NCBI GenBank assembly: GCA_022495995.1
Contig: JAFEMH010000525.1
Coordinates: forward strand, 604,501-668,500
Reading direction: 5' to 3'
Length of the DNA stretch: 64,000 nucleotides
Origin: Adenophora triphylla var. japonica
Taxonomy: Eukaryota; Streptophyta; Magnoliopsida; Asterales; Campanulaceae
Part shown: piece after piece, positions 1 through 64,000 of the stretch
How the letters are laid out: each line of letters opens with the position of its first letter
Numbering within the stretch: position 1 is the first letter of the stretch
Made by a program: the position numbers and the translations under genes
The notes under the pieces: generated by a model
Told to the model about the DNA's origin: nothing
What the model saw: the letters and a program-made list of their open reading frames with translations, nothing else
Databases searched by the model: none

Positions 1-890
1 AAGATGAGGTGATCAGTTTTTATCCCTACGATCTGGCGGCCAGCGTGACTGCAAGGGAGCAAGTTTTGGTGATTCCGTGGCTGATTGACGATTGCATGTC
101 CAGTAGAATTTTAGTCGACACGGGGGCCTGCAAGGACATCTTCTACTACAAAACATTCCTCGACATGGGATTGACAGATGCAAGGTTTCAGGTCAGCTAG
201 AGGGTTTCATCAATCACAGGGTTGACGCCAAGGGGAAGACTGAGTTGGAGGTCGACATCGGGTAGCATCCTTTGAGAACAACAGCTAAGGTAACATTTAT
301 AGTCATTGACTTTATAAGTGATTACCATGCTATATTGGGTATGCCTGGATAGGTCGCTCTAGGGATGGTACCTTTAATTCCCCATCAGAGGGTCAAGTTT
401 CCCACCATGTTGGGAGTGGGGTACGTCCTAAGCACAGCTAGAGTACCTAGATCACGTGCTCCGGTCCAAGAAGAGGAGGGAATTGGAGATTGATACTCCA
501 GAGGCAAGCAGGAAGTTCCCAAAGTCTGTCACCGCTACTTCCAGATTATCAACGATCCAATGTGTTGAAGAGACGACCTTTCCCTCACAGGACCACGTCA
601 TGACTGAGCTGACACGTCTCTCTGAAAATACTTGGGTCGTGACAGATACAGTTTTGATCAACTAAATCATCATAGGTGACCTATGCCTCCAAGTTAATCA
701 AATCTCAGGGGCCTCCAACGGGGAAATAGCTGTTGAGCTAGATGGCATGATTGAAGAGGAAGCTCCACACTTGGGAGCTAAGGATAGAATAAGCGTCAGA
801 GAGATTATTATTGAAACTCTGCAGTTTAGAGACGGCCTAGAACTGGAACCAGTCGATGAGCTGTAAGAGATAGAAGCCAATCTCTCCTAC
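1..890 (+). pseudogene. Element A protease and linker to reverse transcriptase
   Basis: Remnant of the retropepsin-like aspartic protease that cleaves the Gag-Pol polyprotein. The active-site-like motif ILVDTGAC lies in a 63-codon open frame (9-200), and a second conserved stretch reading AILGMPG-like occurs near 333-350 after a frame break. The following 456-890 holds the linker leading into reverse transcriptase, in several frames with stops. The start of gag and of protease lies outside the window. The DTG triad is intact, but the frame is broken too often for function. The assignment rests on the motif and on its position just before reverse transcriptase. Confidence 0.75.
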
Positions 891-910
891 CCCGACCAAA
901 AAATCAGAAT

Positions 911-2292
911 ATGGAGACAAGTATCACCAGAAGAAAGGGTGGAGATAGTCGACCTGTTGAAGGAAACCACAGATGTTTTTTCCTGGAAGGTAGAAGACAT
1001 GAGGGAATCAAGGAGGAGGTCGCAGTGCATCGCCTGGAGGTCAACCCCACCATAAAATTCAAAAGACAAAAGCTAAGAGTTTTTGCTACAGACAAGGAGA
1101 TGGTCATCAACCAAGAGGTAAATAAACTCATTAGGGCAGGTATAATTAAAGAGGCATCCTACACTACTTGGCTGGCAAATGTAGTGATTGTCAAGAAGGC
1201 CAATGGAAAGTTGAGAATTTGTGTCGACTTCACCGACCTCAATGTAGCTTGCCTAAAAGACAGTTACCTACTCCCACGGATCAACAAGTTGGTTGAATCA
1301 ACAGCCTGACATGCCACCCTTAGTTTCCTCGATGCTTATTCAGGGTACCATCAGATCAGAATGCATGAGGATGACATTGAAAATACTGCCTTCCAAGCTG
1401 CTGGAGGGATATATTGCTACCCGAAAATGCCCTTCGGGCTGAAGAATGCTTGGGCTACTTATCAAAGGTTAGTGAATAGCTTTGCTACGCAGATTGGCCA
1501 AAAAATAGAGGCCTAGATCGATGACATGGTCATCAAAACCAAGGCTGGTCGTCATGTGGTCGACCTAAGGGAAACGTTCATCAATCTAGCAAATGACATG
1601 AAGCTAAATCCGAGCAACTGTGTGTTCGGAGTAGCTGCTGGAATGTTTCTGGGGTTCATGGTATCACAAAGGGGCATTGAGGCTAACCCGAAGAAAATAA
1701 AATCTTTGGTAGAGATGCAGGAACCAACGTATATCAAGGAGGTGCAACGGTGAATGGTAGGGTGGCAGATTTAGGTGGCTTCATAGCCAAGTCAGTGGAA
1801 AGGTCTCTCCCTTTCTTCTAAACTTTGAGAGGGACAAAAAACTTTGAGTGGAGAATCGAATGTTCCTCGTCGTTCCAACAACTTAAGGAATACCTCGCCT
1901 CTCCCCCATTGCTGAGTAGCCCGATCCAAGGAGAGAATATGTATGTCTACCTATCAGCTGGAGATCGAGCTGTGGCCACAGTGTTGTTCAGAGAGGAGAA
2001 TGGCCTTCAGAAACTAGTTTATTATGTGAGCAAGGCCTTGTCAGATGTGGAAGGAAGATACATCAATGCTGAGAAGGTAGCCTATGCCTTGGTGGTTGCA
2101 GCCAGAAAACTACGAGCATATTTCTCAGCTCACCCCATTATCGTGCTGACCAATGCTTTGAATAAGATATTGCATAAGCCGGAAAGTTCAGGCCGGCTAC
2201 TTAACTGGTCAATAGAATTGATGGAGTTTGACATTCAGTACAGGCCTCGAAAAGATTTGCAAGCTCAACCTTTGACAAAATTCTTGGTTTAG
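911..2292 (+). pseudogene. Element A reverse transcriptase and first RNase H
   Basis: Reverse transcriptase copies the element RNA into DNA in the virus-like particle. Recognisable blocks in order are the entry segment with VNKLIRAGIIKEA, the RICVDFTDLN block near 1215-1245, the SGYHQIRM block, MPFGLKNAWATYQR, and the catalytic YIDDM block near 1515-1530. There the tyrosine codon reads TAG, so the catalytic motif is preceded by a stop. A frame break near 1750-1830 separates it from the connection and the vestigial first RNase H (1825-2292, YYVSKALSDVEGRYINAEK). Further stops lie at about 1307 and 1515. This is an inactive relic of the Tat lineage. Confidence 0.92.
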
Positions 2293-2295
2293 ATT

Positions 2296-2790
2296 ATGTT
2301 CACCAAGGAAGATAATAAGGAGAGCACCCCAAGTGAGAGCTTGAAGGGAAAAGAACAATCGAGCCAATATACGGTGAATTTACCCTTTGACTGCTGGAAA
2401 GTTTATTCTGATGGATCTGCAAACAAGAATGTTAGTGGAGCTGGGATTGTGTTGATCGCGCCAGAAATTGGAAAGGCCTTTGAGGAAGATTTGAAGTTCA
2501 AATTCCAAGCCTCCAACAACCAGGCTGAATATGAGGCCTTGATTGCGGCGATTGAATATGCCAGATGCTTTGAGGCGACCAAGATCGTAGCTTATTGTGA
2601 CTCCCAACTGATCGTGAATCAAGTAAACGGAGAGTACGAGGTAGTCAATTCCATTCTGATCAAATACTGCGATCTAGTGAAAAAGTTGGCCCAAGACATA
2701 GAATTCTAGGAGATACAAAGGGTAGGCCGTGAAGAAAATGAATTGGCTGACCAACTTTCCAAGCTAGCTACGTAGGACGAGCAGCAATGA
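2296..2790 (+). pseudogene. Element A second (archaeal-type) RNase H
   Basis: Tat-lineage elements carry an extra RNase H between the old one and integrase, thought to remove RNA from the RNA-DNA hybrid. The four catalytic acids can be followed: D in VYSDGSANK, E in NNQAEYEAL, D in AYCDSQLIV and D in ENELADQLS. The last lies after a TAG at about 2707, so the domain is complete in content but interrupted. It follows directly on the first RNase H and is followed by about 90 bp of spacer before the integrase. Family placement is secure; function is lost. Confidence 0.88.
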
Positions 2791-2877
2791 GAACTAATCT
2801 CATACTTAGAGCATCCATCATATGAAAGAGTGCAGGTTCTATGCTCGGTCAACAGCTCTAAGTGATGGATTGACGAA

Positions 2878-4087
2878 ATGAAGGCTTACATCGAGACAGG
2901 CGAGCTACCAAATGTCGAGCAAAAGGTGAGAATGATCAAGAAGAAGCCCCCAAGGTTTGCTATACGTGGGGATGAATTGTTCAGAAGATCGTTTGTGAAA
3001 CCATTACTGAGGTGTGTTCACCCTATGGAGGTTCCTCAACTCTTGCTTGAAGTGCATAGTGGGGTATGTGGTGGACACCCGGGGGCCAGAACTTTGGCAG
3101 ACAAGATACTCACTTTGGGATACTATTGGCCTCATCTAAGAGAGGGTGCTCGTGAGTTCGTGAGGAAATGTGACAAATGCTAGAGGTATGCCGACCTACC
3201 AAAGCTCCCAACAACCGAACAAACACCGGTGATCGCAGCTTGGCCGTTCGACATGTGGGGGTAGATTTGATCGGACCCTTCCCACCCGCCCGTGGAAATT
3301 GTAAGTACGTTATTTTTGCCATTGATTACTTCACAAAGTGGATTGAAGCAAACCTTTGGCAAAAATAACAGAGGAAAAAGCCATCAACTTTATCCACGAT
3401 TACATTTGGTGCCGCTTTAGGGTACCACATTCAATTGTTTCAGACAACGGGCTACAATTTTCTTCAGCTTTTGAGACAGAAATGAATAGGCTGGGGGTAA
3501 AACATTGGAAGTCATCAGTTGCTTATCCACAAGGTAACGGAAAAGCAGAAGCAGCGAATAAACTAGTTTTGTCAGCAATAAGTAAGGGCGTCATTGGTCG
3601 AGCTGGAAGGTGGTTGGACGAACTACCCCTTGCTCTTTGGGCAGTCCGCACAACCACCCGGGGGCCTACAGGGGAAACTCCATTTGCCCTTACTTTTGGG
3701 TTGGAATCTATGGCATCTACAGAGCTACAAATTCCTACGACTAGGGTGGCTTTATTCGATCAAAATCAGAATAACTCCAACAGACTGCTCGACTTGGACT
3801 TGCTAGACGAGAAACGAATGACTGCTCAGCTTAGAATGGTAAACTACAAACAGAAAACTAATGGTTATCACGACAAGAAGGTCAGGAAGAGGTCGTTCAT
3901 CATGGGGGACTGCGTGCTAAGGAAGATCAAGGTAATTGGGAGAAAAGCTGAACATATTAAGTTATCTCCAAACTAGGAAGGACCCTACATCGTCACTAGA
4001 ATTGTTAAGGAGGGGACCTACATGATTAGTCATCCAGATGGTGACGAGCTAAAACATCCTTGGCATGCTAGCCACTTAGTTAGATAT
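2878..4087 (+). pseudogene. Element A integrase
   Basis: Integrase joins the cDNA ends to host DNA. The zinc-binding HHCC domain is seen as HSGVCGGHPGARTL followed by FVRKCDKC near 3050-3180, with a TAG directly after the last cysteine. The catalytic core shows the first aspartate in GVDLIGPFP, the second in VSDNGLQFS and the glutamate in PQGNGKAEAANK. The frame changes near 3230 and 3356. The C-terminal GPY/F-like part (EGPYIVTRIVKEGTYMI) follows a stop at 3976. The reading frame is cut at 4087 by the insertion of A1, close to its natural end (HASHLVRY). Confidence 0.92.
4083..4087. repeat. Left target-site duplication of A1 (GATAT)
   Basis: The 5 bp GATAT lies directly left of the TG that opens the A1 LTR and is repeated directly right of the other LTR at 13901-13905. 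Five bp is the usual duplication for Ty3/gypsy integration. Confidence 0.93.
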
Positions 4088-4668
4088 TGTTTTGGCTAAA
4101 AACAGTCAACAATGATAGAAATTGAAATGAAACTAAGGAGGGTGCAATGGAATATAATTGATGCAACAAAGTAATCAAGATGATTCGATCATATAACGAG
4201 GAAAACCCTTGAGATAACTATCTCGCCGGCACAAAAACTCGGGAGGTGATTATGAGCACCTACCTTCCCAAACAATTGTATTAATAGTGAATTACAAAGC
4301 GGAAAGCTATGGCGGATTACAAAGTATTTTTGAGCTGTGTGAGTGTAGTGCGTGTGTTATTGTGTTGTGTTTTTGTTTCCAGCCATAAGCTTATAAATAA
4401 GAAAGAAAATAACAAAAAAGATAAAGGCCTAACAAATTCCCTATAATCTCGGTGAGTTATCTACATCTTGACTAAGTCTTCCAAGCCGTTGAAAGGAGTC
4501 TGTTTGCCACATTTTTTCCACGCACTTTTTATCCCTGTAATTAAAATATAACGTAAATAAATAATTAAAAAATTTAAGTAAATAATTTTTACCTTGCCTT
4601 CGAGAGTGAAGATGTTGACATGCTGATAAAAACTCAAGACGTAGCAATCCTGATTTTTACCCACAACA
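4088..4668 (-). repeat. A1 3' LTR
   Basis: About 581 bp, opening with TGTTTTGGC and closing with CCACAACA on the plus strand. It is a near copy of 13323-13900; small differences include GTGCAATGG against GTACAATGG and a few A/T-tract length changes. Confidence 0.95.
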
Positions 4669-4683
4669 ATTGTCCCCAAAAAA
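4669..4683 (-). other. A1 polypurine tract
   Basis: On the minus strand a G/A-rich run (TTTTTTGGGGACAAT) ends directly at the 3' LTR. This is the usual place and composition of the primer for plus-strand DNA synthesis. Confidence 0.7.
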
Positions 4684-4956
4684 CTGTCTTTTAAATGAAT
4701 TTAAAAGGTCAGTTTTTTCTACTAATTTCTAGAAACTCTGCGGTTAAGTTAATGAGGAGTTATGTGGCGGTTGAGGAGTTAACCTCCATTTAATTAGCGT
4801 AACTACCCCAAGATCTATAGTTTTTAACTGGAAAACCTTTTTCACTTTCTCCTTCACCTTTTCCCATCACTTTCATCCGTTCTTCTTCACGGCGGTGAAT
4901 CTTCCTTGAAGGTAAAATCTTTCCCTCTCTTTTTCTTCCTGTTGCTTTTTCAAAAA

Positions 4957-6591
4957 ATGGTGAAATCAAAAAAGGGAAAAGCCACGAAAAATCCTCTAAG
5001 TTTAAACGAGGACGAGGGTTTCTCGTGCGAAGGTTTGTTGAAAAAACAAGATGAAGAAATCTGTGTTTTTAACAATGAACTGATCGAATCCCTCAAAGAT
5101 CGACACTTCTTCCCGGATTCTACCATCTTTAGACCATTCGATGTTCTTCTTAGATCTGATTTCGTTTCTCCGAAATGGGTTTGTCTTTATGAGTATCCCT
5201 TTACTTTGAGTTTTTCTTATCCTTTCCCTGCAATGATAAACGAGTTTTTTAGAATGACTAACCTTGCTATTGTACAAGTGATGCCCATAGTTTGGAAGAT
5301 CTTTTCTTGTGTCTTGAGGGTAAACCGTGAATTCGGTTTAGATATAGGTTTGAAGGAGTTTGCCTTCGTGTATGAACTCCAAACTTTTGGTTCCATGAGG
5401 TACCTTCTTAAGACTAGGTCTAGAATGAAACCCTTGTTCTTGAAGTAACTGTGAGTGATAGGGGTTGGAAATCAAAATATTTCTTTGTCGAGAAGGATTC
5501 CTTGGAGGAAGGAGATTTCTTGGCAACTGAATGGAATAGGGAAGGTATCCCTTCTTTCAAACTTCAATTTTTCCTTATTTCCTGCACTTACCTGTTGTAA
5601 TTTCTTTGTTTGTTTTTGCAGCTATCGATTGGGCTAAGCTTTTCCCTCCATCTGCTGAAACAATTGGGAAAGTGAATAGGCTGTTGGAATTCTCAGAGGG
5701 GGAGAGATCTTTCCAACCTTACGAAGACATAACTGTTTCTGAAAATAAGGAGATACCACCCTCCACTGAGATGTTTACTGGTAAGATTTTTTTGATCTTT
5801 GTGCAAATTTCTTGGTGTTGCTAGATTTTACACTCTTCTGATAGAGCATTTCTTTTGACAGTTTCAAAATCAACTGCTGCCTTTTCTCTCAAGGATCTTC
5901 AAGACTTTGTGAGGCAAACTCAGGCAAGCAATCAAATGTTGGTGCCTAAAAGGGAGATGGAGGCGCCATTTGTGGGAGCCAGGGTGAAGAAGAGGAAGAG
6001 CAGTTCAAAGAAGTAATAATTGTAGATGAAACAGGTCTAGGAGATGTGGAAGAAGCATTGGCTAAGGATGCAGTGGTAAGTCTCTTTGGAAAACAGTGGT
6101 TCAAATATATTCCTATTTTGAATAATGTAACTTAAGGTTTTTGATTGAATTTTTGTCTTTTGTAGGGTGTTGATACTGCTAAGATGAAAATGAACAGTCT
6201 AGAGGAAAGAAATAGGAAGTTGGTGTTGGAAGTTATCCAAGTCAAGAAACAGAGGGAAGCTGGGGCAAAGAAGATTGAAGATTTGCAAAAGGAGGTGGAA
6301 AGTTTGATGACAGGAATGTCTTCTCTTCAAGACACGGAGCTGCATGAGATTGAGGATTTAAAGAAGAACAGGATGGCCTCTGTTGCCCGAAGTATGATAG
6401 AGATCAAGGTTCAGATGATGGAGGAATTTCAGGACGGGAAGCACAAAGAGTGGGATGTTGAACAACAACGTTCCCTCTAAAAGGCTTTGGATGCCAAGGG
6501 AGAGGAGGTAGGAGATGGATCCTCAGCAGCCAAGGGTGATGATATCCTTGAGGAAGGAGCAGCGACATCAGCGGCAGTAGCCACCCCGTGA
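4957..6591 (+). pseudogene. A1 antisense gene, Transposase_28-like with coiled coil
   Basis: A gene on the strand opposite to gag-pol, between integrase and the 3' LTR, as in other Retand-like elements. The chosen start is MVKSKKGKATK at 4957, behind a CT-rich leader. The first exon holds the family pattern (DVLLRSDFVSPKWVCLYEYPF, then FFRMTNLAIVQVMP and WKIFSCVLRV). A frame break lies near 5445 before GWKSKYFFVEKDS. Likely introns with GT and AG ends lie at about 5545-5620, 5780-5861 and 6076-6166. The last exon (6167-6480) is a predicted coiled coil (MNSLEERNRKLVLEVIQVKK), then a stop and an acidic tail. The molecular role of this family is unknown; the name Transposase_28 does not mean that it transposes anything. 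Confidence 0.72.
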
Positions 6592-7609
6592 AGGAATATG
6601 GTAAAAACTTTTGGTTTTTGAAAAATTTGGTTTGAAAACTTTGGTTTTAACTGGGCTGTGTCCCAAAGACAATATTTTGGTTTGTAATCGGCCCATAAGG
6701 GCCAAGACAATTTGTTTTTTGAGTGTTGGGTTGGTCCAGCACTCTTTATGCTTTCTGTAGGAAAACTTTTGCTTGGGTTTTGATAAAAACTTTCCCCAAG
6801 TATCTTTTGAAAAATGATTTTAGGAGGTTGATATCTTAACTTCTCCGTAGATGGTAACAACTTGCGAGTGGATATAGAAATCCTTTGCAATTACTTAGAT
6901 TGACATGTAAATGTCAATAACCGTTTGTTCTTAGATGACACGTATGTGTCATAACCAATTGTAAATATCTTAGGGTCTAACTCATTGATTGAGTGATAAT
7001 GGGTAATTCGTATATATTAAACTTACGGGCCCACCACACACCTGAATCAAGGTTGGCATCGTGCGCTCCAGGCGAGGTGTTTAAACCTTAAAGCGGTGAA
7101 AGAAAGTAATTTCTTTAAACCTTTGAAGGGATTAAGTACCTTGAACAGAGGTGAGATGGCCAGTCTCAAAACGGTTGTTTTCACTAGGATTTAGACTGAA
7201 TTTAGAGACTTCCAATTTAAGGTGTCAACTTCTTGCAAAATAACAAGTCAATGAAAGATTTCCAACATCTCTTCTGATGTCACATTTTATTTGATAAAAG
7301 AAGATAAATGAACTATAAAAATACTTTCTAAACATAGAGTAAGAGATAGCCCGTACCTAATTTAAGATGTTAAGTCCCTGGGAGGATGCTTACATCTGAG
7401 TTAACCGATGAGTTTCATTCTAATGTTTCTCGTTTCCTTGCAAAACAGAAACATGTTAGGGGTGGGCGTTAGCTTAGCTAACGCCCCTCCGATGCTTAAG
7501 TTAGTAATTATTCCACAAAAAATAGATGAAGATAGAAACAAACACTTTTATTGAATTTAGATTGGTAAAGATCGTACCTTGGTTTTATTTGTAAAATAAT
7601 CATGCGAAC
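6592..7609. other. A1 non-coding stretch between antisense gene and integrase end
   Basis: About 1 kb without a convincing reading frame. It holds the 3' end of the antisense gene and AT-rich sequence. I see no strong tandem repeat or structured motif here. Confidence 0.55.
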
Positions 7610-8396
7610 TTACATAAAGTAGGTTTTGAGATGGATGGCATTCCAACTTCTGGGAATCCTTGCTCCTTCCAGAGTCGATAGCCAATAGGAACCTTTGCCC
7701 GCTTCAGCATCTACTAGGTATGGCACTTCCCATTTGGGAGCCATCTTTCCAGCATTGGGCTCTCTTGTATTCTGAAACACCTTTCGTAGGACTAGATCAC
7801 CAACTTGGAATTTTCGCAATCTGACATTCTTGTTGTAGGATCTTGCAATCCTCTGCTGATATGCTGCTATCCTCATTTTAGCAAGGTCCCTCAGTTCATC
7901 AATGGTGTCCAGATCATGACTCAGGTTGGTATCATTTTGCTCGGGTGTCATCATCTTGAATTTGGCAGTGGGGATGACAACTTCTGTCGGGATGACCGCT
8001 TCTGCTCCAAACACTAAAGAATAGGGGGTTTGACCTGTCGCGTTCTTTGGTGTGGTTCTATCTGCCCAAAGGACAAAGGGAAGCTCCTCTGCCCATCTTC
8101 CTTTCTTTTGATCTAGCCTCTTCTTTAGGTTATTGATGATTATTTTGTTGCTTGATTCTACCTGACCATTAGCTTGAGGATGCACAGGTGAAGATGTCAC
8201 CATCTTAACTCCCCACCTAGTAAGAAAATCTTGGGTCTTCTTGCTGATGAATTGAGAGCCGTTGTCACATATTATTTCAGAGGGGATGCCAAACCTACTA
8301 AATATATTTCTCTTAATGAAGGATATGACTTCCTTATCACGAACTTGCACATAGGACTCAGCCTCAACCCATTTAGAGAAATAATCAGTCATAGCA
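7610..8396 (-). pseudogene. A1 integrase, catalytic and C-terminal half
   Basis: The open frame starts at MTDYFSKWVEAE (first base 8392). It carries the second catalytic aspartate in IICDNGSQF, the glutamate in PQANGQVESSNK, and a long C-terminal region with VGDLVLRKVF and the GPY/F-like segment APKWEVPYLVDAEAGKGSYWL. It ends with HLKTYFM and a stop at 7610. It is separated from its N-terminal half only by the 23-bp duplication at 8374-8419. All three catalytic acids exist across the two pieces, so the break is recent. Confidence 0.92.
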
Positions 8397-8419
8397 TAGA
8401 GAAATAATCAGTCATAGCA
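8374..8419. repeat. 23-bp tandem duplication breaking A1 integrase
   Basis: Two back-to-back exact copies of a 23-bp unit (8374-8396 and 8397-8419, beginning TAGAGAAATAATCAG). Twenty-three bp is not a multiple of three, so the integrase frame stops after AMTDYFSML. Confidence 0.93.
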
Positions 8420-9558
8420 AGTAAGAATACTTTTCCTCCAGGGGCTTTAGGTAATTTTCCTACTATATCCATTCCCCACCTCATGAACGGCCAAGGAGAG
8501 AGGATTGGATGAAGCAATTCTGTGGGCTGGTGCAAGATGTCGCTATGCCTCTGGCAGGAATCACATTTCTTGGCAAAGATGGTAGCATCTTGGCGCATTG
8601 TTGGCCAGTAATAACCCATTCTTAGAGCCTTTGTATATAAGCTTCTGCCCCCAGAATGGTTACCACATGATCCTTCATGTAACTCTCTTAGGACTTCTTT
8701 AGCTTGGTCGGCTTCGAGACATCTCAAATATGGGCCTGCAAATGATTTTTTAAATAGCACCTTATCTATTAATATAAATCTTGAAATTCTTACCCTGAAT
8801 GCTCTAGCATTCTTTTCCTCATCAGGGATAGTACCATCTTGAAGATATTTGATTATTGGCGTCGTCCAAGATATCTGCATCTGACTATCAGGGATGTCGT
8901 CATCTATACAGAATAGTTCTAACCTTTCCACAGCAGGGATGTTAACATGTATGATTGGGATATTGGTCTCAGATAAACTTTTGAAAGCTGATCCAAGATT
9001 AGCCAATGCATCTGCTTGAGAATTATCTTCTCGAGGTATTTGTTCGAAAGAGAATATTTGAAATTTGCTTGCCAAAATTTTTACAATGCCTAAATAAGCT
9101 GTCATCTTGGCATTTTTTACTGCATAAGAATAGTTAAAATGATTTACAAGTAATAATAAATCACTATATACCTGTATTGCTTTAATGTTCATGTCTAGAG
9201 CAACGGTTAGGCCCACGATTAAGGCTTCATACTCTGCTTCATTATTGGTGGCTTTAAAATCACAATTGATGGCCTGGGGTATGATGTACCCTTGTGGTGA
9301 CTTTACGACAATACCTAGCCCTGTGCCCCTCATATTAGAAGCACCATCTGTGAATAGAGTCCACATCCTCAAGATGTCCCCATCTTGGAGTTGTTGGACC
9401 TCAAGTTCTACTTCTGGTTGCATACTTGGACTAAAGTCTGCCACAAAATCTACAAGTGCTTGTGATTTTATTGCTATTCTGGGCTCATATTTGATGTTAT
9501 AAGTACTTAACTGAACGGAACACTTGGCCATCCTTCTTGACATTTCTGGTTTTCTCAT
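8389..9558 (-). pseudogene. A1 second RNase H and integrase N-terminal half
   Basis: A 389-codon frame. It begins in the connection to RNase H (CSVQLSTYNIKYEPR, near residue 15), then shows the archaeal-type RNase H with D in LFTDGASNMRG, E in NNEAEYEAL, D in VYSDLLLLVN and D in NSQADALANLG. Next comes the integrase zinc domain (HEGSCGNHSGGRSL with KKCDSCQRH) and the first catalytic aspartate in [14 protein letters not shown]. It ends early at the 23-bp duplication. The DSQ of the third RNase H block reads DLL, an unusual change. The upstream part, the vestigial first RNase H, is degraded in 9559-9714. Confidence 0.92.
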
Positions 9559-9714
9559 AACACTTTTATTGGATAGTTAGTATGAATGATAATAGCATGA
9601 GTTTCAAAATAATGTCTTAATTGAAGCAGAGATTAAAGATAATATTAACTTTTCAAGGTGTGAATACCTGGTTTCCGCATCGAGCAATGTTTTACTTACA
9701 TAGTATATTGGCTG

Positions 9715-10833
9715 CTAAATGCCATCTTGATCAGGGACCAGGACGGCACTAACTGCGGTTTCGGAGACAGCTAAGTAGACACACAATGGCTCACCTTCTT
9801 GAGGCTTTGAAATAAGGGGAGGTGTTGACATGTACAGCTTCAAATCTTGAAAGGCTTGTTCATGCTTATCAGTCCACTCAAACCTAGAATTCTTCTTCAA
9901 GATGTCATAGAACGGCTTGCATCTGTCTGAGGATTTTGAGATGAATCGATTCAATGCTGCCACCTTCCCAGTCAATCTTTGAACATCTTTTATGGATTTG
10001 GGTGACGTTAAGTTGATGATGGCTTTTATTTGTTCTGGACTTGCTTCTATCCCTCTCTGCATCACCATGTACCCCAAGAATTTCCTGGACTTCATGCCAA
10101 AATTGCATTTTGCTGGGTTCAGCTTCATGTTGAACTTGTCTAGAATGTCAAATGCTTGAGCAAGATCTCGAACATGATCTTCAGCCTTCTTCGACTTTAT
10201 CACCATATCGTCGATGTATACCTCCATAGTGTCCCCAATCTGCTCTTTAAACGTCATGTTGACTAGCCTCTGATATGTAGCACCTGCATTTCTTAGTCCA
10301 AAAGGAATTGCAATATAACAATAAATACCTGTTGTGGTGATGAAGGCGGTATCCTCTTGGTCGGATGGCTCCATCTGGATTTGCTGGAATCCTGAAGACG
10401 CATCTAGGAAAGTCAACACTTCATGTCCACAAGTAGCATCTACCAGAGTATCAATGTGTGGCAAGGGGAAAGGATCTTTTGGACAAGCTTTGTTCAAGTC
10501 TGTGAAGTCAACACAAACTCTCCATTTTCCGTTCTTCTTTTCTTCTACCACCACAATTTCTAGCCATCTTGGGTATTCGACCTCTCTGATCATCTTAGCT
10601 TTGAGCAGTCTGTCCACTTCTTCTTGGATGATAATGTTCCTTTCCTGTGCGAACTTCCTTCTCTTTTGGTGGATTGGTCTAAAGGATGGATCAATGTTGA
10701 GTTTGTGGGTGATCACATCTTTACTGATGCCTGTCATATCTTCATGTTTCCATGCGAAGCTTCTAATCCTGCTTTTCAAAAGATTAATAAGATCTTCTTC
10801 TATTTTTGCTGGAACATCTTGGCCAACCAGCAC
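9715..10833 (-). CDS. A1 reverse transcriptase (open 372 codons)
   Basis: Reverse transcriptase domain with all blocks in one open frame. The pre-finger region (VGQDVPAKIEEDLINLL) is followed by VDRLLKAKMIREVEYP, WRVCVDFTDLNKACPKD, LDASSGFQQIQM, IPFGLRNAGATYQR, the catalytic VYIDDMVIKSK and the thumb LNPAKCNFGMKSRKFLGYMV. The connection runs into LCVYLAVSETAVSAVL, where the frame stops just before YYVSKTLLDAETRYSH. It is the best-preserved part of A1. It lies between the protease (frame break near 10924) and a deleted RNase H start, so it is one piece of a broken polyprotein rather than a free gene. Confidence 0.93.
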   Translation of the reverse strand: MLVGQDVPAKIEEDLINLLKSRIRSFAWKHEDMTGISKDVITHKLNIDPSFRPIHQKRRKFAQERNIIIQEEVDRLLKAKMIREVEYPRWLEIVVVEEKKNGKWRVCVDFTDLNKACPKDPFPLPHIDTLVDATCGHEVLTFLDASSGFQQIQMEPSDQEDTAFITTTGIYCYIAIPFGLRNAGATYQRLVNMTFKEQIGDTMEVYIDDMVIKSKKAEDHVRDLAQAFDILDKFNMKLNPAKCNFGMKSRKFLGYMVMQRGIEASPEQIKAIINLTSPKSIKDVQRLTGKVAALNRFISKSSDRCKPFYDILKKNSRFEWTDKHEQAFQDLKLYMSTPPLISKPQEGEPLCVYLAVSETAVSAVLVPDQDGI

Positions 10834-10923
10834 CTTCAGATATGGGTTTGAAGGATCTAAGAGTATCTCTTTTAAATCATGCTCCTTCGCCTCCAGAACC
10901 TCACGGGCCTTTCTCTGTAATTG

Positions 10924-11811
10924 CTATGCCATCTTAGGGGTTGTTAATGTCTTCATGTAAGTCATATAACATTCATTAGCTGACTGTTGATCACTGTAAA
11001 CCTTGACAACACCCCAAGGTGTTGGCATCTTGACACATTGGTGATAGGTGGATGGTATAGCCTTCATCCCATGGATCCACGATCTTCCCAGGATTACATT
11101 ATAACAAGTTGCACTATCAATTACACAGAATTTCTCCATGGAATTGATACCCTAGACGTAGACTTGAAGTGTAATTTCACCCACTGTACTTTTGGTTTCT
11201 CCACTGAAACCCACGAGCACCGAGGTCCTTTTTACAATGCTGTCTTCGGGAATCTTCATTTCCTTCAGATCATCCAGCATGATGAGATTCACAGAGCTGC
11301 CCCCATCTATTAGGATACGTCTGACCTTGCAGTTGGCTATCTGAAGTGCAATGACCAAGGCGTCATGATGTGGATCCATAACATTGTCCCGGTCATTTTC
11401 TTCGAAGGAGATGACATCTTGAGATGTGAGCTGTGACATCTTGGAGGATCTCTCGGGTTTCTCATCCTTAGCTTGCTTAGTAAATCTCTTAGGTGCAGAA
11501 TAAGAAGTACCAAAAATATCAGAACCACCACTAGTAACATTAATTACCTTTGTTATTGGTGGAGGAGATGGTGGTCTGGTTGCAATGGGTTCTTTGTTCT
11601 CCATCTTGGTCTTGCGGTTCCCAAGGAGCTCTTTAAGATGTCCCTTAGACAACAGGTAACTAATCTCTCTCCTCAAGGCGAAGCAATCTTTGGTAAGATG
11701 TCCAAAATCGTCATGATAGGCGCACCATTTGGATTTGTCCTTCCATCCGGATGACTTGTTAGTCTTTCGAGGCCACCTTGCTTTATCTCCAAGATTGCTC
11801 ATTGCACACAA
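10924..11811 (-). pseudogene. A1 nucleocapsid zinc knuckle and aspartic protease
   Basis: Two frames in series. The first (11811-11152) holds a CX2H-type knuckle (WCAYHDDFGHLTKDC), a basic linker, and the protease with RRILIDGGSSVNLIM. The active site reads D-G-G rather than D-T/S-G, a variant I have seen in this lineage. After a TAG at 11152 the second frame (11139-10924) continues with CVIDSATCYNVILGRSWIHGM, the second conserved protease segment (ILGR). The stop between them is the only visible break, so the domain was probably functional until recently. Confidence 0.88.
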
Positions 11812-11859
11812 AATACCTGAGACATCAACAGAAAAACAATAATCCGAAATTTTAGGAGA

Positions 11860-12594
11860 TTAAATATCATCATCATCGCCATCATCCTCCACATAATTGA
11901 CTTTGTTATGGTCATTTCTGTGGTATGGTCTAGATCTACTCTGCTTTTGATGAGATGAATCTATCTTCCTGTCAGGATGGTCATATGTTGAAGCTTTGTC
12001 AGGATTCTTGGATTGTTGCATCTTGTCCTCTTCCAGCCTGATAAATCTTAGGGCCCGATTTCGGATATCTTCCATTTTCTTGCACGGGTTCATCACCAGA
12101 TCCTCATAGTAAGGGGAATCCTTCTTCAAGCCCATTTTGAAAGCTTCTGCAGCTTTTGCCATGTCCAGGTTGGGCATCTCCAAGACTTCTTTATTAAACC
12201 TATTAACAAAGTCTTTTAATGCTTCATTGGGTTGCTGAGTGATACGATAAAGGTCGCTGGTAAGCTTTTCAAATTGCCGGCTGCAAGAAAATTGATTGTT
12301 GAAGAGGTTGACAAGTTGAGCAAATGAGCCAATAGAACCAGGAGGTTAACGGATCAGCCACTTCAATGCCGGGCCTACTAATGTTGAACCAAATCCTCGA
12401 CACAAACAAGCCTCACGAAACTGGAGCGGTATGCGAATGATCTCCATCGTTTCTTGGTAGTGGGTGACATGCTCCTCAGGATCTGAACTTCCATCATATA
12501 ACTTCATGGCAGGAACGCTGAATCCTTTCGAGATGTCGACATGTGTAATTACTGGAGTAAAGCGAGATTGATTGTAACATGTTGGGGAGACTTT
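11860..12594 (-). pseudogene. A1 Gag capsid region
   Basis: The retrotransposon Gag capsid pattern is clear on the minus strand: YDGSSDPEEHVTHYQETM, FREACLCRGFGSTLVGPALKWLIR, then FAQLVNLFNNQFSCSR, LYRITQQPNEALKDFVNRFNKE and AAEAFKMGLKKDS. A stop after WLIR lies near 12347. The open end (12183-11860) finishes in a basic and then acidic tail before a stop. Capsid builds the virus-like particle in the cytoplasm. It lies between the Gag N-terminus and the zinc knuckle, in the expected order. Confidence 0.88.
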
Positions 12595-13260
12595 TTAGAT
12601 AGGCGGGGTGACACCAGGCACATTCATGATCATATCTCTCAGTTCCTGAAGCTGATTCGCAATGTAGGTTCCTGCAAAAGGGTTAGTAGTACGTGCAGTA
12701 TTATCTAAAGCAGAACTAGTATTGAAATTAATGAAAGGATTAACATTATCTATAGAGGATGTCAGAACGGTGCTATTAGTAAAGATAGGCCCTTTTGGAA
12801 AAGTCATCCTATAGGCACTACTGGCTAAGGGTGTCGACATCGCCACAAAGGTCGTAATGGGAGGAGAAGATGTTGACATCCTGACAGATGAAGCCATTGG
12901 AAGGAATTAGTTGAAAGTTTGAGAGCTGTCCCCAATGTTGAAATCAAGGACTCTAGGACGGCAAGGAGAGACATTATCCATTCTTTTGGAAAGTAACTCC
13001 TGCTCTTTTTGCACCTTGATCAAGCTTTCGGCTATCAAGGAGGTGTTATTCTGTTGACGGTCCAGTTGATTCTTCATCTGCATCAGCATACTCTTGATCT
13101 CGAGACCAGGAGATGGCGACATTTGCTTCTTGCCAGAATTCACAGGAGGAGGAGGAGGCAATGTTTCTTGGCCTCCGGTTGTCGACCTGTTACCGGTTTG
13201 AGGATTCAAACAGCTAGGAAGGGCTTTGGTGACGGCGAAAGTCAAAGGTTGGGTAGACAT
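12595..13260 (-). pseudogene. A1 Gag N-terminal region
   Basis: The likely polyprotein start is MSTQPLTFAVTKALP at 13260, just inside the primer-binding site. The first piece (to 12907) has a proline-rich linker and a short helical stretch (MLMQMKNQLDRQQNN), then a stop. The second piece (12897-12595) is serine/threonine-rich and ends QELRDMIMNVPGVTPPI followed by TAG before the capsid. Low-complexity sequence makes the exact assignment weak, but its place at the 5' end of gag is clear. Confidence 0.7.
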
Positions 13261-13301
13261 GGTAGAAACGTAAGAATTTTGAACCAATTAAAAAACCAAT
13301 G

Positions 13302-13321
13302 GCCCCTCGGTGGGTGCCAAA
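13302..13321 (-). other. A1 primer-binding site
   Basis: On the minus strand, directly after the 5' LTR, the sequence reads TTTGGCACCCACCGAGGGG. The TGG start matches the CCA end of a tRNA, and the rest resembles the primer sites of other Tat elements. I cannot name the tRNA with certainty. Confidence 0.72.
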
Positions 13322-13322
13322 C

Positions 13323-13900
13323 TGTTTTGGCTAAAAACAGTCAACAATGATAGAAATTGAAATGAAACTAAGGAGGGTACAATGGAATATAATTGATGCA
13401 ACAAAGTAATCAAGATGATTCAATCATATAACGAGGAAAACCCTTGAGATAACTATCTCGCCGGCACAAAACCTCGGGAGGTGATTATGAGCACCTACCT
13501 TCCCAAACAATTGTATTAATAGTGAATTACAAAGCGGAAAGCTATGGCGGATTACAAAGTATTTTTGAGCTGTGTGAGTGTAGTGCGTGTGTTCTTGTGT
13601 TGTGTTTTTGTTTCCAGCCATAAGCTTATAAATAAGAAAGAAAATATCAAAAAAGATAAAGGCCTAACAAACTCCCTATAATCTCGGTGAGTTATCTACA
13701 TCTTGACTAAGTCTTCCAAGCCGTTGAAAGGAGTCTGTTGGACACGTTTTTCCCACGCACTTTTTATCCCTGTAATTAAAATATAACAGAAATAAATAAT
13801 TAAATAATTTAAGTAAATTTTTACCTTGCCTTCGAGAGTGAAGATGTTGACATGCTGATAAAAACTCAAGACGTAGCAATCCTGATTTTTACCCACAACA
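13323..13900 (-). repeat. A1 5' LTR
   Basis: 578 bp with TG and CA ends, a near copy of 4088-4668. In element orientation it drives the gag-pol RNA. The right flank is the GATAT duplication. Confidence 0.95.
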
Positions 13901-13905
13901 GATAT
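13901..13905. repeat. Right target-site duplication of A1 (GATAT)
   Basis: Direct copy of 4083-4087, adjoining the CACAACA end of the right LTR. Confidence 0.93.
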
Positions 13906-13954
13906 TATTTCTGATTAAGAATTCTATGTAACAATCTACTTTCATCAAATAAAA

Positions 13955-14440
13955 TGGATGTTCTATCCACAAACTGTGTTCACTCTCTTACTTTATTCAA
14001 CTCAGGTCTGACTCTTAGTCGATCTCGACATATTAAATAGACTCGAATAAAGTCCTAAGTCAGCCTCGTTCTTATACAGGTTCGACTGAAGACTTATGTC
14101 AGTCTTGTTCCTTAAACAGACTCGACTAAAGTCCTAAGTTATCCTCGTTCTTAAATTGGTTCGACTGAAGACTTATGTCATTCTCGTTCCTTAAACAGAC
14201 TCGACTAAAGTCCTAAGTCAATCTCGTTCTTAAATAAGTTCGACTGAAGACTTATGTCAATCTCGTTCCTTAAACAGACTCAACCAAAATCTTAAGTCAA
14301 CCTCGCTCTTAAGGAGGTTCAACTAAAGACTTAGGACAGTCTCGTTCCTTCGAACTAGCTCGACTAAAACCCTAGTCAGCTTCGTTATTGTCCAACTGAT
14401 CTAACTAAGACTTTGGTCGCTCTCCTACAAAATCTAGTTC
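13955..14440. repeat. Element A minisatellite downstream of integrase
   Basis: About six imperfect copies of a unit near 76 bp, itself made of two half-units. The recurring words are TTCGACTGAAGACTTATGTCA and GACTCGACTAAAGTCCTAAGTCA alternating with TCGTTCTTAAA or TCGTTCCTTAAAC. Tandem arrays in the 3' untranslated region are typical of Tat-lineage elements. Confidence 0.85.
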
Positions 14441-14645
14441 GACAAAAAAAATGGATCAAAACGAGATGATTCAAGCAATGTCAACTAGTATTAATAAAAA
14501 GTCCCCCAAAATCGGGCCAGGACCTAACCAACTAAAGTTACAAGTTAAGATGTCTCCCAAATTGGGCCAAGGCATTAATTACTAATAAAAAAAGGAAAAA
14601 ATGTTTGGAACTTGTTTATTACAATGACAAACTGGAATAAAAAGA

Positions 14646-16949
14646 TCACCTGTCTTGGTCGTCATGGGTTTGCTCCTGCTGCTGCTGATTTTGGTGCTCG
14701 ACCTCATGAAAGACGTGGTCTTGGGTGACCTCATCTTCTTCATCAGCTTCATCAGCCTCCTCCAGCTCTTGAAGTATAGTGTTGAAGTTCCATTGTTCAA
14801 CTAGGGGGGCGACCCAAGGCTCTGCTCCATCTTCAGCATCTTGCGGGGCTATGACGGCCAAGTCATTGGCAGTGAAGGGGACAAGGGAGTGGCCAACTCG
14901 AGCTGCCATGTCATACTTCTCTACAAAGGCCCATTTAGCCAGTTTTTCAAGAGGCAGCTCGACAGACAGATCAACCACAGCACGCCGGGCCATGTGTTGG
15001 CGTCCGACATCATATAAATCCCTAGCTCGGGATACTATGATGCCATAGCACTCATCACTATTTTTTAAGGCCTTCACAGCAGCCTTCTCTCTGACCTGAG
15101 CCTCCTTCTCCCATCTGATTTGGGCAGCCTGCTGATCCTCAATCATCTTGGCCAAGCGAGCATTATGCTCTTGAACTAATGTAGTCAGTTTGCCCAGATC
15201 TCCCTCCAGCCTGGCTTTCTCATGCTTGGCCGCAGCAGCTTCCTCCTCCATCTTGGCCCTTATGGGAGAAAAAGATTCCACTTGCTCCTAAAGAGGACCA
15301 AGAAGCTCCCTTGCCAGTTTTAGATCAGCAAGAGCATCATCCCTCTCATTCTCCGCATTGGCATAAGCAGCCCGGACAGCACGGAGACTGGAGTCAGAGT
15401 CCACAAGCTTCTCCCGTAGCTCGACTGCCTCCCTAGTCTTCCTGGAGTAATTGGTAGAGGCTATTTGTTCTTTCTCTATAGCAGCTCTCTAGCTGTTCTT
15501 AGGTTGTTCGATAAGAGCAAGAGACTGCACAGCAAAAAGAGGATAGTCGATAAGAAAGGCGACCAAAAGTACAGCGATTAAACGGAAGGAAAGTAGAAAG
15601 TGTGAAAAACATAAGTGTTACCTCGGAATGAAGGAGGCCCGATCTGTTACTGAACTCATCTGGAGTGAGCCCCTCCTCAGCAAAGCGAGCTGCAGATCTC
15701 TATCTGCAGCCCTCCATACAACTACTTGCCCCTATCCCAGCTCGGGATATTGGCAGACTAAACTGTTGATCCCAGTAAGGGGGGACATCACTAAGCCTCT
15801 CCACCAAGGCTTGCACTTCATTAGTGCTTCTGGATTGAGGAGCTTGAGGTGGAGGTTGGCTTAAGGTAGAGGCCACTGCATGAGAAGTGCCAGCTCCGTC
15901 ATGTCCTAGGTCGACACGCGCCCTCTTTTTCAGCCGGTTAAGGGGGAGAACATCATCAACATCTTCTTGCTCAACGTCATCGAGCTCCAAATCAACTATA
16001 TTTTGTGGATTGGCCTCAATAGATTCATGTCAGAGATTGGAGTCCGATGCCATCTCGGTTGAAGTGTTGACCTCTTCTTTTCCCCCAATAACTTGAACCT
16101 GGGGGGCCTGGTCGATCGGCTCAACTGGCCTAGTCCCATCAATGGGGACCATCCCAACGCCAGCCTTGCGAAGCCGGGTGTTTCTGTCCTTAGCCTCCTT
16201 CTCGAGGCTAGCTCGGGCATTGGCAGCTCCGTGGGCCTTCTTATTTCTCCTCCTATCACCTAAATCGACAATGCGATTCATATTAACTTCTTGGTCGGGG
16301 GTAAGGACTGCACGATCAAAAAGAAAGCAGTTAGCAAAAGAGATATGCGAGCTAGAATATACGAGTTAAGGAAAAAAGCAGGTAAACACTTAACCGCTAT
16401 AATGAAACACATTTATGTAATGGCCCGACTTCTTTTTGCAGTAATGGCACTGGGACTCAAATCTTTCCCTCTCATGGATTACCCAATCTGGGTATCTCAA
16501 GCTACGGATTATTGGCACTAAAGGGGCTATCTCCCGATCTCCACCTAGCATCATGCCAGCCTGGATAAAAAAGTCTTTATCCGACTCAAGTACGGCCCAA
16601 CTAATGGTGCTCTTCTGAGCCACCAGCACCAACCTGCGGTATAGTTCTTCACTCCAATTCGAAACCAGTACTCTTCCTCCTTCATTAGGGGTGAATTAGC
16701 TTCCGGCAAAGGGAACTCCCATCCCTTCCTACTCTCCACTAATATCATGTGGGTGTTCCTCCTAGAAACCTTATCGGCCAGGTTGATGAACAGTTTAGGG
16801 GCCTTAGCTTTGGCCGGGGTACTAATCCCAATGGTTTTATCATTCACCACCACCTTGAAAAACCTCCTAAAAACATGCATACAAGGTTCGTACCCTACAA
16901 ACCCGAAAACTATGGGAAAACAGACTAGCACCCTAACTGTATTGGCACC
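14646..16949 (-). pseudogene. Element A antisense gene, Transposase_28-like with coiled coil
   Basis: Counterpart of the A1 antisense gene. Read on the minus strand, the first visible exon carries PKLFINLADKVSRRN, KGWEFPLPEANSPLMKEEEYWFRIG and ILESDKDFF-type sequence with one frame break near 16620. An intron with GT and AG ends lies at about 16393-16308. Next comes MNRIVDLGDRRRNKKAHG with a basic stretch, a stop near 16030, an acidic and basic segment (VEQEDVDDVLPLNRLKKRARV), another intron near 15600, and a long coiled coil (15480-15080; KMEEEAAAAKHEKARLEGDL). It ends in a glutamine-rich acidic tail at 14646. The 5' exons are cut off by element B. Function is unknown. Confidence 0.72.
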
Positions 16950-17047
16950 TGAAATTACCCGGGATCGCGCGCGGGGGGAGCGCGACGAGCGGTTATCCTT
17001 CGCAGGCTTGGGACCTTGCTTTCAGGAAGGAGAGGAATCGCCACGCG

Positions 17048-17230
17048 GTTTTGTATTTTGAGCCAAAACTTTCAAAATGGCTTTGAAATCATGTCATTTT
17101 GTATTATGAGCCCAAACTTTGGAAATGGCTTTGAAAACGTGTCGTTTTGTATTATGAGCCCAAACTTTGGAAATGGCTTTGAAAATGTGTCGTTTTGTAT
17201 TATGAGCCCAAACTTTGGAAATGGTTTTTA
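17048..17230. repeat. Short tandem repeat in element B LTR
   Basis: Four copies of a unit near 55 bp built on TGTATTATGAGCCCAAACTT and GGAAATGGCTTTGAAAA. The matching open frame on the plus strand is only the repeat being translated. Confidence 0.9.
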
Positions 17231-17394
17231 GGATCAGAGATTGTTAGGTTCGGAGGTCACGTTACATTTCGGGAAGAGTGTACGGAGGTCACCCGAAATG
17301 CCTCGTATGACGAGTCTTTCTACCTTTCTCGAAATTGTGTGCGCGTGTGTGTGCGTGTGTGTTGCATTTTTGAAAAGGGGGGCTTGAATGACAA

Positions 17395-18000
17395 GCTTAA
17401 TCTTGGTTTGAATGTCAGACGTTGATTTCAAAAAAGCGAGCGTTTGAATGACAAATGTCGGTTTTGAGATTTTTAGGAAAAGGGCGTGAGAGATAGGTTT
17501 AAATCTTTAGTTTGATTGTCAAATGTTGATTTTAAGGAAAAGAGCGTTTGAATGTCAAACGTCAATTTTTGAGTTGAAAATGAGCGTTTGGATGCCAAAC
17601 GTCACTTTTGCGCGTTTTGAAAAGGAGTTCGAGTGACGAACTCCGATTTTGAACCGGGCATTACATTGTTACCAATTTTATGAAAAAAGGCTTTAAATGA
17701 CATGCGATTGACAAGTCGTTTTGCGACTCGGACTTTGATAAATAAATACAATCCCAAACCAAACGGCTCGGACTGGTAAATGACAGTATTTAAAGTACGA
17801 TATCGACAGAATCAAACGATTCGGACAGTAAAGGTGGGATCGACAAGCCAAACGACTCAGAGTTGTAAATGTGCATAATTTAAATGACGGTATCGACGGA
17901 TCAAACGATTCGGATTTTATAAATGACTATCACGAACCAAACAGTTCGCACTGTAAAGTTGCGATCGACGGATCAAACGATCCGAACTGTAAATAACATA
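17395..18000. repeat. Dispersed short repeats in element B LTR
   Basis: Irregular repeats without a fixed period: TTTGAATG(A/T)CAAA(C/T)GTC between 17395 and 17640, then CAAACGA(C/T)TCGGA and ATCGAC(G/A)G between 17720 and 18000. They may be regulatory or simply slippage products. Confidence 0.6.
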
Positions 18001-18448
18001 AACGTAAAAAACGGGGTCGGAACGCCATTTTAAACCGAAATTACTTCTCTTACGGGAGAGAAGATGATTTTGGGGTAAAACGTATCGTACCCCGTAGACG
18101 GCGTTACGTCTACATTTCAATAATTTTGACCGAAACGATTATGGCGTTTGACACGTAAATCGAAGAGAAACGAGTGTTTAGAGAGAGAGAGAGAGTGTTA
18201 CCTATGGCTATGGGTTAACTCTTTGACTCGGTGGACGTATACGGGATATGGTTTGGTGTTTGGAAGGGTTTTTTTATTTTGTTTGGTTCGTGTTTGGTTG
18301 GAAAACGAGGTTTTCACGCAAATCGAGACAAAACGGGGCTCGGGAGGGGGTAGATCAGCCTAGGGCCGTGGGGTTTGTGGAGAGAGATTATCTTTTTTCC
18401 TTTAAATGTTTTGACAGCCCTTGTATTTATAGGGTGAAAATGCAGAAC

Positions 18449-18462
18449 AGTCCGGACGGACT
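18449..18462. promoter_or_regulatory. Element B dyad in LTR, beside the TATA box
   Basis: AGTCCGGACGGACT is a near-perfect GC-rich dyad. The minus-strand TATA box (TATAAATA, 18424-18431) lies 17 bp downstream in element orientation. The same family dyad recurs before the antisense PMD gene at 20299. Confidence 0.6.
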
Positions 18463-18959
18463 CTTATTCATTTTGGGGTGGTTTTTTGGTATTTTGGAAA
18501 GTGGGAGGACTTGTTGGCAATTATGGTTTTTCAAGAAAAATAGTCCGAAAAGACAGTCAATCAATTTCAGGGGGCATTTTGGTCTTTTCACCTTGAAATC
18601 TGATTAATGTTGATTGGTGGTCTTTGGCATGCGTGGCACGTGCCCCTGTGACTCACCTAGGCTAGGGTTTTTATCCCGTTATTCCCGGTTTTGTCCATTT
18701 TTTTAATAACTGTCCGAAAAATGTCCGAACCGCTCTCGAAAAGTGCCGGAAAGTGCGTTTTTCAAGGAAAGTCATACTTTTATGTGTGATAACATGTGTT
18801 GAGTATGCTTTGACGTCGGGATGCATGGGGCAGTCCCGGGATGTCTCGTTGGCTTGAGAATGGGAAGTTTAAGGGGTTCCGGTTTACCTGAAAAGAGCCA
18901 GTTAACGGATTCCGGTTAACTTTTAACGGATTTTGACGATTCGGATTTGGGTACTTACA

Positions 18960-19020
18960 GTATCTCCTCAGCGATATCACTTTCGAAGGAAGTGGGGTAG
19001 TTGAAAAAAGATAAGGATCC
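18960..19020 (-). other. Element B polypurine tract and adjoining hairpin
   Basis: On the minus strand GCTGAGGAGATAC ends at the LTR. Just upstream, CCCCACTTCCTTCGAAAGTG can fold into a short stem (CACTT with AAGTG). The same arrangement is found in C, D and F. Confidence 0.6.
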
Positions 19021-19060
19021 AAATCGGGGGATGCCTTACTTAGAAAGACCTGAGCAGTCA

Positions 19061-19127
19061 GCTGGCTGGACCCTTAGCGAGAGGATTCCTACGTATCCCG
19101 GGCGGAAATCAAGTCTATCGTAGTTCG
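19061..19127 (+). other. Conserved CTACG/CGTAG box, LTR side, element B
   Basis: Contains GGCTGGACC, then ATTCCTACGTATCCC, a short spacer, GGAAATCAAG, and TCGTAGTTCG. CTACG can pair with CGTAG. The box recurs in C, D and F at the same place, always on the strand of the antisense genes. Confidence 0.72.
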
Positions 19128-19139
19128 TAGGTGCAAGGG

Positions 19140-19680
19140 CTTCTCGTGGGGGCCTTGACCTAAGTGTGTCTGTTTTAAGGCGTCTAACCTGAGTGTGACT
19201 ATTTTAAGGCGTCATACCTGAGTGAGACTACTGGGAGGCATCTTGACCTAAGTGAGACTATTGGGAAGCGTCTTGTCCTATGTGAGACTATTGGGAGGCA
19301 TCTTGACCAAAGTGAGACTGTTGGGAAGCGTCTTGACCTAAGTGAGACTGTTAGGAGGCATCTTGATCTAAGTGAGACTGTTGGGAGGCATCTTGACCTA
19401 AGTGAGACTGTTGGGAGGCGTCTTGACCTAAGTAAGACTGTTGGGAGGCATCTTGACCTAAGTGAGACTATTGGGAGGTGTCTTGACCTAAGTGAGACTG
19501 TTGGGAGGCATCTTGACCTAAGTGAGACTATTGGGAGGCGTCTTGACCTAAGTGAGACTGTTGGGAGGCGTCTTGGCCTAAGTGAGACTGTTGGGAGGCG
19601 TCTTGTCCTAAGTGAGAATTTTGGGAGGCATCTTGACCTAAGTGAGACTGTTGGGAGGCGTCTTGACCTGAGTTTCTGAA
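19140..19680. repeat. Element B 30-bp minisatellite
   Basis: About 18 copies of a 30-bp unit, GGGAGGCGTC TTGACCTAAG TGAGACTGTT, with single-base variants. It lies between the conserved box and the antisense promoter. Confidence 0.93.
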
Positions 19681-20298
19681 AGGGTATGAGAAATGTCCGT
19701 CCCTGACGGCGTATTCTGAAAGGATGTGAGAAATGTCCGTCCCCGACGACGTATTTTGATATACGGAGGGAGCGGAATCTTATGCTGGGACTTTGACGAA
19801 AATGACGAACGAAGAGGGATTGTTGTGCGGGCTTATAGTGATTGCCGCTTGTCTTTTGTCTGCTGGGGATATGGTGTTCGGGCTTACGATGATGACCGAA
19901 GAGAGATTGTTGTGTGGGATTATACTGATTGCCGCTGAAATGAGGTGGTTGGGCTTACGGTTCGGCCGGGGAAGTGAACGTTCACTTGCTGGAGTGAAAA
20001 GATACTCGGGCTTACTATGGCGGCCGAAGAGGGATTGTACGTCCGAAGACAGAATGTTGGTGAAAACCGATGGAAATTTTAATGTCTGGAGATGAGATGT
20101 TAGTGAGAACTGACGGGAAATTTAACGTCTGGAGAGGGAACATTAGTGAGAACTAATGGGAAATTTAACGTCTGGAGACGGGTGTTAGAAGTGTCTAACT
20201 GGGGAATTTTTTAACTTTTGAGGGCCAAAAGGGTTAAATTCGAAATTTTGGAAAGCTGAGGGGCCAAAGTGACAAAGGAAAGTTTATGGTGTAAAAGA
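19681..20298. other. Element B spacer with partial repeats before the antisense promoter
   Basis: Holds a duplicated segment around 19681-19760 (GTGAGAAATGTCCGTCCC) and a threefold one around 20060-20180 (GAGAACTGACGGGAAATTTAAC with variants). No gene is supported. Confidence 0.6.
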
Positions 20299-20310
20299 GT
20301 CCGGCCGGAC
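20299..20310. promoter_or_regulatory. Element B dyad upstream of antisense PMD gene
   Basis: GTCCGGCCGGAC is a perfect 12-bp palindrome 151 bp before the PMD ATG at 20461. It matches the LTR dyad at 18449 in its arms. An AT-rich stretch follows within 40 bp. Confidence 0.6.
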
Positions 20311-20460
20311 CATTCTTCAATTTAGACAAATTTTAATCAGCACCAGGGCCGACGCAAACCAGACCAAACTCCATCATTTCAGGCGAGAGAGAAGAGATAA
20401 AAGAGAGAAATTTCTCCCCCTTTTTGCGAGTTTTGTTCAAATCTTTGCGAGATAGTCATT

Positions 20461-22265
20461 ATGGAAGCCAGATTAGGGCCACGGGGTCGGCATAGGAGGA
20501 CCGACGACGAGAGATCTAGGTTGAAGAGGACGGTGTGGACTACCGTTCTTCCCATGGATCCGACCGAGTTTTATCCGGTTCGGGACACGCACAAATCCAA
20601 GGAGGGGATAGCGAGGCGGGTAAGCATCTTCTAAATTCCGTTAATTTTCAGAATGTGCCTTCTTGAATGTTGGGAATTTGACTAGAATTGAGTTAGGGTT
20701 CTTAGTGCCCGAATTGGGGCTTTCGCCTTTGTGATTCACCTTTGTCGAAATTGACTATAGCTTAGTTCAATTGACGCTATGGGTAGACAACATAAAAATT
20801 TTGGTGGCAAAATTCCATGTCTATGGGTGTTTTCCAAAATTAAAGTATAATTCAGGACAGAGTAATTTTTGAAATATTTTTGAAATGCTTGAAATTTCAG
20901 ACTTGGACGGATTTTTCGAAATGTTTTGAAAGTTTTTGGACCGTTAAAACTTTGACTGGGACGAAAATATTTTTAGGCAAATGATCCGTTAACGGACAGA
21001 TTTTCGAAACTGAACCATTAATACTCCAACTGGGATGAAAATATTTTTAGGCAAATGAACCGTTGATGAACGGGTTTTTGAAACTGGACCGTTAATATTT
21101 CAACTGGGATGGAAATATTTTTAGGAAAATGAACAGTTGATGAACGGGTTTTTGAAAATGGACCGTTAATATTCCAACTGAATGGAAATATTTTTAGGCA
21201 AATGAACCGTTGATGAACGGTTTTTTGAAACTGGACCGTTAATATTCCAACTGGGATGGAAATATTTTTAGGAAAATGAACATTTGATGAACGGGTTTTT
21301 GAAACTGAACTATTAATATTCCATCTGGTATGGAAATATTTTTAGGCAAATGAACCGTTGATGAACGGGTTTTTGAAACTGAACCGTTAATATTCCAACT
21401 GGGATGGAGATATTTTTAGGCAAATGAAACGTATCCTTGTACTGACATATTTTCTGTGATTTTTGATATGTGTCTGTGTACGTTATCTCTTTAATAACAT
21501 ACTTTTGTCGTGTTCACCTGCAGGGGCGAGGGCCGATTGATGTACGTAACTTGAAGAGCAGGGGAGCCTTTGAGGTGGTCCGTGAGCTGTGGGAGATACT
21601 CCCATACAAGGCTTGGGATGGGGAGAGGATTCCACGACAGTTCGTCGTTGACTCCAGCCTGGCAGGATTCATTAGTGCGGTAGCCGTGGTGGCTTCGACG
21701 CAGAGGGCGAGGGTACTTCATGTTGTTCTGAGCGAGTACTGGTGGGATATGACCCACATGTTCCATTTTAGGTAGGGGGAGGCGACCGTGACTTCCACTG
21801 ATTTTGAAGCGATTATTGGGTTGCCATTCTGGGGCAACACTGTTGAGTGGGTGGATGGCTACACCAGGGAGCAGTTGTCAGAGCTGCTTGGCTTTGACAT
21901 TACCGATGCCAGGGGCCTGGGTATTCGGTAAGGGCCAATGGAGGCTCATTTGAGGAGGGGCATCGAGGAGTATTTGGTTGGCTCCGTGAGGATGACAGCA
22001 GAGCCCTTGGCTCGAGGGTTTTTGTGGTTCGCTTTATCAGCTGCCCTATTTCCCACTGCTGACATGGCATGTCACTTTGCTCGCTGGCTCTCTGACCCAC
22101 CTAGAGGCTGTGAGAGGGTTTTCTTGGGGAGAGGCCGGTCTGGCTGAGCTCTATCACGCCTTGGATAGGTTCTCTCGGGGAGAGGAGGCGTCTGTTGATT
22201 CCCCGCACTCGGTTGTCATTTGAGGGCATTGGTGGTTCTCGCAGGCGGCTGTTGATTCCCATTCT
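20461..22265 (+). pseudogene. Element B antisense PMD gene (truncated)
   Basis: Exon 1 (20461-20619, 53 codons) starts MEARLGPRGRHRRTDD. The intron 20620-21523 has GT and AG ends and contains a minisatellite. Exon 2 starts at 21524 with GRGPIDVRNLKSRGAFEVV. The PMD core is clear: VLHVVLSEYWWDMTHMFHF, then GEATVTSTDFEAIIGLPFWG, with a stop between the two at about 21772. Another stop follows LGIR near 21928. The trace ends with GRGLAELYHALDRFSRGEEAS near 22190, then joins directly to integrase sequence. The C-terminal half seen in C and F is missing. PMD proteins of the MAIN/MAIL1 type act in transcription and silencing in plants; the role of TE copies is unknown. Confidence 0.8.
20930..21430. 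repeat. Minisatellite inside the element B PMD intron
   Basis: Six to seven copies of a unit near 75 bp with the words AATATTTTTAGGCAAATGAAC, CGTTGATGAACGGGTTTTTG and ACCGTTAATATTCCAACTGG. The array makes up more than half of the intron. Confidence 0.92.
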
Positions 22266-22269
22266 AGAG

Positions 22270-23003
22270 TAGCCGAGGCCTCAATACATGGACCCTGATG
22301 CTTAGGAGGATTCTTATTTGCTGCCTCTACTGCACCATTAGTATGTGGTCTGTAGGGAGAAGACTTGTGGCGTGTAATTCTGAACTCGGTCAACAGTTGG
22401 TCACAATCTCCTTCAAAGTGGGTCCCATTGTCGGATACGATCTCGTTGGGCACCCCGTATCTGCACATGATGTTCTCTTTGATGAACTCGGCCACCTTCT
22501 TAGAATTCAGTACTTTGTATGATCTGGCTTCTACCCATTTGGTGAAGTAGTCGACTGCGACTAATATGAACTCGTGACCATTGCTCCCTGGAGGAGTGAT
22601 TTTGCCGATGACGTCGATTCCCCATGTGGCAAAAGGCCATGGCGTAGTCATGCAATAGAGCTCGTGAGGAGGGATGTGATTGAGGTTGGAGAATCGTTGA
22701 CATTTGTTGCAGCTTCTGACGAACTAGATGCAGTCTGTTTCCATTGCTACCTAATAGTAACCCATACGGAGGATGATCTGTGTCAATGCTCTGGCGTTCA
22801 TGTGCAGACCGCAGGTTCCGTTGTGAACTTCGTTCATTAGCTCGCTGGTTTTTCTTTATTTACACACCGGAGGAGTGGTCCTTGGTGGCGCTTCTTGTAC
22901 AATATACCCCCCAAAATGACGAAATGGGATACCAGGCATTTTAGTGCCATCATGTTTTTGGCTTTGATCCCTTCTTTGTATTTTCCATCTTCATTTGTGA
23001 AGG
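22270..23003 (-). pseudogene. Element B integrase (partial)
   Basis: Minus-strand integrase. From the D junction at 23003 it runs NSFTNEDGKYKEG, LVSHFVILGGILYKKR, through the zinc domain (22700-22840, in other frames), then CMTTPWPFATWGIDVIGKI with the first aspartate, CRYGVPNEIVSDNGTHF with the second, and RPHTNGAVEAANK with the glutamate. It ends at about 22290, where it passes into PMD sequence. The C-terminal domain is deleted. Its upstream RNase H is found at 50306-50696, on the far side of element D. Confidence 0.9.
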
Positions 23004-24716
23004 AATTTAGGAACTTTTCCAAACCTTTCGAGGGGCGAAGGACTTGCTAGAATTAAAATTCCACATAGTCCTTCGCTGGAAAACACCTTCTAGAATGCCA
23101 CCTTGCATGGTTCTAGAAATAAGCTGAGTCACTAATGGATAAGACCGCACGGCTTCATTAGCTTGGGGTTACAGCCGCACGGCTTCATTAGCCATCACCA
23201 GACTGCCTATAAATAGAGGCCTCCTTTACCCATTTTTAGAAAGGAGAACTTTTGGTACTATTACTCTGCCAAAATACCTACACGAATTTCCAGAGAGCTG
23301 AGAGCAACCAAAATCACCTCCCCCTCTTCAAAACCCTTCTAAAGTTGGTCCTTCCTTAGGAAAACTTCAAAGAGATAGAGGAACACCACCATTGGTAACC
23401 TCTCCTCCCCTTTTCCTTAAAATATACTTGTCATTACTTGCTATATTGTTCTTTGCTTTATATATTTTCATCTACTTGATTGGTATTTGATATCTTGTTA
23501 TTAAAAATCACATCTTTAGTCATGTAGATCATAATATCCCCATTCCCCTATCATATGGGATCCATGGAAGATCCAACCCAAGGATGAACAATGAGACCTC
23601 AAATGGCTTGTTCTAGGGTGGATCTCTCACATGGTGATGTGAAAATAGCATCCTTTGCATATAAAAATGTCATCTTTTTCCATAAAATGTCATCTTTACT
23701 CATGAATTTCATTCCCCCTTCCCATAGACCTTGCTTACAAGGATTGTCCACCAAAAAGGTTCATAAAGTATATAGGAAAGCCATAAAGGTCCTCCCTTTT
23801 CATTCCTAGTCTTAGCTTGCATCATGTTCATTATATATGTTAGCATAAAAATGTCATCTTTAGCTTAAAATGCATTCCCCATGTCCCTCATGGTTGGATC
23901 ACTCTCCTAGGATTGCCTAGTGACCTTCATAAGGCACAAAAAGGCATAGGATGAGTATAATGATCCAATCTTTATACCCCTCCCTTAGTCCCCTTTGGTA
24001 CTTGAGGCATCTCTTGGAGCATAATGGTGTAAAGGTCCTATCTTTACATCATTTCCTCCACATAAAGATGCCATAGACGGACTCTCCTTTAGAAAAGGAT
24101 GAACTTGAGCCCCTACATCTCCGATCATCACTTGAGACGAGCATAAATGTCCCGACAAAGCTCAAATCGTCTCAAGATGTAGGATTGATGGGCAAAGGTC
24201 ATTCCTTTCTAAAGGGTCTCATACTTGGACTATTAAAAAAAGGTGTCCCGATATTGATCACATACGACCCAAGGTCTCATAATGATGATCATAAATCCAA
24301 GATGAGAACGGGATCAAAGTCCCTAACACATCAAAATCCAAGGAATCCCGAGCGATAACCAACTCATGGTTTATACGTCCGGAAGATACCTTGGCACATT
24401 CCCTCCTTTCCAAAAAACACATCCCACACACGAAAACACTAAGGCAAGCATGAAAATCGGATCTTGGAAGACTTGCTTCGGCAAGGCTCCTTGGGTGAAC
24501 GACGATCCGTTCTTCCCAAGGGGTAACTTAACCTCCGAACCCATGTCCTTTTTTTCAATGTTTTGAGGAAATCAAAATGGCGTGGCGACTCCGTTTTTTC
24601 AATTTAAACCGGATGTTTCCAAACCGATGTGAGGCGGTGATCCCCTTACACGAGAAATCGGTTCCAACAAAAAAATAAAAAATAGGAAAGCCGCGATCTT
24701 GGGCACCACATTCACA
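23004..24716 (+). repeat. Element D 5' LTR, lacking its first 78 bp
   Basis: 1713 bp alignable to the 3' LTR from its base 48575 onward and ending ACATTCACA. The TGTAAGTAC start is missing: element B integrase sequence runs directly into the LTR at a shared AATTT (23004-23008 and 48575-48579). This points to a small deletion with microhomology after insertion. TATA box at 23208-23215. Confidence 0.9.
23144..23215 (+). promoter_or_regulatory. Element D LTR dyad pair and TATA box
   Basis: Two copies of (A)(G/C)CCGCACGGCTTCATTAG, at 23144-23161 and 23173-23191, 29 bp apart. The second has perfect arms AGCCG and CGGCT. TATAAATA begins 23 bp after the second dyad core, the same gap as in element C. 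Confidence 0.65.
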
Positions 24717-24719
24717 GTT

Positions 24720-24737
24720 TGGCGACTCCGCTGGGGA
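24720..24737 (+). other. Element D primer-binding site (tRNA-Arg type)
   Basis: TGGCGACTCCGCTGGGGA begins 4 bp after the LTR. It is nearly the arginine-tRNA primer site known from Ogre elements, and places D in that lineage. Confidence 0.85.
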
Positions 24738-25575
24738 GAATCAACCAAAAAAAGCTTTCATTTTTAAAATAAAAAAATATGATACTTGGTATATAGGTGA
24801 AAACCATTAAGCTTCCCGTTATCGCTTCCTAACACGAGTCTGGGATAAAATATGGTCTAACAATCCCACGTACCGGTATCTCTTTTCGAAAAAAAAGAAA
24901 AGCTTTTTTTTTAGTGGGTTAGCCTTCCGCCGCGGATCCGATCCTCATGTTTGCCTTCCTTTTTCTTGCATTGCATTGCATGCATCGTTGGTTCTTGCGA
25001 ATTGTGCATATTATGATACTGAACAGGAAAGCATTCTGGAGCTGGAAAAGGTGCCAAAAAGGCCGGGGAAACAACCTGCAAATGAAAGGAAATGGAACCT
25101 GGAAAATTGATTGATGTAGTCGTACGGCTTGATTCTCCTTGAATCCCAGCCGGGCGGCTTCATTAGGCAATTCCACCAGGACAAAAATTGAGGTTAATCT
25201 GGCAGCCTTGGCAGCTTGGGGCTATTCAGTTCCAAGGCTGACCGGGCTCCCAGAAAATTTACGTGCTTATTTGCTGCATTTTCCCCTGTCCCAAAAAATC
25301 ATTCCTTTAAAACACATTTCTGAAAATTTCTGTTTTAACACAAAAAGGAACATTTTTAGGAGGCCGCACACTATGTGCACCTTTATATCCTGTACACTTT
25401 GCACGCACGTCCCTTTAACCCGGGGTGGTTGTTCAGCTGCAGTCACGGACAGTATTACGATTCTCCCGGGTGGGCACGGAATCACCCCAAACTCCTCACG
25501 GCAGCCAGTGTCAACCAATGCACAGTCTGTGTCACACATTTTAAAACCATGACTTTTGGTTGGTTTTTTGTCTAG
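24738..25575 (+). other. Element D leader, first part, with dyad pair
   Basis: Untranslated leader. A third dyad pair lies at 25118-25166: GTCGTACGGCTTGATT followed by AGCCGGGCGGCTTCATTAG. No gag frame is recognisable here. The leader is cut at 25580 by element C. Confidence 0.65.
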
Positions 25576-25580
25576 TCCGT
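25576..25580. repeat. Left target-site duplication of C (TCCGT)
   Basis: TCCGT directly before the TG of the left C LTR, repeated at 37581-37585 after the right LTR. Confidence 0.95.
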
Positions 25581-25949
25581 TGAATGTGCGCTCGCCCGAA
25601 AATTTGTTTTTCGTGAAAATGAAGGAGTCGCCACGCCGTTTTAAGAGGAAACATTGAAAACCTTTTTTTAGAGAGAAAACATGAGTTCGGGGGTCAGGTT
25701 ACGTGTTGGGAAGAACCGAGAGTTCACCCAACACGCCTCGTCCATAGACGAGTCTTTCAATCAAACATCCAAATAAATCCAAAGTGTGTGCAAATATTGA
25801 TAATAAACAAAGTGTGGTAAAATGCATCTTATTAATTATGAAACGAGAATTACAAATTGTGAGCCCATTATTTAGGGAGGCCACATCCCTGATACAAATG
25901 ATCTAAAACAGATTACAAAGGAAAGAGGTCTCTGCAGATAGGTCATGTA

Positions 25950-26028
25950 TGTCGCATGACACGTCGCACCAGTAACCATATATGTCGCGTGACACAGGAT
26001 CACTTGGAGACGAAGGTGTCGCGTGACA
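25950..26028. promoter_or_regulatory. Element C dyads, distal LTR cluster
   Basis: TGTCGCATGACA (25950-25961), TGTCGCGTGACA (25983-25994) and TGTCGCGTGACA (26017-26028), spaced 33 and 34 bp apart. The same cluster is in the right LTR near 36550-36630. Confidence 0.62.
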
Positions 26029-26633
26029 TACATAAGCCATCTGCAGAAACTTAACAGGATGAACACAGAATCAACAGAAAGCTATACAGATCTAATTGAT
26101 TAGCTAAATTAAGAACGAAATGCAGAAACAACACCAAATCGACCCCGGGAGTGTGGATATGGGTAGATCCACACCCCTTGGGGTTCAAACACCAAGTTCA
26201 ATCAAATATTCAACAATAGAAGCTCAATTGAACGAATTATTCAAGTTAAACAGAGAGATTGCGATTGGGATTCAGTAATCCAGATAGCTAGGATCCGATC
26301 TTGAATCCAAACAGAAGTAATTGCTAGAATTATGAGAAATTGAGCAAGAGAGAGAGAGAAGAGGGAGGTTGGAGAATCGTTACCCTTGATGCTTCCACGA
26401 ATCCTGTATCTAGTCAGATACAGAACCCTTCAATTCGTCACTTCTGATCTGGAAGGATTGATGCAAAAGGGTCCAAGTGCTATGGCTTGAGAAAGGGGTT
26501 TGGATAGGAAGTAATTAGGTAGGTTAAAGGTAGGAGAGAGAGAGGGTTATGTTTGGGAGTTTCGTTACGGTGCAAATTTGGCAGAGTGACAGTAGGCTCA
26601 AGTTGGGATCCCTTTTCTGAGAGGGGGAGGGTC

Positions 26634-26717
26634 TTATTTATAGGCCTCAGTTGGTGACCTCAGTGTGTCGCACGACCTTACGCGTCCACTTTCCATGCCT
26701 CAAGCTGTCGCGTGACA
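26634..26717. promoter_or_regulatory. Element C dyad pair beside the LTR TATA box
   Basis: TGTCGCACGACC (26666-26677) and TGTCGCGTGACA (26706-26717). The minus-strand TATA box (TATAAATAAG, ending at 26642) lies 23 bp from the first, the same gap as in element D. The right LTR repeats this near 37267-37320. Confidence 0.65.
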
Positions 26718-26979
26718 CAAGGTGGTCCAACCGCTTTTGGCGCCAAAACCAGTTTCTGGAACATTCCGGGAAAATACCCAAAAGGTCCAACAGATTTTAT
26801 TCCCAAGAGGTCCTTTGGCATGAATAATGTACCAAAAGGTACTTCCTTCGCGGGAAACTCATGAAACGTTTCCGGAAGTCTCGGGATAGGCCGGGAATTT
26901 ACCAAAACGCCCCTTTAATGCAATTTTATCATTTAAAATGCACCTAAAAAAGGTTGCGAATTGGATTGGCGTACTTACA

Positions 26980-27035
26980 GAGCCCCTCGGCAACGTCACT
27001 TTTGGAAAAAGTGGGGTTGTCGATAAAATAAGACC
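26980..27035 (-). other. Element C polypurine tract and adjoining hairpin
   Basis: On the minus strand GCCGAGGGGCTC adjoins the LTR. Before it, CCCCACTTTTTCCAAAAGTG folds as a CACTTTT/AAAAGTG stem, with a possible outer CAAC/GTTG pairing. Confidence 0.68.
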
Positions 27036-27097
27036 CAATCCCAATGAGCATAGAGGGATAAGGTAACGGGCTAGAAGGGTGAATCGGGGAATCTAAT

Positions 27098-27169
27098 GGC
27101 TGGACCTCTCTGAGAAAGGATTCCTACGTATCCCTTTAAGAAGGGAATCAAGCCAAATCGTAGTTCGGG
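27098..27169 (+). other. Conserved CTACG/CGTAG box, LTR side, element C
   Basis: GGCTGGACC, then ATTCCTACGTATCCCTTTAA, GAAGGGAATCAAG and TCGTAGTTCG. It can form an outer CTACG/CGTAG stem and an inner CCCTT/AAGGG stem. Confidence 0.74.
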
Positions 27170-27284
27170 AAATTACTAACTACAAGCAAGAAAGGGGTAG
27201 AAATGTGTCTTCATACCTTTGCTGTGCTTACCTGTGACTTCTTGCGGGGTCGGTATTACTGCGGTTGGATAGTTGCTTCCTTTC

Positions 27285-27850
27285 ACACCAGGTTGTAGCT
27301 GCCGGAGGGTCTCATGCTGCAACTGGTATTTGCGAGTAGCTGCCGGAGGGTCTCATGCTATCGCTGTTGACGAGTTGTAGCTGCCGGAGGGTCTCATGCT
27401 GCAACGGGTCTTTTGTGGATGCCAGGGGTCTCATACCACTTCTCTAATGCAGGGTAGTTGCCGGAGGGTCTCACACTACTGCTGCTTCTCTTCGTGGATG
27501 CCGGAGGGTCTCATACCACTTCTCTAATGCAGGGTAGTTGCCGGAGGGTCTCACACTACTGCTGCCTCTCTTCGTGGATGCCGGAGGGTCTCATACCACT
27601 TCTTCTTCTTCTTTGCTGGGGATGAGTATAGCTGCCCGGGGTCTCACACTATCTCTTTTTTGCTCTGTTGGGGATAAACGTATCTGCCAAGGGTCTCACG
27701 CTACTTCTTATGTTCTGTGCTGATAAGTATAGCTGCCAGGGGACTCACGCTATCTCCTTTCTGTTCTGCTCTTTGTGGATGCCAAAGGGACTCATACCAC
27801 TTTCCTTGCTTTGTTGTTGATGAATGTAGCTGCCAGGGGTCTCACGCTAC
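27285..27850. repeat. Element C irregular minisatellite
   Basis: About ten copies of a unit of 50-60 bp sharing GCTGCCGGAGGGTCTCATGC or TGCCAGGGGTCTCACGCT, with variable T-rich spacers. Confidence 0.88.
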
Positions 27851-28264
27851 TTCTTTCTTCTCTGTTGCCGATTTTGTTGTTGGACGGTCTTTGTTGATTG
27901 TCGCTTTTCTTTTGTGTCCTGGGTTTTGCTTGGGAAACTGGGGACTTTGCTTCTTTCCTGTGCCTCGAGGCTACTGGTCTCTGGGAATTTGTTCATCAAG
28001 CCGGGGATTCTGCTTTCTGGGGAATTGGCTTCTTTTCTTGGGGTTGTAGGGCTGCTGGTCTTGCTGAGCTCTGCTTGGGGCTATCACAAATACATGCCTT
28101 TTGCTTTTTCTCTTTCTTTCTCAATTTGGTGTGAGGGCCAGTTTTGAGACTCAATTGATTATTGTACCTGCGAGGGTAAAACAAAATATGCCAAGTGGGG
28201 TCAAAATTTGTAAATCATCAGATTACAGGGGCATTTTTGGAATTTTGGTTATGGAGGATCATTA
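27851..28264. other. Spacer between element C minisatellite and antisense promoter
   Basis: About 410 bp of T-rich sequence. Short open frames here have no recognisable content. Confidence 0.5.
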
Positions 28265-28305
28265 TGTCGCACGACCGTTTAAGGCCATTGAACAGTCTTT
28301 TAAAA
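28265..28305 (+). promoter_or_regulatory. Element C dyad and TATA-like box before antisense PMD
   Basis: TGTCGCACGACC (28265-28276) is identical to an LTR dyad. TTTTAAAA lies 21 bp on, at about 28298. The PMD ATG is at 28440, 163 bp downstream of the dyad. Confidence 0.58.
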
Positions 28306-28439
28306 GAGCGAACAGTCCTCATTTTGAAATACATCGTTGGAGGGAGGTGGAAGCTCTGGCGAGAAGAGAACACCATTTCACCCAATTTTGATCATTGTTG
28401 ACTGATTCTAGGGCTTGATTTCATCCTAGGTTCATAAAA

Positions 28440-30880
28440 ATGCCTCCTAGGCGTCGACCCACCAAGAATGCTCCGACCCAGGCTCAGTTAGCCGCACGGT
28501 GAAAGAATGCCTTGAGGAATCAGAGGCCTTTTGTTCCTCATACTGTTAGAGGAGACTTCTACCCGCATCTGAAAGAGCATACCTCGGCACCGGGGAATAA
28601 AACGAAGGTAATCTCTGTAACCCTCGCTTTTTGATGCAATGAGAAAAGTCGGATTTTTTTTTTCAGAAATTGATTGATTTTGCCTTCTCTGTTGGACTCA
28701 GAAAAAAAACTATTGCGTGCTCTGAGTTATCTAGCAATTGTAAATGAATGCTTAAAGTGCTCAAACCCTAGTTTTGCTTGGAATTGAAATATGCAATTGA
28801 TTTGACAAGTAAATTTGGGATATTCATAACTGCGCTGTGCTTACCTGCAGGAGCTACGCACTCGGGGTTCTCCAGAGGTCATTGGCCAATTGTGGGATTT
28901 GCTGCCAGGTAGTCAGGAGCTTGATCACTCGCCGAAAGGCTTAGTATAAGCTGCTGGGTTGGGGCAGTTTTTTGAGATGGCGAAGGCTGTTGGAGGCACA
29001 CAGAGGAGCATCGGGCTGGTAAAGGCGTTCATAGAATTTTGGTGGGAGACTACCCATTCTTTTCATTTCTGGGCGAGGCAACCATCACGCCGTATGATTT
29101 TGCTGTTATTACTGGCCTGCCCTTTACTGACGAGCCCTTGTATCTGGAGGAGCCTACTCTGATTGCTGACCCGCAGCCCCCCACTGAGGCTTACTATATG
29201 GAGCTGATCGGCTTTGTTCCCCAGGACAAGAAGGGGAATGGATATGAGCACGGGGACCTTCATAGCCAGATGGTTGAGTAGAGTACTGGTTTTCCAGCTG
29301 AGATGGCAGACACCGATGAGGACAGGCTGAGAGCTAGGAGGTTGGATAGGGCGTTTGTTTGGGTTGGCTTCTCAGATATGTTGTTTATCAATGCCACATC
29401 TACGGGTTTGCTTTCTTTGTTGGAGCTCCTGAGGGATTGGGCTAGTGTTGGATCGCTGTCTTGGGGAGAGGCCGGTTTGGCCGAGTTATATCTGGCTTTA
29501 GATGATATCAGTCGGGGGAAGGCTAAGTCCTTCAACTGCTGTCACTTGGCTTTTGAGGTATCTCTTGGTCTGATTCTCCTTCTTTTTTTTTAATACCGCT
29601 TCTTTCCGTCCCCTTTCTCTTTACCTGACTCTGTTCTGTCTCTTCTCTTCAGGCTTGGGCTTACGAGATCATTGGTTGTTATGCCTGGCGGGTAGGGGAG
29701 GCATATCCGGCTACCACATTTCCTGCTATGAAGCGTTGGGTGAAGGATGCAAGGCAGAAGATTCGGACAGCTGATACTAAAGGACGGATGACTGCTTCTC
29801 TGGCTGATACTTTGGTTTGTTTACGGGGGACTCCCGGGAGTTTGACTTTATTCCCTTGGGCTGGACGATATGCTGGGGTTCATCTGGAGCATGCCCTTCA
29901 TCTTACTGAGTGTCGCAAATTGTTGGTGGGTTTGTCTGGAGATGCATTGTATCTGGGTGAGCGGGTTTGTAGGCAGCATGGTCCCGGTAGTATGGCTAGA
30001 GTTCCATTTGATCCTCCTGCTGAGATGTGGTTTCCTCAGAAGCTGGATGACGTGGCTGCTTTGATCCAGGGAGAGCCTGCTTTTAATTATACTGAGAATG
30101 ATGGGAATTATGACGCTTATGTGGCTACGAGGCTGAGGTCGCCGCAGGTTGCTCCGAGACATGATAATCAGGCTGCGGGACCATCTGTTGGACATGTTGC
30201 GGATGCTCCCCTACCACCTCCTTTCGTTGATTTTTAGGATGGGGACCACATGAGGCGGGCCACTCTTGATACTAGCCGGATTTATCCATACTTTCATCTT
30301 CCTGAGGGAGCTCGATCCGTAAATGGCTTTAAACTGTTTACATCTTTTGATCCTTTTGTTCTGATATGATTTCTGATTCTCTTTTGTCTGCTTGTACCAG
30401 GTATCAACTGACATCTACTGGGGTTTTGCTCACCATTATACCGGGGCTATGGACATGATTGATCAGTTGGTGAGGAGCAATCGATATTGGCGGGAGCGAT
30501 GCTTGGCCCAGAGTTATGATAGTTCTGATGATGATGGCGATTCTATGCCCAGCTTGCCAGATAGGAAGAGGACCCGGACTGATATGTCTGTTAGGGATAC
30601 ACATTGGCCCAGAACTAAGACCGCGCCTCGTCGTCCTCCTACTCCTTCCAGCTCTGATATTGATATCTCAGGGGATCCTCATGAGCTTGAGACTGTTGTC
30701 ATTCCTGCTACCCACGATATTTTCCGTGACGACCCTATTGTTTATCATGATGCTGCTGCTGGCCCGGATCCTGAGGAGGGTGATGCAGATGGAGAGGACA
30801 GCGAGGAGACTGAAGATGATGATGCTAGCAGCTCCGCCGAAGATGATACTTACATTTCCGGAGACGATGGTTCAGAATAG
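28440..30880 (+). pseudogene. Element C antisense PMD gene, four exons
   Basis: Start MPPRRRPTKNAPTQ at 28440. Introns with GT and AG ends: 28608-28850, 29558-29652 and 30319-30400. The PMD core is in exon 2: GLVKAFIEFWWETTHSFHF, then GEATITPYDFAVITGLPFT, ELIGFVPQDKK, WVGFSDMLFINATSTGLLSLLELL and LSWGEAGLAELYLALDDISRG. Exon 3 opens AWAYEIIGCYAWRVGEAYPAT and carries GRYAGVHLEHALHL and LSGDALYLGERVCRQHGPG. Exon 4 is DNA-binding-like only in being basic (PDRKRTRTD), then very acidic to the end at 30880. Breaks: TGA at 28500 (from CGA), one at about 28948, a frame break near 29070, TAG at 29279 and TAG at 30235. Otherwise it parallels the intact F gene. Confidence 0.85.
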
Positions 30881-31234
30881 CTCTTGGATTGATTTGTGAC
30901 CCTTTTTTTGATTGTTGCACCCCGCTTTGGGAAGAAAAGACAAACACTCTCTCTCTTTTTTTTTATCTAAATTGTACCTAGTACATTATTAGTTGTTAGT
31001 TTGCTTGTGCGAGTCCATATTTTGGGAAGAATGGGATTGAATGGTTTTTGGATGATTATGAATGGTTTGTATGCTTTGGGCTTGTATATGAGAGTGGTGT
31101 ATGTTGTTTTGAATGAAATTCCCTCCCCCATGATGCTTGCAGGATGTCTTGTTGTTTGCAGCTTGGAACAAGTCGGGGCGTGCCCTGGTATTAATCAGAT
31201 TGTAGTTTACTGATGTCTGGTGCTGGACTTAACA

Positions 31235-31279
31235 TGTCGCACGACTCAAAGCAGCCAGGGTACGTTCTGTCGCGTGACA
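31235..31279. promoter_or_regulatory. Element C dyad pair downstream of PMD
   Basis: TGTCGCACGACT (31235-31246) and TGTCGCGTGACA (31268-31279), 33 bp apart. The position matches the pair that precedes the DUF7745 gene in element F. Confidence 0.6.
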
Positions 31280-31465
31280 TGATGAGTCAGGTTGACAGGC
31301 TTTCAGAAAGGGACCTCTTTACTATCTCTAAGCCTTATTCTCTTGCCCAGAGTATGATATTCAATAACTTCATCATGAAGTAGGCCTCTTGTAACATAAT
31401 CCATTCTTAACTGCTTGATATTATGGAAACAGCCCCAGGAACCACACGTATCAACTTCTGACCAA

Positions 31466-31585
31466 ACCCCAGTCTGCCACACAGTCTTTTGCAGCCCCAG
31501 TCTGCCACACAGTCTTTTGCAGCCCCAGTCTGTCACATAGTCTTTTGCAGCCCCAGTCTGCCACACAGTCTTTTGCAGCCCCAGG
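31466..31585. repeat. 28-bp tandem repeat in element C
   Basis: Four copies of GCCCCAGTCTGCCACACAGT followed by CTTTTGCA, nearly perfect. It lies in the stretch where D and F have the DUF7745 gene. Confidence 0.92.
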
Positions 31586-32068
31586 ATGAGATTGTTCTTC
31601 GGGTTGTAGTCAGTCAGGCAGCGGATAAGACTCAAGAGTTTTTACATGCAGGGGCACACTTTCGAATGGTGGGAAATGAATCCCGAATTTGTGTATGACA
31701 CTCTCGCTTTTGGGCCTGACTCTTTGGGAGAGTATAATCATTACAAGGTAGGGAAAGGTGTATGGAAGCCCCTGCTGACCGAAACGGTGTTTAGCTCTAT
31801 CTTCCTATGATGTAGAAATAGAAGACTTGTCGAGACACTTGAAAATTTGTCTTATTCGTGATGATCACAAAGCTGCTTATAACCCTTTATTGATGTTCAG
31901 GTTAGTCAAACCGCCAAAGCTAATATGAGCAAATATTTTTATCAATCCTGAGGAGAAAGCCCACTGATATCGAGAATCAAACTCGGAAAGATGAACAATG
32001 TATGGGCATGGTCCTTGAGGAGACCGGATTTTCTGAGATTTGTTTGCAATTTCGACCGAACCAATTAT

Positions 32069-32118
32069 GGTTGCCTACGTTCCCCTCCATTGGAGGAGCT
32101 CAGGTCGCCGTAGTTCGG
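32069..32118 (+). other. Conserved CTACG/CGTAG box, pol side, element C
   Basis: GGTTGCCTACGTTCC, inner stem CCTCC/GGAGG, GCTCAGGTC and CCGTAGTTCGG. It is the counterpart of boxes at 57286-57348 in F and 43400-43455 in D. Confidence 0.74.
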
Positions 32119-32486
32119 GCTTATCCATAATGAAAAGAATGAATGGTGAAATTCGGGGATCTGAGGACTTTCGAGGAATTTTGGGAGTCGAAAGAACGTG
32201 TCCTCTTGGAGTGTCGATGGGAGACACAGATGCGAAGCCCCAGTGGGACATTCACGGCAGGTGTTTGCGAAGGAGAAATGAAATATGCTCACATACAACG
32301 TCGAATGAACGGACGGAATTTGCACAATCTTCGCTTGACGGTCCTTTGAGCCGGGATGGACTTGGCTCCGCTTTAAGCAACAATCTGTTTTAGATCTCGA
32401 CGATATTGGAGTGAAACTGCTATCCGGTAGGAACTGCGACTGGGCTTCGGGATTTCGATCGGTCTTTGGGTAATTTCGGGGTATCA

Positions 32487-32705
32487 TGACCTCTTAAAAC
32501 GAGAGGTCGGCTGGGCTCTTTGCTGACTGAACCTCTAAAGATGAGAGGCTGGCTCTTGGGTATGTGTTTGGGATTTCTAAGGTGAGGGAAATCTGCGGTT
32601 ATATCTTTAACGCCTCTAAGAATGAGAGGTCGATCTTTTGGCTTTCGGTCAAGGGCAAAGGTAAGGGTAATGGTAATGGGAATGTCCTCTAAAATTGAGA
32701 GGACG
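32487..32705. repeat. Four small hairpins CCTCT-N-AGAGG in element C
   Basis: Short palindromic units: CCTCTTAAAACGAGAGG near 32490, CCTCTAAAGATGAGAGG near 32533, CCTCTAAGAATGAGAGG near 32612 and CCTCTAAAATTGAGAGG near 32688. The stems are kept while loops vary. Confidence 0.7.
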
Positions 32706-32828
32706 GCCGGAATTGGTTGAGGTAGCGGTGAGGGGACATCCGTGCTGTCTCTTTATTCACTCTGAGACTCCTCTTGATTAATGACCGGATCCTTTGACTT
32801 TCGCTTCTGAGAGGATCACTGGGGACTA

Positions 32829-32928
32829 GGCTCTCTTTCTTTTCTTTTTTTTTGTTATGTTTTTTTTTGTATTTTTGTCTCTCTCTTTTTTTCTTTTGAG
32901 AGGAGAATTTCAGCTAGTCCCCAGGATG
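32829..32928. repeat. Inverted repeat CTGGGGACTAG in element C
   Basis: CTGGGGACTAG near 32830 and CTAGTCCCCAG near 32918 form an 11-bp perfect stem around a T-rich loop of about 80 bp. It sits where D and F have CTAG-bounded hairpins. Confidence 0.75.
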
Positions 32929-33651
32929 GATCATTGCTTTCCGCCGTTCTTGAGCTTGGAGACGGTCGATTCTTCTTTTGCATCGCGGGAGCCTCAAGGA
33001 TAGTCCCTCTTCTTCTGGCGGTGGCTAAATGAGTTTCAAATATGCCGATCTTGAAATGAAGGGATATTATTTGGTGAGGGTAAGGTAAAGGTTTTCCTAG
33101 GGGTGAAAGGTTTCAACCGCGGTCCTTACCGGATGATCCGAACGAGATCGAGTCTTCATTGCTTCCTTAGGCTTACTTCGCAGAAGATCCATGCAAATCC
33201 ATCGAGCCAACGAAACGGTGAGGACGAAAGAAAATATGTGAACACAGGAAATGCAAGCTGGGGAGTTGATCAGCCCCAGTTTAGAGAATGATATCAGCAG
33301 GTTTTCTTGTTCCGATTAATTCAAACATTAGTCACTTCGAAGCATTAGTCGGTGAGCAGCACAAGTGATCGCGTAGAATAAGACCATTTCAATTTAAGCA
33401 TAGTGTAAGTGAACAAGTAATGTCTCGAGTCTAGCAAGAATAGAAATAAATAATTTTATTGATTGAAATAAAATACTTATAACAAGGATGCAATGGACTC
33501 AAAACATAAACACGAAATCTGCTAGATAGATAATCAAAGATCCTACGATGCCTGCCTGACTGACTTCTTCATATGAGGAATCTTCTGGGCTCCATTGGTA
33601 TTACTGAAGAGGATTGGTAATCACGTTGGGGTTAGCTTTCTCAATCCTGCC

Positions 33652-34947
33652 TTAATCCACAAGTCTTTGAATTTGCGCTTTCAAAGTGGAACAATCATTG
33701 GTTGAATGCCCAGGGTACTGATGATAGTAACAGTACTTACCATGATCCAAATTAGGATTAGGTCTGTTGGGTTGATAGTTCTCCAATGGCTTTATCATTC
33801 CTCTCTGCATTAATCCGTTGAAAGCTTCTTCGGTCGACACCCCGAGATCGTCGAATTCTCGCTTCTTACGAGGGGGATACTGGCGGAGATCTTGGATATT
33901 GCCACCATCAAGAGAGCCTAGTTCAATCTTTCCCTCATCAATAAGTCCTTGAATGACTATCCTCAACTGTAAGCATGCATGGGTGACATGTCCTGAGTAT
34001 TGGTGATAATCGCAGTACTTGCTTGGGTCCAGGCCTTCATTGTGATGGAGAGGAGTATAACTAACTAGTGGTTGCACCAAACCTCCGCTTGTCAGAACCT
34101 TAAGAAACTGATTCATGGGCATTCCTACCTTTCCCCAATAAGCTCTCTTTCTTCTTTTCTGGGCTTTCTCAGAAGGAGGAGGCTCAGATATTGTCATTTC
34201 TTGCAGGGTAGGGTTCAGAGTTGGCATAAAAGACATCTGATTGACGGTCACATATGAAGTTGGTCCTGAAGGTTGTTCATGCGAGGGTGACAAACTGAAA
34301 CCGTATGCATTCATTGGTGATTGCGGAACACTTCCTTGCGGGGGAGCTTGGTCGGGATGGAATAGCAGTGATCCCTCCTTGGTGAAATAATGACATGATT
34401 TTTGAGAATCTGATTGGTACGGACTCTTCACATCAGGTTGATTAGGAACATTAAAGACCTCGGGGATTGGCTGCTCATCTTCAACCGGGGCCTGGACCAC
34501 AAGAGGTGCTGGGGAAAGAATCTTATCCTGTTTATCTTCATTCAACCCTTTTATTACATTTCCATCTCCATTCTCAACGCTGCTGGCTTTGATGATTTCT
34601 TCGTATGATCCATCTTCATGACGAATTATCGTAACCCCTCGGATGCGCATTGCTTCAACAAATCGAGAGTGAGCCTCTTCTTCTCGGGCTTTGGCGACTT
34701 GAGCAAGCAGTTGGGCCTTGCATTCCCGAATCATGGCAGCTTCGAGAGCAGCTCGCAATTCTGTTACTGATAAGTCATTCATATCCAATTGACCCGAAGC
34801 AAAAGGGATTCCAAACTGAGCGGATGACACATCTTTTGCACCAGACATCCTTGAGCAGTAGGATAGGCAGGAACCTTGGAGGAAATTGCAAATATTTGGA
34901 AATGCGGACTGATTGATCACCCTCCTTGTAACAGAGCACACACCCAA
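33652..34947 (-). CDS. Element C gag-like open frame with two zinc knuckles, no capsid
   Basis: An open frame of 431 codons; the likelier start is the internal MSGAKDVSSAQFG at about 34848. The N-terminal third is helical and alanine-rich (LRAALEAAMIRECKAQLLAQ), the middle is a proline-rich linker. The C-terminal part repeats a knuckle-like motif: YCDYHQYSGHVTHAC with LIDEGKIELG, then YCYYHQYPGHSTNDC. Element F has one such motif (FCKYHNFTGHDTNSC) behind a capsid domain. The capsid pattern is missing here. The conserved, stop-free frame in an element without pol suggests that the product may still bind RNA and be packaged in another element's particle; that is inference. Confidence 0.72.
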   Translation of the reverse strand: MGVCSVTRRVINQSAFPNICNFLQGSCLSYCSRMSGAKDVSSAQFGIPFASGQLDMNDLSVTELRAALEAAMIRECKAQLLAQVAKAREEEAHSRFVEAMRIRGVTIIRHEDGSYEEIIKASSVENGDGNVIKGLNEDKQDKILSPAPLVVQAPVEDEQPIPEVFNVPNQPDVKSPYQSDSQKSCHYFTKEGSLLFHPDQAPPQGSVPQSPMNAYGFSLSPSHEQPSGPTSYVTVNQMSFMPTLNPTLQEMTISEPPPSEKAQKRRKRAYWGKVGMPMNQFLKVLTSGGLVQPLVSYTPLHHNEGLDPSKYCDYHQYSGHVTHACLQLRIVIQGLIDEGKIELGSLDGGNIQDLRQYPPRKKREFDDLGVSTEEAFNGLMQRGMIKPLENYQPNRPNPNLDHGKYCYYHQYPGHSTNDCSTLKAQIQRLVD

Positions 34948-36161
34948 ACTTGTCGCTTCTCCTTACTACAAAAAGGATTGGTTATAAGGTATCGGAGGAA
35001 AAATTTGAGGAACGGGAGAGGGAAAGAAACGGAACAGACTCGCACAAACAAAATTATTCATGTTCAAGTATAAATCGGTGTCTTTTAAATCCTAAATACA
35101 GTTGGGAAATGATAAGCCTTTATTCATGCTAACTATACCTTGGGAAAGCCTAAAAGGACGCAACGTTCAAATTACAATAAACGCCTTGTTTTGAAATATA
35201 TAATAGGTCATGATACCTAACCAAACCCTACCATCATTATGGAATGGAGAGGTTGTCCAAATTTCTAGGGAAATTTGGGCAGCATAATGGGTCTTTTCAA
35301 AGAATTTCAAAGAAAAATCCGGCATGACCTCTCGTCGGTGCATGTTGGCAATGCAGCATGATCTCTCATTTAGAACACGCCACGGGAGTGACATGTCCCC
35401 ACGTGAAATCATGTTGCATTAGCAACATGCCCACAAGATGCGAGGTTTTGGGGAAAGGTATAAAGATCTACGATATGTTTCAAAAAACAATTCATTTAGT
35501 TGTAATGAAAACATTGTATCAAAAACCAACCGTGGGTAAGGTTAAATGTGTGGCACCACCTATACGCACTAGGGGGTTAGGTTTGACTTCAGGCGCTCAA
35601 GCGTAGGCGACGTACATCACCGTCCGCGATGCCGTCAATCGCACCCGAGGGTTCTAAGTCTAAGTGATGTAGTGTGCGGATGTCTATATTCTTTTATTTA
35701 CAAAAAACAATTATTTTTTTATTACTTATTTTTTTTTTGAAAAAAAAAGAAAGGAAAACACACACCCTCACAACAAGAGATACAGGGAACAACAATCAAT
35801 TGAGTCACGCTTGATCCAAGGGACTGCCCTCAAACCAGTCTTCTGATGTTCTGTTCAGTGGCCACCCTTTGTCGCGTAACACAGGACATCTAGAGACAAA
35901 GGTGTCGCACGACCTGGATGGTCACTGAACCAGCAACTCTGCAATCATCAAATCAGCCCCTGCTCCACCATAGCGAGAGCAACACAAAATACTAATGCAC
36001 AACAAGTGACCACAAGCACAAAGGGCTCACAAGTTTCATAATCAACAAGATGTATGAACCACAAATGATTATCAAGTAATGCACACAAAGTTGATGTATT
36101 GGATGTTCAATTAAATGAAAGCTTGACCCACTTAACACTTGAAAAACAGGTTTTCAAGTGT
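34948..36161 (-). other. Element C leader
   Basis: About 1.2 kb of untranslated leader between primer site and gag-like frame. It holds a dyad pair at 35870-35914 and A/T tracts near 35700-35760. No other coding signal is convincing. Confidence 0.6.
35870..35914. promoter_or_regulatory. Element C dyad pair in leader
   Basis: TTGTCGCGTAACA (35870) and TGTCGCACGACC (35903-35914), spaced 33 bp. The intervening words (ACAGGA, GAGAC, AAAGG) resemble those between the dyads in the LTR. Confidence 0.58.
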
Positions 36162-36180
36162 ATCCCCAGCGGAGTCGCCA
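36162..36180 (-). other. Element C primer-binding site (tRNA-Arg type)
   Basis: On the minus strand TGGCGACTCCGCTGGGGA starts one base inside the 5' LTR. It is the same as in element D. Confidence 0.88.
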
Positions 36181-36181
36181 C

Positions 36182-37580
36182 TGAATGTGCGCTCGCCCGA
36201 AAATTTGTTTTTCGTGAAAATGAAGGAGTCGCCACGCCGTTTTAAGAGGAAACATTGAAAACCTTTTTTTAGAGAGAAAACATGAGTTTGGGGGTCAGGT
36301 TACGTGTTGGGAAGAACCGAGAGTTCACCCAACACGCCTCGTCCATAGACGAGTCTTTCAATCAAACATCCAAATAAATCCAAAGTGTGTGCAAATATTG
36401 ATAATAAACAAAGTGTGGTAAAATGCATCTTATTAATTATGAAACGAGAATTACAAATTGTGAGCCCATTATTTAGGGAGGCCACATCCCTGATACAAAT
36501 GATCTAAAACAGATTACAAAGGAAAGAGGTCTCTGCAGATAGGTCATGTATGTCGCATGACACGTCGCACCAGTGACCATATATGTCGCGTGACACAAGA
36601 TCACTTGGAGACGAAGGTGTCGCGTGACATACATAAGCCATCTGCAGAAACTTAACAGATGAACACGTAATCAACGAAGCTATACAGATCTAATTGATTA
36701 GCTAAATTAAGAACGAAATGCAGAAACAACACCAAATCGACCCCGGGAGTGTGGATATGGGTAGATCCACACCCCCTTGGGGTTCAAACACCAAGTTCAA
36801 TCAAATATTCAACAATAGAAGCTCAATTGCACGAATTATTCAAGTTAAACAGAGAGATTGCGATTGGGATTCAGTAATCCAGATAGCTAGGATCTGATTA
36901 CTGAATCCAAACAGAAGTAATTGCTAGAATTATGAGAAATTGAGCAAGAGAGAGAGAGAGAAAAGGGAGGTTGGAGAATCGTTACCCTTGATGCTTCCAC
37001 GAATCATGTATCTAGTCAGATACAGAACCCTTCAATTCGTCACTTCTGATCTGGAAGGATTGATGCAAAAGGGTCCAAGTGCTATGGCTTGAGAAAGGGG
37101 TTTGGATAGGAAGGAATTAGGTAGGTTGAAGGTAGGAGAGAGAGAGGGTTATGTTTGGGAGTTTCGTTACGGTGCAAATTTGGCAGAGTGACAGTAGGCT
37201 CAAGTTGGGATCCCTTTTCTGAGAGGGTGAGGGTCTTATTTATAGGCCTCAGTTGGTGACCTCAGTGTGTCGCATGACCTTACGCGTCCACTTTCCATGC
37301 CTCAAGCTGTCGCGTGACACAAGGTGGTCCAACCGCTTTTGGCGCCAAACCAGTTTCTGGAACATTCCGGGAAAATACCCAAAAGGTCCAACAGGTTTTA
37401 TTCCCAAGAGGTCCTTTGGCATGAATAATGTACCAAAAGGTACTTCCTTCGCGGGAAACTCATGAAACGTTTTCGGAAGTCTCGGGATAGGCCGGGAATT
37501 TACCAAAACGCCCCTTTAATGCAATTTTATCATTTAAAATGCACCTAAAAAAGGTTGTGAATTGGATTGGCGTACTTACA
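36182..37580 (-). repeat. Element C 5' LTR
   Basis: 1399 bp, near-identical to the left copy. It includes both dyad clusters and the minus-strand TATA box (about 37237-37244). Confidence 0.96.
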
Positions 37581-37585
37581 TCCGT
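37581..37585. repeat. Right target-site duplication of C (TCCGT)
   Basis: Copy of 25576-25580. Confidence 0.95.
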
Positions 37586-37611
37586 GTCATATAGCCCAGT
37601 TGCATACCCCC

Positions 37612-38150
37612 GTAAAGGTCAAGCCTTAGTCCATGACGAGAGTCGAGATCCTTCGCGCAAGCGAAACTCTGCCGAAATTCCGACAAGGAAAAATTGGCAA
37701 GATCTTGACCCCGACATTGACTTTGACTTTGACCCGCACGGGATACGTAAAGGTCAAACCTTAGCCCATGTCAAGAGTCGGGATCCTTTGCGCATGCGAA
37801 ACTCTGCCGAAATTCCGCCAAGGAAAACTGGCAGAATCTTGACTCCGGCTTTGACTTTGATTTTGACCCGCACGGGATACGTAAGAGTCGAGCTCGAGTC
37901 CGTGCCTAAAAATCCAAAGATCTTTCGCGCAAGTGGAGCTCTGCCGAAATTCCGACAAGGAAAAATTGGCAAGATCTTGACCCGTCATTGACTTTGACTT
38001 TGACTCACACGACGTATGCAACGAAGTTCAATGTGACACTGTGTCATTCAGCTTTTACCGTTCGACCCATGCCTATTATCTTCTTGGACAATGCCAAAAA
38101 GTCGAAACGTCAATCGCGCAAGCGAAACTCTGCCGAAATTTCGTTAAGGC
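37612..38150 (+). repeat. Element D leader tandem repeat, about 135 bp
   Basis: Three full copies and a partial one. Shared words are CGCAAGCGAAACTCTGCCGA, AATTCCGACAAGGAAAAATT, TCTTGACCC and GACTTTGACCCGCACGGGAT. Confidence 0.9.
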
Positions 38151-38633
38151 TGAAAGACGAGACATTCCCGGCATTGCCTTGACTATAATCCGCATCGCTT
38201 GTGCGTTAAAAGTTCCTATGACCTGCTAGACCCGTTAGGAGCGTTATTCTCTCTCGGTCGGTGGGATCCGTGTGCTCTATAGGACCCTCGCCCGGGGATG
38301 TCCACCCAGGAGGTCAAAATACAGGTGGAATACGAGGGGCTTATAGACGTAGTGACGGAGCCCACTGATCCAGGATCTAGAGTAGTTGCGAAAAAGAAGG
38401 GCAACCCCTTTTCCAACCAAATAGAAATTAAAAAAAGACACCGTTTTAAGTAAACTGGAAGATTCTTAATTTGCATATTGCCTGAGCCTTCAGCCTAAAC
38501 ACCTACCCCAGAGTCTAAACCTCTCCTATCCCTTTCCCGCAGTGAGAAAGAATCGGGTGAGAATACCGGGTCAGCAGTGTGTCGGTGCAAGGGTCTTAGA
38601 TAATCCTTCAAAATTGTCAGTCTCAACATCCCA

Positions 38634-39420
38634 GTGTCAAGAATGGCCAATGTGATAATCAACAATGGTAATAACCAAGTAGTTGGAGGGGTCGTCCCAG
38701 CTCAACCCAGGCCCCACATCTGGTATGACGTGTGTGATTGTGATGGCTGCTTGGAAGATGCTTATCAAGATTGGATTAACGAGGATGCTCCCTCAAAAAG
38801 AAGAAGAAGAGGAAGTCCATGCAACAGAAATTGAAGGAAAGGTATGAAGCAGGAGAAAAAAGTTTGGGAACCCTAGGAGAACCCTCTGGAAAATTCGACT
38901 ATTACGTCAGTTATGCCAAAGAGCCCGTCAAGGAACCGGTCATCCAAAACACAGTCCAGCCTGACACTCCCTTCGTCATTAACCCTCTTGAAGTGGAGAA
39001 CTCTGAGTTTGTTGCCATTATGAAGTTCAACGAAAAGCTATCAGATTTGGAAGCAGAATATAAGACTCCCATAGAATACATGGTTAATCAAGGTAGAATC
39101 AAAGTCTCTCCTTAAGAAGTCTTCATCAGCATTATCCAGGCCAATCCTCCCGTTGGCTACACAGACAAGGTTGTGATATCAATGATCGGTAAAGAGAAGA
39201 TGACTTATCAGCAGTGTATTGACAAGATGAGCCAGACCCTCCAGTCAATGAGTCTGGTTGTTACGGACGAGCTCGCCGCGAAATTCCATCAGGCTTCTCT
39301 GATCCCCACACCATCTTTCCAAGGTACCGGCCTACGAATGATTTCCGGCAAGTTTTTGATCAGTTTGAAGTTTCCACCTTTCTGAGGAATGCTGACAAGA
39401 CTGCTACTCCCCAGGGCAAC
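38634..39420 (+). pseudogene. Element D unrecognised coding remnant before pol
   Basis: Short frames in series: a first from MSRMANVIINNGNNQ (38634-38834) with a cysteine-rich patch (YDVCDCDGCLED) and a basic end, a second (38819-39115) with FDYYVSYAKEPVKEP and AIMKFNEKLSDLEAEYK, and a third (39173-39385) reading MTYQQCIDKMSQTLQSM. No capsid, zinc knuckle or protease motif is visible, so gag and protease are largely deleted. These may be the ends of the original polyprotein or an extra leader frame as in Ogre. I do not recognise a function. Confidence 0.5.
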
Positions 39421-39610
39421 AGCAGGAAAGAGTAAACCCCAGTCCAACCCGTGTCAAACACTTCGAGTCAATAAGTAGTGTAGGGTCCAGAGTCGTTAAG
39501 GTCAAGAGTCATGTGAGTCAGGAATCTTTGAATTCCAGTCCTCCGAGTCATCCGAAGGCCTCACGCCTGAGGATTATGAATATGTAGCCAATGTCATCTT
39601 TCCTTTCGCT

Positions 39611-41250
39611 TTGAATGAAATAACAGATCTTTCTGAGTATCCCCTTATTGCCAACTTAACAAATGATAAATTAACTAAAAACTTAACAACAGTTAATAAT
39701 GAATCATTTGAACAAGATGCAAACACACTAAACGAACAATACATTAAAGAAATCTTTAAGCAGGTTACAGACAAAGAGGAAAACCGGGCCCAAGCTGCCG
39801 AGGAGGTTTTGACAAGTGTTAACCTGGGTACTGTCGAGGAACCTAAAGAGACACAGATTGGAAACTTCTTCCAGGGGGTTGAAAGGGACAGACTGGTCAA
39901 TCTGCTCAGAGAATACATGGACGTGTTTGCGTGGTCATATAAGAATATGTCGGGGCTAGACAGTTCCATTGTGGAGCACAGAATCCCTCTAGCACCAGAT
40001 GCCAAGCCAGTAAAGCAGAAACTGAGAAAGATCAAGCCAGAGTGGTCTCTACAGGTCAAAGAAGAAATTGAGAAGCTACTACTAGTAGGATTCATCAGGG
40101 TCATCGAATATTCGACATGGCTATCCAACATCATGACTGTAACTAAGGCTAATGGGAAGGTGCGCTGCTGTGTAGATTTCCGGGATCTGAACAAGGCCAG
40201 CCCCAAAGACGACTATCCCTTGCCAAACATAGACATTCTGGTGGACACCACTGCCAACTACGAAGTCAAATCCTTCGTTGATGGATTTTCTGGCTACAAC
40301 CAGATCAAGATGGCTGAGGAGGACCAGGAAAAGACAGCCTTCACCACGCCGTGGGGAACATATTGCTATACGGTGATGCCTTTTGGGCTTAATAATGCTG
40401 GGGCAACATATCAGAGGGCAGCGACCGCACTCTTTCACGACATGATCCACAAATAAATTGAGGTCTATGTCGATGACATGATAATCCATTCCAAAGGCGA
40501 GGATAGACAGCACTTTATCGACCTGCGAAAGTTCTTTGAGAGGCTGAGACAGCATTCCATGAGACTGAACCCTGCCAAATGCACCTTTGGAGTGACAAGG
40601 GGAAAGGTGCTTGGGTATATGGTCATGGAGTGAGGTATTGAAGTCGATCCCCGAAAGATCAAGGCCATTATGGACATGAAGCCACCTCGAACCCAGACAG
40701 AGGTCAAAAACATTATGGGTAAATTATAGTACATCAGCCGTTTTATCAACCAGTTGACCACCATGTGCGAGCCCATCTTCAAGCTCATGAAGAAGAATGT
40801 AGACACGGAATGGACCGAGGACTGTCAGGATGCCTTTGACCAAATTAAGGCGTACCTAGTACATCCTCCAATGCTATGTCCCCCACATAGACAGAAACCT
40901 CTTATGCTCTATCTCACTGTCACTGATACGGCAGTTAGGGCTATGCTTGCTCAGGAGAAGAAGGACTCTCGGGTAGAAAACGCCATTTACTTTGTCAGCC
41001 GGAAGCTGCAAGGAAGTGAGCTCAATTACTTAGCATGCGAAAAGACTTGTGCATGACTGGTCTGGGTAGTCGGTAAGCTGAAGCATTACATGCAAGCCCA
41101 CTCGGTGAACTTGGTCTCGAAAATGGACCCCATTAAGTACATCTTCGACAAGCCTTCCCTTTCAATGCGTCTAACAAAGTGGTCGTTCTTCTTAGCTGAG
41201 TATGACATCAACTATGTGACGAGAAAGGCAATCAAGGGTCAAGCGCTGTA
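39611..41250 (+). pseudogene. Element D reverse transcriptase and first RNase H
   Basis: The frame opens in the linker (ITDLSEYPLIANLTND) and shows AWSYKNMSGLDSSIVEHRIP, RCCVDFRDLNKASPKDD, DGFSGYNQIKM, MPFGLNNAGATYQR and the catalytic EVYVDDMIIHSK. A TAA lies four codons before it (about 40453), a TGA near 40631 and a TAG near 40727. The thumb and first RNase H follow (YLTVTDTAVRAMLAQ, YFVSRKLQGSELNY), with a stop near 41054. Stops of TAA, TGA and TAG in place of GAA, CGA and CAG fit point mutation rather than frame shifts. The linker is very close to that of element F, so these are sister families. Confidence 0.93.
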
Positions 41251-41836
41251 AGACAACCTAGCAAACTTCCCTAGTAATGAGGACCGCGAGCCTGAACCGT
41301 AATTCCCAAATGAAGGGATCTTCGTAGTTGAGCCTGAGAACCGATGGCAGCTTTTCTTTGATGGAGCTGCTAACAAAAGAGGAAATGGCATAGGAATGCT
41401 ACTGGTCGATCCGAAAAATGAGCACACGCCAATAGCCATAAAGTTGAACTTCCATGCCACGAACAATGTTGCCGAGTATGAAGCTTGCATTGCTGGTCTA
41501 GAGGCTGCCTTAGAATGGAACGTCAAGGAGCTCGAGGTCTATGGAGACTCAGCCCTGATCATTAACCAGGTCTCCAACAAGTGGAAGACTGTGGTTCCTA
41601 ACCTTCAGAGGTATCACGCCTACATGGAAGAGTTGACTGAGAAGTTTAGAGAAGTGACCTTCCATTACATGCCAAGGGAAAAGAACAGATTCGCAGATGC
41701 CTTAGCCACTCTAGCCTCATTTTTAGAGATCCCCGAGGGAAAGGCAGTAAAACCATTCAGAGTGGGTAGAAGAGAAGCCCCGGATTTCTGTTGTGAAATA
41801 GACTTGGGAACCGAGCCTGTCAAGGAACCCTGGTAA
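41251..41836 (+). pseudogene. Element D second RNase H
   Basis: Archaeal-type RNase H with all four acids: D in LFFDGAANKRG, E in NNVAEYEACI, D in VYGDSALII and D in NRFADALATL. The upstream linker has stops near 41249 and 41300. The frame ends at 41836 in a TAA before SQIYQFLKDGE. The matching piece of element B (50306-50696) is very similar here. Confidence 0.92.
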
Positions 41837-43098
41837 AGTCAGATTTACCAGTTCCTCAAGGATGGGGAATCAGCTTTCAGAGATGAAGAAGGTAGACCAA
41901 GGGAAGGCTTCAAAGCCAAGAGCTTGCAAGCCCTAAAATGGTTGGCTTCCCATTATGTCATTCTAGGGGGGGACCTGTATAAGAAACGGTACCAAGGACC
42001 ACTGCTCCTATGTGTCACCCAAGAAAGGGCCAGAGAATTAATGATCGAAGTCCACAATGGTCCCTGTGGTCCTCATATGAATGCCAGAGCATTGATGCAA
42101 GTGATCCTCAGAATGGGTTACTACTCGATTTCCATGGAAACAGACTGTGTCCAGCATGTCCGAGCGTGTGACAAATGCCAGCGATTTGCCAACCTCAACC
42201 ATCTTCCTCCTCATGACTTGTACTGCATGACGACTCCTTGGCCGTTTGCAACTTGGGGTATTGACGTGATAGGGAAGATAGCCCCGGCAGGAAGCAATGG
42301 GCATGAATTTTTACTAGTGGCAGTCGACTACTTCACAATGTGGGTAGAGGACAAGTCCTACAAGGTACTCACTTCCAAGAAGGTGGCCCAGTTCGTTAAA
42401 GAAAACATTATGTGCCGATATGGGGTGCCCAATGAGGTCATTACTGATAATGGGTCGCACTTCAAAGGGGACTGCGATAGATTGCTGTCAGAATTCAGAA
42501 TCACTCGCCACAAGTCGTCCCCGTACAGACCTCAGACCAACGGAGTCGTAGAAGCTGCCAATAAGACGCTCGAGCAGATTATCCGAAAAATGGCCACCCG
42601 TGGTCGTGGCCTGAAAAGCTGCATCTGGCACTCTGGGGCTACAGAACGTCTGTCAGAACAGCCACGGGAGAAACTCCCTTTGCCCTAACTTACGGGATGG
42701 AAGCAGTGTTGCCAGTGGAGTTGGAAATCCCATCACTAAGGGTCCTCCTGGAAAACAGTGTCAATGCAGTAGAGTGTTTGTGCAGCCGGCACGATGAGTT
42801 GGCCCTGCTCGATGAAAGAAGGCTAAAAGCCATGGAGCACACCCGAGCCTACTAGAGGCGAATGGCCAGGGCATTCAACAAAAAATTCAAGGCCAGGGAC
42901 ATTAAAGAAGGTGATCTAGTGTTGAAAGTGAAGCCCCCCACCAGAGACAATCCCCTGGGAAAGTGGGAACCCGTTTGGATCGGCCCGTATGTGGTGCAGA
43001 AGATACTATCGGGAGGAGCAATGAAGCTTGCGGACCTGGACGGCAATCCTTTTGTCCACCCAGTCAACGGTGATAAGCTCCGCAGGTACTATGTCTAA
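41837..43098 (+). pseudogene. Element D integrase
   Basis: Zinc domain HNGPCGPHMNARAL with RACDKCQRFANL, core with WGIDVIGKIAPAG, ITDNGSHFKG and PQTNGVVEAANK, so all three catalytic acids are present. The frame breaks near 42600-42690, resumes with LTYGMEAVLPVELEIPSL, has a TAG near 42853, and ends with the GPY/F-type C-terminal domain (PVWIGPYVVQKILSGGAMKL) and LRRYYV at 43098. After the stop the sequence becomes A-rich. Confidence 0.92.
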
Positions 43099-43342
43099 AA
43101 AAAAAAGAAAAAAAGAAAGAAAAGAAAATACATATATAAAAAAAAAGAAAAAGAAAGAAAAAGAAAAAAAAAGAAGAAAGAAAAATTTTTAGTGCAAAAA
43201 GAGTAATGCCCAGCTAGGCTGAAAATTCAAAAAGGAAGGTCTAGGCAAAAAACAGGGTTGCACATAAAAAAAAAAATTAGTGCAAAAAGAGTAATGCCCA
43301 GCTAGGCTGAAAACCCAAAAAGGGTGGTCTAGGCAAAAAACA
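43099..43342 (+). repeat. Element D A-rich tract and two CTAG-bounded hairpins
   Basis: Poly-A/AAG tract, then two copies of a unit near 88 bp. In each, GCTAGGCTGAAAA is followed by a small stem (TTC/GAA at 43208-43250, CCC/GGG at 43298-43340) and by GTCTAGGCAAAA. F has the same pair after its pol. Confidence 0.75.
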
Positions 43343-43399
43343 TGATTGCACATAAAAAAAAAGAAAAAAAAAACAAAAATCCCGATAGTTCACCAGAAT

Positions 43400-43455
43400 G
43401 AACTACGAAGACCTGAGCCCCTTAGTCTTTCTTGTAAAAGGGAACGTAGGCAGCC
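43400..43455 (-). other. Conserved CTACG/CGTAG box, pol side, element D
   Basis: On the minus strand: GGCTGCCTACGTTCCCTT, loop, AAGGGGCTCAGGTC and TTCGTAGTTC. Outer stem CTACG/CGTAG and inner stem CCCTT/AAGGG. Confidence 0.74.
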
Positions 43456-43864
43456 AGCAAGGGTTCGGCCTAAACAATAAATAAGACAAATAAAGTTTCC
43501 ATGAAACGTGTCTTGAATAATTTCTAAGATAAATATCTTTGTTAATTACAAGTTAAAAACTCCTTGATGAGATCAAGCACGGTCTACTCTTGACTCTGCT
43601 AACCTGCTACAAAGATCTAAAATACAATAAAAGGCCTAATAAACTATTTTGTTTGCAAATGGCAATAAGGGAATCCTAAAGAAAAGACCTATCAGTTGTC
43701 ATTCACTGAGTCTTCCTTGTTTTTCTTCCCTTTACCTCGACCCCGTCAAGTGTTCTTCCTTTTCATCTCTAAGATGTCGGTCTCCCTCTTCCCAACTTCA
43801 GGTATCCTCACTGGAGCCTCCATCAAACCGTGTCAAAAAGTGCCCTCTCAATCCGGGCAAGAGC
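43456..43864. other. Element D spacer and 3' end of antisense gene
   Basis: Holds the degraded C-terminal part and 3' untranslated region of the DUF7745-like gene on the minus strand. No independent feature is seen. Confidence 0.5.
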
Positions 43865-45193
43865 TCATATTTCCTCCCTCTGAGCCTCAGTCAGGGGAGC
43901 GACTTCCGAAAGCCTCTCATACCGGGCTTCCATATCCCTAAAGAGGTCACCCGACTGGTTATGGGAACTAGCCTTAGCCTCAGTCTCCCACAGAGTCCTG
44001 CTCGAGTCATAGTCAGCCCCCAATAAAGCCTGACGTCTCTCTCCCAAAACGACCTGAGTCGCTCCCATCTCCTTCTCTTACCAGTCCAAGTAGGTCGTGG
44101 TCAAGATGGTACTCTTCCTGCTCTTGAGAATGGCCCTGGGTGGGAAAGCAGCATAGGTCCAAGCCCTCGAGAAAAATGAGAAGATGGCTGGATCCCTCAT
44201 GTCAAAGGGCACTACCTCCATGGTACGGATGTCCTCCCAATCATCCAAAGGCTCCTGCAATTTCCCGAACTGCATGGATGCTAAGCAGGGTATGTAGAAG
44301 GATGACCAAGATAGCCCTGGAACCCTCACTACATAGGACTCCTGAAATGTCCTCCGAGTCTGCAACCTCTAGTGAGGCACCCACCAAAGAATGTCTGAGG
44401 TGGACAACCTAGCCATTGTCATCTCCCAGCTACCCTGGTCCTGCTGCCTAGGTGCACCCCTCTGAGAGATAACCCAAGGGCACTGAGTAGGTAAAGCCCC
44501 TGGCAAAGCCCCAAGCCTCTCCTGCAACCACAAAGTCAGCACCGCTGGGCTCCCAGACCTCATAAAACGGTCTCCTCTAGCCATCTTATCAATACCATGC
44601 AGGGTCTCACCCAAAACCAGTGGGACAATGTCCTTCCCAGCCCTGTAATCTCTCACCATGTCCAAAAGGCCACCGTGACAGACCCCTACGGACTCAGCAG
44701 TGAACAGAGACGAGAATACTCAGAGGGTAAAAGCATCCATAGCCACCGGGGTCGTAGCCGTATCCGGAGACCCAAACCTGCTTGGGATATCAGAAAGGTC
44801 GATCCTGTCAGGGGCAGCCATCATCCCCTCGGCCTCTTCCAGAGAAATTTGCAGAAAAGATGCCATCTTTACAGTCACCGGCACATCTCCGGTCAGAGGA
44901 ATTGATATGGCCTCAAGTTCTGGACCACCAATCAATGCCCGGAAGTCTTAGTAGGTTGGGACGAATTCATTGTAAGAAAAGCAGTAAACGTGTGTCCGGA
45001 CGTCCCAAAACCTCACTGCGGCTCTCAAAAGGTCCCAATCGGGCGGGAGATCCTTCAAATGCCATAATGACTTGATCTTGAAGGTGGTGTCGAATAGCCC
45101 CTTGTTGGATTGAAAGTTGTGTCTCATCCAAGATTGAAGATCGGACAGAAAACGGTCCCTTTTCCCCTTTTGCAATCTGATTGGTTTCTCCAT
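43865..45193 (-). pseudogene. Element D antisense DUF7745-like gene
   Basis: Start MEKPIRLQKGKRDRFL at 45193. The family pattern LKDLPPDWDLLRAAVRFWDV and CFSYNEFVPTY matches element F (LKNLQPDWNLLQGAARFWDP, NFSLNEMVPT). Next comes a segment with KMASFLQISLEEAEGM, then DIVPLVLGETLHGIDKMARG, matching F (NIIPLILGETLNGLDELHRT), and a tryptophan-rich part with WTYAAFPPRAILKSRKS. Stops lie near 44948, 44720 and 44369, and one more near 44078. The function of this plant domain is unknown; it is found largely in repeat-derived proteins. Confidence 0.7.
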
Positions 45194-45328
45194 CGGCCGT
45201 GATCAAAGTTGATGTCTTTTGGTCAAAAATGTGCTCTGGAATCAGTTGGGACAAGTCTAGGGTGAAAATGAAATTAAAAGGCCAAACTTTGATTTTATTT
45301 TGAAAAAAACCAGTTAGGACAGAACTTC

Positions 45329-45380
45329 CGGCCGCACGGCTTCATTTGCCTCAAGACCTGGCCGGACGGCTTCTTTTGCT
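45329..45380. promoter_or_regulatory. Element D dyad pair between PMD and DUF7745 genes
   Basis: GGCCGCACGGCTTCATTTGC (45330) and GGCCGGACGGCTTCTTTTGC (45360), 30 bp apart. It lies about 140 bp upstream of the DUF7745-like ATG, as the pair in F does for its gene. Confidence 0.6.
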
Positions 45381-45389
45381 TGCTGCAGA

Positions 45390-46773
45390 AAAAAATCAGC
45401 AGCAGCTCTTGCTGCTGCCCAAGTGGAATTCTCAGCCAATCTGGCCTCACCCCAAGAGACCACCCTAACTTCATCTAGATTCACCAAAGAGTCAAGCAGG
45501 CAAAGCATAGCCAGCGTCCCAGAATTCACAAAAAATGGTGACCGACAGCATCAACCACAAGAAAGCTCTCGCGAGCTGGTGGGCAGTCACCTCATTGGCG
45601 GAAAACCCCTGCATGCACTCCAGGACCGCCACCTCCACATTCCTCGTCTCCATCCCGAGCCCCTTAGGACGGAGGTCAAACCCAACCAGAGCTCTAAACT
45701 CCTCCGTAGTAATATGATCCCTCTAGGTTACAGGCCTCCCAGTAAACTGCAAACCCGTGATAGAAGTAAAGTCGGCTGGAGTCACCGTGTTCTCTCCCCA
45801 GCTGAGATGAAACCTGTGGGTGGTATCCCACCAAAACTCTGAGAGGGCCTGGACCAGCCCCTTACTCTTAGAGGTCACATGAATGCCTCTGCGGATAGCG
45901 TCAATGAACAAATCAAGGCCAGTAGCCTGAACAAGCTGCTTGGGGTTTACCCCATCCTTCTCGAAGCTGGGCATCCTGTCCCATAACTTCACCGCCACCT
46001 CAGAAGGTCCCCTCGACTTGCTCTCCTGTAGGAAAACACAACAAAAACGTGTCAATCCTTCATCTCATCTCAAAAGAATGCATATATTCAAAATGTGCAC
46101 ATATTTTCACAGAAAAGCATTCATAAGAGATTTCTAGCATCCTTTGCCTAGAAAACGTGTCCATCATTTGAAACACGTCATGTCGAGCACATTGCTCTCC
46201 TAAGTACAAAATCCCAATTTTCACAAAATTCCTTGCACATAAGCATTAATTTTTTTCAAAATGGCATGCATGAATCCTTTTCATCATCCAAAATCCTGTT
46301 TTCTCATTCATGATCAAGAATTGACCTAGTTCTAGCACATGCAAGAACTCCGTCGCATTTTAGACATTATTTTTCTTACTTTATCTTCAAAAGTGGGTCA
46401 TTCTCATTATTTTTTCAAATAAATTGCACATGCATGTTCATTTATCTCCTTAGCCTCATAGGTTAATCATCAAGCTCCTAAAATCATCAACAAAAACCAT
46501 AGGAAAATTTGAAAAATTCCTAAAAATCGGGTCAAGCACTAACTCAATCAAAATTCAATCAAAATTGCCAAAATCAAGCAAATCAAGAATGCTTACCCCA
46601 ATAGATTGAGGTTTTATAGATTTGTGCTCTCCCCTATCGGGATAAAGCTCAGATGGAGGTGTGTTGAAGTTATACTTACGTTCTGTTCAAATGAGCTCCC
46701 TCCTCCTCCTCCTAGCGGCTTCTGATATGTTCCTCCGTGCTTGCCTAGGTACTATGTTCCCTTCCGGATCCAT
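45390..46773 (-). pseudogene. Element D antisense PMD gene (two exons, truncated)
   Basis: Exon 1 (46773-46680) begins MDPEGNIVPRQARRNIS, with a TGA four codons from its donor (GTAAGT at 46679). The intron runs to the acceptor at 46026. Exon 2 starts ESKSRGPSEVAVKLWDRM and holds the core GLVQALSEFWWDTTHRFHL and GENTVTPADFTSITGLQFTG. A TAG follows at 45723, then FDLRPKGLGMETRNVEV, LARAFLWLMLSVTIF and a remnant of the SWGEARLAE block. The trace then dissolves into the dyad pair, so the C-terminal third seen in F is deleted. The two visible nonsense codons fit C-to-T change. Confidence 0.78.
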
Positions 46774-46905
46774 TTTGGGTGGTAGAAGCAAGAGAATTGA
46801 AGAAATTTGAAAAATTCTCTCTCTACTCTCTCCCTCTTCCTCGGCGGCAATGCCGCCCAATGCCCGTTTCAATTCTGTTAAACAATCTGGTAAAAATAAA
46901 CTCAA

Positions 46906-46945
46906 AGCCGTACGGCTTCTTTGTCCTCCACCTCATGCTGGGCGG
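46906..46945. promoter_or_regulatory. Element D dyad pair upstream of antisense PMD
   Basis: AGCCGTACGGCT (46906-46917) is a perfect 12-bp palindrome, and GCTGGGCGGCCTCATT follows near 46934. They are 133 bp upstream of the ATG on the minus strand. An AT-rich TTTATTTTTA lies at 46891-46900. Confidence 0.62.
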
Positions 46946-47156
46946 CCTCATTCGCTCTAAGCTGAATTTACACTTTTGCCCCTGGACTTTCCACTTAGGC
47001 ATACAATTCCCGTTATTTCTTAACCAGAATAACGCTATTTCCAAAGGATATCCGTCATCTCTAATGAAAATAAACTTTCCTCCCGAGTCGCCTCCGTTAC
47101 TTCCGTTATAACGGAATGATGCTAGGTGACATCCTCCGAATTGTCAAAACCCTAAA

Positions 47157-47900
47157 CTTTAGCTACCTTTATCCTATAGATAGTGAAGTACACTCAAAGT
47201 TCTCCAAACTTTAGCTACCTCTATCTCATAGATAGTGAAGTACGCTCAAGTTCTTCAAACTTTAGCTACCTCTATCTCATAGATAGTGAAGTACGCTCAA
47301 GTTTAGCTACCTCTATCTCATAGATAGTGAAGTACGCTCAAGTTCTTCAAACTTAAGCTACCTCTATCCCATAGATAGTGAAGTATGGTCAAGTTCTTCA
47401 GACTTTATCTACCTCTATCTCATAGATAGTGAAGTACGCTCAAGTTCTTCAAACTTTAGCTACCTCTATCTCATAGATAGTGAAGTACTCTCAAGTTCTC
47501 CAAACTTTAGCTACCTCTATCTCATAGATAGTGAAGTACGCTGAAGTTCTCCAAACTTTAGCTACCTCTATCTCATAGATAGTGAAGTACGCTCAAGTAC
47601 TTCCAACTTTAGCTACCTCTATCTCATAGATAATGAAGTATGCTCAAGTTCTTCCAACTTTAGTTACCTCCATCTCATAGATAGTGAAGTACGCTCAAGT
47701 TCTCCCAAACTTAAGCTACCTCTATTCCATAGATAGTGAAGTACGCTCAAGTTCTCCAAACTTAAGCTACCTCTATCTCATAGATAGTGAAGTACGCTCA
47801 AGTTCTCCAAACTTTAGCTACCTCTATCTCATAGATAGTGAAGTACGCTCAAGTTTTCCAAACTTTAGCTACCTCTATCTCCTCGATAGCGATGTAAGCT
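47157..47900. repeat. Element D 51-bp minisatellite
   Basis: About 15 copies of a 51-bp unit with TAGCTACCTCTATCTCATAG and ATAGTGAAGTACGCTCAAGT. Each unit has the dyad CTATC/GATAG. The plus-strand frame at 47684-47917 is the repeat translated. Confidence 0.95.
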
Positions 47901-47904
47901 TTAG

Positions 47905-48010
47905 TTCCTCCAGGTGATAACCTCCATTAATTGTCAATAAGGCGACAACCTCCATTAACTGTCAATCAGGTGACAACCTCCATTAATTGTCAATCAGGTG
48001 ACTCCTCCAC
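47905..48010. repeat. Element D short repeat
   Basis: Three copies of a 31-bp unit, CCTCCATTAATTGTCAATCA with GGTGACAA. Confidence 0.88.
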
Positions 48011-48066
48011 GAATCGTCAAAACCTCAAGGATCCTGGACATTATTCCTAACTGTCTAGTGAGACTT

Positions 48067-48137
48067 GAACTATGACCAAGGCTTTATTCCTCCAGGATAC
48101 GTAGGTAGCCTTTCATAAAGGTCCAGTCATCCGACCA
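48067..48137 (-). other. Conserved CTACG box, LTR side, element D, first copy
   Basis: On the minus strand GGCTACCTACGTATCC, stem TCCT/AGGA, then CATAGTTCAAG. The outer stem is weaker than in the second copy. Confidence 0.65.
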
Positions 48138-48332
48138 TATTGGTCACCCTTTTCCCTTCATCACTCCTCAGTGGTGCAGTAGCCCCTTATAAAGGTCCAG
48201 ATATCCGATCACAGTGTTCACTTCCTTCATCTGGCATATCCCAGTAGGATCAACCATTTGACCTCCTAGGTCACTTTCCTTCCATTTCCCTAGCAAGGGA
48301 CCAGTTTCTCTTCGCAATACCCCAGTTGATTC

Positions 48333-48395
48333 CAAACTACGACCTAGCTTGATTCCTTCGGGATGCGTAGGTAGCCTTCCAAAGGTTCAGCCACT
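48333..48395 (-). other. Conserved CTACG/CGTAG box, LTR side, element D, second copy
   Basis: On the minus strand GGCTACCTACGCATCC, CGAA loop, GGAATCAAGC and GTCGTAGTTTGG. Outer and inner stems are both possible. Confidence 0.72.
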
Positions 48396-48449
48396 CGACC
48401 ACCTTGGTCACCCAATCCGTCTCGATAGTTCGCCAGATTGGATCCTTTT

Positions 48450-48496
48450 TATCGACAACCCCACTTGCCCAGCACGTGTTGTTGCCGAGGGGCTTC
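48450..48496 (+). other. Element D hairpin and polypurine tract
   Basis: ATCGACAACCCCACTT followed by GTTGTTGCCGAGGGGCTTC at the LTR edge. CAAC can pair with GTTG; the GAGGGGCTTC run is the polypurine tract. Confidence 0.68.
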
Positions 48497-50305
48497 TGTA
48501 AGTACCCAAATCTGGCTCATGCCTTCCGGTTAAGTTTCCCAGCAATTCCCCGAACTTTCCTATGGTTCAGGGGCAATTTGGGAACTTTTCCAAACCATTC
48601 GAGGGGTGAAGGACATGCTAGAAATTAAAATTCCACGTAATCCTTCGTTGGAAAACACCTTCTAGAATGCCTCCTTGCATGATTCTAGAAATAAGCTGAG
48701 TCACTAATGGATAAGACCGTACGGCTTCATTAGCTTGGGGTTACAGCCGCACGGCTTCATTAGCCATCACCAGAATGCCTATAAATAGAGGCCTCATCTA
48801 CCCATTTTTAGAAAGGAGAACTTTTGGTACTATTACTCTGCCCAAATACCTACACGAATTTCCAGAGAGCTGAGAGCAACCAAAATCACCTCCCCCCTCT
48901 TCAAAACCCTTCAAAAGTTGGTTCTTCAAAAGTTGGTTCTTCCTTAGGAAAACTTCAAGGAGATAGAGGAACACCACCATTAGTAACCTCTCCTCCCCTT
49001 TTCCTTAAAATATACTTGTCATTACTTGCTATATTGTTCTTTGCTTTATATATTGTCATCTACTTGCTTGGTATTTGATATCTTGTCATTAAAAATCACA
49101 TCTTTAGTCATTTAGATCATAATATCCCCATTCCCCTATCACATGGGATCCATGGAAGATCCAACCCAAGGATGAACAATGAGACCTCAAATGGCTTGTT
49201 CTAGGGTGGATCTCTCACATGGTGATGTGAAAATAGCATCCTTTGCATATAAAAATGTCATCTTTTTCCATAAAAATGTCATCTTTACTCATGAATGTCA
49301 TTCCCCCTTCCCATAGACCTTTCTTCCAAGGATTGTCCACCTAAAAGGTTCATAAAGGATATAGGAAAGCCATAAAGGTCCTCCCTTTTCATTCCTAGTC
49401 TTAGCTTGCATCATTTTCATTACATATGTTAGCATAAAAATGTCATCTTTAGCTTAAAATGCATTCCCCATGTCCCTCATGGTTGGATCACTCTCCAAGG
49501 ATTGCCTAGTGACCTTCAAAAGGTACAAAAAGGCATAGGATGAGTATAAAGATCCAATCTTTATACCCCTTCCTTACTCCCCTTTGGTACTTGAGGCATC
49601 TCTTGGAGCGTAATGGTGTAAAGGTCCTATCTTTACATCATTTCCTCCACATAAAGATGCCATAGACGGAATCTCCTTTAGAAAAGGATGAACTTGAGCC
49701 CCTACATCTCCAATCATCACTTGAGACGAGCATAAATGTCGCGACAAAGCTCAAATTGTCTCAAGATGTAGGATTGATGGGCAAAGGTCATTCCTTTTTA
49801 AAGAGTCTCATACTTGAACTATAAAAAAAAGGTGTCCCGATATTGATCACGTACGACCCAAGGTTTCATAATGATGATCATAAGTCCAAGATGAGAATGG
49901 GATCAAAGTCCCTAACACATCAAAATCCAAGGAATCCCGAGTGATAACCAACTCATGGTTTATACGTCCGGAAGATACCTTGGCACATTCCCTCCTTTCC
50001 AAAAAACACATCCCACACACGAAAACAATAAGGCAAGCATGAAAATCGGATCTTAGAAGACTTGATTCGGCAAGGCTCCTTGGGTGAACGACGATCCATT
50101 CTTCCCAAGGGGTAACTTAACCTCCGGACCCAAATCCTTTTTTTCAAAGTTTTGAGGAAATCCAAATGGCATGGTGACTCCGTTTTTTCAATTTAAACCG
50201 AATGTTTCCAAACCGATGTGAGACGGTGATCCCCTTACACGAGAAAGCGGTTCCAACAAAAAAATAAAAAATAGGAAAGCCGCGATCTTGGGCACCACAT
50301 TCACA
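48497..50305 (+). repeat. Element D 3' LTR
   Basis: 1809 bp, from TGTAAGTACCC to ACATTCACA. The dyad pair lies at 48716-48760, the TATA box at 48779-48786. After it, element B RNase H resumes directly, so the right boundary is precise. Confidence 0.95.
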
Positions 50306-50696
50306 ACTGGTAGATTTGATTGTACCAGGGTTCGTCGATCGGTTCATGTTCAACTTCGATCTCACAGCAATAAGCAAGTGTTTCCCGTCTGCCTATTCTG
50401 AGGGGTTTTATTGATTTTCCTTCGGGAATTTCGACAAGAGATGCTAGGGTGGCCAGGGCATCTGCGAAGCCGTTCCTGTCTCTTGGCAAGTAGTGGAAAG
50501 AGATGTCCTTGAACTGAGCAATGAGCTCCTCCATGTACGTGTGGTACTTCTGGAGGCCAGAATCTAACGTCTTCCATTTGTTGGACACTTGATTGATGAT
50601 CAACGCTGAGTCTCCGTACACTTCCAGTTCTGAAATGTTGCATTCAAGAGCGGCCTCTAGGCCAGCTGCGCAAGCTTCATACTCTGTGTAGCGTTG
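50306..50696 (-). pseudogene. Element B second RNase H (right part of element B)
   Basis: Minus-strand RNase H fragment cut on both sides. It starts at the F junction near 50696 with NNATQSM-type sequence (a two-base insertion shifts TEYEA), then VYGDSALIINQVSNKWKT, FHYLPRDRNGFADALATLA and WYNQIYQL at the D junction. The next residues (NSFTNEDG) are found at 23003, on the other side of D. This shows that B is one element and that D and F are separate insertions in it. The first acid of RNase H lies beyond F, outside the window. Confidence 0.92.
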
Positions 50697-51666
50697 TGAG
50701 AAGAATTTTATCTTTTTAAGTCGCCACCTATATTATTCATTTGGAAAATATAGAAAAACCATTTTGAAAGAGATTTGGGTTCGGGGCTTAGGTTATGGAA
50801 TGGGTAGGTCAAGGAGCATCCATTCCACCCAATCCGGAGATTGGTCTTGCTAAAGAAAAGAGAGGTTTTCAAAAACGAAGAAGAAAAAGATTTTAAACAA
50901 TAAAAGAACCATTTAACAGGGTTAAACGGAATGTAGGATCGATTGCTTCGAGACCGTCTCCATGATTTGGAGAGGCTCTAGGCCGATCCTAGATTCAATA
51001 GATTTATACCACTCTAACAATCAATTAGAAAGGGATTTAGGGGTTTTTACCTTGCGTGAGGTGATTTAGGCAGAGTTTCGACTCAAGTTTAGAATTGACT
51101 CTCGATACGGACAGAGCTTCGCCTCAATCCTTGACTTGGGTCTTGATGTTTGTTTATCAACAATGTTGACAAACAAACTGTGAGGTGAGTTTTAGGGTGA
51201 TTTTGTAGGAACCTTTCAGGGAAAGAAACCAACAAAATATGTGTGTGTTGTGAAAATTTGTCGTCTTCTTGATCCTTGGAAGTCACCAAGTATTTATAGG
51301 GTTTGGATAGGTATAGGTGGAGATGTAAAACCCTTTCAGAAGGTTCTAGACCCCAAACTCTATTGGTTGGCCGGATGGATAAAATCTTATCCCGGAAAGA
51401 GGTTGAAATCGACGAGAAAACTGCCTTCTGCATGCTGCAGAGGGAGGATATCTCGCGCGAGACACGCCATCTCGCGGCGAGATATTGCTCCTGTGGACAA
51501 TCTTGTCCTTTCCTCGTTATCTCATATGCAGTTTATTCGCAAACTAACGATAGTTAGTCAAAACTTAACGAAACATGATGAAATGGTGGATTTCTACTTC
51601 TTGACTCAAAGCAAGACTTAGAGTGGTATAAATATGACCCGATGTGTTCAGAATGGGGTGTCTACA
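50697..51666 (-). repeat. Element F 3' LTR
   Basis: About 970 bp. The right end on the plus strand is GGTGTCTACA; the left end is TGAGAAGAATTT or two bases earlier, because CACA is ambiguous. TATA box on the minus strand at 51290-51297. Confidence 0.83.
51449..51486. promoter_or_regulatory. Element F dyad pair in LTR
   Basis: TATCTCGCGCGAGACA followed by ATCTCGCGGCGAGATA, 20 bp apart. It lies about 150 bp upstream of the TATA box, farther than in B, C and D. Confidence 0.62.
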
Positions 51667-51715
51667 GAGCCCCTCGTCGACAAGTCTTTTGAAAGAAGTC
51701 ATGTCGACGATAGAA
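51667..51715 (-). other. Element F polypurine tract and hairpin
   Basis: Minus strand: GTCGACATGACTT, a loop, AAGACTTGTCGAC, then GAGGGGCTC at the LTR. GTCGACA and TGTCGAC pair perfectly, so this is the strongest of the four hairpins. Confidence 0.7.
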
Positions 51716-51737
51716 AAGACATCATTATGAACATCGG

Positions 51738-51800
51738 GATGGTCGGGCCGCACGGCTTCCTACGTATCTCTATCGAAGAATCAGACCATGATGTTGTTCG
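51738..51800 (+). other. Conserved CTACG box, LTR side, element F
   Basis: CGGCTTCCTACGTATC, a spacer, GAATCAGACC and TTGTTCG. The right arm is degraded, so the outer stem is weak. Confidence 0.6.
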
Positions 51801-51939
51801 ACTCCAAAACATGAAAAGGCTACTTTAGGTATTTTGAAAATTATTTGAAAATCGAAGAGATTTTGTTTTGAAAGATAAATTCATACCGAGGAATCAAATC
51901 AAGACCCAATTCTGAATATACCTGTCTGTTTGAAGATTC

Positions 51940-52390
51940 GCCTGTCTGGGCTCCGAACCTGTGGGAAATATGTTAGAAAACAAAGGCTCACCTGTCCGGT
52001 CCTTTGAGTCCTGTCAGTTTTGTGACGATTCGCCTTTCTGGGCTCCGAACCGGGCTTTGTTGTTGAGGATGACGATTCACCTGTTTGGGCATTTGAATCG
52101 GGCTTTTGGTTTGACGATCCACCTGTCTGGGCATTGGACCGAGCTTTTCTTTTGACGATCTACCTGTTTGGGCGTTGGATCGGGCTTTTTCTGTTGACGA
52201 TCCACCTGTTTGGGCATTGGACCGGGCTTTTATGTTGACGATCCACCTGTTTGGGCATTGGACCGAGCTTTTTATGATGACGATCCACCTGTTTGGGCGT
52301 TGGACCGAGCTTTTCTTTTGACGATCCAACTGTTTGGGCGTTGGACCGGGCTTTTAATTTGATGATTCACCTTTATGGGCTCTGAATCAT
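51940..52390. repeat. Element F minisatellite, about 41 bp
   Basis: About ten copies of TGACGATCCACCTGTTTGGG then CATTGGACCGGGCTTTT with variable T-rich ends. Confidence 0.93.
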
Positions 52391-52615
52391 GTGGATTGAG
52401 TTGATCTTTGGACCACTCAGTTTTTGGGCGACTGGTGCCGTACCGGGCGATCGTGCGTATGTCACGTTTGGCTCACTCCATGACTTACGGTGCCGATTTT
52501 TCCACATTTCCTTGCTAGTTTATCATTTCCAAGGGTTAATGTGTCAAAATTTTGAATTTTTACGTTTTGTAGACGCTTATTGTCGAGGAAAATTTCGTAA
52601 AATTCCAGAAGGTAT

Positions 52616-52670
52616 ATCTCACGGCGAGATAAGGTATACCGCGTGGGACTTCTTCTGTCGGGCATATAAA
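52616..52670 (+). promoter_or_regulatory. Promoter of element F PMD gene: dyad and TATA box
   Basis: ATCTCACGGCGAGAT (52616-52630, arms ATCTC/GAGAT) with TATAAA at 52665-52670 and the ATG at 52818. The dyad arms are those of the LTR motif. Confidence 0.65.
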
Positions 52671-52817
52671 TCAGCAGCTCTTGTTTATTTTTGAAAACAT
52701 CTTTTTCAAAATTCCCTCCCTAGCTCTAGCCAAGGTCGCTTTCTTTGCAATTTTTCGTGGATTTGCTTGGTGATTCCCCTCCTAATCAATTCACAATCCC
52801 TCCTCCCTCCATAATCA

Positions 52818-55079
52818 ATGGCTCAAGAACAAAGGAATCTGATTTTGGGGAGCTATTTGCTAGGGAAGGATTATCCCCGCGATGATCTCACCTTCGATAG
52901 GCACGCGCATATCTCCACCGCTGTTCGGGAGGGTTTGGTAAGAGCTTCTTTCTCAACTCTTGATTCTTGTATTGCATTGAGTTTGAACTCCCTTTCCCTT
53001 GAATTCAAATTCCATCAATGGCTTTTCTTTTTGTCTATGCTTAGAACTAGGTTCTTTCTTGCATGCTCTGATTTTTATGCGTTTCTTTTGGATGATTGTT
53101 GTTGCATTGTGTGCGTATGGGCCTCCTACACATCATGGATTGTAGGAGAGGTTGATTCGGATCACGAATGGCATCCTTGGGAAAGCTTTTCTTGTACGCA
53201 CGCCAAGTGTTCGATGAAATGTCCCAATGAAAATTTTCTTCTATTCCATTGATTTTCTGACATGGAATGATTTCTAATGTTGCCCTTTTTGTTTTTCTTC
53301 TGTTTTGCAGTCATATAGGCCGACGAAGAATTGCCGAGGGAGCCCAAAAATGGCTAGAGCGGTATGGGACAAGATCAAGGACCTTGATGGCGTTCGGGAT
53401 AGGGTGGCCCAAACGGGGCTATTGACTTTTATAGATAATCTTCGGGGAAAAAGGCGGACTCCCCAAGTTCTTCAGGCGATCCGAGAGAGGTGGTGGGATA
53501 CTACCCACACCGTTCATTTGCACTTCGGGGAAGCGACTATGACTCCGACTGATTTTCTTGCTATCACGCGGTTAGAATTCATTGGTGATCCCCTGTCGAA
53601 GACTTTGGGTTATAAGCCTGCGGGTCCAGCCGTGTGGAGGCAGCTGATCGGTTTCATCCCTAACAAGGTTAAGGAATTTGCTGCTGAGTTGACACCCCTC
53701 CGGCGTCAGATTGAGGACTATGCTGAGAAGCCGAATGCAGTTACTGATCGATTGGTGAGGGTTGCCCTCTGGTATATCCTTTCTGAGACCATCTTTGCGA
53801 ACCATTCTTCTACGGCTCGTCTTTCTCTGTTGGGTTTGTTGGTGAATTTGGATGAGGTGAGCGGATATGATTGGGCCTCAGCGGGGCTGGCCTTCTGCTA
53901 CCACGCCATGGACGAGGCGTGCAGGAACACCAAGGATTCCCTATCAGGGTATTCTTATGCCTGGGAGGTATTATCTTCGTTCTGTTTCTGTTCTTTGTCT
54001 GTATACTTTGTCTGTATTCCCTACTAAATCCGTTCTGTTTTCTTGTGCAGATATGGGGCTATACTGCCCTTGGGCTGTACAGGTTTGAGTTGGAGAGCCG
54101 GACCCCTTTGTTCCCGGATATCAGGAGGTGGAGCCACCCCAATCGGAGCGTTGATGAGGAGGAGAACCAGGATTGGACCCTGACAGTCGCGAAGGCGCGG
54201 ACCATGCTGGACGCTTTTGAGTATGAGAGGCTGGGCCTTTATCCATGGACCCTGTTGGAGCCTGAGGTGCATCGTGCTTGGGATGCTACTGGGATGCAGA
54301 GGATGCTGGCATCTTTGGAGGGAGATACGATGTACCTTGGTGAGCGGGTCTTCCCACAGCATGACCGGGGTAGACTACCACATATGGCGCTGGTGGATCC
54401 GCCGAGGGCGATGTATCCCACCCACTCCATTCCAGATGACGATTATGCTAGTCTTCTGGTGGGTGATGTGGCGACGGCTTGTGTTATCCCCAGGGCCTCT
54501 TATGCGGAGTTCTTGCCTCGATTGATGGGTCCCCTCCTGGTGGGGGATAGGCGATCGCATGCTCGTGGCTCCGCCTCTGCTTCTACCTCAGGTTCATTAG
54601 CCCCTAGCACTTCTTCCCAGTCTGCTGGTTCTCTGCCTTTCGCCCCAGACTTCGGTCCTCTGAGCTATAGATATATGATGGGGAGCATGCCAATGGTGGG
54701 CCACATCCCGACTCTGGATCATATTCCTGAGGGTTACCGCCTCCCGCCAGATGTCTCATCGGTATGTTTCTGTTTGTATTATCTCTCGTATTCGTCCATA
54801 TAAGTGTATATGTCAGACTTCATCCGAGCATTTCTTTTCTTTGGTTGTCAGGTCACCATGTCTGCGGCCGATTATAACCGTGGGGCGACCAAGATGGCGG
54901 GACTGACGGCCCTAGTGTCGGACCTGTCCGAGAGGCTGTTCCACAAGGCTTCTTTGGCGGCCTTGACAGTGGCCTCGGCGGTGACCCGTACTTGCGGAGC
55001 CAAGAGGTCGAGGAGGGATGGTAGCCCCCGTAGTGGTGATGGCGGAGGTGTCGGCGGCTCGAGCGACTTGATGGCGTGA
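52818..55079 (+). CDS. Element F antisense PMD protein, four exons, intact
   Basis: Exons 52818-52937, 53311-53967, 54051-54761 and 54852-55079 give 571 codons without a stop; all introns are phase 0 with GT and AG ends (52938-53310, 53968-54050, 54762-54851). The start MAQEQRNLILG follows a dyad and TATA box. Exon 2 has the PMD core: VLQAIRERWWDTTHTVHLHF, GEATMTPTDFLAITRLEF, QLIGFIPNKVK, VRVALWYILSETIF and YDWASAGLAFCYHAMDEA. Exon 3 has WGYTALGLYRFELE, LYPWTLLEPEVHRA and LEGDTMYLGERVFPQHDRG, then a serine-rich linker; exon 4 ends basic and glycine-rich. Plant PMD proteins such as MAIN and MAIL1 are nuclear and affect transcription and TE silencing. What a TE-borne copy does is unknown. Confidence 0.88.
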
Positions 55080-55404
55080 TCCCCTCCCTTTCTCTCCATT
55101 TGATTTCTGATGATTTGTACATATTGGCCGTGTGGGCCCAAACAATTTTTTTCTTTTCTTTGGTACCTGTTAGAAACAAGTAGGTAGCACAAAACAATGG
55201 TTTTCTTAACCCCTATTCCTAGGTCTAATTAGTTAGTAAATTAACTTTCTCGACTTTCCATGTTTTTGGGAATGGAATGGCCGTCAGGCCACAATTTTGA
55301 GCTTGATCTTGGTGTTTTACTGCATGTTATGAACTGTGCATGCAGGTTTTTCGAGACTTGCTTCGTCAAGTCGGGGCAGAAGTATTGCTGTTTTGCCGTA
55401 GCAA
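55080..55404 (+). other. Element F PMD 3' region
   Basis: 3' untranslated region of the PMD gene. No further reading frame is convincing. It ends at the next dyad pair. Confidence 0.6.
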
Positions 55405-55500
55405 TATCTCGCGCGAGATAAGGTGTCTCGCACGAGACACGCTACCCAGGCAGAGATCTCTTCCTTTTTCGAATAGGATTTTGTCAGTTTTCCCTATAAA
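55405..55500 (+). promoter_or_regulatory. Promoter of element F DUF7745-like gene: dyad pair and TATA box
   Basis: TATCTCGCGCGAGATA (55405-55420) is a perfect 16-bp palindrome. GTGTCTCGCACGAGACAC (55423-55440) has perfect 8-bp arms. TATAAA lies at 55495-55500 and the ATG at 55601. Confidence 0.68.
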
Positions 55501-55600
55501 ATCAACCTGTAGTCCGGCCAGATACCTCATTCTAGCCTTTCAAACTCTAGAGATATTCTGTTAGGGTGAAACTCTTGACTTTTCTTCAACCCTACGATCC

Positions 55601-57097
55601 ATGGCTTCCAAGGAGATTGCCCCAACGTCCATGATTGTCGATGATTTTTCTCTGTCGTCTGAAGTGATTGAATCTTTCAAGCAAGCATCAAGAGATTTTG
55701 TGAGGTCGTTTTGAAACCGATCTCGCAATAGGTTTATTGCAGAATTTGGATTCAGAATCCTTTTTACCTTGAAGAACCTCCAACCGGATTGGAATCTCTT
55801 GCAGGGTGCTGCTCGTTTTTGGGATCCCTCTATTCATCTTTTCAATTTTTCTTTGAATGAGATGGTGCCTACCTTGGAGGAATTTGCCATTATCTTGGAT
55901 ATGCCTTTGACTGGTGAGATTGCTGTTCCTAAGTACAACAGGAATCATTCGGAGGCTTTGAATGAATTATTAGGGATCCCCCTTGATACTTGCTATGAGT
56001 TGGTTCACCGCAAGTGGGTTGATTGCTCTTCTTTTCCAGAACGCTTCAGCGGTGATTCGGATGATGACATTTTTCATGTCTACAAGCGGAACTTTCTGGC
56101 CCTTTCTCTTTTCGGAGATATTCTGTTTACATGTAGGGATGGCTTGGTTGACTCCCAACTGGTGGAAATTGTTCTGCAGGCTAGAAAACGTTCTAGGAAC
56201 ATTATTCCGCTAATCTTGGGTGAGACCCTGAATGGTCTTGATGAGCTGCATAGGACCGGTGCCATGACTCAAGGGAGTCCTCTTCTATTTACTATTTAGC
56301 TTAGGGAGCATCTCAAGCTGGTAGGCCTCCCATTAGAATATTCCCCTTTCACATATCATACGCGAAAGTTATTGATCAAGGATCTTTCAGCGGATGAATG
56401 GGCTGAGTTGATTGCGAAGACCGAAATGGCTGACGTTCTTTGGTGTCCGCCTTATTGGAGGTTGAACAAGTATGTTGCCAATACCAAGGGCTTTGACAGG
56501 GTTGTTCTTCCGGGTTTGCGAGATTCCTCCTTCTATTTTCCCAAGCGGGTGCTTCGTCAGTTTGGTCAGTCGCAGGACACTTATCTTTTCGAAGGAGCTT
56601 CTCGTGATGTGTCTTACATTGGTGTAGAGTTTGCGCAGGCACTAGCTCAAGCATGGGGTGAAGGAACCAGTCGGGACCGCTGGTCGAACCTTCGGACCTT
56701 TAATGCAAGTATTTTCTTATCTGATAGATACTTGGATTGGTTTCTTCATACCGGTCACCCTAGCACAGAGAAGATTGATGATTTGCGGCTTTCACTGCTA
56801 GGGGATTCTTTTGTAGCTAGCAGTATTTTGCGAAGGAGCGAGGCTCAGTCCGATCTTGCTAACGTGCGAACCGATCCAACTCAGGATTTTCTCGATGGGG
56901 ATTGGTACGAGAAGCGAGGCAAAGGGATGCCAGGAAAGACGCAAGCTTTAGATAGGCCCAATGTCTTCAAGAGGCTTTCGGAGTCTGTCTTTGATCGCCT
57001 CGAGGGATGTTCTGCTTTGAGGGGCTCAAAGCGCAGGAAGGATCGAGAAGACGGTGGAGATCATGTCCGCCGGCCTACCAAGTCAATGAAAGGCTAG
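55601..57097 (+). pseudogene. Element F antisense DUF7745-like gene, two nonsense codons
   Basis: One frame of 498 codons from MASKEIAPTSMIVDD to PTKSMKG, without introns. Stops: TGA at 55712 (codon 38) and TAG at 56297. They stand where CGA and CAG would fit, so both need a single C-to-T change. The N-terminal half holds the family pattern (LKNLQPDWNLLQGAARFWDP, FSLNEMVPTLEEFAIIL, PLTGEIAVPKY), then FLALSLFGDILFT and RNIIPLILGETLNGLDELHR. The second half is tryptophan-rich (VLWCPPYWRLNKYV, FYFPKRVLRQFGQSQ), and the end is basic (RGSKRRKDRED). Its 3' end points at the pol 3' end. The domain name rests on my memory of plant repeat proteins and is less certain than PMD. Function unknown. Confidence 0.75.
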
Positions 57098-57285
57098 ATC
57101 TTTAGGAGTACCAAGAGATTGCTTTGATAGATCAATAGCTTTTTATCTTATTAGTATTTTTTTCAAAGTTGTTAGCTTAGCGAATTAGTCGTTGTGGTTA
57201 GGATTTCCCTTTTGTCATCAATAAAAATGCATTCGATTATTAAAAGGACAAAAGTAGATTTATTTATTTGATTAGACCGAACCCG

Positions 57286-57348
57286 GAGGCTGCCTACGTT
57301 CCTCTTTTACATCAATTAAATAAGAGGCTCAGGTCTAATGTAGTTCAT
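57286..57348 (+). other. Conserved CTACG/CGTAG box, pol side, element F
   Basis: GGCTGCCTACGTTCCTCTTTT, loop, AAGAGGCTCAGGTC and ATGTAGTTC. Inner stem CCTCTT/AAGAGG; outer stem CTACG with TGTAG, one G-U pair. Confidence 0.72.
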
Positions 57349-57394
57349 TTTTTGAGAGAAAAATGGACAAAATATGGCTTCCTATCGAAGGGTA

Positions 57395-57408
57395 ATCTCG
57401 CGCGAGAT
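57395..57408. promoter_or_regulatory. Element F dyad between DUF7745 and pol ends
   Basis: ATCTCGCGCGAGAT, a perfect 14-bp palindrome. No promoter-like sequence is evident next to it; a C and T homopolymer run follows. Confidence 0.62.
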
Positions 57409-57460
57409 AAGGTTCCCCCCCCCCCCTTTTTTTTTTTTTTTTATGAACACCCTTTCTTTT

Positions 57461-57565
57461 GCCTAGACCGCCCCTTCGGGTTTTCAATCTAGCGGGCTTC
57501 TTTTCTTGTGCGAGCTCTGATTCTTGCCTAGGCCATCCTTTTCGGGATTTTCAACCTAGCGAGCG
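57461..57565 (-). repeat. Two CTAG-bounded hairpins after element F pol
   Basis: On the minus strand, CTAGGTTGAAAATCCCGAAA with AGGATGGCCTAGGC (57525-57562), and CTAGATTGAAAACCCGAAGG with GGCGGTCTAGGC (57461-57494). Stems ATCC/GGAT and CCC/GGG differ by paired changes. Confidence 0.72.
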
Positions 57566-57586
57566 ATTTCTTTTTAGGAGGCCAAG

Positions 57587-60500
57587 TCACGCGAAGTACT
57601 TCTTGAGCTTGTCCATGTTGACCGGCTTCGGTAGTTGATCTCCGTCTAAGTCCACCATCTGAAGGGCTCCCCCAGAGAATATCTTCTTCACAATGTAGGG
57701 TCCTATCCATCTTGGTCCCCACTTGCCTAACGGGTTGAAAGTTCCGGGACGGTGCTCACGGAGAACCAGATCACCTACTCTGATGCTCCTTGTCTTGACC
57801 TTTTTGTTGAAAGCTCTTGCCATTCTTCTTTGGTAAGCTTGGGTGTGCTCGACTGCCTTTAGCCTTCATTCGTCTAGCAGGGCTAATTCCTCGTATCTGC
57901 TTTCTAGCCAGTCGACTTCGTTCACTTGGTTTTCTAGGAGAACCCGTAGTGATGGTATTTCTAATTCTATTGGCAAGACAACTTCCATTCCGAATGTGAG
58001 GGCATATGGAGTCTCTCCGTAACTTGTCGGGCCAGTCTTTCCCAGTGACTGCCATTTTTCTGATGATGGTTTCGATTATCTTATTTGCGGCTTCAACTGC
58101 TCCGTTTGTTTGAGGCCTATAAGGAGATGACTTATGCCTTGTGATTTTGTACTCGGTTAGGAGACGATCGGTTTCCTTCTCGAAGTGTGACCCATTACCA
58201 GATATCATCTCTTGCGGAACCCCGTATCGGCAGATGATGTTGTGCTTGATGAATTCTGCGACCTTTCTGGAATTCAGAACCTTGTAGGAGGCGGCCTCAA
58301 CCCATTTAGTGAAATAGTCGATGGCTACTAGGACGAAGCAATGTCCGTTAGCTCCTACGGGTGTGACCTTTCCAATCACGTCTATCCCCCATGTAGAGAA
58401 CCGCCAAGGAGAAGTCATAGGGTACAGCAAGGAAGGCGGTGCATGCTGAAGGTTGGCGTGTATCTGACACTTGTGGCACTTCTTGACCATTCTGGTACAG
58501 TCGGCTTCCATGGTTAGCCAAAAGTACCCTTGTCTGATGATCTTTTTGGCTAGCATGTTTCCGCTCATGTGGGTCCCGCATATGCCTTGATGAACATGGT
58601 CCATTATTTCTCGGGCCTCTTCCTCGATGGCACAAAGAAGGTTTCCTTGTGAATGTTTCTTGAATAGATGGCCAGCAGTGACGACGTAATTAGCAGCCAA
58701 CCTCTTAAGGGCGATCTGAGTCTTTGGGTCTGTCTCAGGTGGGATGGTTCCATCTAGGATGAAATGCCAAATTTCATAGTACCACGGTTTCTCTTCGGAG
58801 TTCCCAATAATGGCACATTCGGATAACCATTTATCTTTGCAGTCATGGAGATCTATAACGGCGCAGTATGCAGGGGTTGCACGCCGTGTTATTTTGAAGG
58901 GTTTGACAGCTTTTCCTTTATGGATTTCGACCAAAGAAGCAAGTGTGGCTAATGCGTCCGCAAACCGATTTTTGTCTCTAGGGAGGTAGTGGAATGAGAC
59001 ATCTTGAAATTGTTGCGCCAACTCTTGGAGGTGGGCACTGTATCTTTGAAGGGTTGGATCTTGGACCCTCCACTTCTTCAATGTCTGATTGATGATTAAT
59101 TGGGAATCCCCGAATACCTCGAGTTCAGTCACGTTGCGCTCTAGGGCTGCCTCAAGCCCCGCTATGCAAGCTTCGTATTCTGTGGTGTTGTTGGTGGCAT
59201 CAAAGTCAAGACGTATTGCCAGTGGAGTATAGATGTCGTTAGGGTCTACCAACAACATTCCGATGCCGAACCCTCTCTTGTTGGCTGCGCCATCGAAAAA
59301 TAATTGCCACTTATTTTCTTCTTCTATACTCATGATGTCCTCATCAGGGAATCGCGGGTCTTCCCCCTTCACTTCGTCACAAGGAAATTCGGCCAATTGA
59401 TCTGCGAATACACTCCCCCTGACGGATTTCTGAGTGACGTAAGTGATATCATACCCCGCGAGCATGAAGTACCATTTGGCCAGTCTCGAAGACAAATTTG
59501 ATTTGTCTAGGATATATTTCAGTGGATCCATTTTTGCAATGAGACGAACAGGGAAGGCTTCCATATAGTGCTTTAGCCTTTGTGATACCCAAACAAGGGC
59601 AGCGCAGGATTTGTCGAGTGGAGAGTAGTTGATTTCGCTGCCTTGGAATCTGCGGCTGACGAAATAGATGGCATTCTCTGTGTGCGAGGCAGGCTGTTCT
59701 TGAGCGAGCATAGCCCCTAATGCATTGTCTGTAACCGTGAGGTACAATTTCAAGGGCTTCTCCTTGTGTGGTGGAACCAGGATGGGTGGGGAAGTTAAGT
59801 AGTGCTTAACTTCCTCGAATGCTTCTTGACATTCTTCGGTCCACTCTTGAGGTGCATTTTTCTTAAGTAGCTTGAAGATGGGATCGCACATTGTAGTCAG
59901 TTGATTGATGAATCGACTGATATATTGAAGTCTGCCCATGAATCCCTTTACTTCTTTCTGTGTTCTAGGTGGAGGCATGTCAATGATAGCCCTTATCTTG
60001 GCGGGGTCTGCTTCTATGCCACGCTCTGTGACCATGTACCCTAAGACTTTTCCTTTGACCACTCCGAATGAGCATTTGGCGGGGTTGAGCCTCATCCTGT
60101 GCTGTCTCAGTCGATTGAAGAATTTTCTGAGATCTCTGAAGTGCTGACCATCTGTCCCCTTTGAGTGAATAATCATGTCGTCCACGTATACCTCTATTTC
60201 TTTGTGGATCATGTCATGGAATAGTGTCGTAACTGCCCTTTGATAAGTAGCCCCTGTGTTCTTGAGACCAAACGGCATGACCGTGTAGCAGAACGTTCCC
60301 CAAGGTGTGGTGAATGCTGTTTTGTGTTGATCCTCCTCTGCCATGAGGATTTGGTTATACCCCGCGAAACTGTCGACGAATGAGCGGACTTCGTATGCAG
60401 CTGTGGCATCAACCAACATGTCTATGTTTGGTAGTGGGAAGTCATCTTTAGGGGATGCCTTGTTCAAGTCTCTGAAATCGACACAGACTCGTATTTTCCC

Positions 60501-60761
60501 ATTTGATTTGGCTACTTGTACCATGTTTGCTAGCCATTCCGGATATTCAATCGCTTTGATAAACCCTACCTTCAAGAGTTTCATGATTTCCTCTTTCACT
60601 TGCATTGACCATTCTGGCTTGATGCTGCGTAGTTTCTGTTTGACTGGCTTGGCATTGGGTAGCAGCGGTATCTTGTGTTCTACAACTAACTGATTTAACC
60701 CAGGCATATCCTTGTAGGACCAAGCAAAGACGTCGACATATTCTCTGAGGAGCTGCGTCAA
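57587..60761 (-). pseudogene. Element F reverse transcriptase, RNases H and integrase
   Basis: Nearly one open frame (996 codons from 60761, then a break near 58030 and the C-terminus 57823-57587). Residues 1-330 are reverse transcriptase: VCVDFRDLN at 92-100, MPFGLKNTGATYQR near 162, catalytic YVDDM at 192-196. The first, vestigial RNase H spans about 335-420, the second about 485-610 (D in LFFDGAANK, E in TTEYEAC, D in VFGDSQL, D in RFADALA). Integrase follows with HVHQGICGTHM and KKCHKCQIH, D in WGIDVIGKV and E in PQTNGAVEAANK. The second core aspartate is glycine (MISGNGSHF near 58200), so strand transfer should be lost. About 20 residues are missing at the break. The C-terminal domain (RWIGPYIVKKIFSGGALQMV) is present. 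Confidence 0.93.
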
Positions 60762-61960
60762 GGTTTCTCTGTCTTCCCCCTTGAAGAAGCTGCCGATCTT
60801 TGTTTCTCTAGGTCTTCCGTTGTCCCAAGATTAACCGTTTGCATTTCCTCATCGTCAACAGGGCCATTCTTTCCACAACGACCTACTTGCTTAGCTAATT
60901 CTTTTAAGATTTGTTCGTTTTCTTGATCTATCTCATCGTATGATTCATTATTAACGTGTTCGTTATATTGATTATTATTAGTTAATTCATCATTCACGAT
61001 GTTAGCAATCTTAGGGTACTCGGAAAGATTAAAGTATTCATTATGGAAGTAAGGGAATACATTTTCGGCCACCGCCTCAATTTCCTCTTGAGTGAGTTCA
61101 TTGGAGGTGGAGCCTGCTTCTAATGTGAAAGTTACAGGGCCTATCTTCCTGCGGGGATGGGGAGTGCAGCCAAGCTCTTTGATCATGAAGTCTTCATCAA
61201 CAACTGGTCCCCCGGTGACGTGCCAGTTTAGAATTGGCTCATCACATTTCTGTATCAGTCTTGTGTAATCAGTAGTTGGAGCGTCCCCCTTGGAGATTGC
61301 ATGGATCTGGCTGTCTTCTAACCGGCACAGGTCTTGGAACTGTCGCAGCATGTCTTCTCCCAACACAAAGTCCCATTCACTTGTCATTTCTGCCTTCGTG
61401 CCCCACAAATCATTAGGGATTAGTGTGATGGGTTCTGTTTCATCTGGAGAAGCATCGCAGTCGCTGAAGATTTCAAAGCCCGGTTGGCGCTTTCCTTTAT
61501 CATCAGTCCATGGTTTTGAAAAGATAAAGTAGGGAATACTTTCCCCTTCTCGAATGAAGTAGCCATTGAGTGTCTTTCGATATGGCTCGAGGTTGCAATT
61601 CTTGGCCTTTGGGTCATCGTAGCCTTTGTATGTGGTTCCTTCCCACTTGATTTGAGTGAAGCCCCACTATTCTTTGTCATCCTCATCGTGGATGGAGATG
61701 ATGTATCCTAGGCCATGCTTTGTGTGAAGTGGGGGAACTGGTGGTGGTTCCGTTATCCCTTGTAAGTGCTTTCCGAGCCCGAAGCCAGGGAAGTATCCTT
61801 TTGCTAGCATCATTTTCTAGACAGGAAGGCTTCCAGAAAACCAAAGTGCCTTGGAGTAGTCATTTTCGTTGCAAGTTTCTATGACATTCACAGTGCTTTC
61901 TTTCTCGATCTCAAAGCCACTGAATAGGAAATTAGAAGTGCTATGTTGTACTTCGAGGAT
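60762..61960 (-). pseudogene. Element F linker between protease and reverse transcriptase, with G-patch-like motif
   Basis: About 1.2 kb between protease and reverse transcriptase. A G-patch-like sequence MLAKGYFPGFGLGKHLQGIT lies at about 61750-61812, just after a TAG at 61817. Then come HGLGYIISIHDEDDKE and a stop (61668), a frame of 88 codons with LNGYFIREGESIPYF, and a 216-codon frame from 61408 (WDFVLGEDMLRQFQDL, PRRKIGPVTFTLEAG) whose end NLSEYPKIANIVNDEL matches element D. G-patch motifs bind RNA or activate RNA helicases and are known from some retroelement proteases. Ogre elements have an intron between protease and reverse transcriptase, but I cannot place one here. Confidence 0.7.
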
Positions 61961-62026
61961 AGGACTAGCAGTAACCATCTCTCCGTGTATGGTGACTATA
62001 GTATTGTTGTGTCTGAACTTGATGCA

Positions 62027-62329
62027 TTAGTGCAGGGAGGAGGGCACACCCCCTATGTCATGTAGCCAAGGGCGACCAAGCAGCAAGTTGAAGGATGCCG
62101 GAATGTCGATGACTTGAAATTCGATGCTCATTGTGACATTCCCCATTTCTACAGGTATCACAACTGATCCCAAAGCAGTTCTAGTGGTACAATCGTATCC
62201 CCTTACAGTATGCCCGGATGGCTTGAGGTCTTTGTGAGTGATGCCTAATGATGATAAGGCTTTCTTTGGGAGGACAATGATTGCAGAACCATTGTCGACC
62301 AAAATGCGTGGCATTCTATATCCATTCAC
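62027..62329 (-). pseudogene. Element F aspartic protease
   Basis: Retropepsin-like domain with RILVDNGSAIIVLPKKAL and, later, LLGRPWLHDIGG, the usual second block. The active site reads D-N-G-S in place of D-T/S-G. The start methionine of this frame is not the real start: the domain continues from the Gag linker above, with a frame change at about 62335. The stop at 62027 separates it from the linker. It would process Gag-Pol in the particle. Confidence 0.85.
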
Positions 62330-62337
62330 CTTGGCAG

Positions 62338-64000
62338 TTATGTAGAGGGCCTCATGATGATGTTCCCATAGGACGGTAGGTCCAAGTCAGTGAAAGTGAT
62401 GATGTTGCCAAATTTCACTTGGCCTATCATTTGAGTAAGTTCTTCGGGTGTTGCTTCCGAGGAAATGGTCATTTGAGCCAATGCCTTTTTCAACATCTCA
62501 CGGTGCTTATGAGATGCTCCTATGAGATCCCAAACTGAGATGTTCGCTTGTGTCTTCTTTAACTGAGTTAAGAGAAGGTCCTCCGGTTCGCTTGGCGATG
62601 AGGCTTTGGCTTGTTTAGGAGGATTTTCATCCCTTGGATCTTTGTTGATGATCACACGACCGGATCGTGTGAGTAGATTGACTGTTTTAGACCCTTTTCC
62701 TTTTTGTTCTAAGATTTCCTCCCAAGACATCATATAACAGAAAGAAGATTTATTTAATTCAAGAGGGCTCTCGTCCACAATTGTGGCTAGACGAGTAGGG
62801 TCCTCGAAGCTACTTTCTATTTCTATCAGATTGACCTCATTGTTTGGTAAATGATTAGTAACAACATTAGGTAATCCTATCTCTTTATCGTCAAACAAAT
62901 CTTGGATGACGTCTTTCAAGTGGAAGCAGGAGTTGGTGTCGTGACCGGTGAAGTTGTGGTACTTGCAGAAGAGATGATGAGCATGGTTGGCAGGAAGATC
63001 TTTCTTTGGAGGTCCCCCTTCTCTTGGTTTGATTTTCCCGTTCTTGACAAGTATCTCGAAGAGTTCTTCTTGAGTGATTCCTTCAAGCTTGTCTAATGTC
63101 TATCCTTCTTCTTCTTTTGTGGTGGAGGTACCGCAAAGTACTTACCATTTCCGGGATGATTGAAGACAATGGCATTGACAGAGGTATCCTTGGGATTGGA
63201 AGAGGAAGAAGAGCTCTTGTTGTAACGGAATCCACTTTCTTTCTTGGCTTCCCTTTTCTGTTTGATGAGGTCATCTAACCGTATGCCCGACTTGTGAAGT
63301 TCAGCGAAGCTAGGAAAATAGCTGCCGGCTAGCTTGTCTTGATATTCCTCCCTAAGGCATTGTATGAGGATGTGGATTTGTTCGTCTAGGCTGGGCCTAT
63401 CAACAATTTCAATTAATTTGGTTCTCCACCTTTTGACAAAATCTGTGAAGGATTCGTTCGGAAGTTGCTTGGTTTGCTCAAGATCTCTTCTAGTGGTGCG
63501 ATAAGTGGAGTTGTCTTCATATTGCTTTTGGAAAGTACAACTAGCGAGTGGCCAGTCAAGTCTTGTAGAGAGTGGAAGGGTCATATACCAATCCCTAGCG
63601 GTACCATCAAGAGTTTGGGGAAAGCATTGGGCTAACAGGTTGTCATCAACACCCATAGGTAGCATGGCCCAAGAGTAGGTCTCCAAATGTGATTTGGGAC
63701 AGGTGGTGCCATTGAACTTTGCAATGTCGGGTGTTTTGTACTTTCTAGGAAGCTTTGACATGGACTGACGAAGGGTATCATAATCAATAGAGAGCGAGGC
63801 TCCCTTACTCACATCAAGGGATGCAAGTTTCTTTTCTAACATGGCCATGGTAAGGGGATCATTCTTGCTCTCCCCTTTGCTTTCCTTCTTGGATGTGTAG
63901 CTTTCATTGTCAGATGAGGAAGATGACGAGCTAGACTCGTACTTCTTTTTCTTTCTTTTGCTTTGGCGGCGACCCTTGTCCTTTTTGGTGTATGACTCTT
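62338..64000 (-). pseudogene. Element F Gag (open to the window edge)
   Basis: Read from 64000 the frame is open: a basic and serine-rich N-terminus, then MAMLEKKLASLDVSKG at 63848. The capsid pattern is clear (FNGTTCPKSHLETYSWAML, DNLLAQCFPQTLDGTARDWY, FQKQYEDNSTY, PNESFTDFVKRWRTKLIEI and HILIQCLREEYQDKL). A TAG follows a lysine-rich run at about 63093, with a frame change. Then come LEGITQEELFEILVKNGKI and the zinc knuckle FCKYHNFTGHDTNSC (near 62920-62965), and a linker (62919-62338) with RSGRVIINKDPRDENPPK. The start of gag lies outside the window. Confidence 0.9.

Follow-up and report, generated by a model that had tools for sequence, protein, structure and literature searches.

Four Ty3 elements of the Ogre type (B, C, D and F) in the 64-kb stretch of DNA analysed here, hereafter the window, carry a CG-rich dyad in two kinds of promoter. 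A dyad is located 5' of the TATA box of the LTR in each element, and dyads recur 133-188 bp 5' of the ATG of antisense genes (seven promoters; Table 1). All of them are built on a common scaffold, XYZ-CG-NN-CG-Z'Y'X', in which family identity lies only in the 3-bp arms (B, GTC; C, TGT; D, AGC; F, TCT); the centre varies inside a single family. The observation was made in an initial annotation and is confirmed as a whole: the dyads lie at the places given there, are family-specific, are common to the LTR and antisense promoters, and are placed like cis-regulatory elements. Nevertheless, the sequences quoted there do not always hold letter for letter, as several sites, among them those in the LTRs of B and D, have a different centre and the PMD site of F (52616) is imperfect, and the statement that the dyads differ fully between families has to be replaced by that of a shared CG-NN-CG core. 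The common scaffold with family-specific arms, the additional dyads within the C and D 5' UTRs, and the family-specific spacing of dyad pairs are new here. With moderate confidence, we predict that the dyads are cis-regulatory sites, one type per family, serving the LTR and the element's own antisense genes, and that their binder is likely an element-encoded PMD or DUF7745-like protein.

Table 1. Positions of the LTRs, dyads and genes of elements B, C, D and F in the window.
Feature	Position	Strand	Remarks
B 3' LTR	16950..18959	-	left border estimated; right border TACTTACA; minus-strand TATA ~18431
B-type LTR dyad GTCCGGACGGAC	18450..18461	.	19 bp 5' of TATA box
B-type dyad GTCCGGCCGGAC	20299..20310	.	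151 bp 5' of antisense PMD ATG
B antisense PMD gene	20461..22200	+	ATG 20461; interrupted by stops; 36.9 bits for a PMD fragment (cut-off 34.9)
D 5' LTR	23004..24716	+	lacks ~first 78 bp of 3' LTR; TATA 23208
D-type LTR dyad pair GACCGCACGGCT, AGCCGCACGGCT	23143..23184	.	spacing 30 bp; 24 bp 5' of TATA
D-type dyad pair, 5' UTR	25118..25159	.	spacing 30 bp
C 3' LTR	25581..26979	-	TG...CA ends; TSD TCCGT; minus-strand TATA 26642
Three C-type dyads, LTR portion 3' of TATA	25950..26028	.	spacing 33 and 34
C-type dyads TGTCGCACGACC and TGTCGCGTGACA	26666..26717	.	24 and 64 bp 5' of TATA
C-type dyad TGTCGCACGACC	28265..28276	.	164 bp 5' of C PMD ATG
C antisense PMD gene	28440..30234	+	ATG 28440; broken; PMD fragment 31.5 bits, slightly under cut-off 34.9
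C-type dyad pair	31235..31279	.	spacing 33; 5' of possible second, decayed antisense gene
C-type dyad pair, 5' UTR	35870..35914	.	spacing 33; first dyad with 2 mismatches
C 5' LTR	36182..37580	-	repeated dyads 36551, 36584, 36618, 37268 (2 mismatches), 37308; tRNA-Arg-like PBS adjoins
D pol	39500..43043	+	
D antisense DUF7745-like gene	43832..45193	-	ATG 45193; broken; identified by similarity to F copy
D-type dyad pair	45330..45371	.	spacing 30; 137 bp 5' of DUF7745-like ATG
D antisense PMD gene	45434..46773	-	ATG 46773; broken; PMD fragment 56.4 bits
D-type dyad AGCCGTACGGCT and degenerate partner at spacing 30 bp (3 mismatches)	46906..46947	.	133 bp 5' of PMD ATG
D 3' LTR	48497..50305	+	dyad pair 48715/48745; TATA 48780
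F 3' LTR	50694..51666	-	left border estimated; minus-strand TATA 51298
F-type LTR dyad pair ATCTCGCGCGAGAC / ATCTCGCGGCGAGAT	51450..51483	.	19 bp apart; 153 bp 5' of TATA
Imperfect F-type dyad ATCTCACGGCGAGAT	52616..52630	.	35 bp 5' of TATA 52665; 188 bp 5' of PMD ATG
F antisense PMD gene	52818..55079	+	intact frame of 571 aa in four exons, splice sites set by eye; PMD 78.7 bits
F-type dyad pair	55406..55437	.	spacing 19; 164 bp 5' of DUF7745-like ATG; TATA 55495
F antisense DUF7745-like gene	55601..57097	+	two in-frame stops; first long piece DUF7745 47.2 bits
F-type dyad ATCTCGCGCGAGAT	57395..57408	.	between 3' ends of pol and DUF7745-like gene
F pol and upstream frame	57774..61666	-	

Perfect dyads of the form XYZ-CG-NN-CG-rc(XYZ) occur ten times in the window, against an expectation of 0.99 from 200 Markov sequences and of 1.15-1.27 from local dinucleotide shuffles; none of 300 such shuffles reached this count at either bin size. 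All ten fall in B, D or F, each with the arms of its own family, and eight are inside LTR or antisense promoters, which make up 4.6% of the window (the sites not being independent of each other). An unbiased scan for CpG-rich dyads returned 22 in the 64 kb, half of which (11) were B, C, D or F family sites. Searching for family sites with the centre free and at most one mismatch, and counting both LTR copies, placed 26 of 29 in their own element: two of two B-type, 13 of 14 C-type, seven of nine D-type (the exceptions being 29202 in C and 51746 in F) and four of four F-type sites. The match at 51746 is a D-type 14-mer inside F, and it counts against the regulatory reading.

Promoters alone were also examined, by comparing the 11-mers that they share with those of 200 sets of random intervals from the same element. 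For D, no control set matched the promoters at one or at two mismatches, and for F none did at two mismatches, no 11-mer being common to the three F promoters at one mismatch. The corresponding numbers of control sets were six and three of 200 for B (one and two mismatches) and, for C, 14 of 200 at one mismatch, where all 12 shared 11-mers were the dyad, and 83 of 200 at two. Thus, the signal stands alone in D and F, and is weaker in B and C taken singly. The evidence for the B family consists of two sites, and no C site is a perfect scaffold dyad, each being at least one base off; both points count against our preferred explanation, as do the weak promoter result for C and the lack of a common F 11-mer at one mismatch. 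The suggestion that survival of CpGs in the dyads reflects use was not borne out, as their retention was not significantly above that of other CpGs (Fisher's test, P = 0.30 for D, 1.0 for C and 0.45 pooled), which also counts against our explanation.

The LTR dyad lies 19, 24 and 24 bp from the TATA box in B, C and D, respectively, and F departs from them with 153 bp, a further point against our explanation. The spacing of dyad pairs is characteristic of the family, at 19 bp in F, 30 bp in D and mostly 33-34 bp in C. The start codon of the possible second antisense gene of C (ATG 31423) was picked after the dyad had been seen. The F-type dyad at 57395 has no promoter alongside and no apparent promoter role, which counts against the regulatory reading.

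An antisense PMD gene is present in all four elements. In Pfam searches for PMD (PF10536, cut-off 34.9 bits), the F protein and the fragments of D and B scored above the cut-off and the C fragment below it. The first long piece of the F DUF7745-like protein exceeds the threshold of PF24924 (26 bits), and its second piece scored 20.0 bits; the D fragment had no match in Pfam, and the gene was assigned on the basis of 27% identity to that of F. PMD identities between F and the other three elements are 27-35% in pieces of at least 60 residues and 44-52% in two short pieces, whereas pol of F is 65% identical to that of D over 935 residues and 67% and 50% identical to that of B in the two longer pieces. 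Wherever an element also offers a pol for comparison (C has none), the PMD and DUF7745-like proteins are therefore the more diverged, in agreement with the earlier view that the antisense protein evolves fast. Among these four families, the arms differ and the PMD proteins are strongly diverged.

Membership in the Ogre group accords with other features. The primer-binding site TGGCGACTCCGCTGGGG, which we take to match tRNA-Arg, adjoins the 5' LTRs of C and D (the window does not reach the 5' ends of B and F). F pol, the one examined for this feature, matches RT_RNaseH/RT_RNaseH_2 and then, downstream, RVT_3/RNase_H, indicating a second RNase H. Ogre elements use tRNA-Arg (PMC9289625), and PMD is reported in 57% of them (PMC6317226); the elements described here resemble Ogre with PMD in the PMD gene and, for C and D, in the type of primer-binding site. 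PMD-A clades are encoded by Gypsy elements only (PMC5418596). The excerpts of PMC6317226 and PMC5418596 at hand give no function or target for retrotransposon-encoded PMD, and anti-silencing is put forward in the latter as speculation for PMD captured by MULEs.

Our preferred explanation may be set out as follows. Each dyad consists of inverted N3-CG half-sites around a free dinucleotide, a form that would be expected for a homodimer, and the pair spacings amount to about two (19 bp) or three (30-34 bp) helical turns, so that two dimers could occupy one face. The binder would be a protein from the antisense strand of the element, most probably PMD, which all four elements encode, or the related DUF7745-like protein. 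The targets of this protein would be the promoter of the genomic RNA and also its own gene, via the same kind of site 5' of the latter; binding, the dimeric form and this autoregulation are what we infer from the arrangement of the sites. Among sister families, the CG-NN-CG contacts would be kept and the three arm bases would change with the fast-diverging protein, and the family-own version of the dyad suggests that the switch protein may be a different one in each family. The effect at the promoters may be activation, repression or removal of silencing, and, with two CpGs per site, binding could be sensitive to CG methylation. More tentatively, and with rather less than even confidence, it is attractive to speculate that Ogre-type antisense PMD proteins in particular are dimeric, sequence-specific binders of N3-CG-NN-CG-N3' dyads, with conserved CG contacts and arms diversified by family, which activate the LTR and their own promoter or shield both from silencing. 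Such a self-addressed regulatory code would be the equivalent of VANC among LTR retrotransposons, based on the MAIN/MAIL1 domain. A structure prediction for PMD gave a pLDDT of 39 and no usable fold, which counts against our preferred explanation.

Several known systems invite comparison. The TnpA protein of maize Spm/En acts on short repeats in the promoter of its own element and can activate the methylated promoter, but Spm/En is a DNA transposon with subterminal repeats and TnpA is an unrelated protein. In the VANDAL (MULE) elements of Arabidopsis, the VANC proteins read short family-specific motifs in the non-coding DNA of their own element, and related families differ in these motifs (YAGTATTAY for VANC21, AGTTGTCC/AGTTGTAC for VANC6; PMC5735166). 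A family-specific short motif in non-coding DNA is present here as well. VANDALs are, however, DNA transposons whose motifs are often arrayed in tandem and, in the form given in PMC5735166, are not CG palindromes, whereas the LTR retrotransposons studied here bear dyads near promoters, singly or in groups of two or three, with a PMD or DUF7745-like protein as the candidate binder. A comparison of coordinates found no array in the window that contains a family dyad; with no such accumulation in tandem repeats, assignment to the VANC systems was rejected, and the likeness is one of analogy. Antisense accessory genes of Grande, RIRE2 and Retand carry TRP28 or other domains, in contrast to PMD, DUF7745 and a candidate target site here. 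Grande gene23 has its own promoter and a nuclear product (PMC7264820), and TRP28 proteins are predicted DNA binders and proposed regulators (PMC11963269), but the parts of these two papers at hand describe no motif common to the LTR and the antisense promoter. The host PMD proteins MAIN and MAIL1 are required for the expression of genes that mostly have a common promoter motif (PMC7156037), and the MAIN/MAIL1/PP7L complex thus links PMD proteins to promoters with a shared short motif, in favour of what we propose here. Two points from this complex count against our reading: the DOWN motif, CATGCAGTTT in the MORC1 promoter, is neither a palindrome nor a CG dyad, unlike the sites found here, and chromatin contact or direct binding by the complex is not established, according to the portion of PMC9899485 at hand.

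Alternatively, host transcription factors may bind the dyads, each family having recruited at both promoters a different factor or members of one host family that prefers CG-NN-CG. LTRs often recruit host factors, the half-sites AGCCG and TGTCG presumably resemble the GCC box and the auxin response element, respectively, and placement directly 5' of TATA suits any activator. Nevertheless, we regard this as rather unlikely: a single host factor predicts one motif rather than four arms on a common scaffold, and four recruitments, each at the LTR and antisense promoters, would be a more complicated history than a single element protein coevolving with its sites.

It is also conceivable, if improbable, that the antisense promoters are copied pieces of the LTR promoter within each element, the dyads being leftovers that need no common regulator now. 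Sequence is indeed shared beyond the dyad, as a TTCATT tail in D (information 1.31 over the next ten bases, null 0.32), as same-side flanking bases in F (1.27, null 0.67) and, judged by eye, as spacer text common to the 5' UTR and LTR pairs of C. The flanks in C as a whole are, however, near background (0.35 left and 0.50 right, null 0.26) beside conserved dyads (1.69), and the D pairs hold 30 bp at four separate places, one with a degenerate partner, despite diverged spacers. Moreover, the arms at corresponding positions differ from family to family, which would not be expected of inert copying.

We give very little credence to the idea that the palindromes work as nucleic-acid structure (RNA hairpins, or recombination or replication signals). 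The dyads do have the form of inverted repeats, the internal sites and, 3'-terminally, those of the LTR would be present in the genomic RNA, and some sites are 3' of the LTR TATA box (25950-26028) or far from promoters (57395), but on both strands the sites track gene start codons and TATA boxes, short arms with a 0-2-base centre would be poor for hairpins, and an Rfam search of the window gave no match. Chance, or a compositional artefact selected by eye, is largely excluded by the shuffles, by the promoter controls for D and for F at two mismatches, and by the confinement of sites to their own element, despite the modest strict tests for B and C singly and the non-independence of sites within a family.

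Genic relatives of PMD act in plant gene silencing. If the dyads are PMD targets, the function of retrotransposon PMD becomes a direct question of binding, and the CG-NN-CG scaffold with its changing arms would offer natural variants of one domain with four specificities. It would also illustrate the way in which selfish elements keep their switches apart and possibly provide a tool for addressing promoters, and the two CpGs per site could link binding directly to CG methylation. Element A (4088-13900), which has a different primer-binding site, contains no perfect dyad of the scaffold form, and tblastn with the F PMD protein gave no PMD match in it, which agrees with our preferred explanation. 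An array in D (37611-38011) holds two CG-CA-CG sites with other arms (37732 and 37866).

The window contains plant Ty3/gypsy retrotransposons nested within one another, with element C inserted in D, B interrupted by D, and F lying to the right of these. Each of these four Ogre-type elements has its own type of short CG-rich palindrome (dyad), and the dyads are very probably cis-regulatory sites, specific to a family and shared between the LTR and the promoters of genes antisense to the element, which encode plant-mobile-domain (PMD) or DUF7745-like proteins.

Coordinates of the elements, dyads and gene start in the window
Feature	Position	Strand	Remarks
Element B	pol pieces 22312-23001, 50304-50759	minus	
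Element C	LTRs 25581-26979, 36182-37580	minus	LTRs 98% alike; 5-bp target duplication TCCGT
Element D	LTRs 23004-24716, 48497-50305	plus	
Element F	3' LTR about 50694-51666; pol 57774-61666	minus	
F-type dyad			ATCTCGCGCGAGAT
F PMD dyad	52616-52630		188 bp upstream of ATG
C PMD promoter dyad	28265		
C 5' UTR dyad pair	35870/35903		
D 5' UTR dyad pair	25118/25148		
D DUF7745-like ATG	45193		

The dyads named in the initial annotation are present, and 11 of the 22 hits in an unbiased scan of the window for CpG-rich dyads were sites of the B, C, D and F families. Their proposed family specificity was upheld by 26 of 29 matches lying in the element of their own type (B 2/2, C 13/14, D 7/9 and F 4/4; free centre, at most one mismatch, both LTR copies counted). 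Three matches fall elsewhere: a C-type one in the left part of the window (14998) and two of D type, one in C (29202) and the other in F (51746). The D-type match in F, GGCCGCACGGCTTC (51742-51759), is identical to a D site over 14 bases and is the clearest counter-example to family specificity. It adjoins the F 3' LTR and is either a cross-family site or a coincidence. GGCCGCACGGCTTC also adjoins TTCCTACGTATC, which occurs near the B and C LTRs as well.

The dyads had been placed 130-190 bp upstream of the antisense ATG, and the nearest dyad indeed lies 133-188 bp 5' of the ATG in seven promoters, namely those of the PMD genes of all four elements, the DUF7745-like genes of D and F, and a possible second gene of C, whose ATG was picked after the dyad was seen. 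The positional agreement claimed for the LTRs stands for B, C and D (19, 24 and 24 bp, respectively, from dyad edge to TATA) and fails for F (153 bp). Paired dyads are 30 bp apart at four separate places in D (one partner being degenerate), 19 bp apart in F, at the DUF7745-like gene as well as in the LTR, and mostly 33-34 bp apart in C, with 40 bp in the LTR promoter; from these values we infer that most spacings are close to whole helical turns. A perfect F-type dyad followed by a C/T run is located at 57395-57408, in the interval separating the pol 3' end from that of the DUF7745-like gene, with no adjoining promoter. Element A was rejected as a fifth case, its large palindrome at 7464 having no copy in the LTR of A. 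This near-perfect 23-bp palindrome is GGGCGTTAGCTTAGCTAACGCCC (7464-7486).

The initial annotation regarded the dyads as fully different between families, which was not borne out. All types have a common scaffold, XYZ-CG-NN-CG-rc(XYZ), with the arms GTC (B), TGT (C), AGC (D) and TCT (F) and with centres (GA, GC, CA, TA, GG or CG) that vary inside a family. The window has 10 perfect scaffold dyads, where 0.99 would be expected and no more than 4 occurred in any of 200 Markov sequences; every one of the 10 belongs to B, D or F. No C site is perfect, each (TGTCGCACGAC[CT], TGTCGCGTGACA or a near variant) being at least one base off. With each of the 16 dinucleotides taken in turn as the core, CG stood approximately nine standard deviations above expectation and GG approximately three (10 vs 3.8 expected), the remaining 14 being within two. 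Local dinucleotide shuffles gave a mean of 1.15-1.27 perfect dyads, and none of 300 reached 10 with either bin size. In D, a 135-bp tandem array (37611-38011) holds two CG-CA-CG sites (37732 and 37866) with arms unlike those of the D dyad.

In a strict test, promoters were set by TATA and ATG alone and their shared 11-mers were compared with 200 random-interval controls. D exceeded all 200 controls at both one and two mismatches. F exceeded all 200 at two mismatches and had no shared 11-mer at one, because the F PMD site is imperfect. B was matched by 6 and 3 of the 200 controls at one and two mismatches, respectively, and C by 14 and 83. A looser control gave 2/200 for B and 0/200 for C, D and F; its regions, which included the 5' UTR and the second C gene, were chosen after the dyads had been seen, and thus the strict version is the one to trust. 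The ranking of shared 11-mers used the same post-hoc regions, and the binomial figures for promoter enrichment are too small, since sites within one element are not independent. A chance origin of the dyads is largely excluded by the shuffles and the random-interval controls. CpG survival, previously read as a sign of use, was not significant in two LTR pairs: dyad CpGs were kept in 4/4 cases vs 25/37 elsewhere in D (Fisher p 0.30) and in 8/9 vs 39/43 in C (Fisher p 1.0). A search of Rfam gave no match.

The antisense PMD gene was found in all four elements, B, D and F passing the Pfam cut-off and C falling just below it, and the antisense DUF7745-like gene in F and D. With its first long piece, the F DUF7745-like protein reaches 47 bits against DUF7745 and 26 bits against PMD, the latter below the cut-off; the two proteins are thus probably related. 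In F the PMD gene keeps an unbroken 571-aa frame across four exons picked by eye; stops or frameshifts occur in the PMD copies of B, C and D and the DUF7745-like copies of D and F. Compared with its counterparts in B, C and D, the F PMD is 27-35% identical in pieces of at least 60 residues and 44-52% in two short pieces; F pol is 65% identical to D pol across 935 residues and, in the two longer pieces, 67% and 50% identical to B pol. Among the 7993-7997 candidates sharing most words, the PMD search matched two proteins, a short unnamed one and one from Camellia, and the DUF7745-like search matched none. An AlphaFold2 model of F PMD exon 2 from a four-row alignment had a mean pLDDT of 39, and a search of solved structures gave a single chance-level match (E 0.91). 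No related locus was confirmed in viral contigs searched with pol and PMD or prokaryote contigs searched with pol, and no paper on DUF7745 was found among openly licensed papers.

A dimeric protein binding the dyads would fit where they lie, how they differ by family, their inverted half-sites and the spacing of their pairs. One kind of site at LTR and antisense genes, changing in step between families, is the trace expected of a coevolving element-encoded regulator, which would act on the LTR and on its own antisense genes. The main rival is that a separate host factor for each family binds the dyads, and we hold the chances of a putative element-encoded binder to be about even. PMD, the gene common to all four elements, is a candidate regulator, and we only tentatively propose it as the putative binder itself. 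These likelihoods, like the others in this account, are judgements, not computations.

According to the available portions of the cited papers, host PMD proteins are required for genes mostly sharing one promoter motif, the MORC1 promoter copy of which is CATGCAGTTT (PMC7156037, PMC9899485). The link between PMD and a promoter motif resembles that proposed here; as CATGCAGTTT is no CG dyad and direct binding is only putative, the parallel is weak. VANC proteins, as described in the matched passages, act on short family-specific motifs that build up in tandem arrays (PMC5735166, PMC10398659). The dyads, tested for this, do not build up so, and the system therefore may work like VANC rather than being VANC; a VANC-like anti-silencing effect, suggested by analogy, seems unlikely. 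Excerpts on Grande and Retand describe antisense accessory genes, driven by promoters of their own, whose products are nuclear or predicted to bind DNA (PMC7264820, PMC11963269), and Gypsy elements are noted in part of another paper to carry PMD, anti-silencing being speculated there for MULE-captured PMD (PMC5418596). Among the matches listed for openly licensed papers, there was no report of such dyads or of a motif common to LTR and antisense promoters.

Element C retains LTRs, PBS and antisense PMD, and tblastn with F pol found no pol in it (25581-37580). Its minus-strand 436-aa frame has two gag-like zinc-knuckle motifs by eye and no Pfam match; C looks like a non-autonomous Ogre with the antisense gene kept. 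The PBS of C and D, which we take to be of the tRNA-Arg type, the two RNase H regions in F pol and the antisense PMD of all four elements fit Ogre. PMD is present in 57% of Ogre elements, according to an excerpt (PMC6317226). Approximately the first 78 bp of the D 3' LTR are missing from the D 5' LTR. The B LTR (16950-18959) has a CpG observed/expected ratio of 1.40 vs 0.63 for the window, unusual in a plant repeat. Tandem arrays in D (47154-47912, 51-bp unit), B (19154-19673, 30 bp) and F (52070-52380, 41 bp) lie between the antisense PMD genes and the 3' LTRs.
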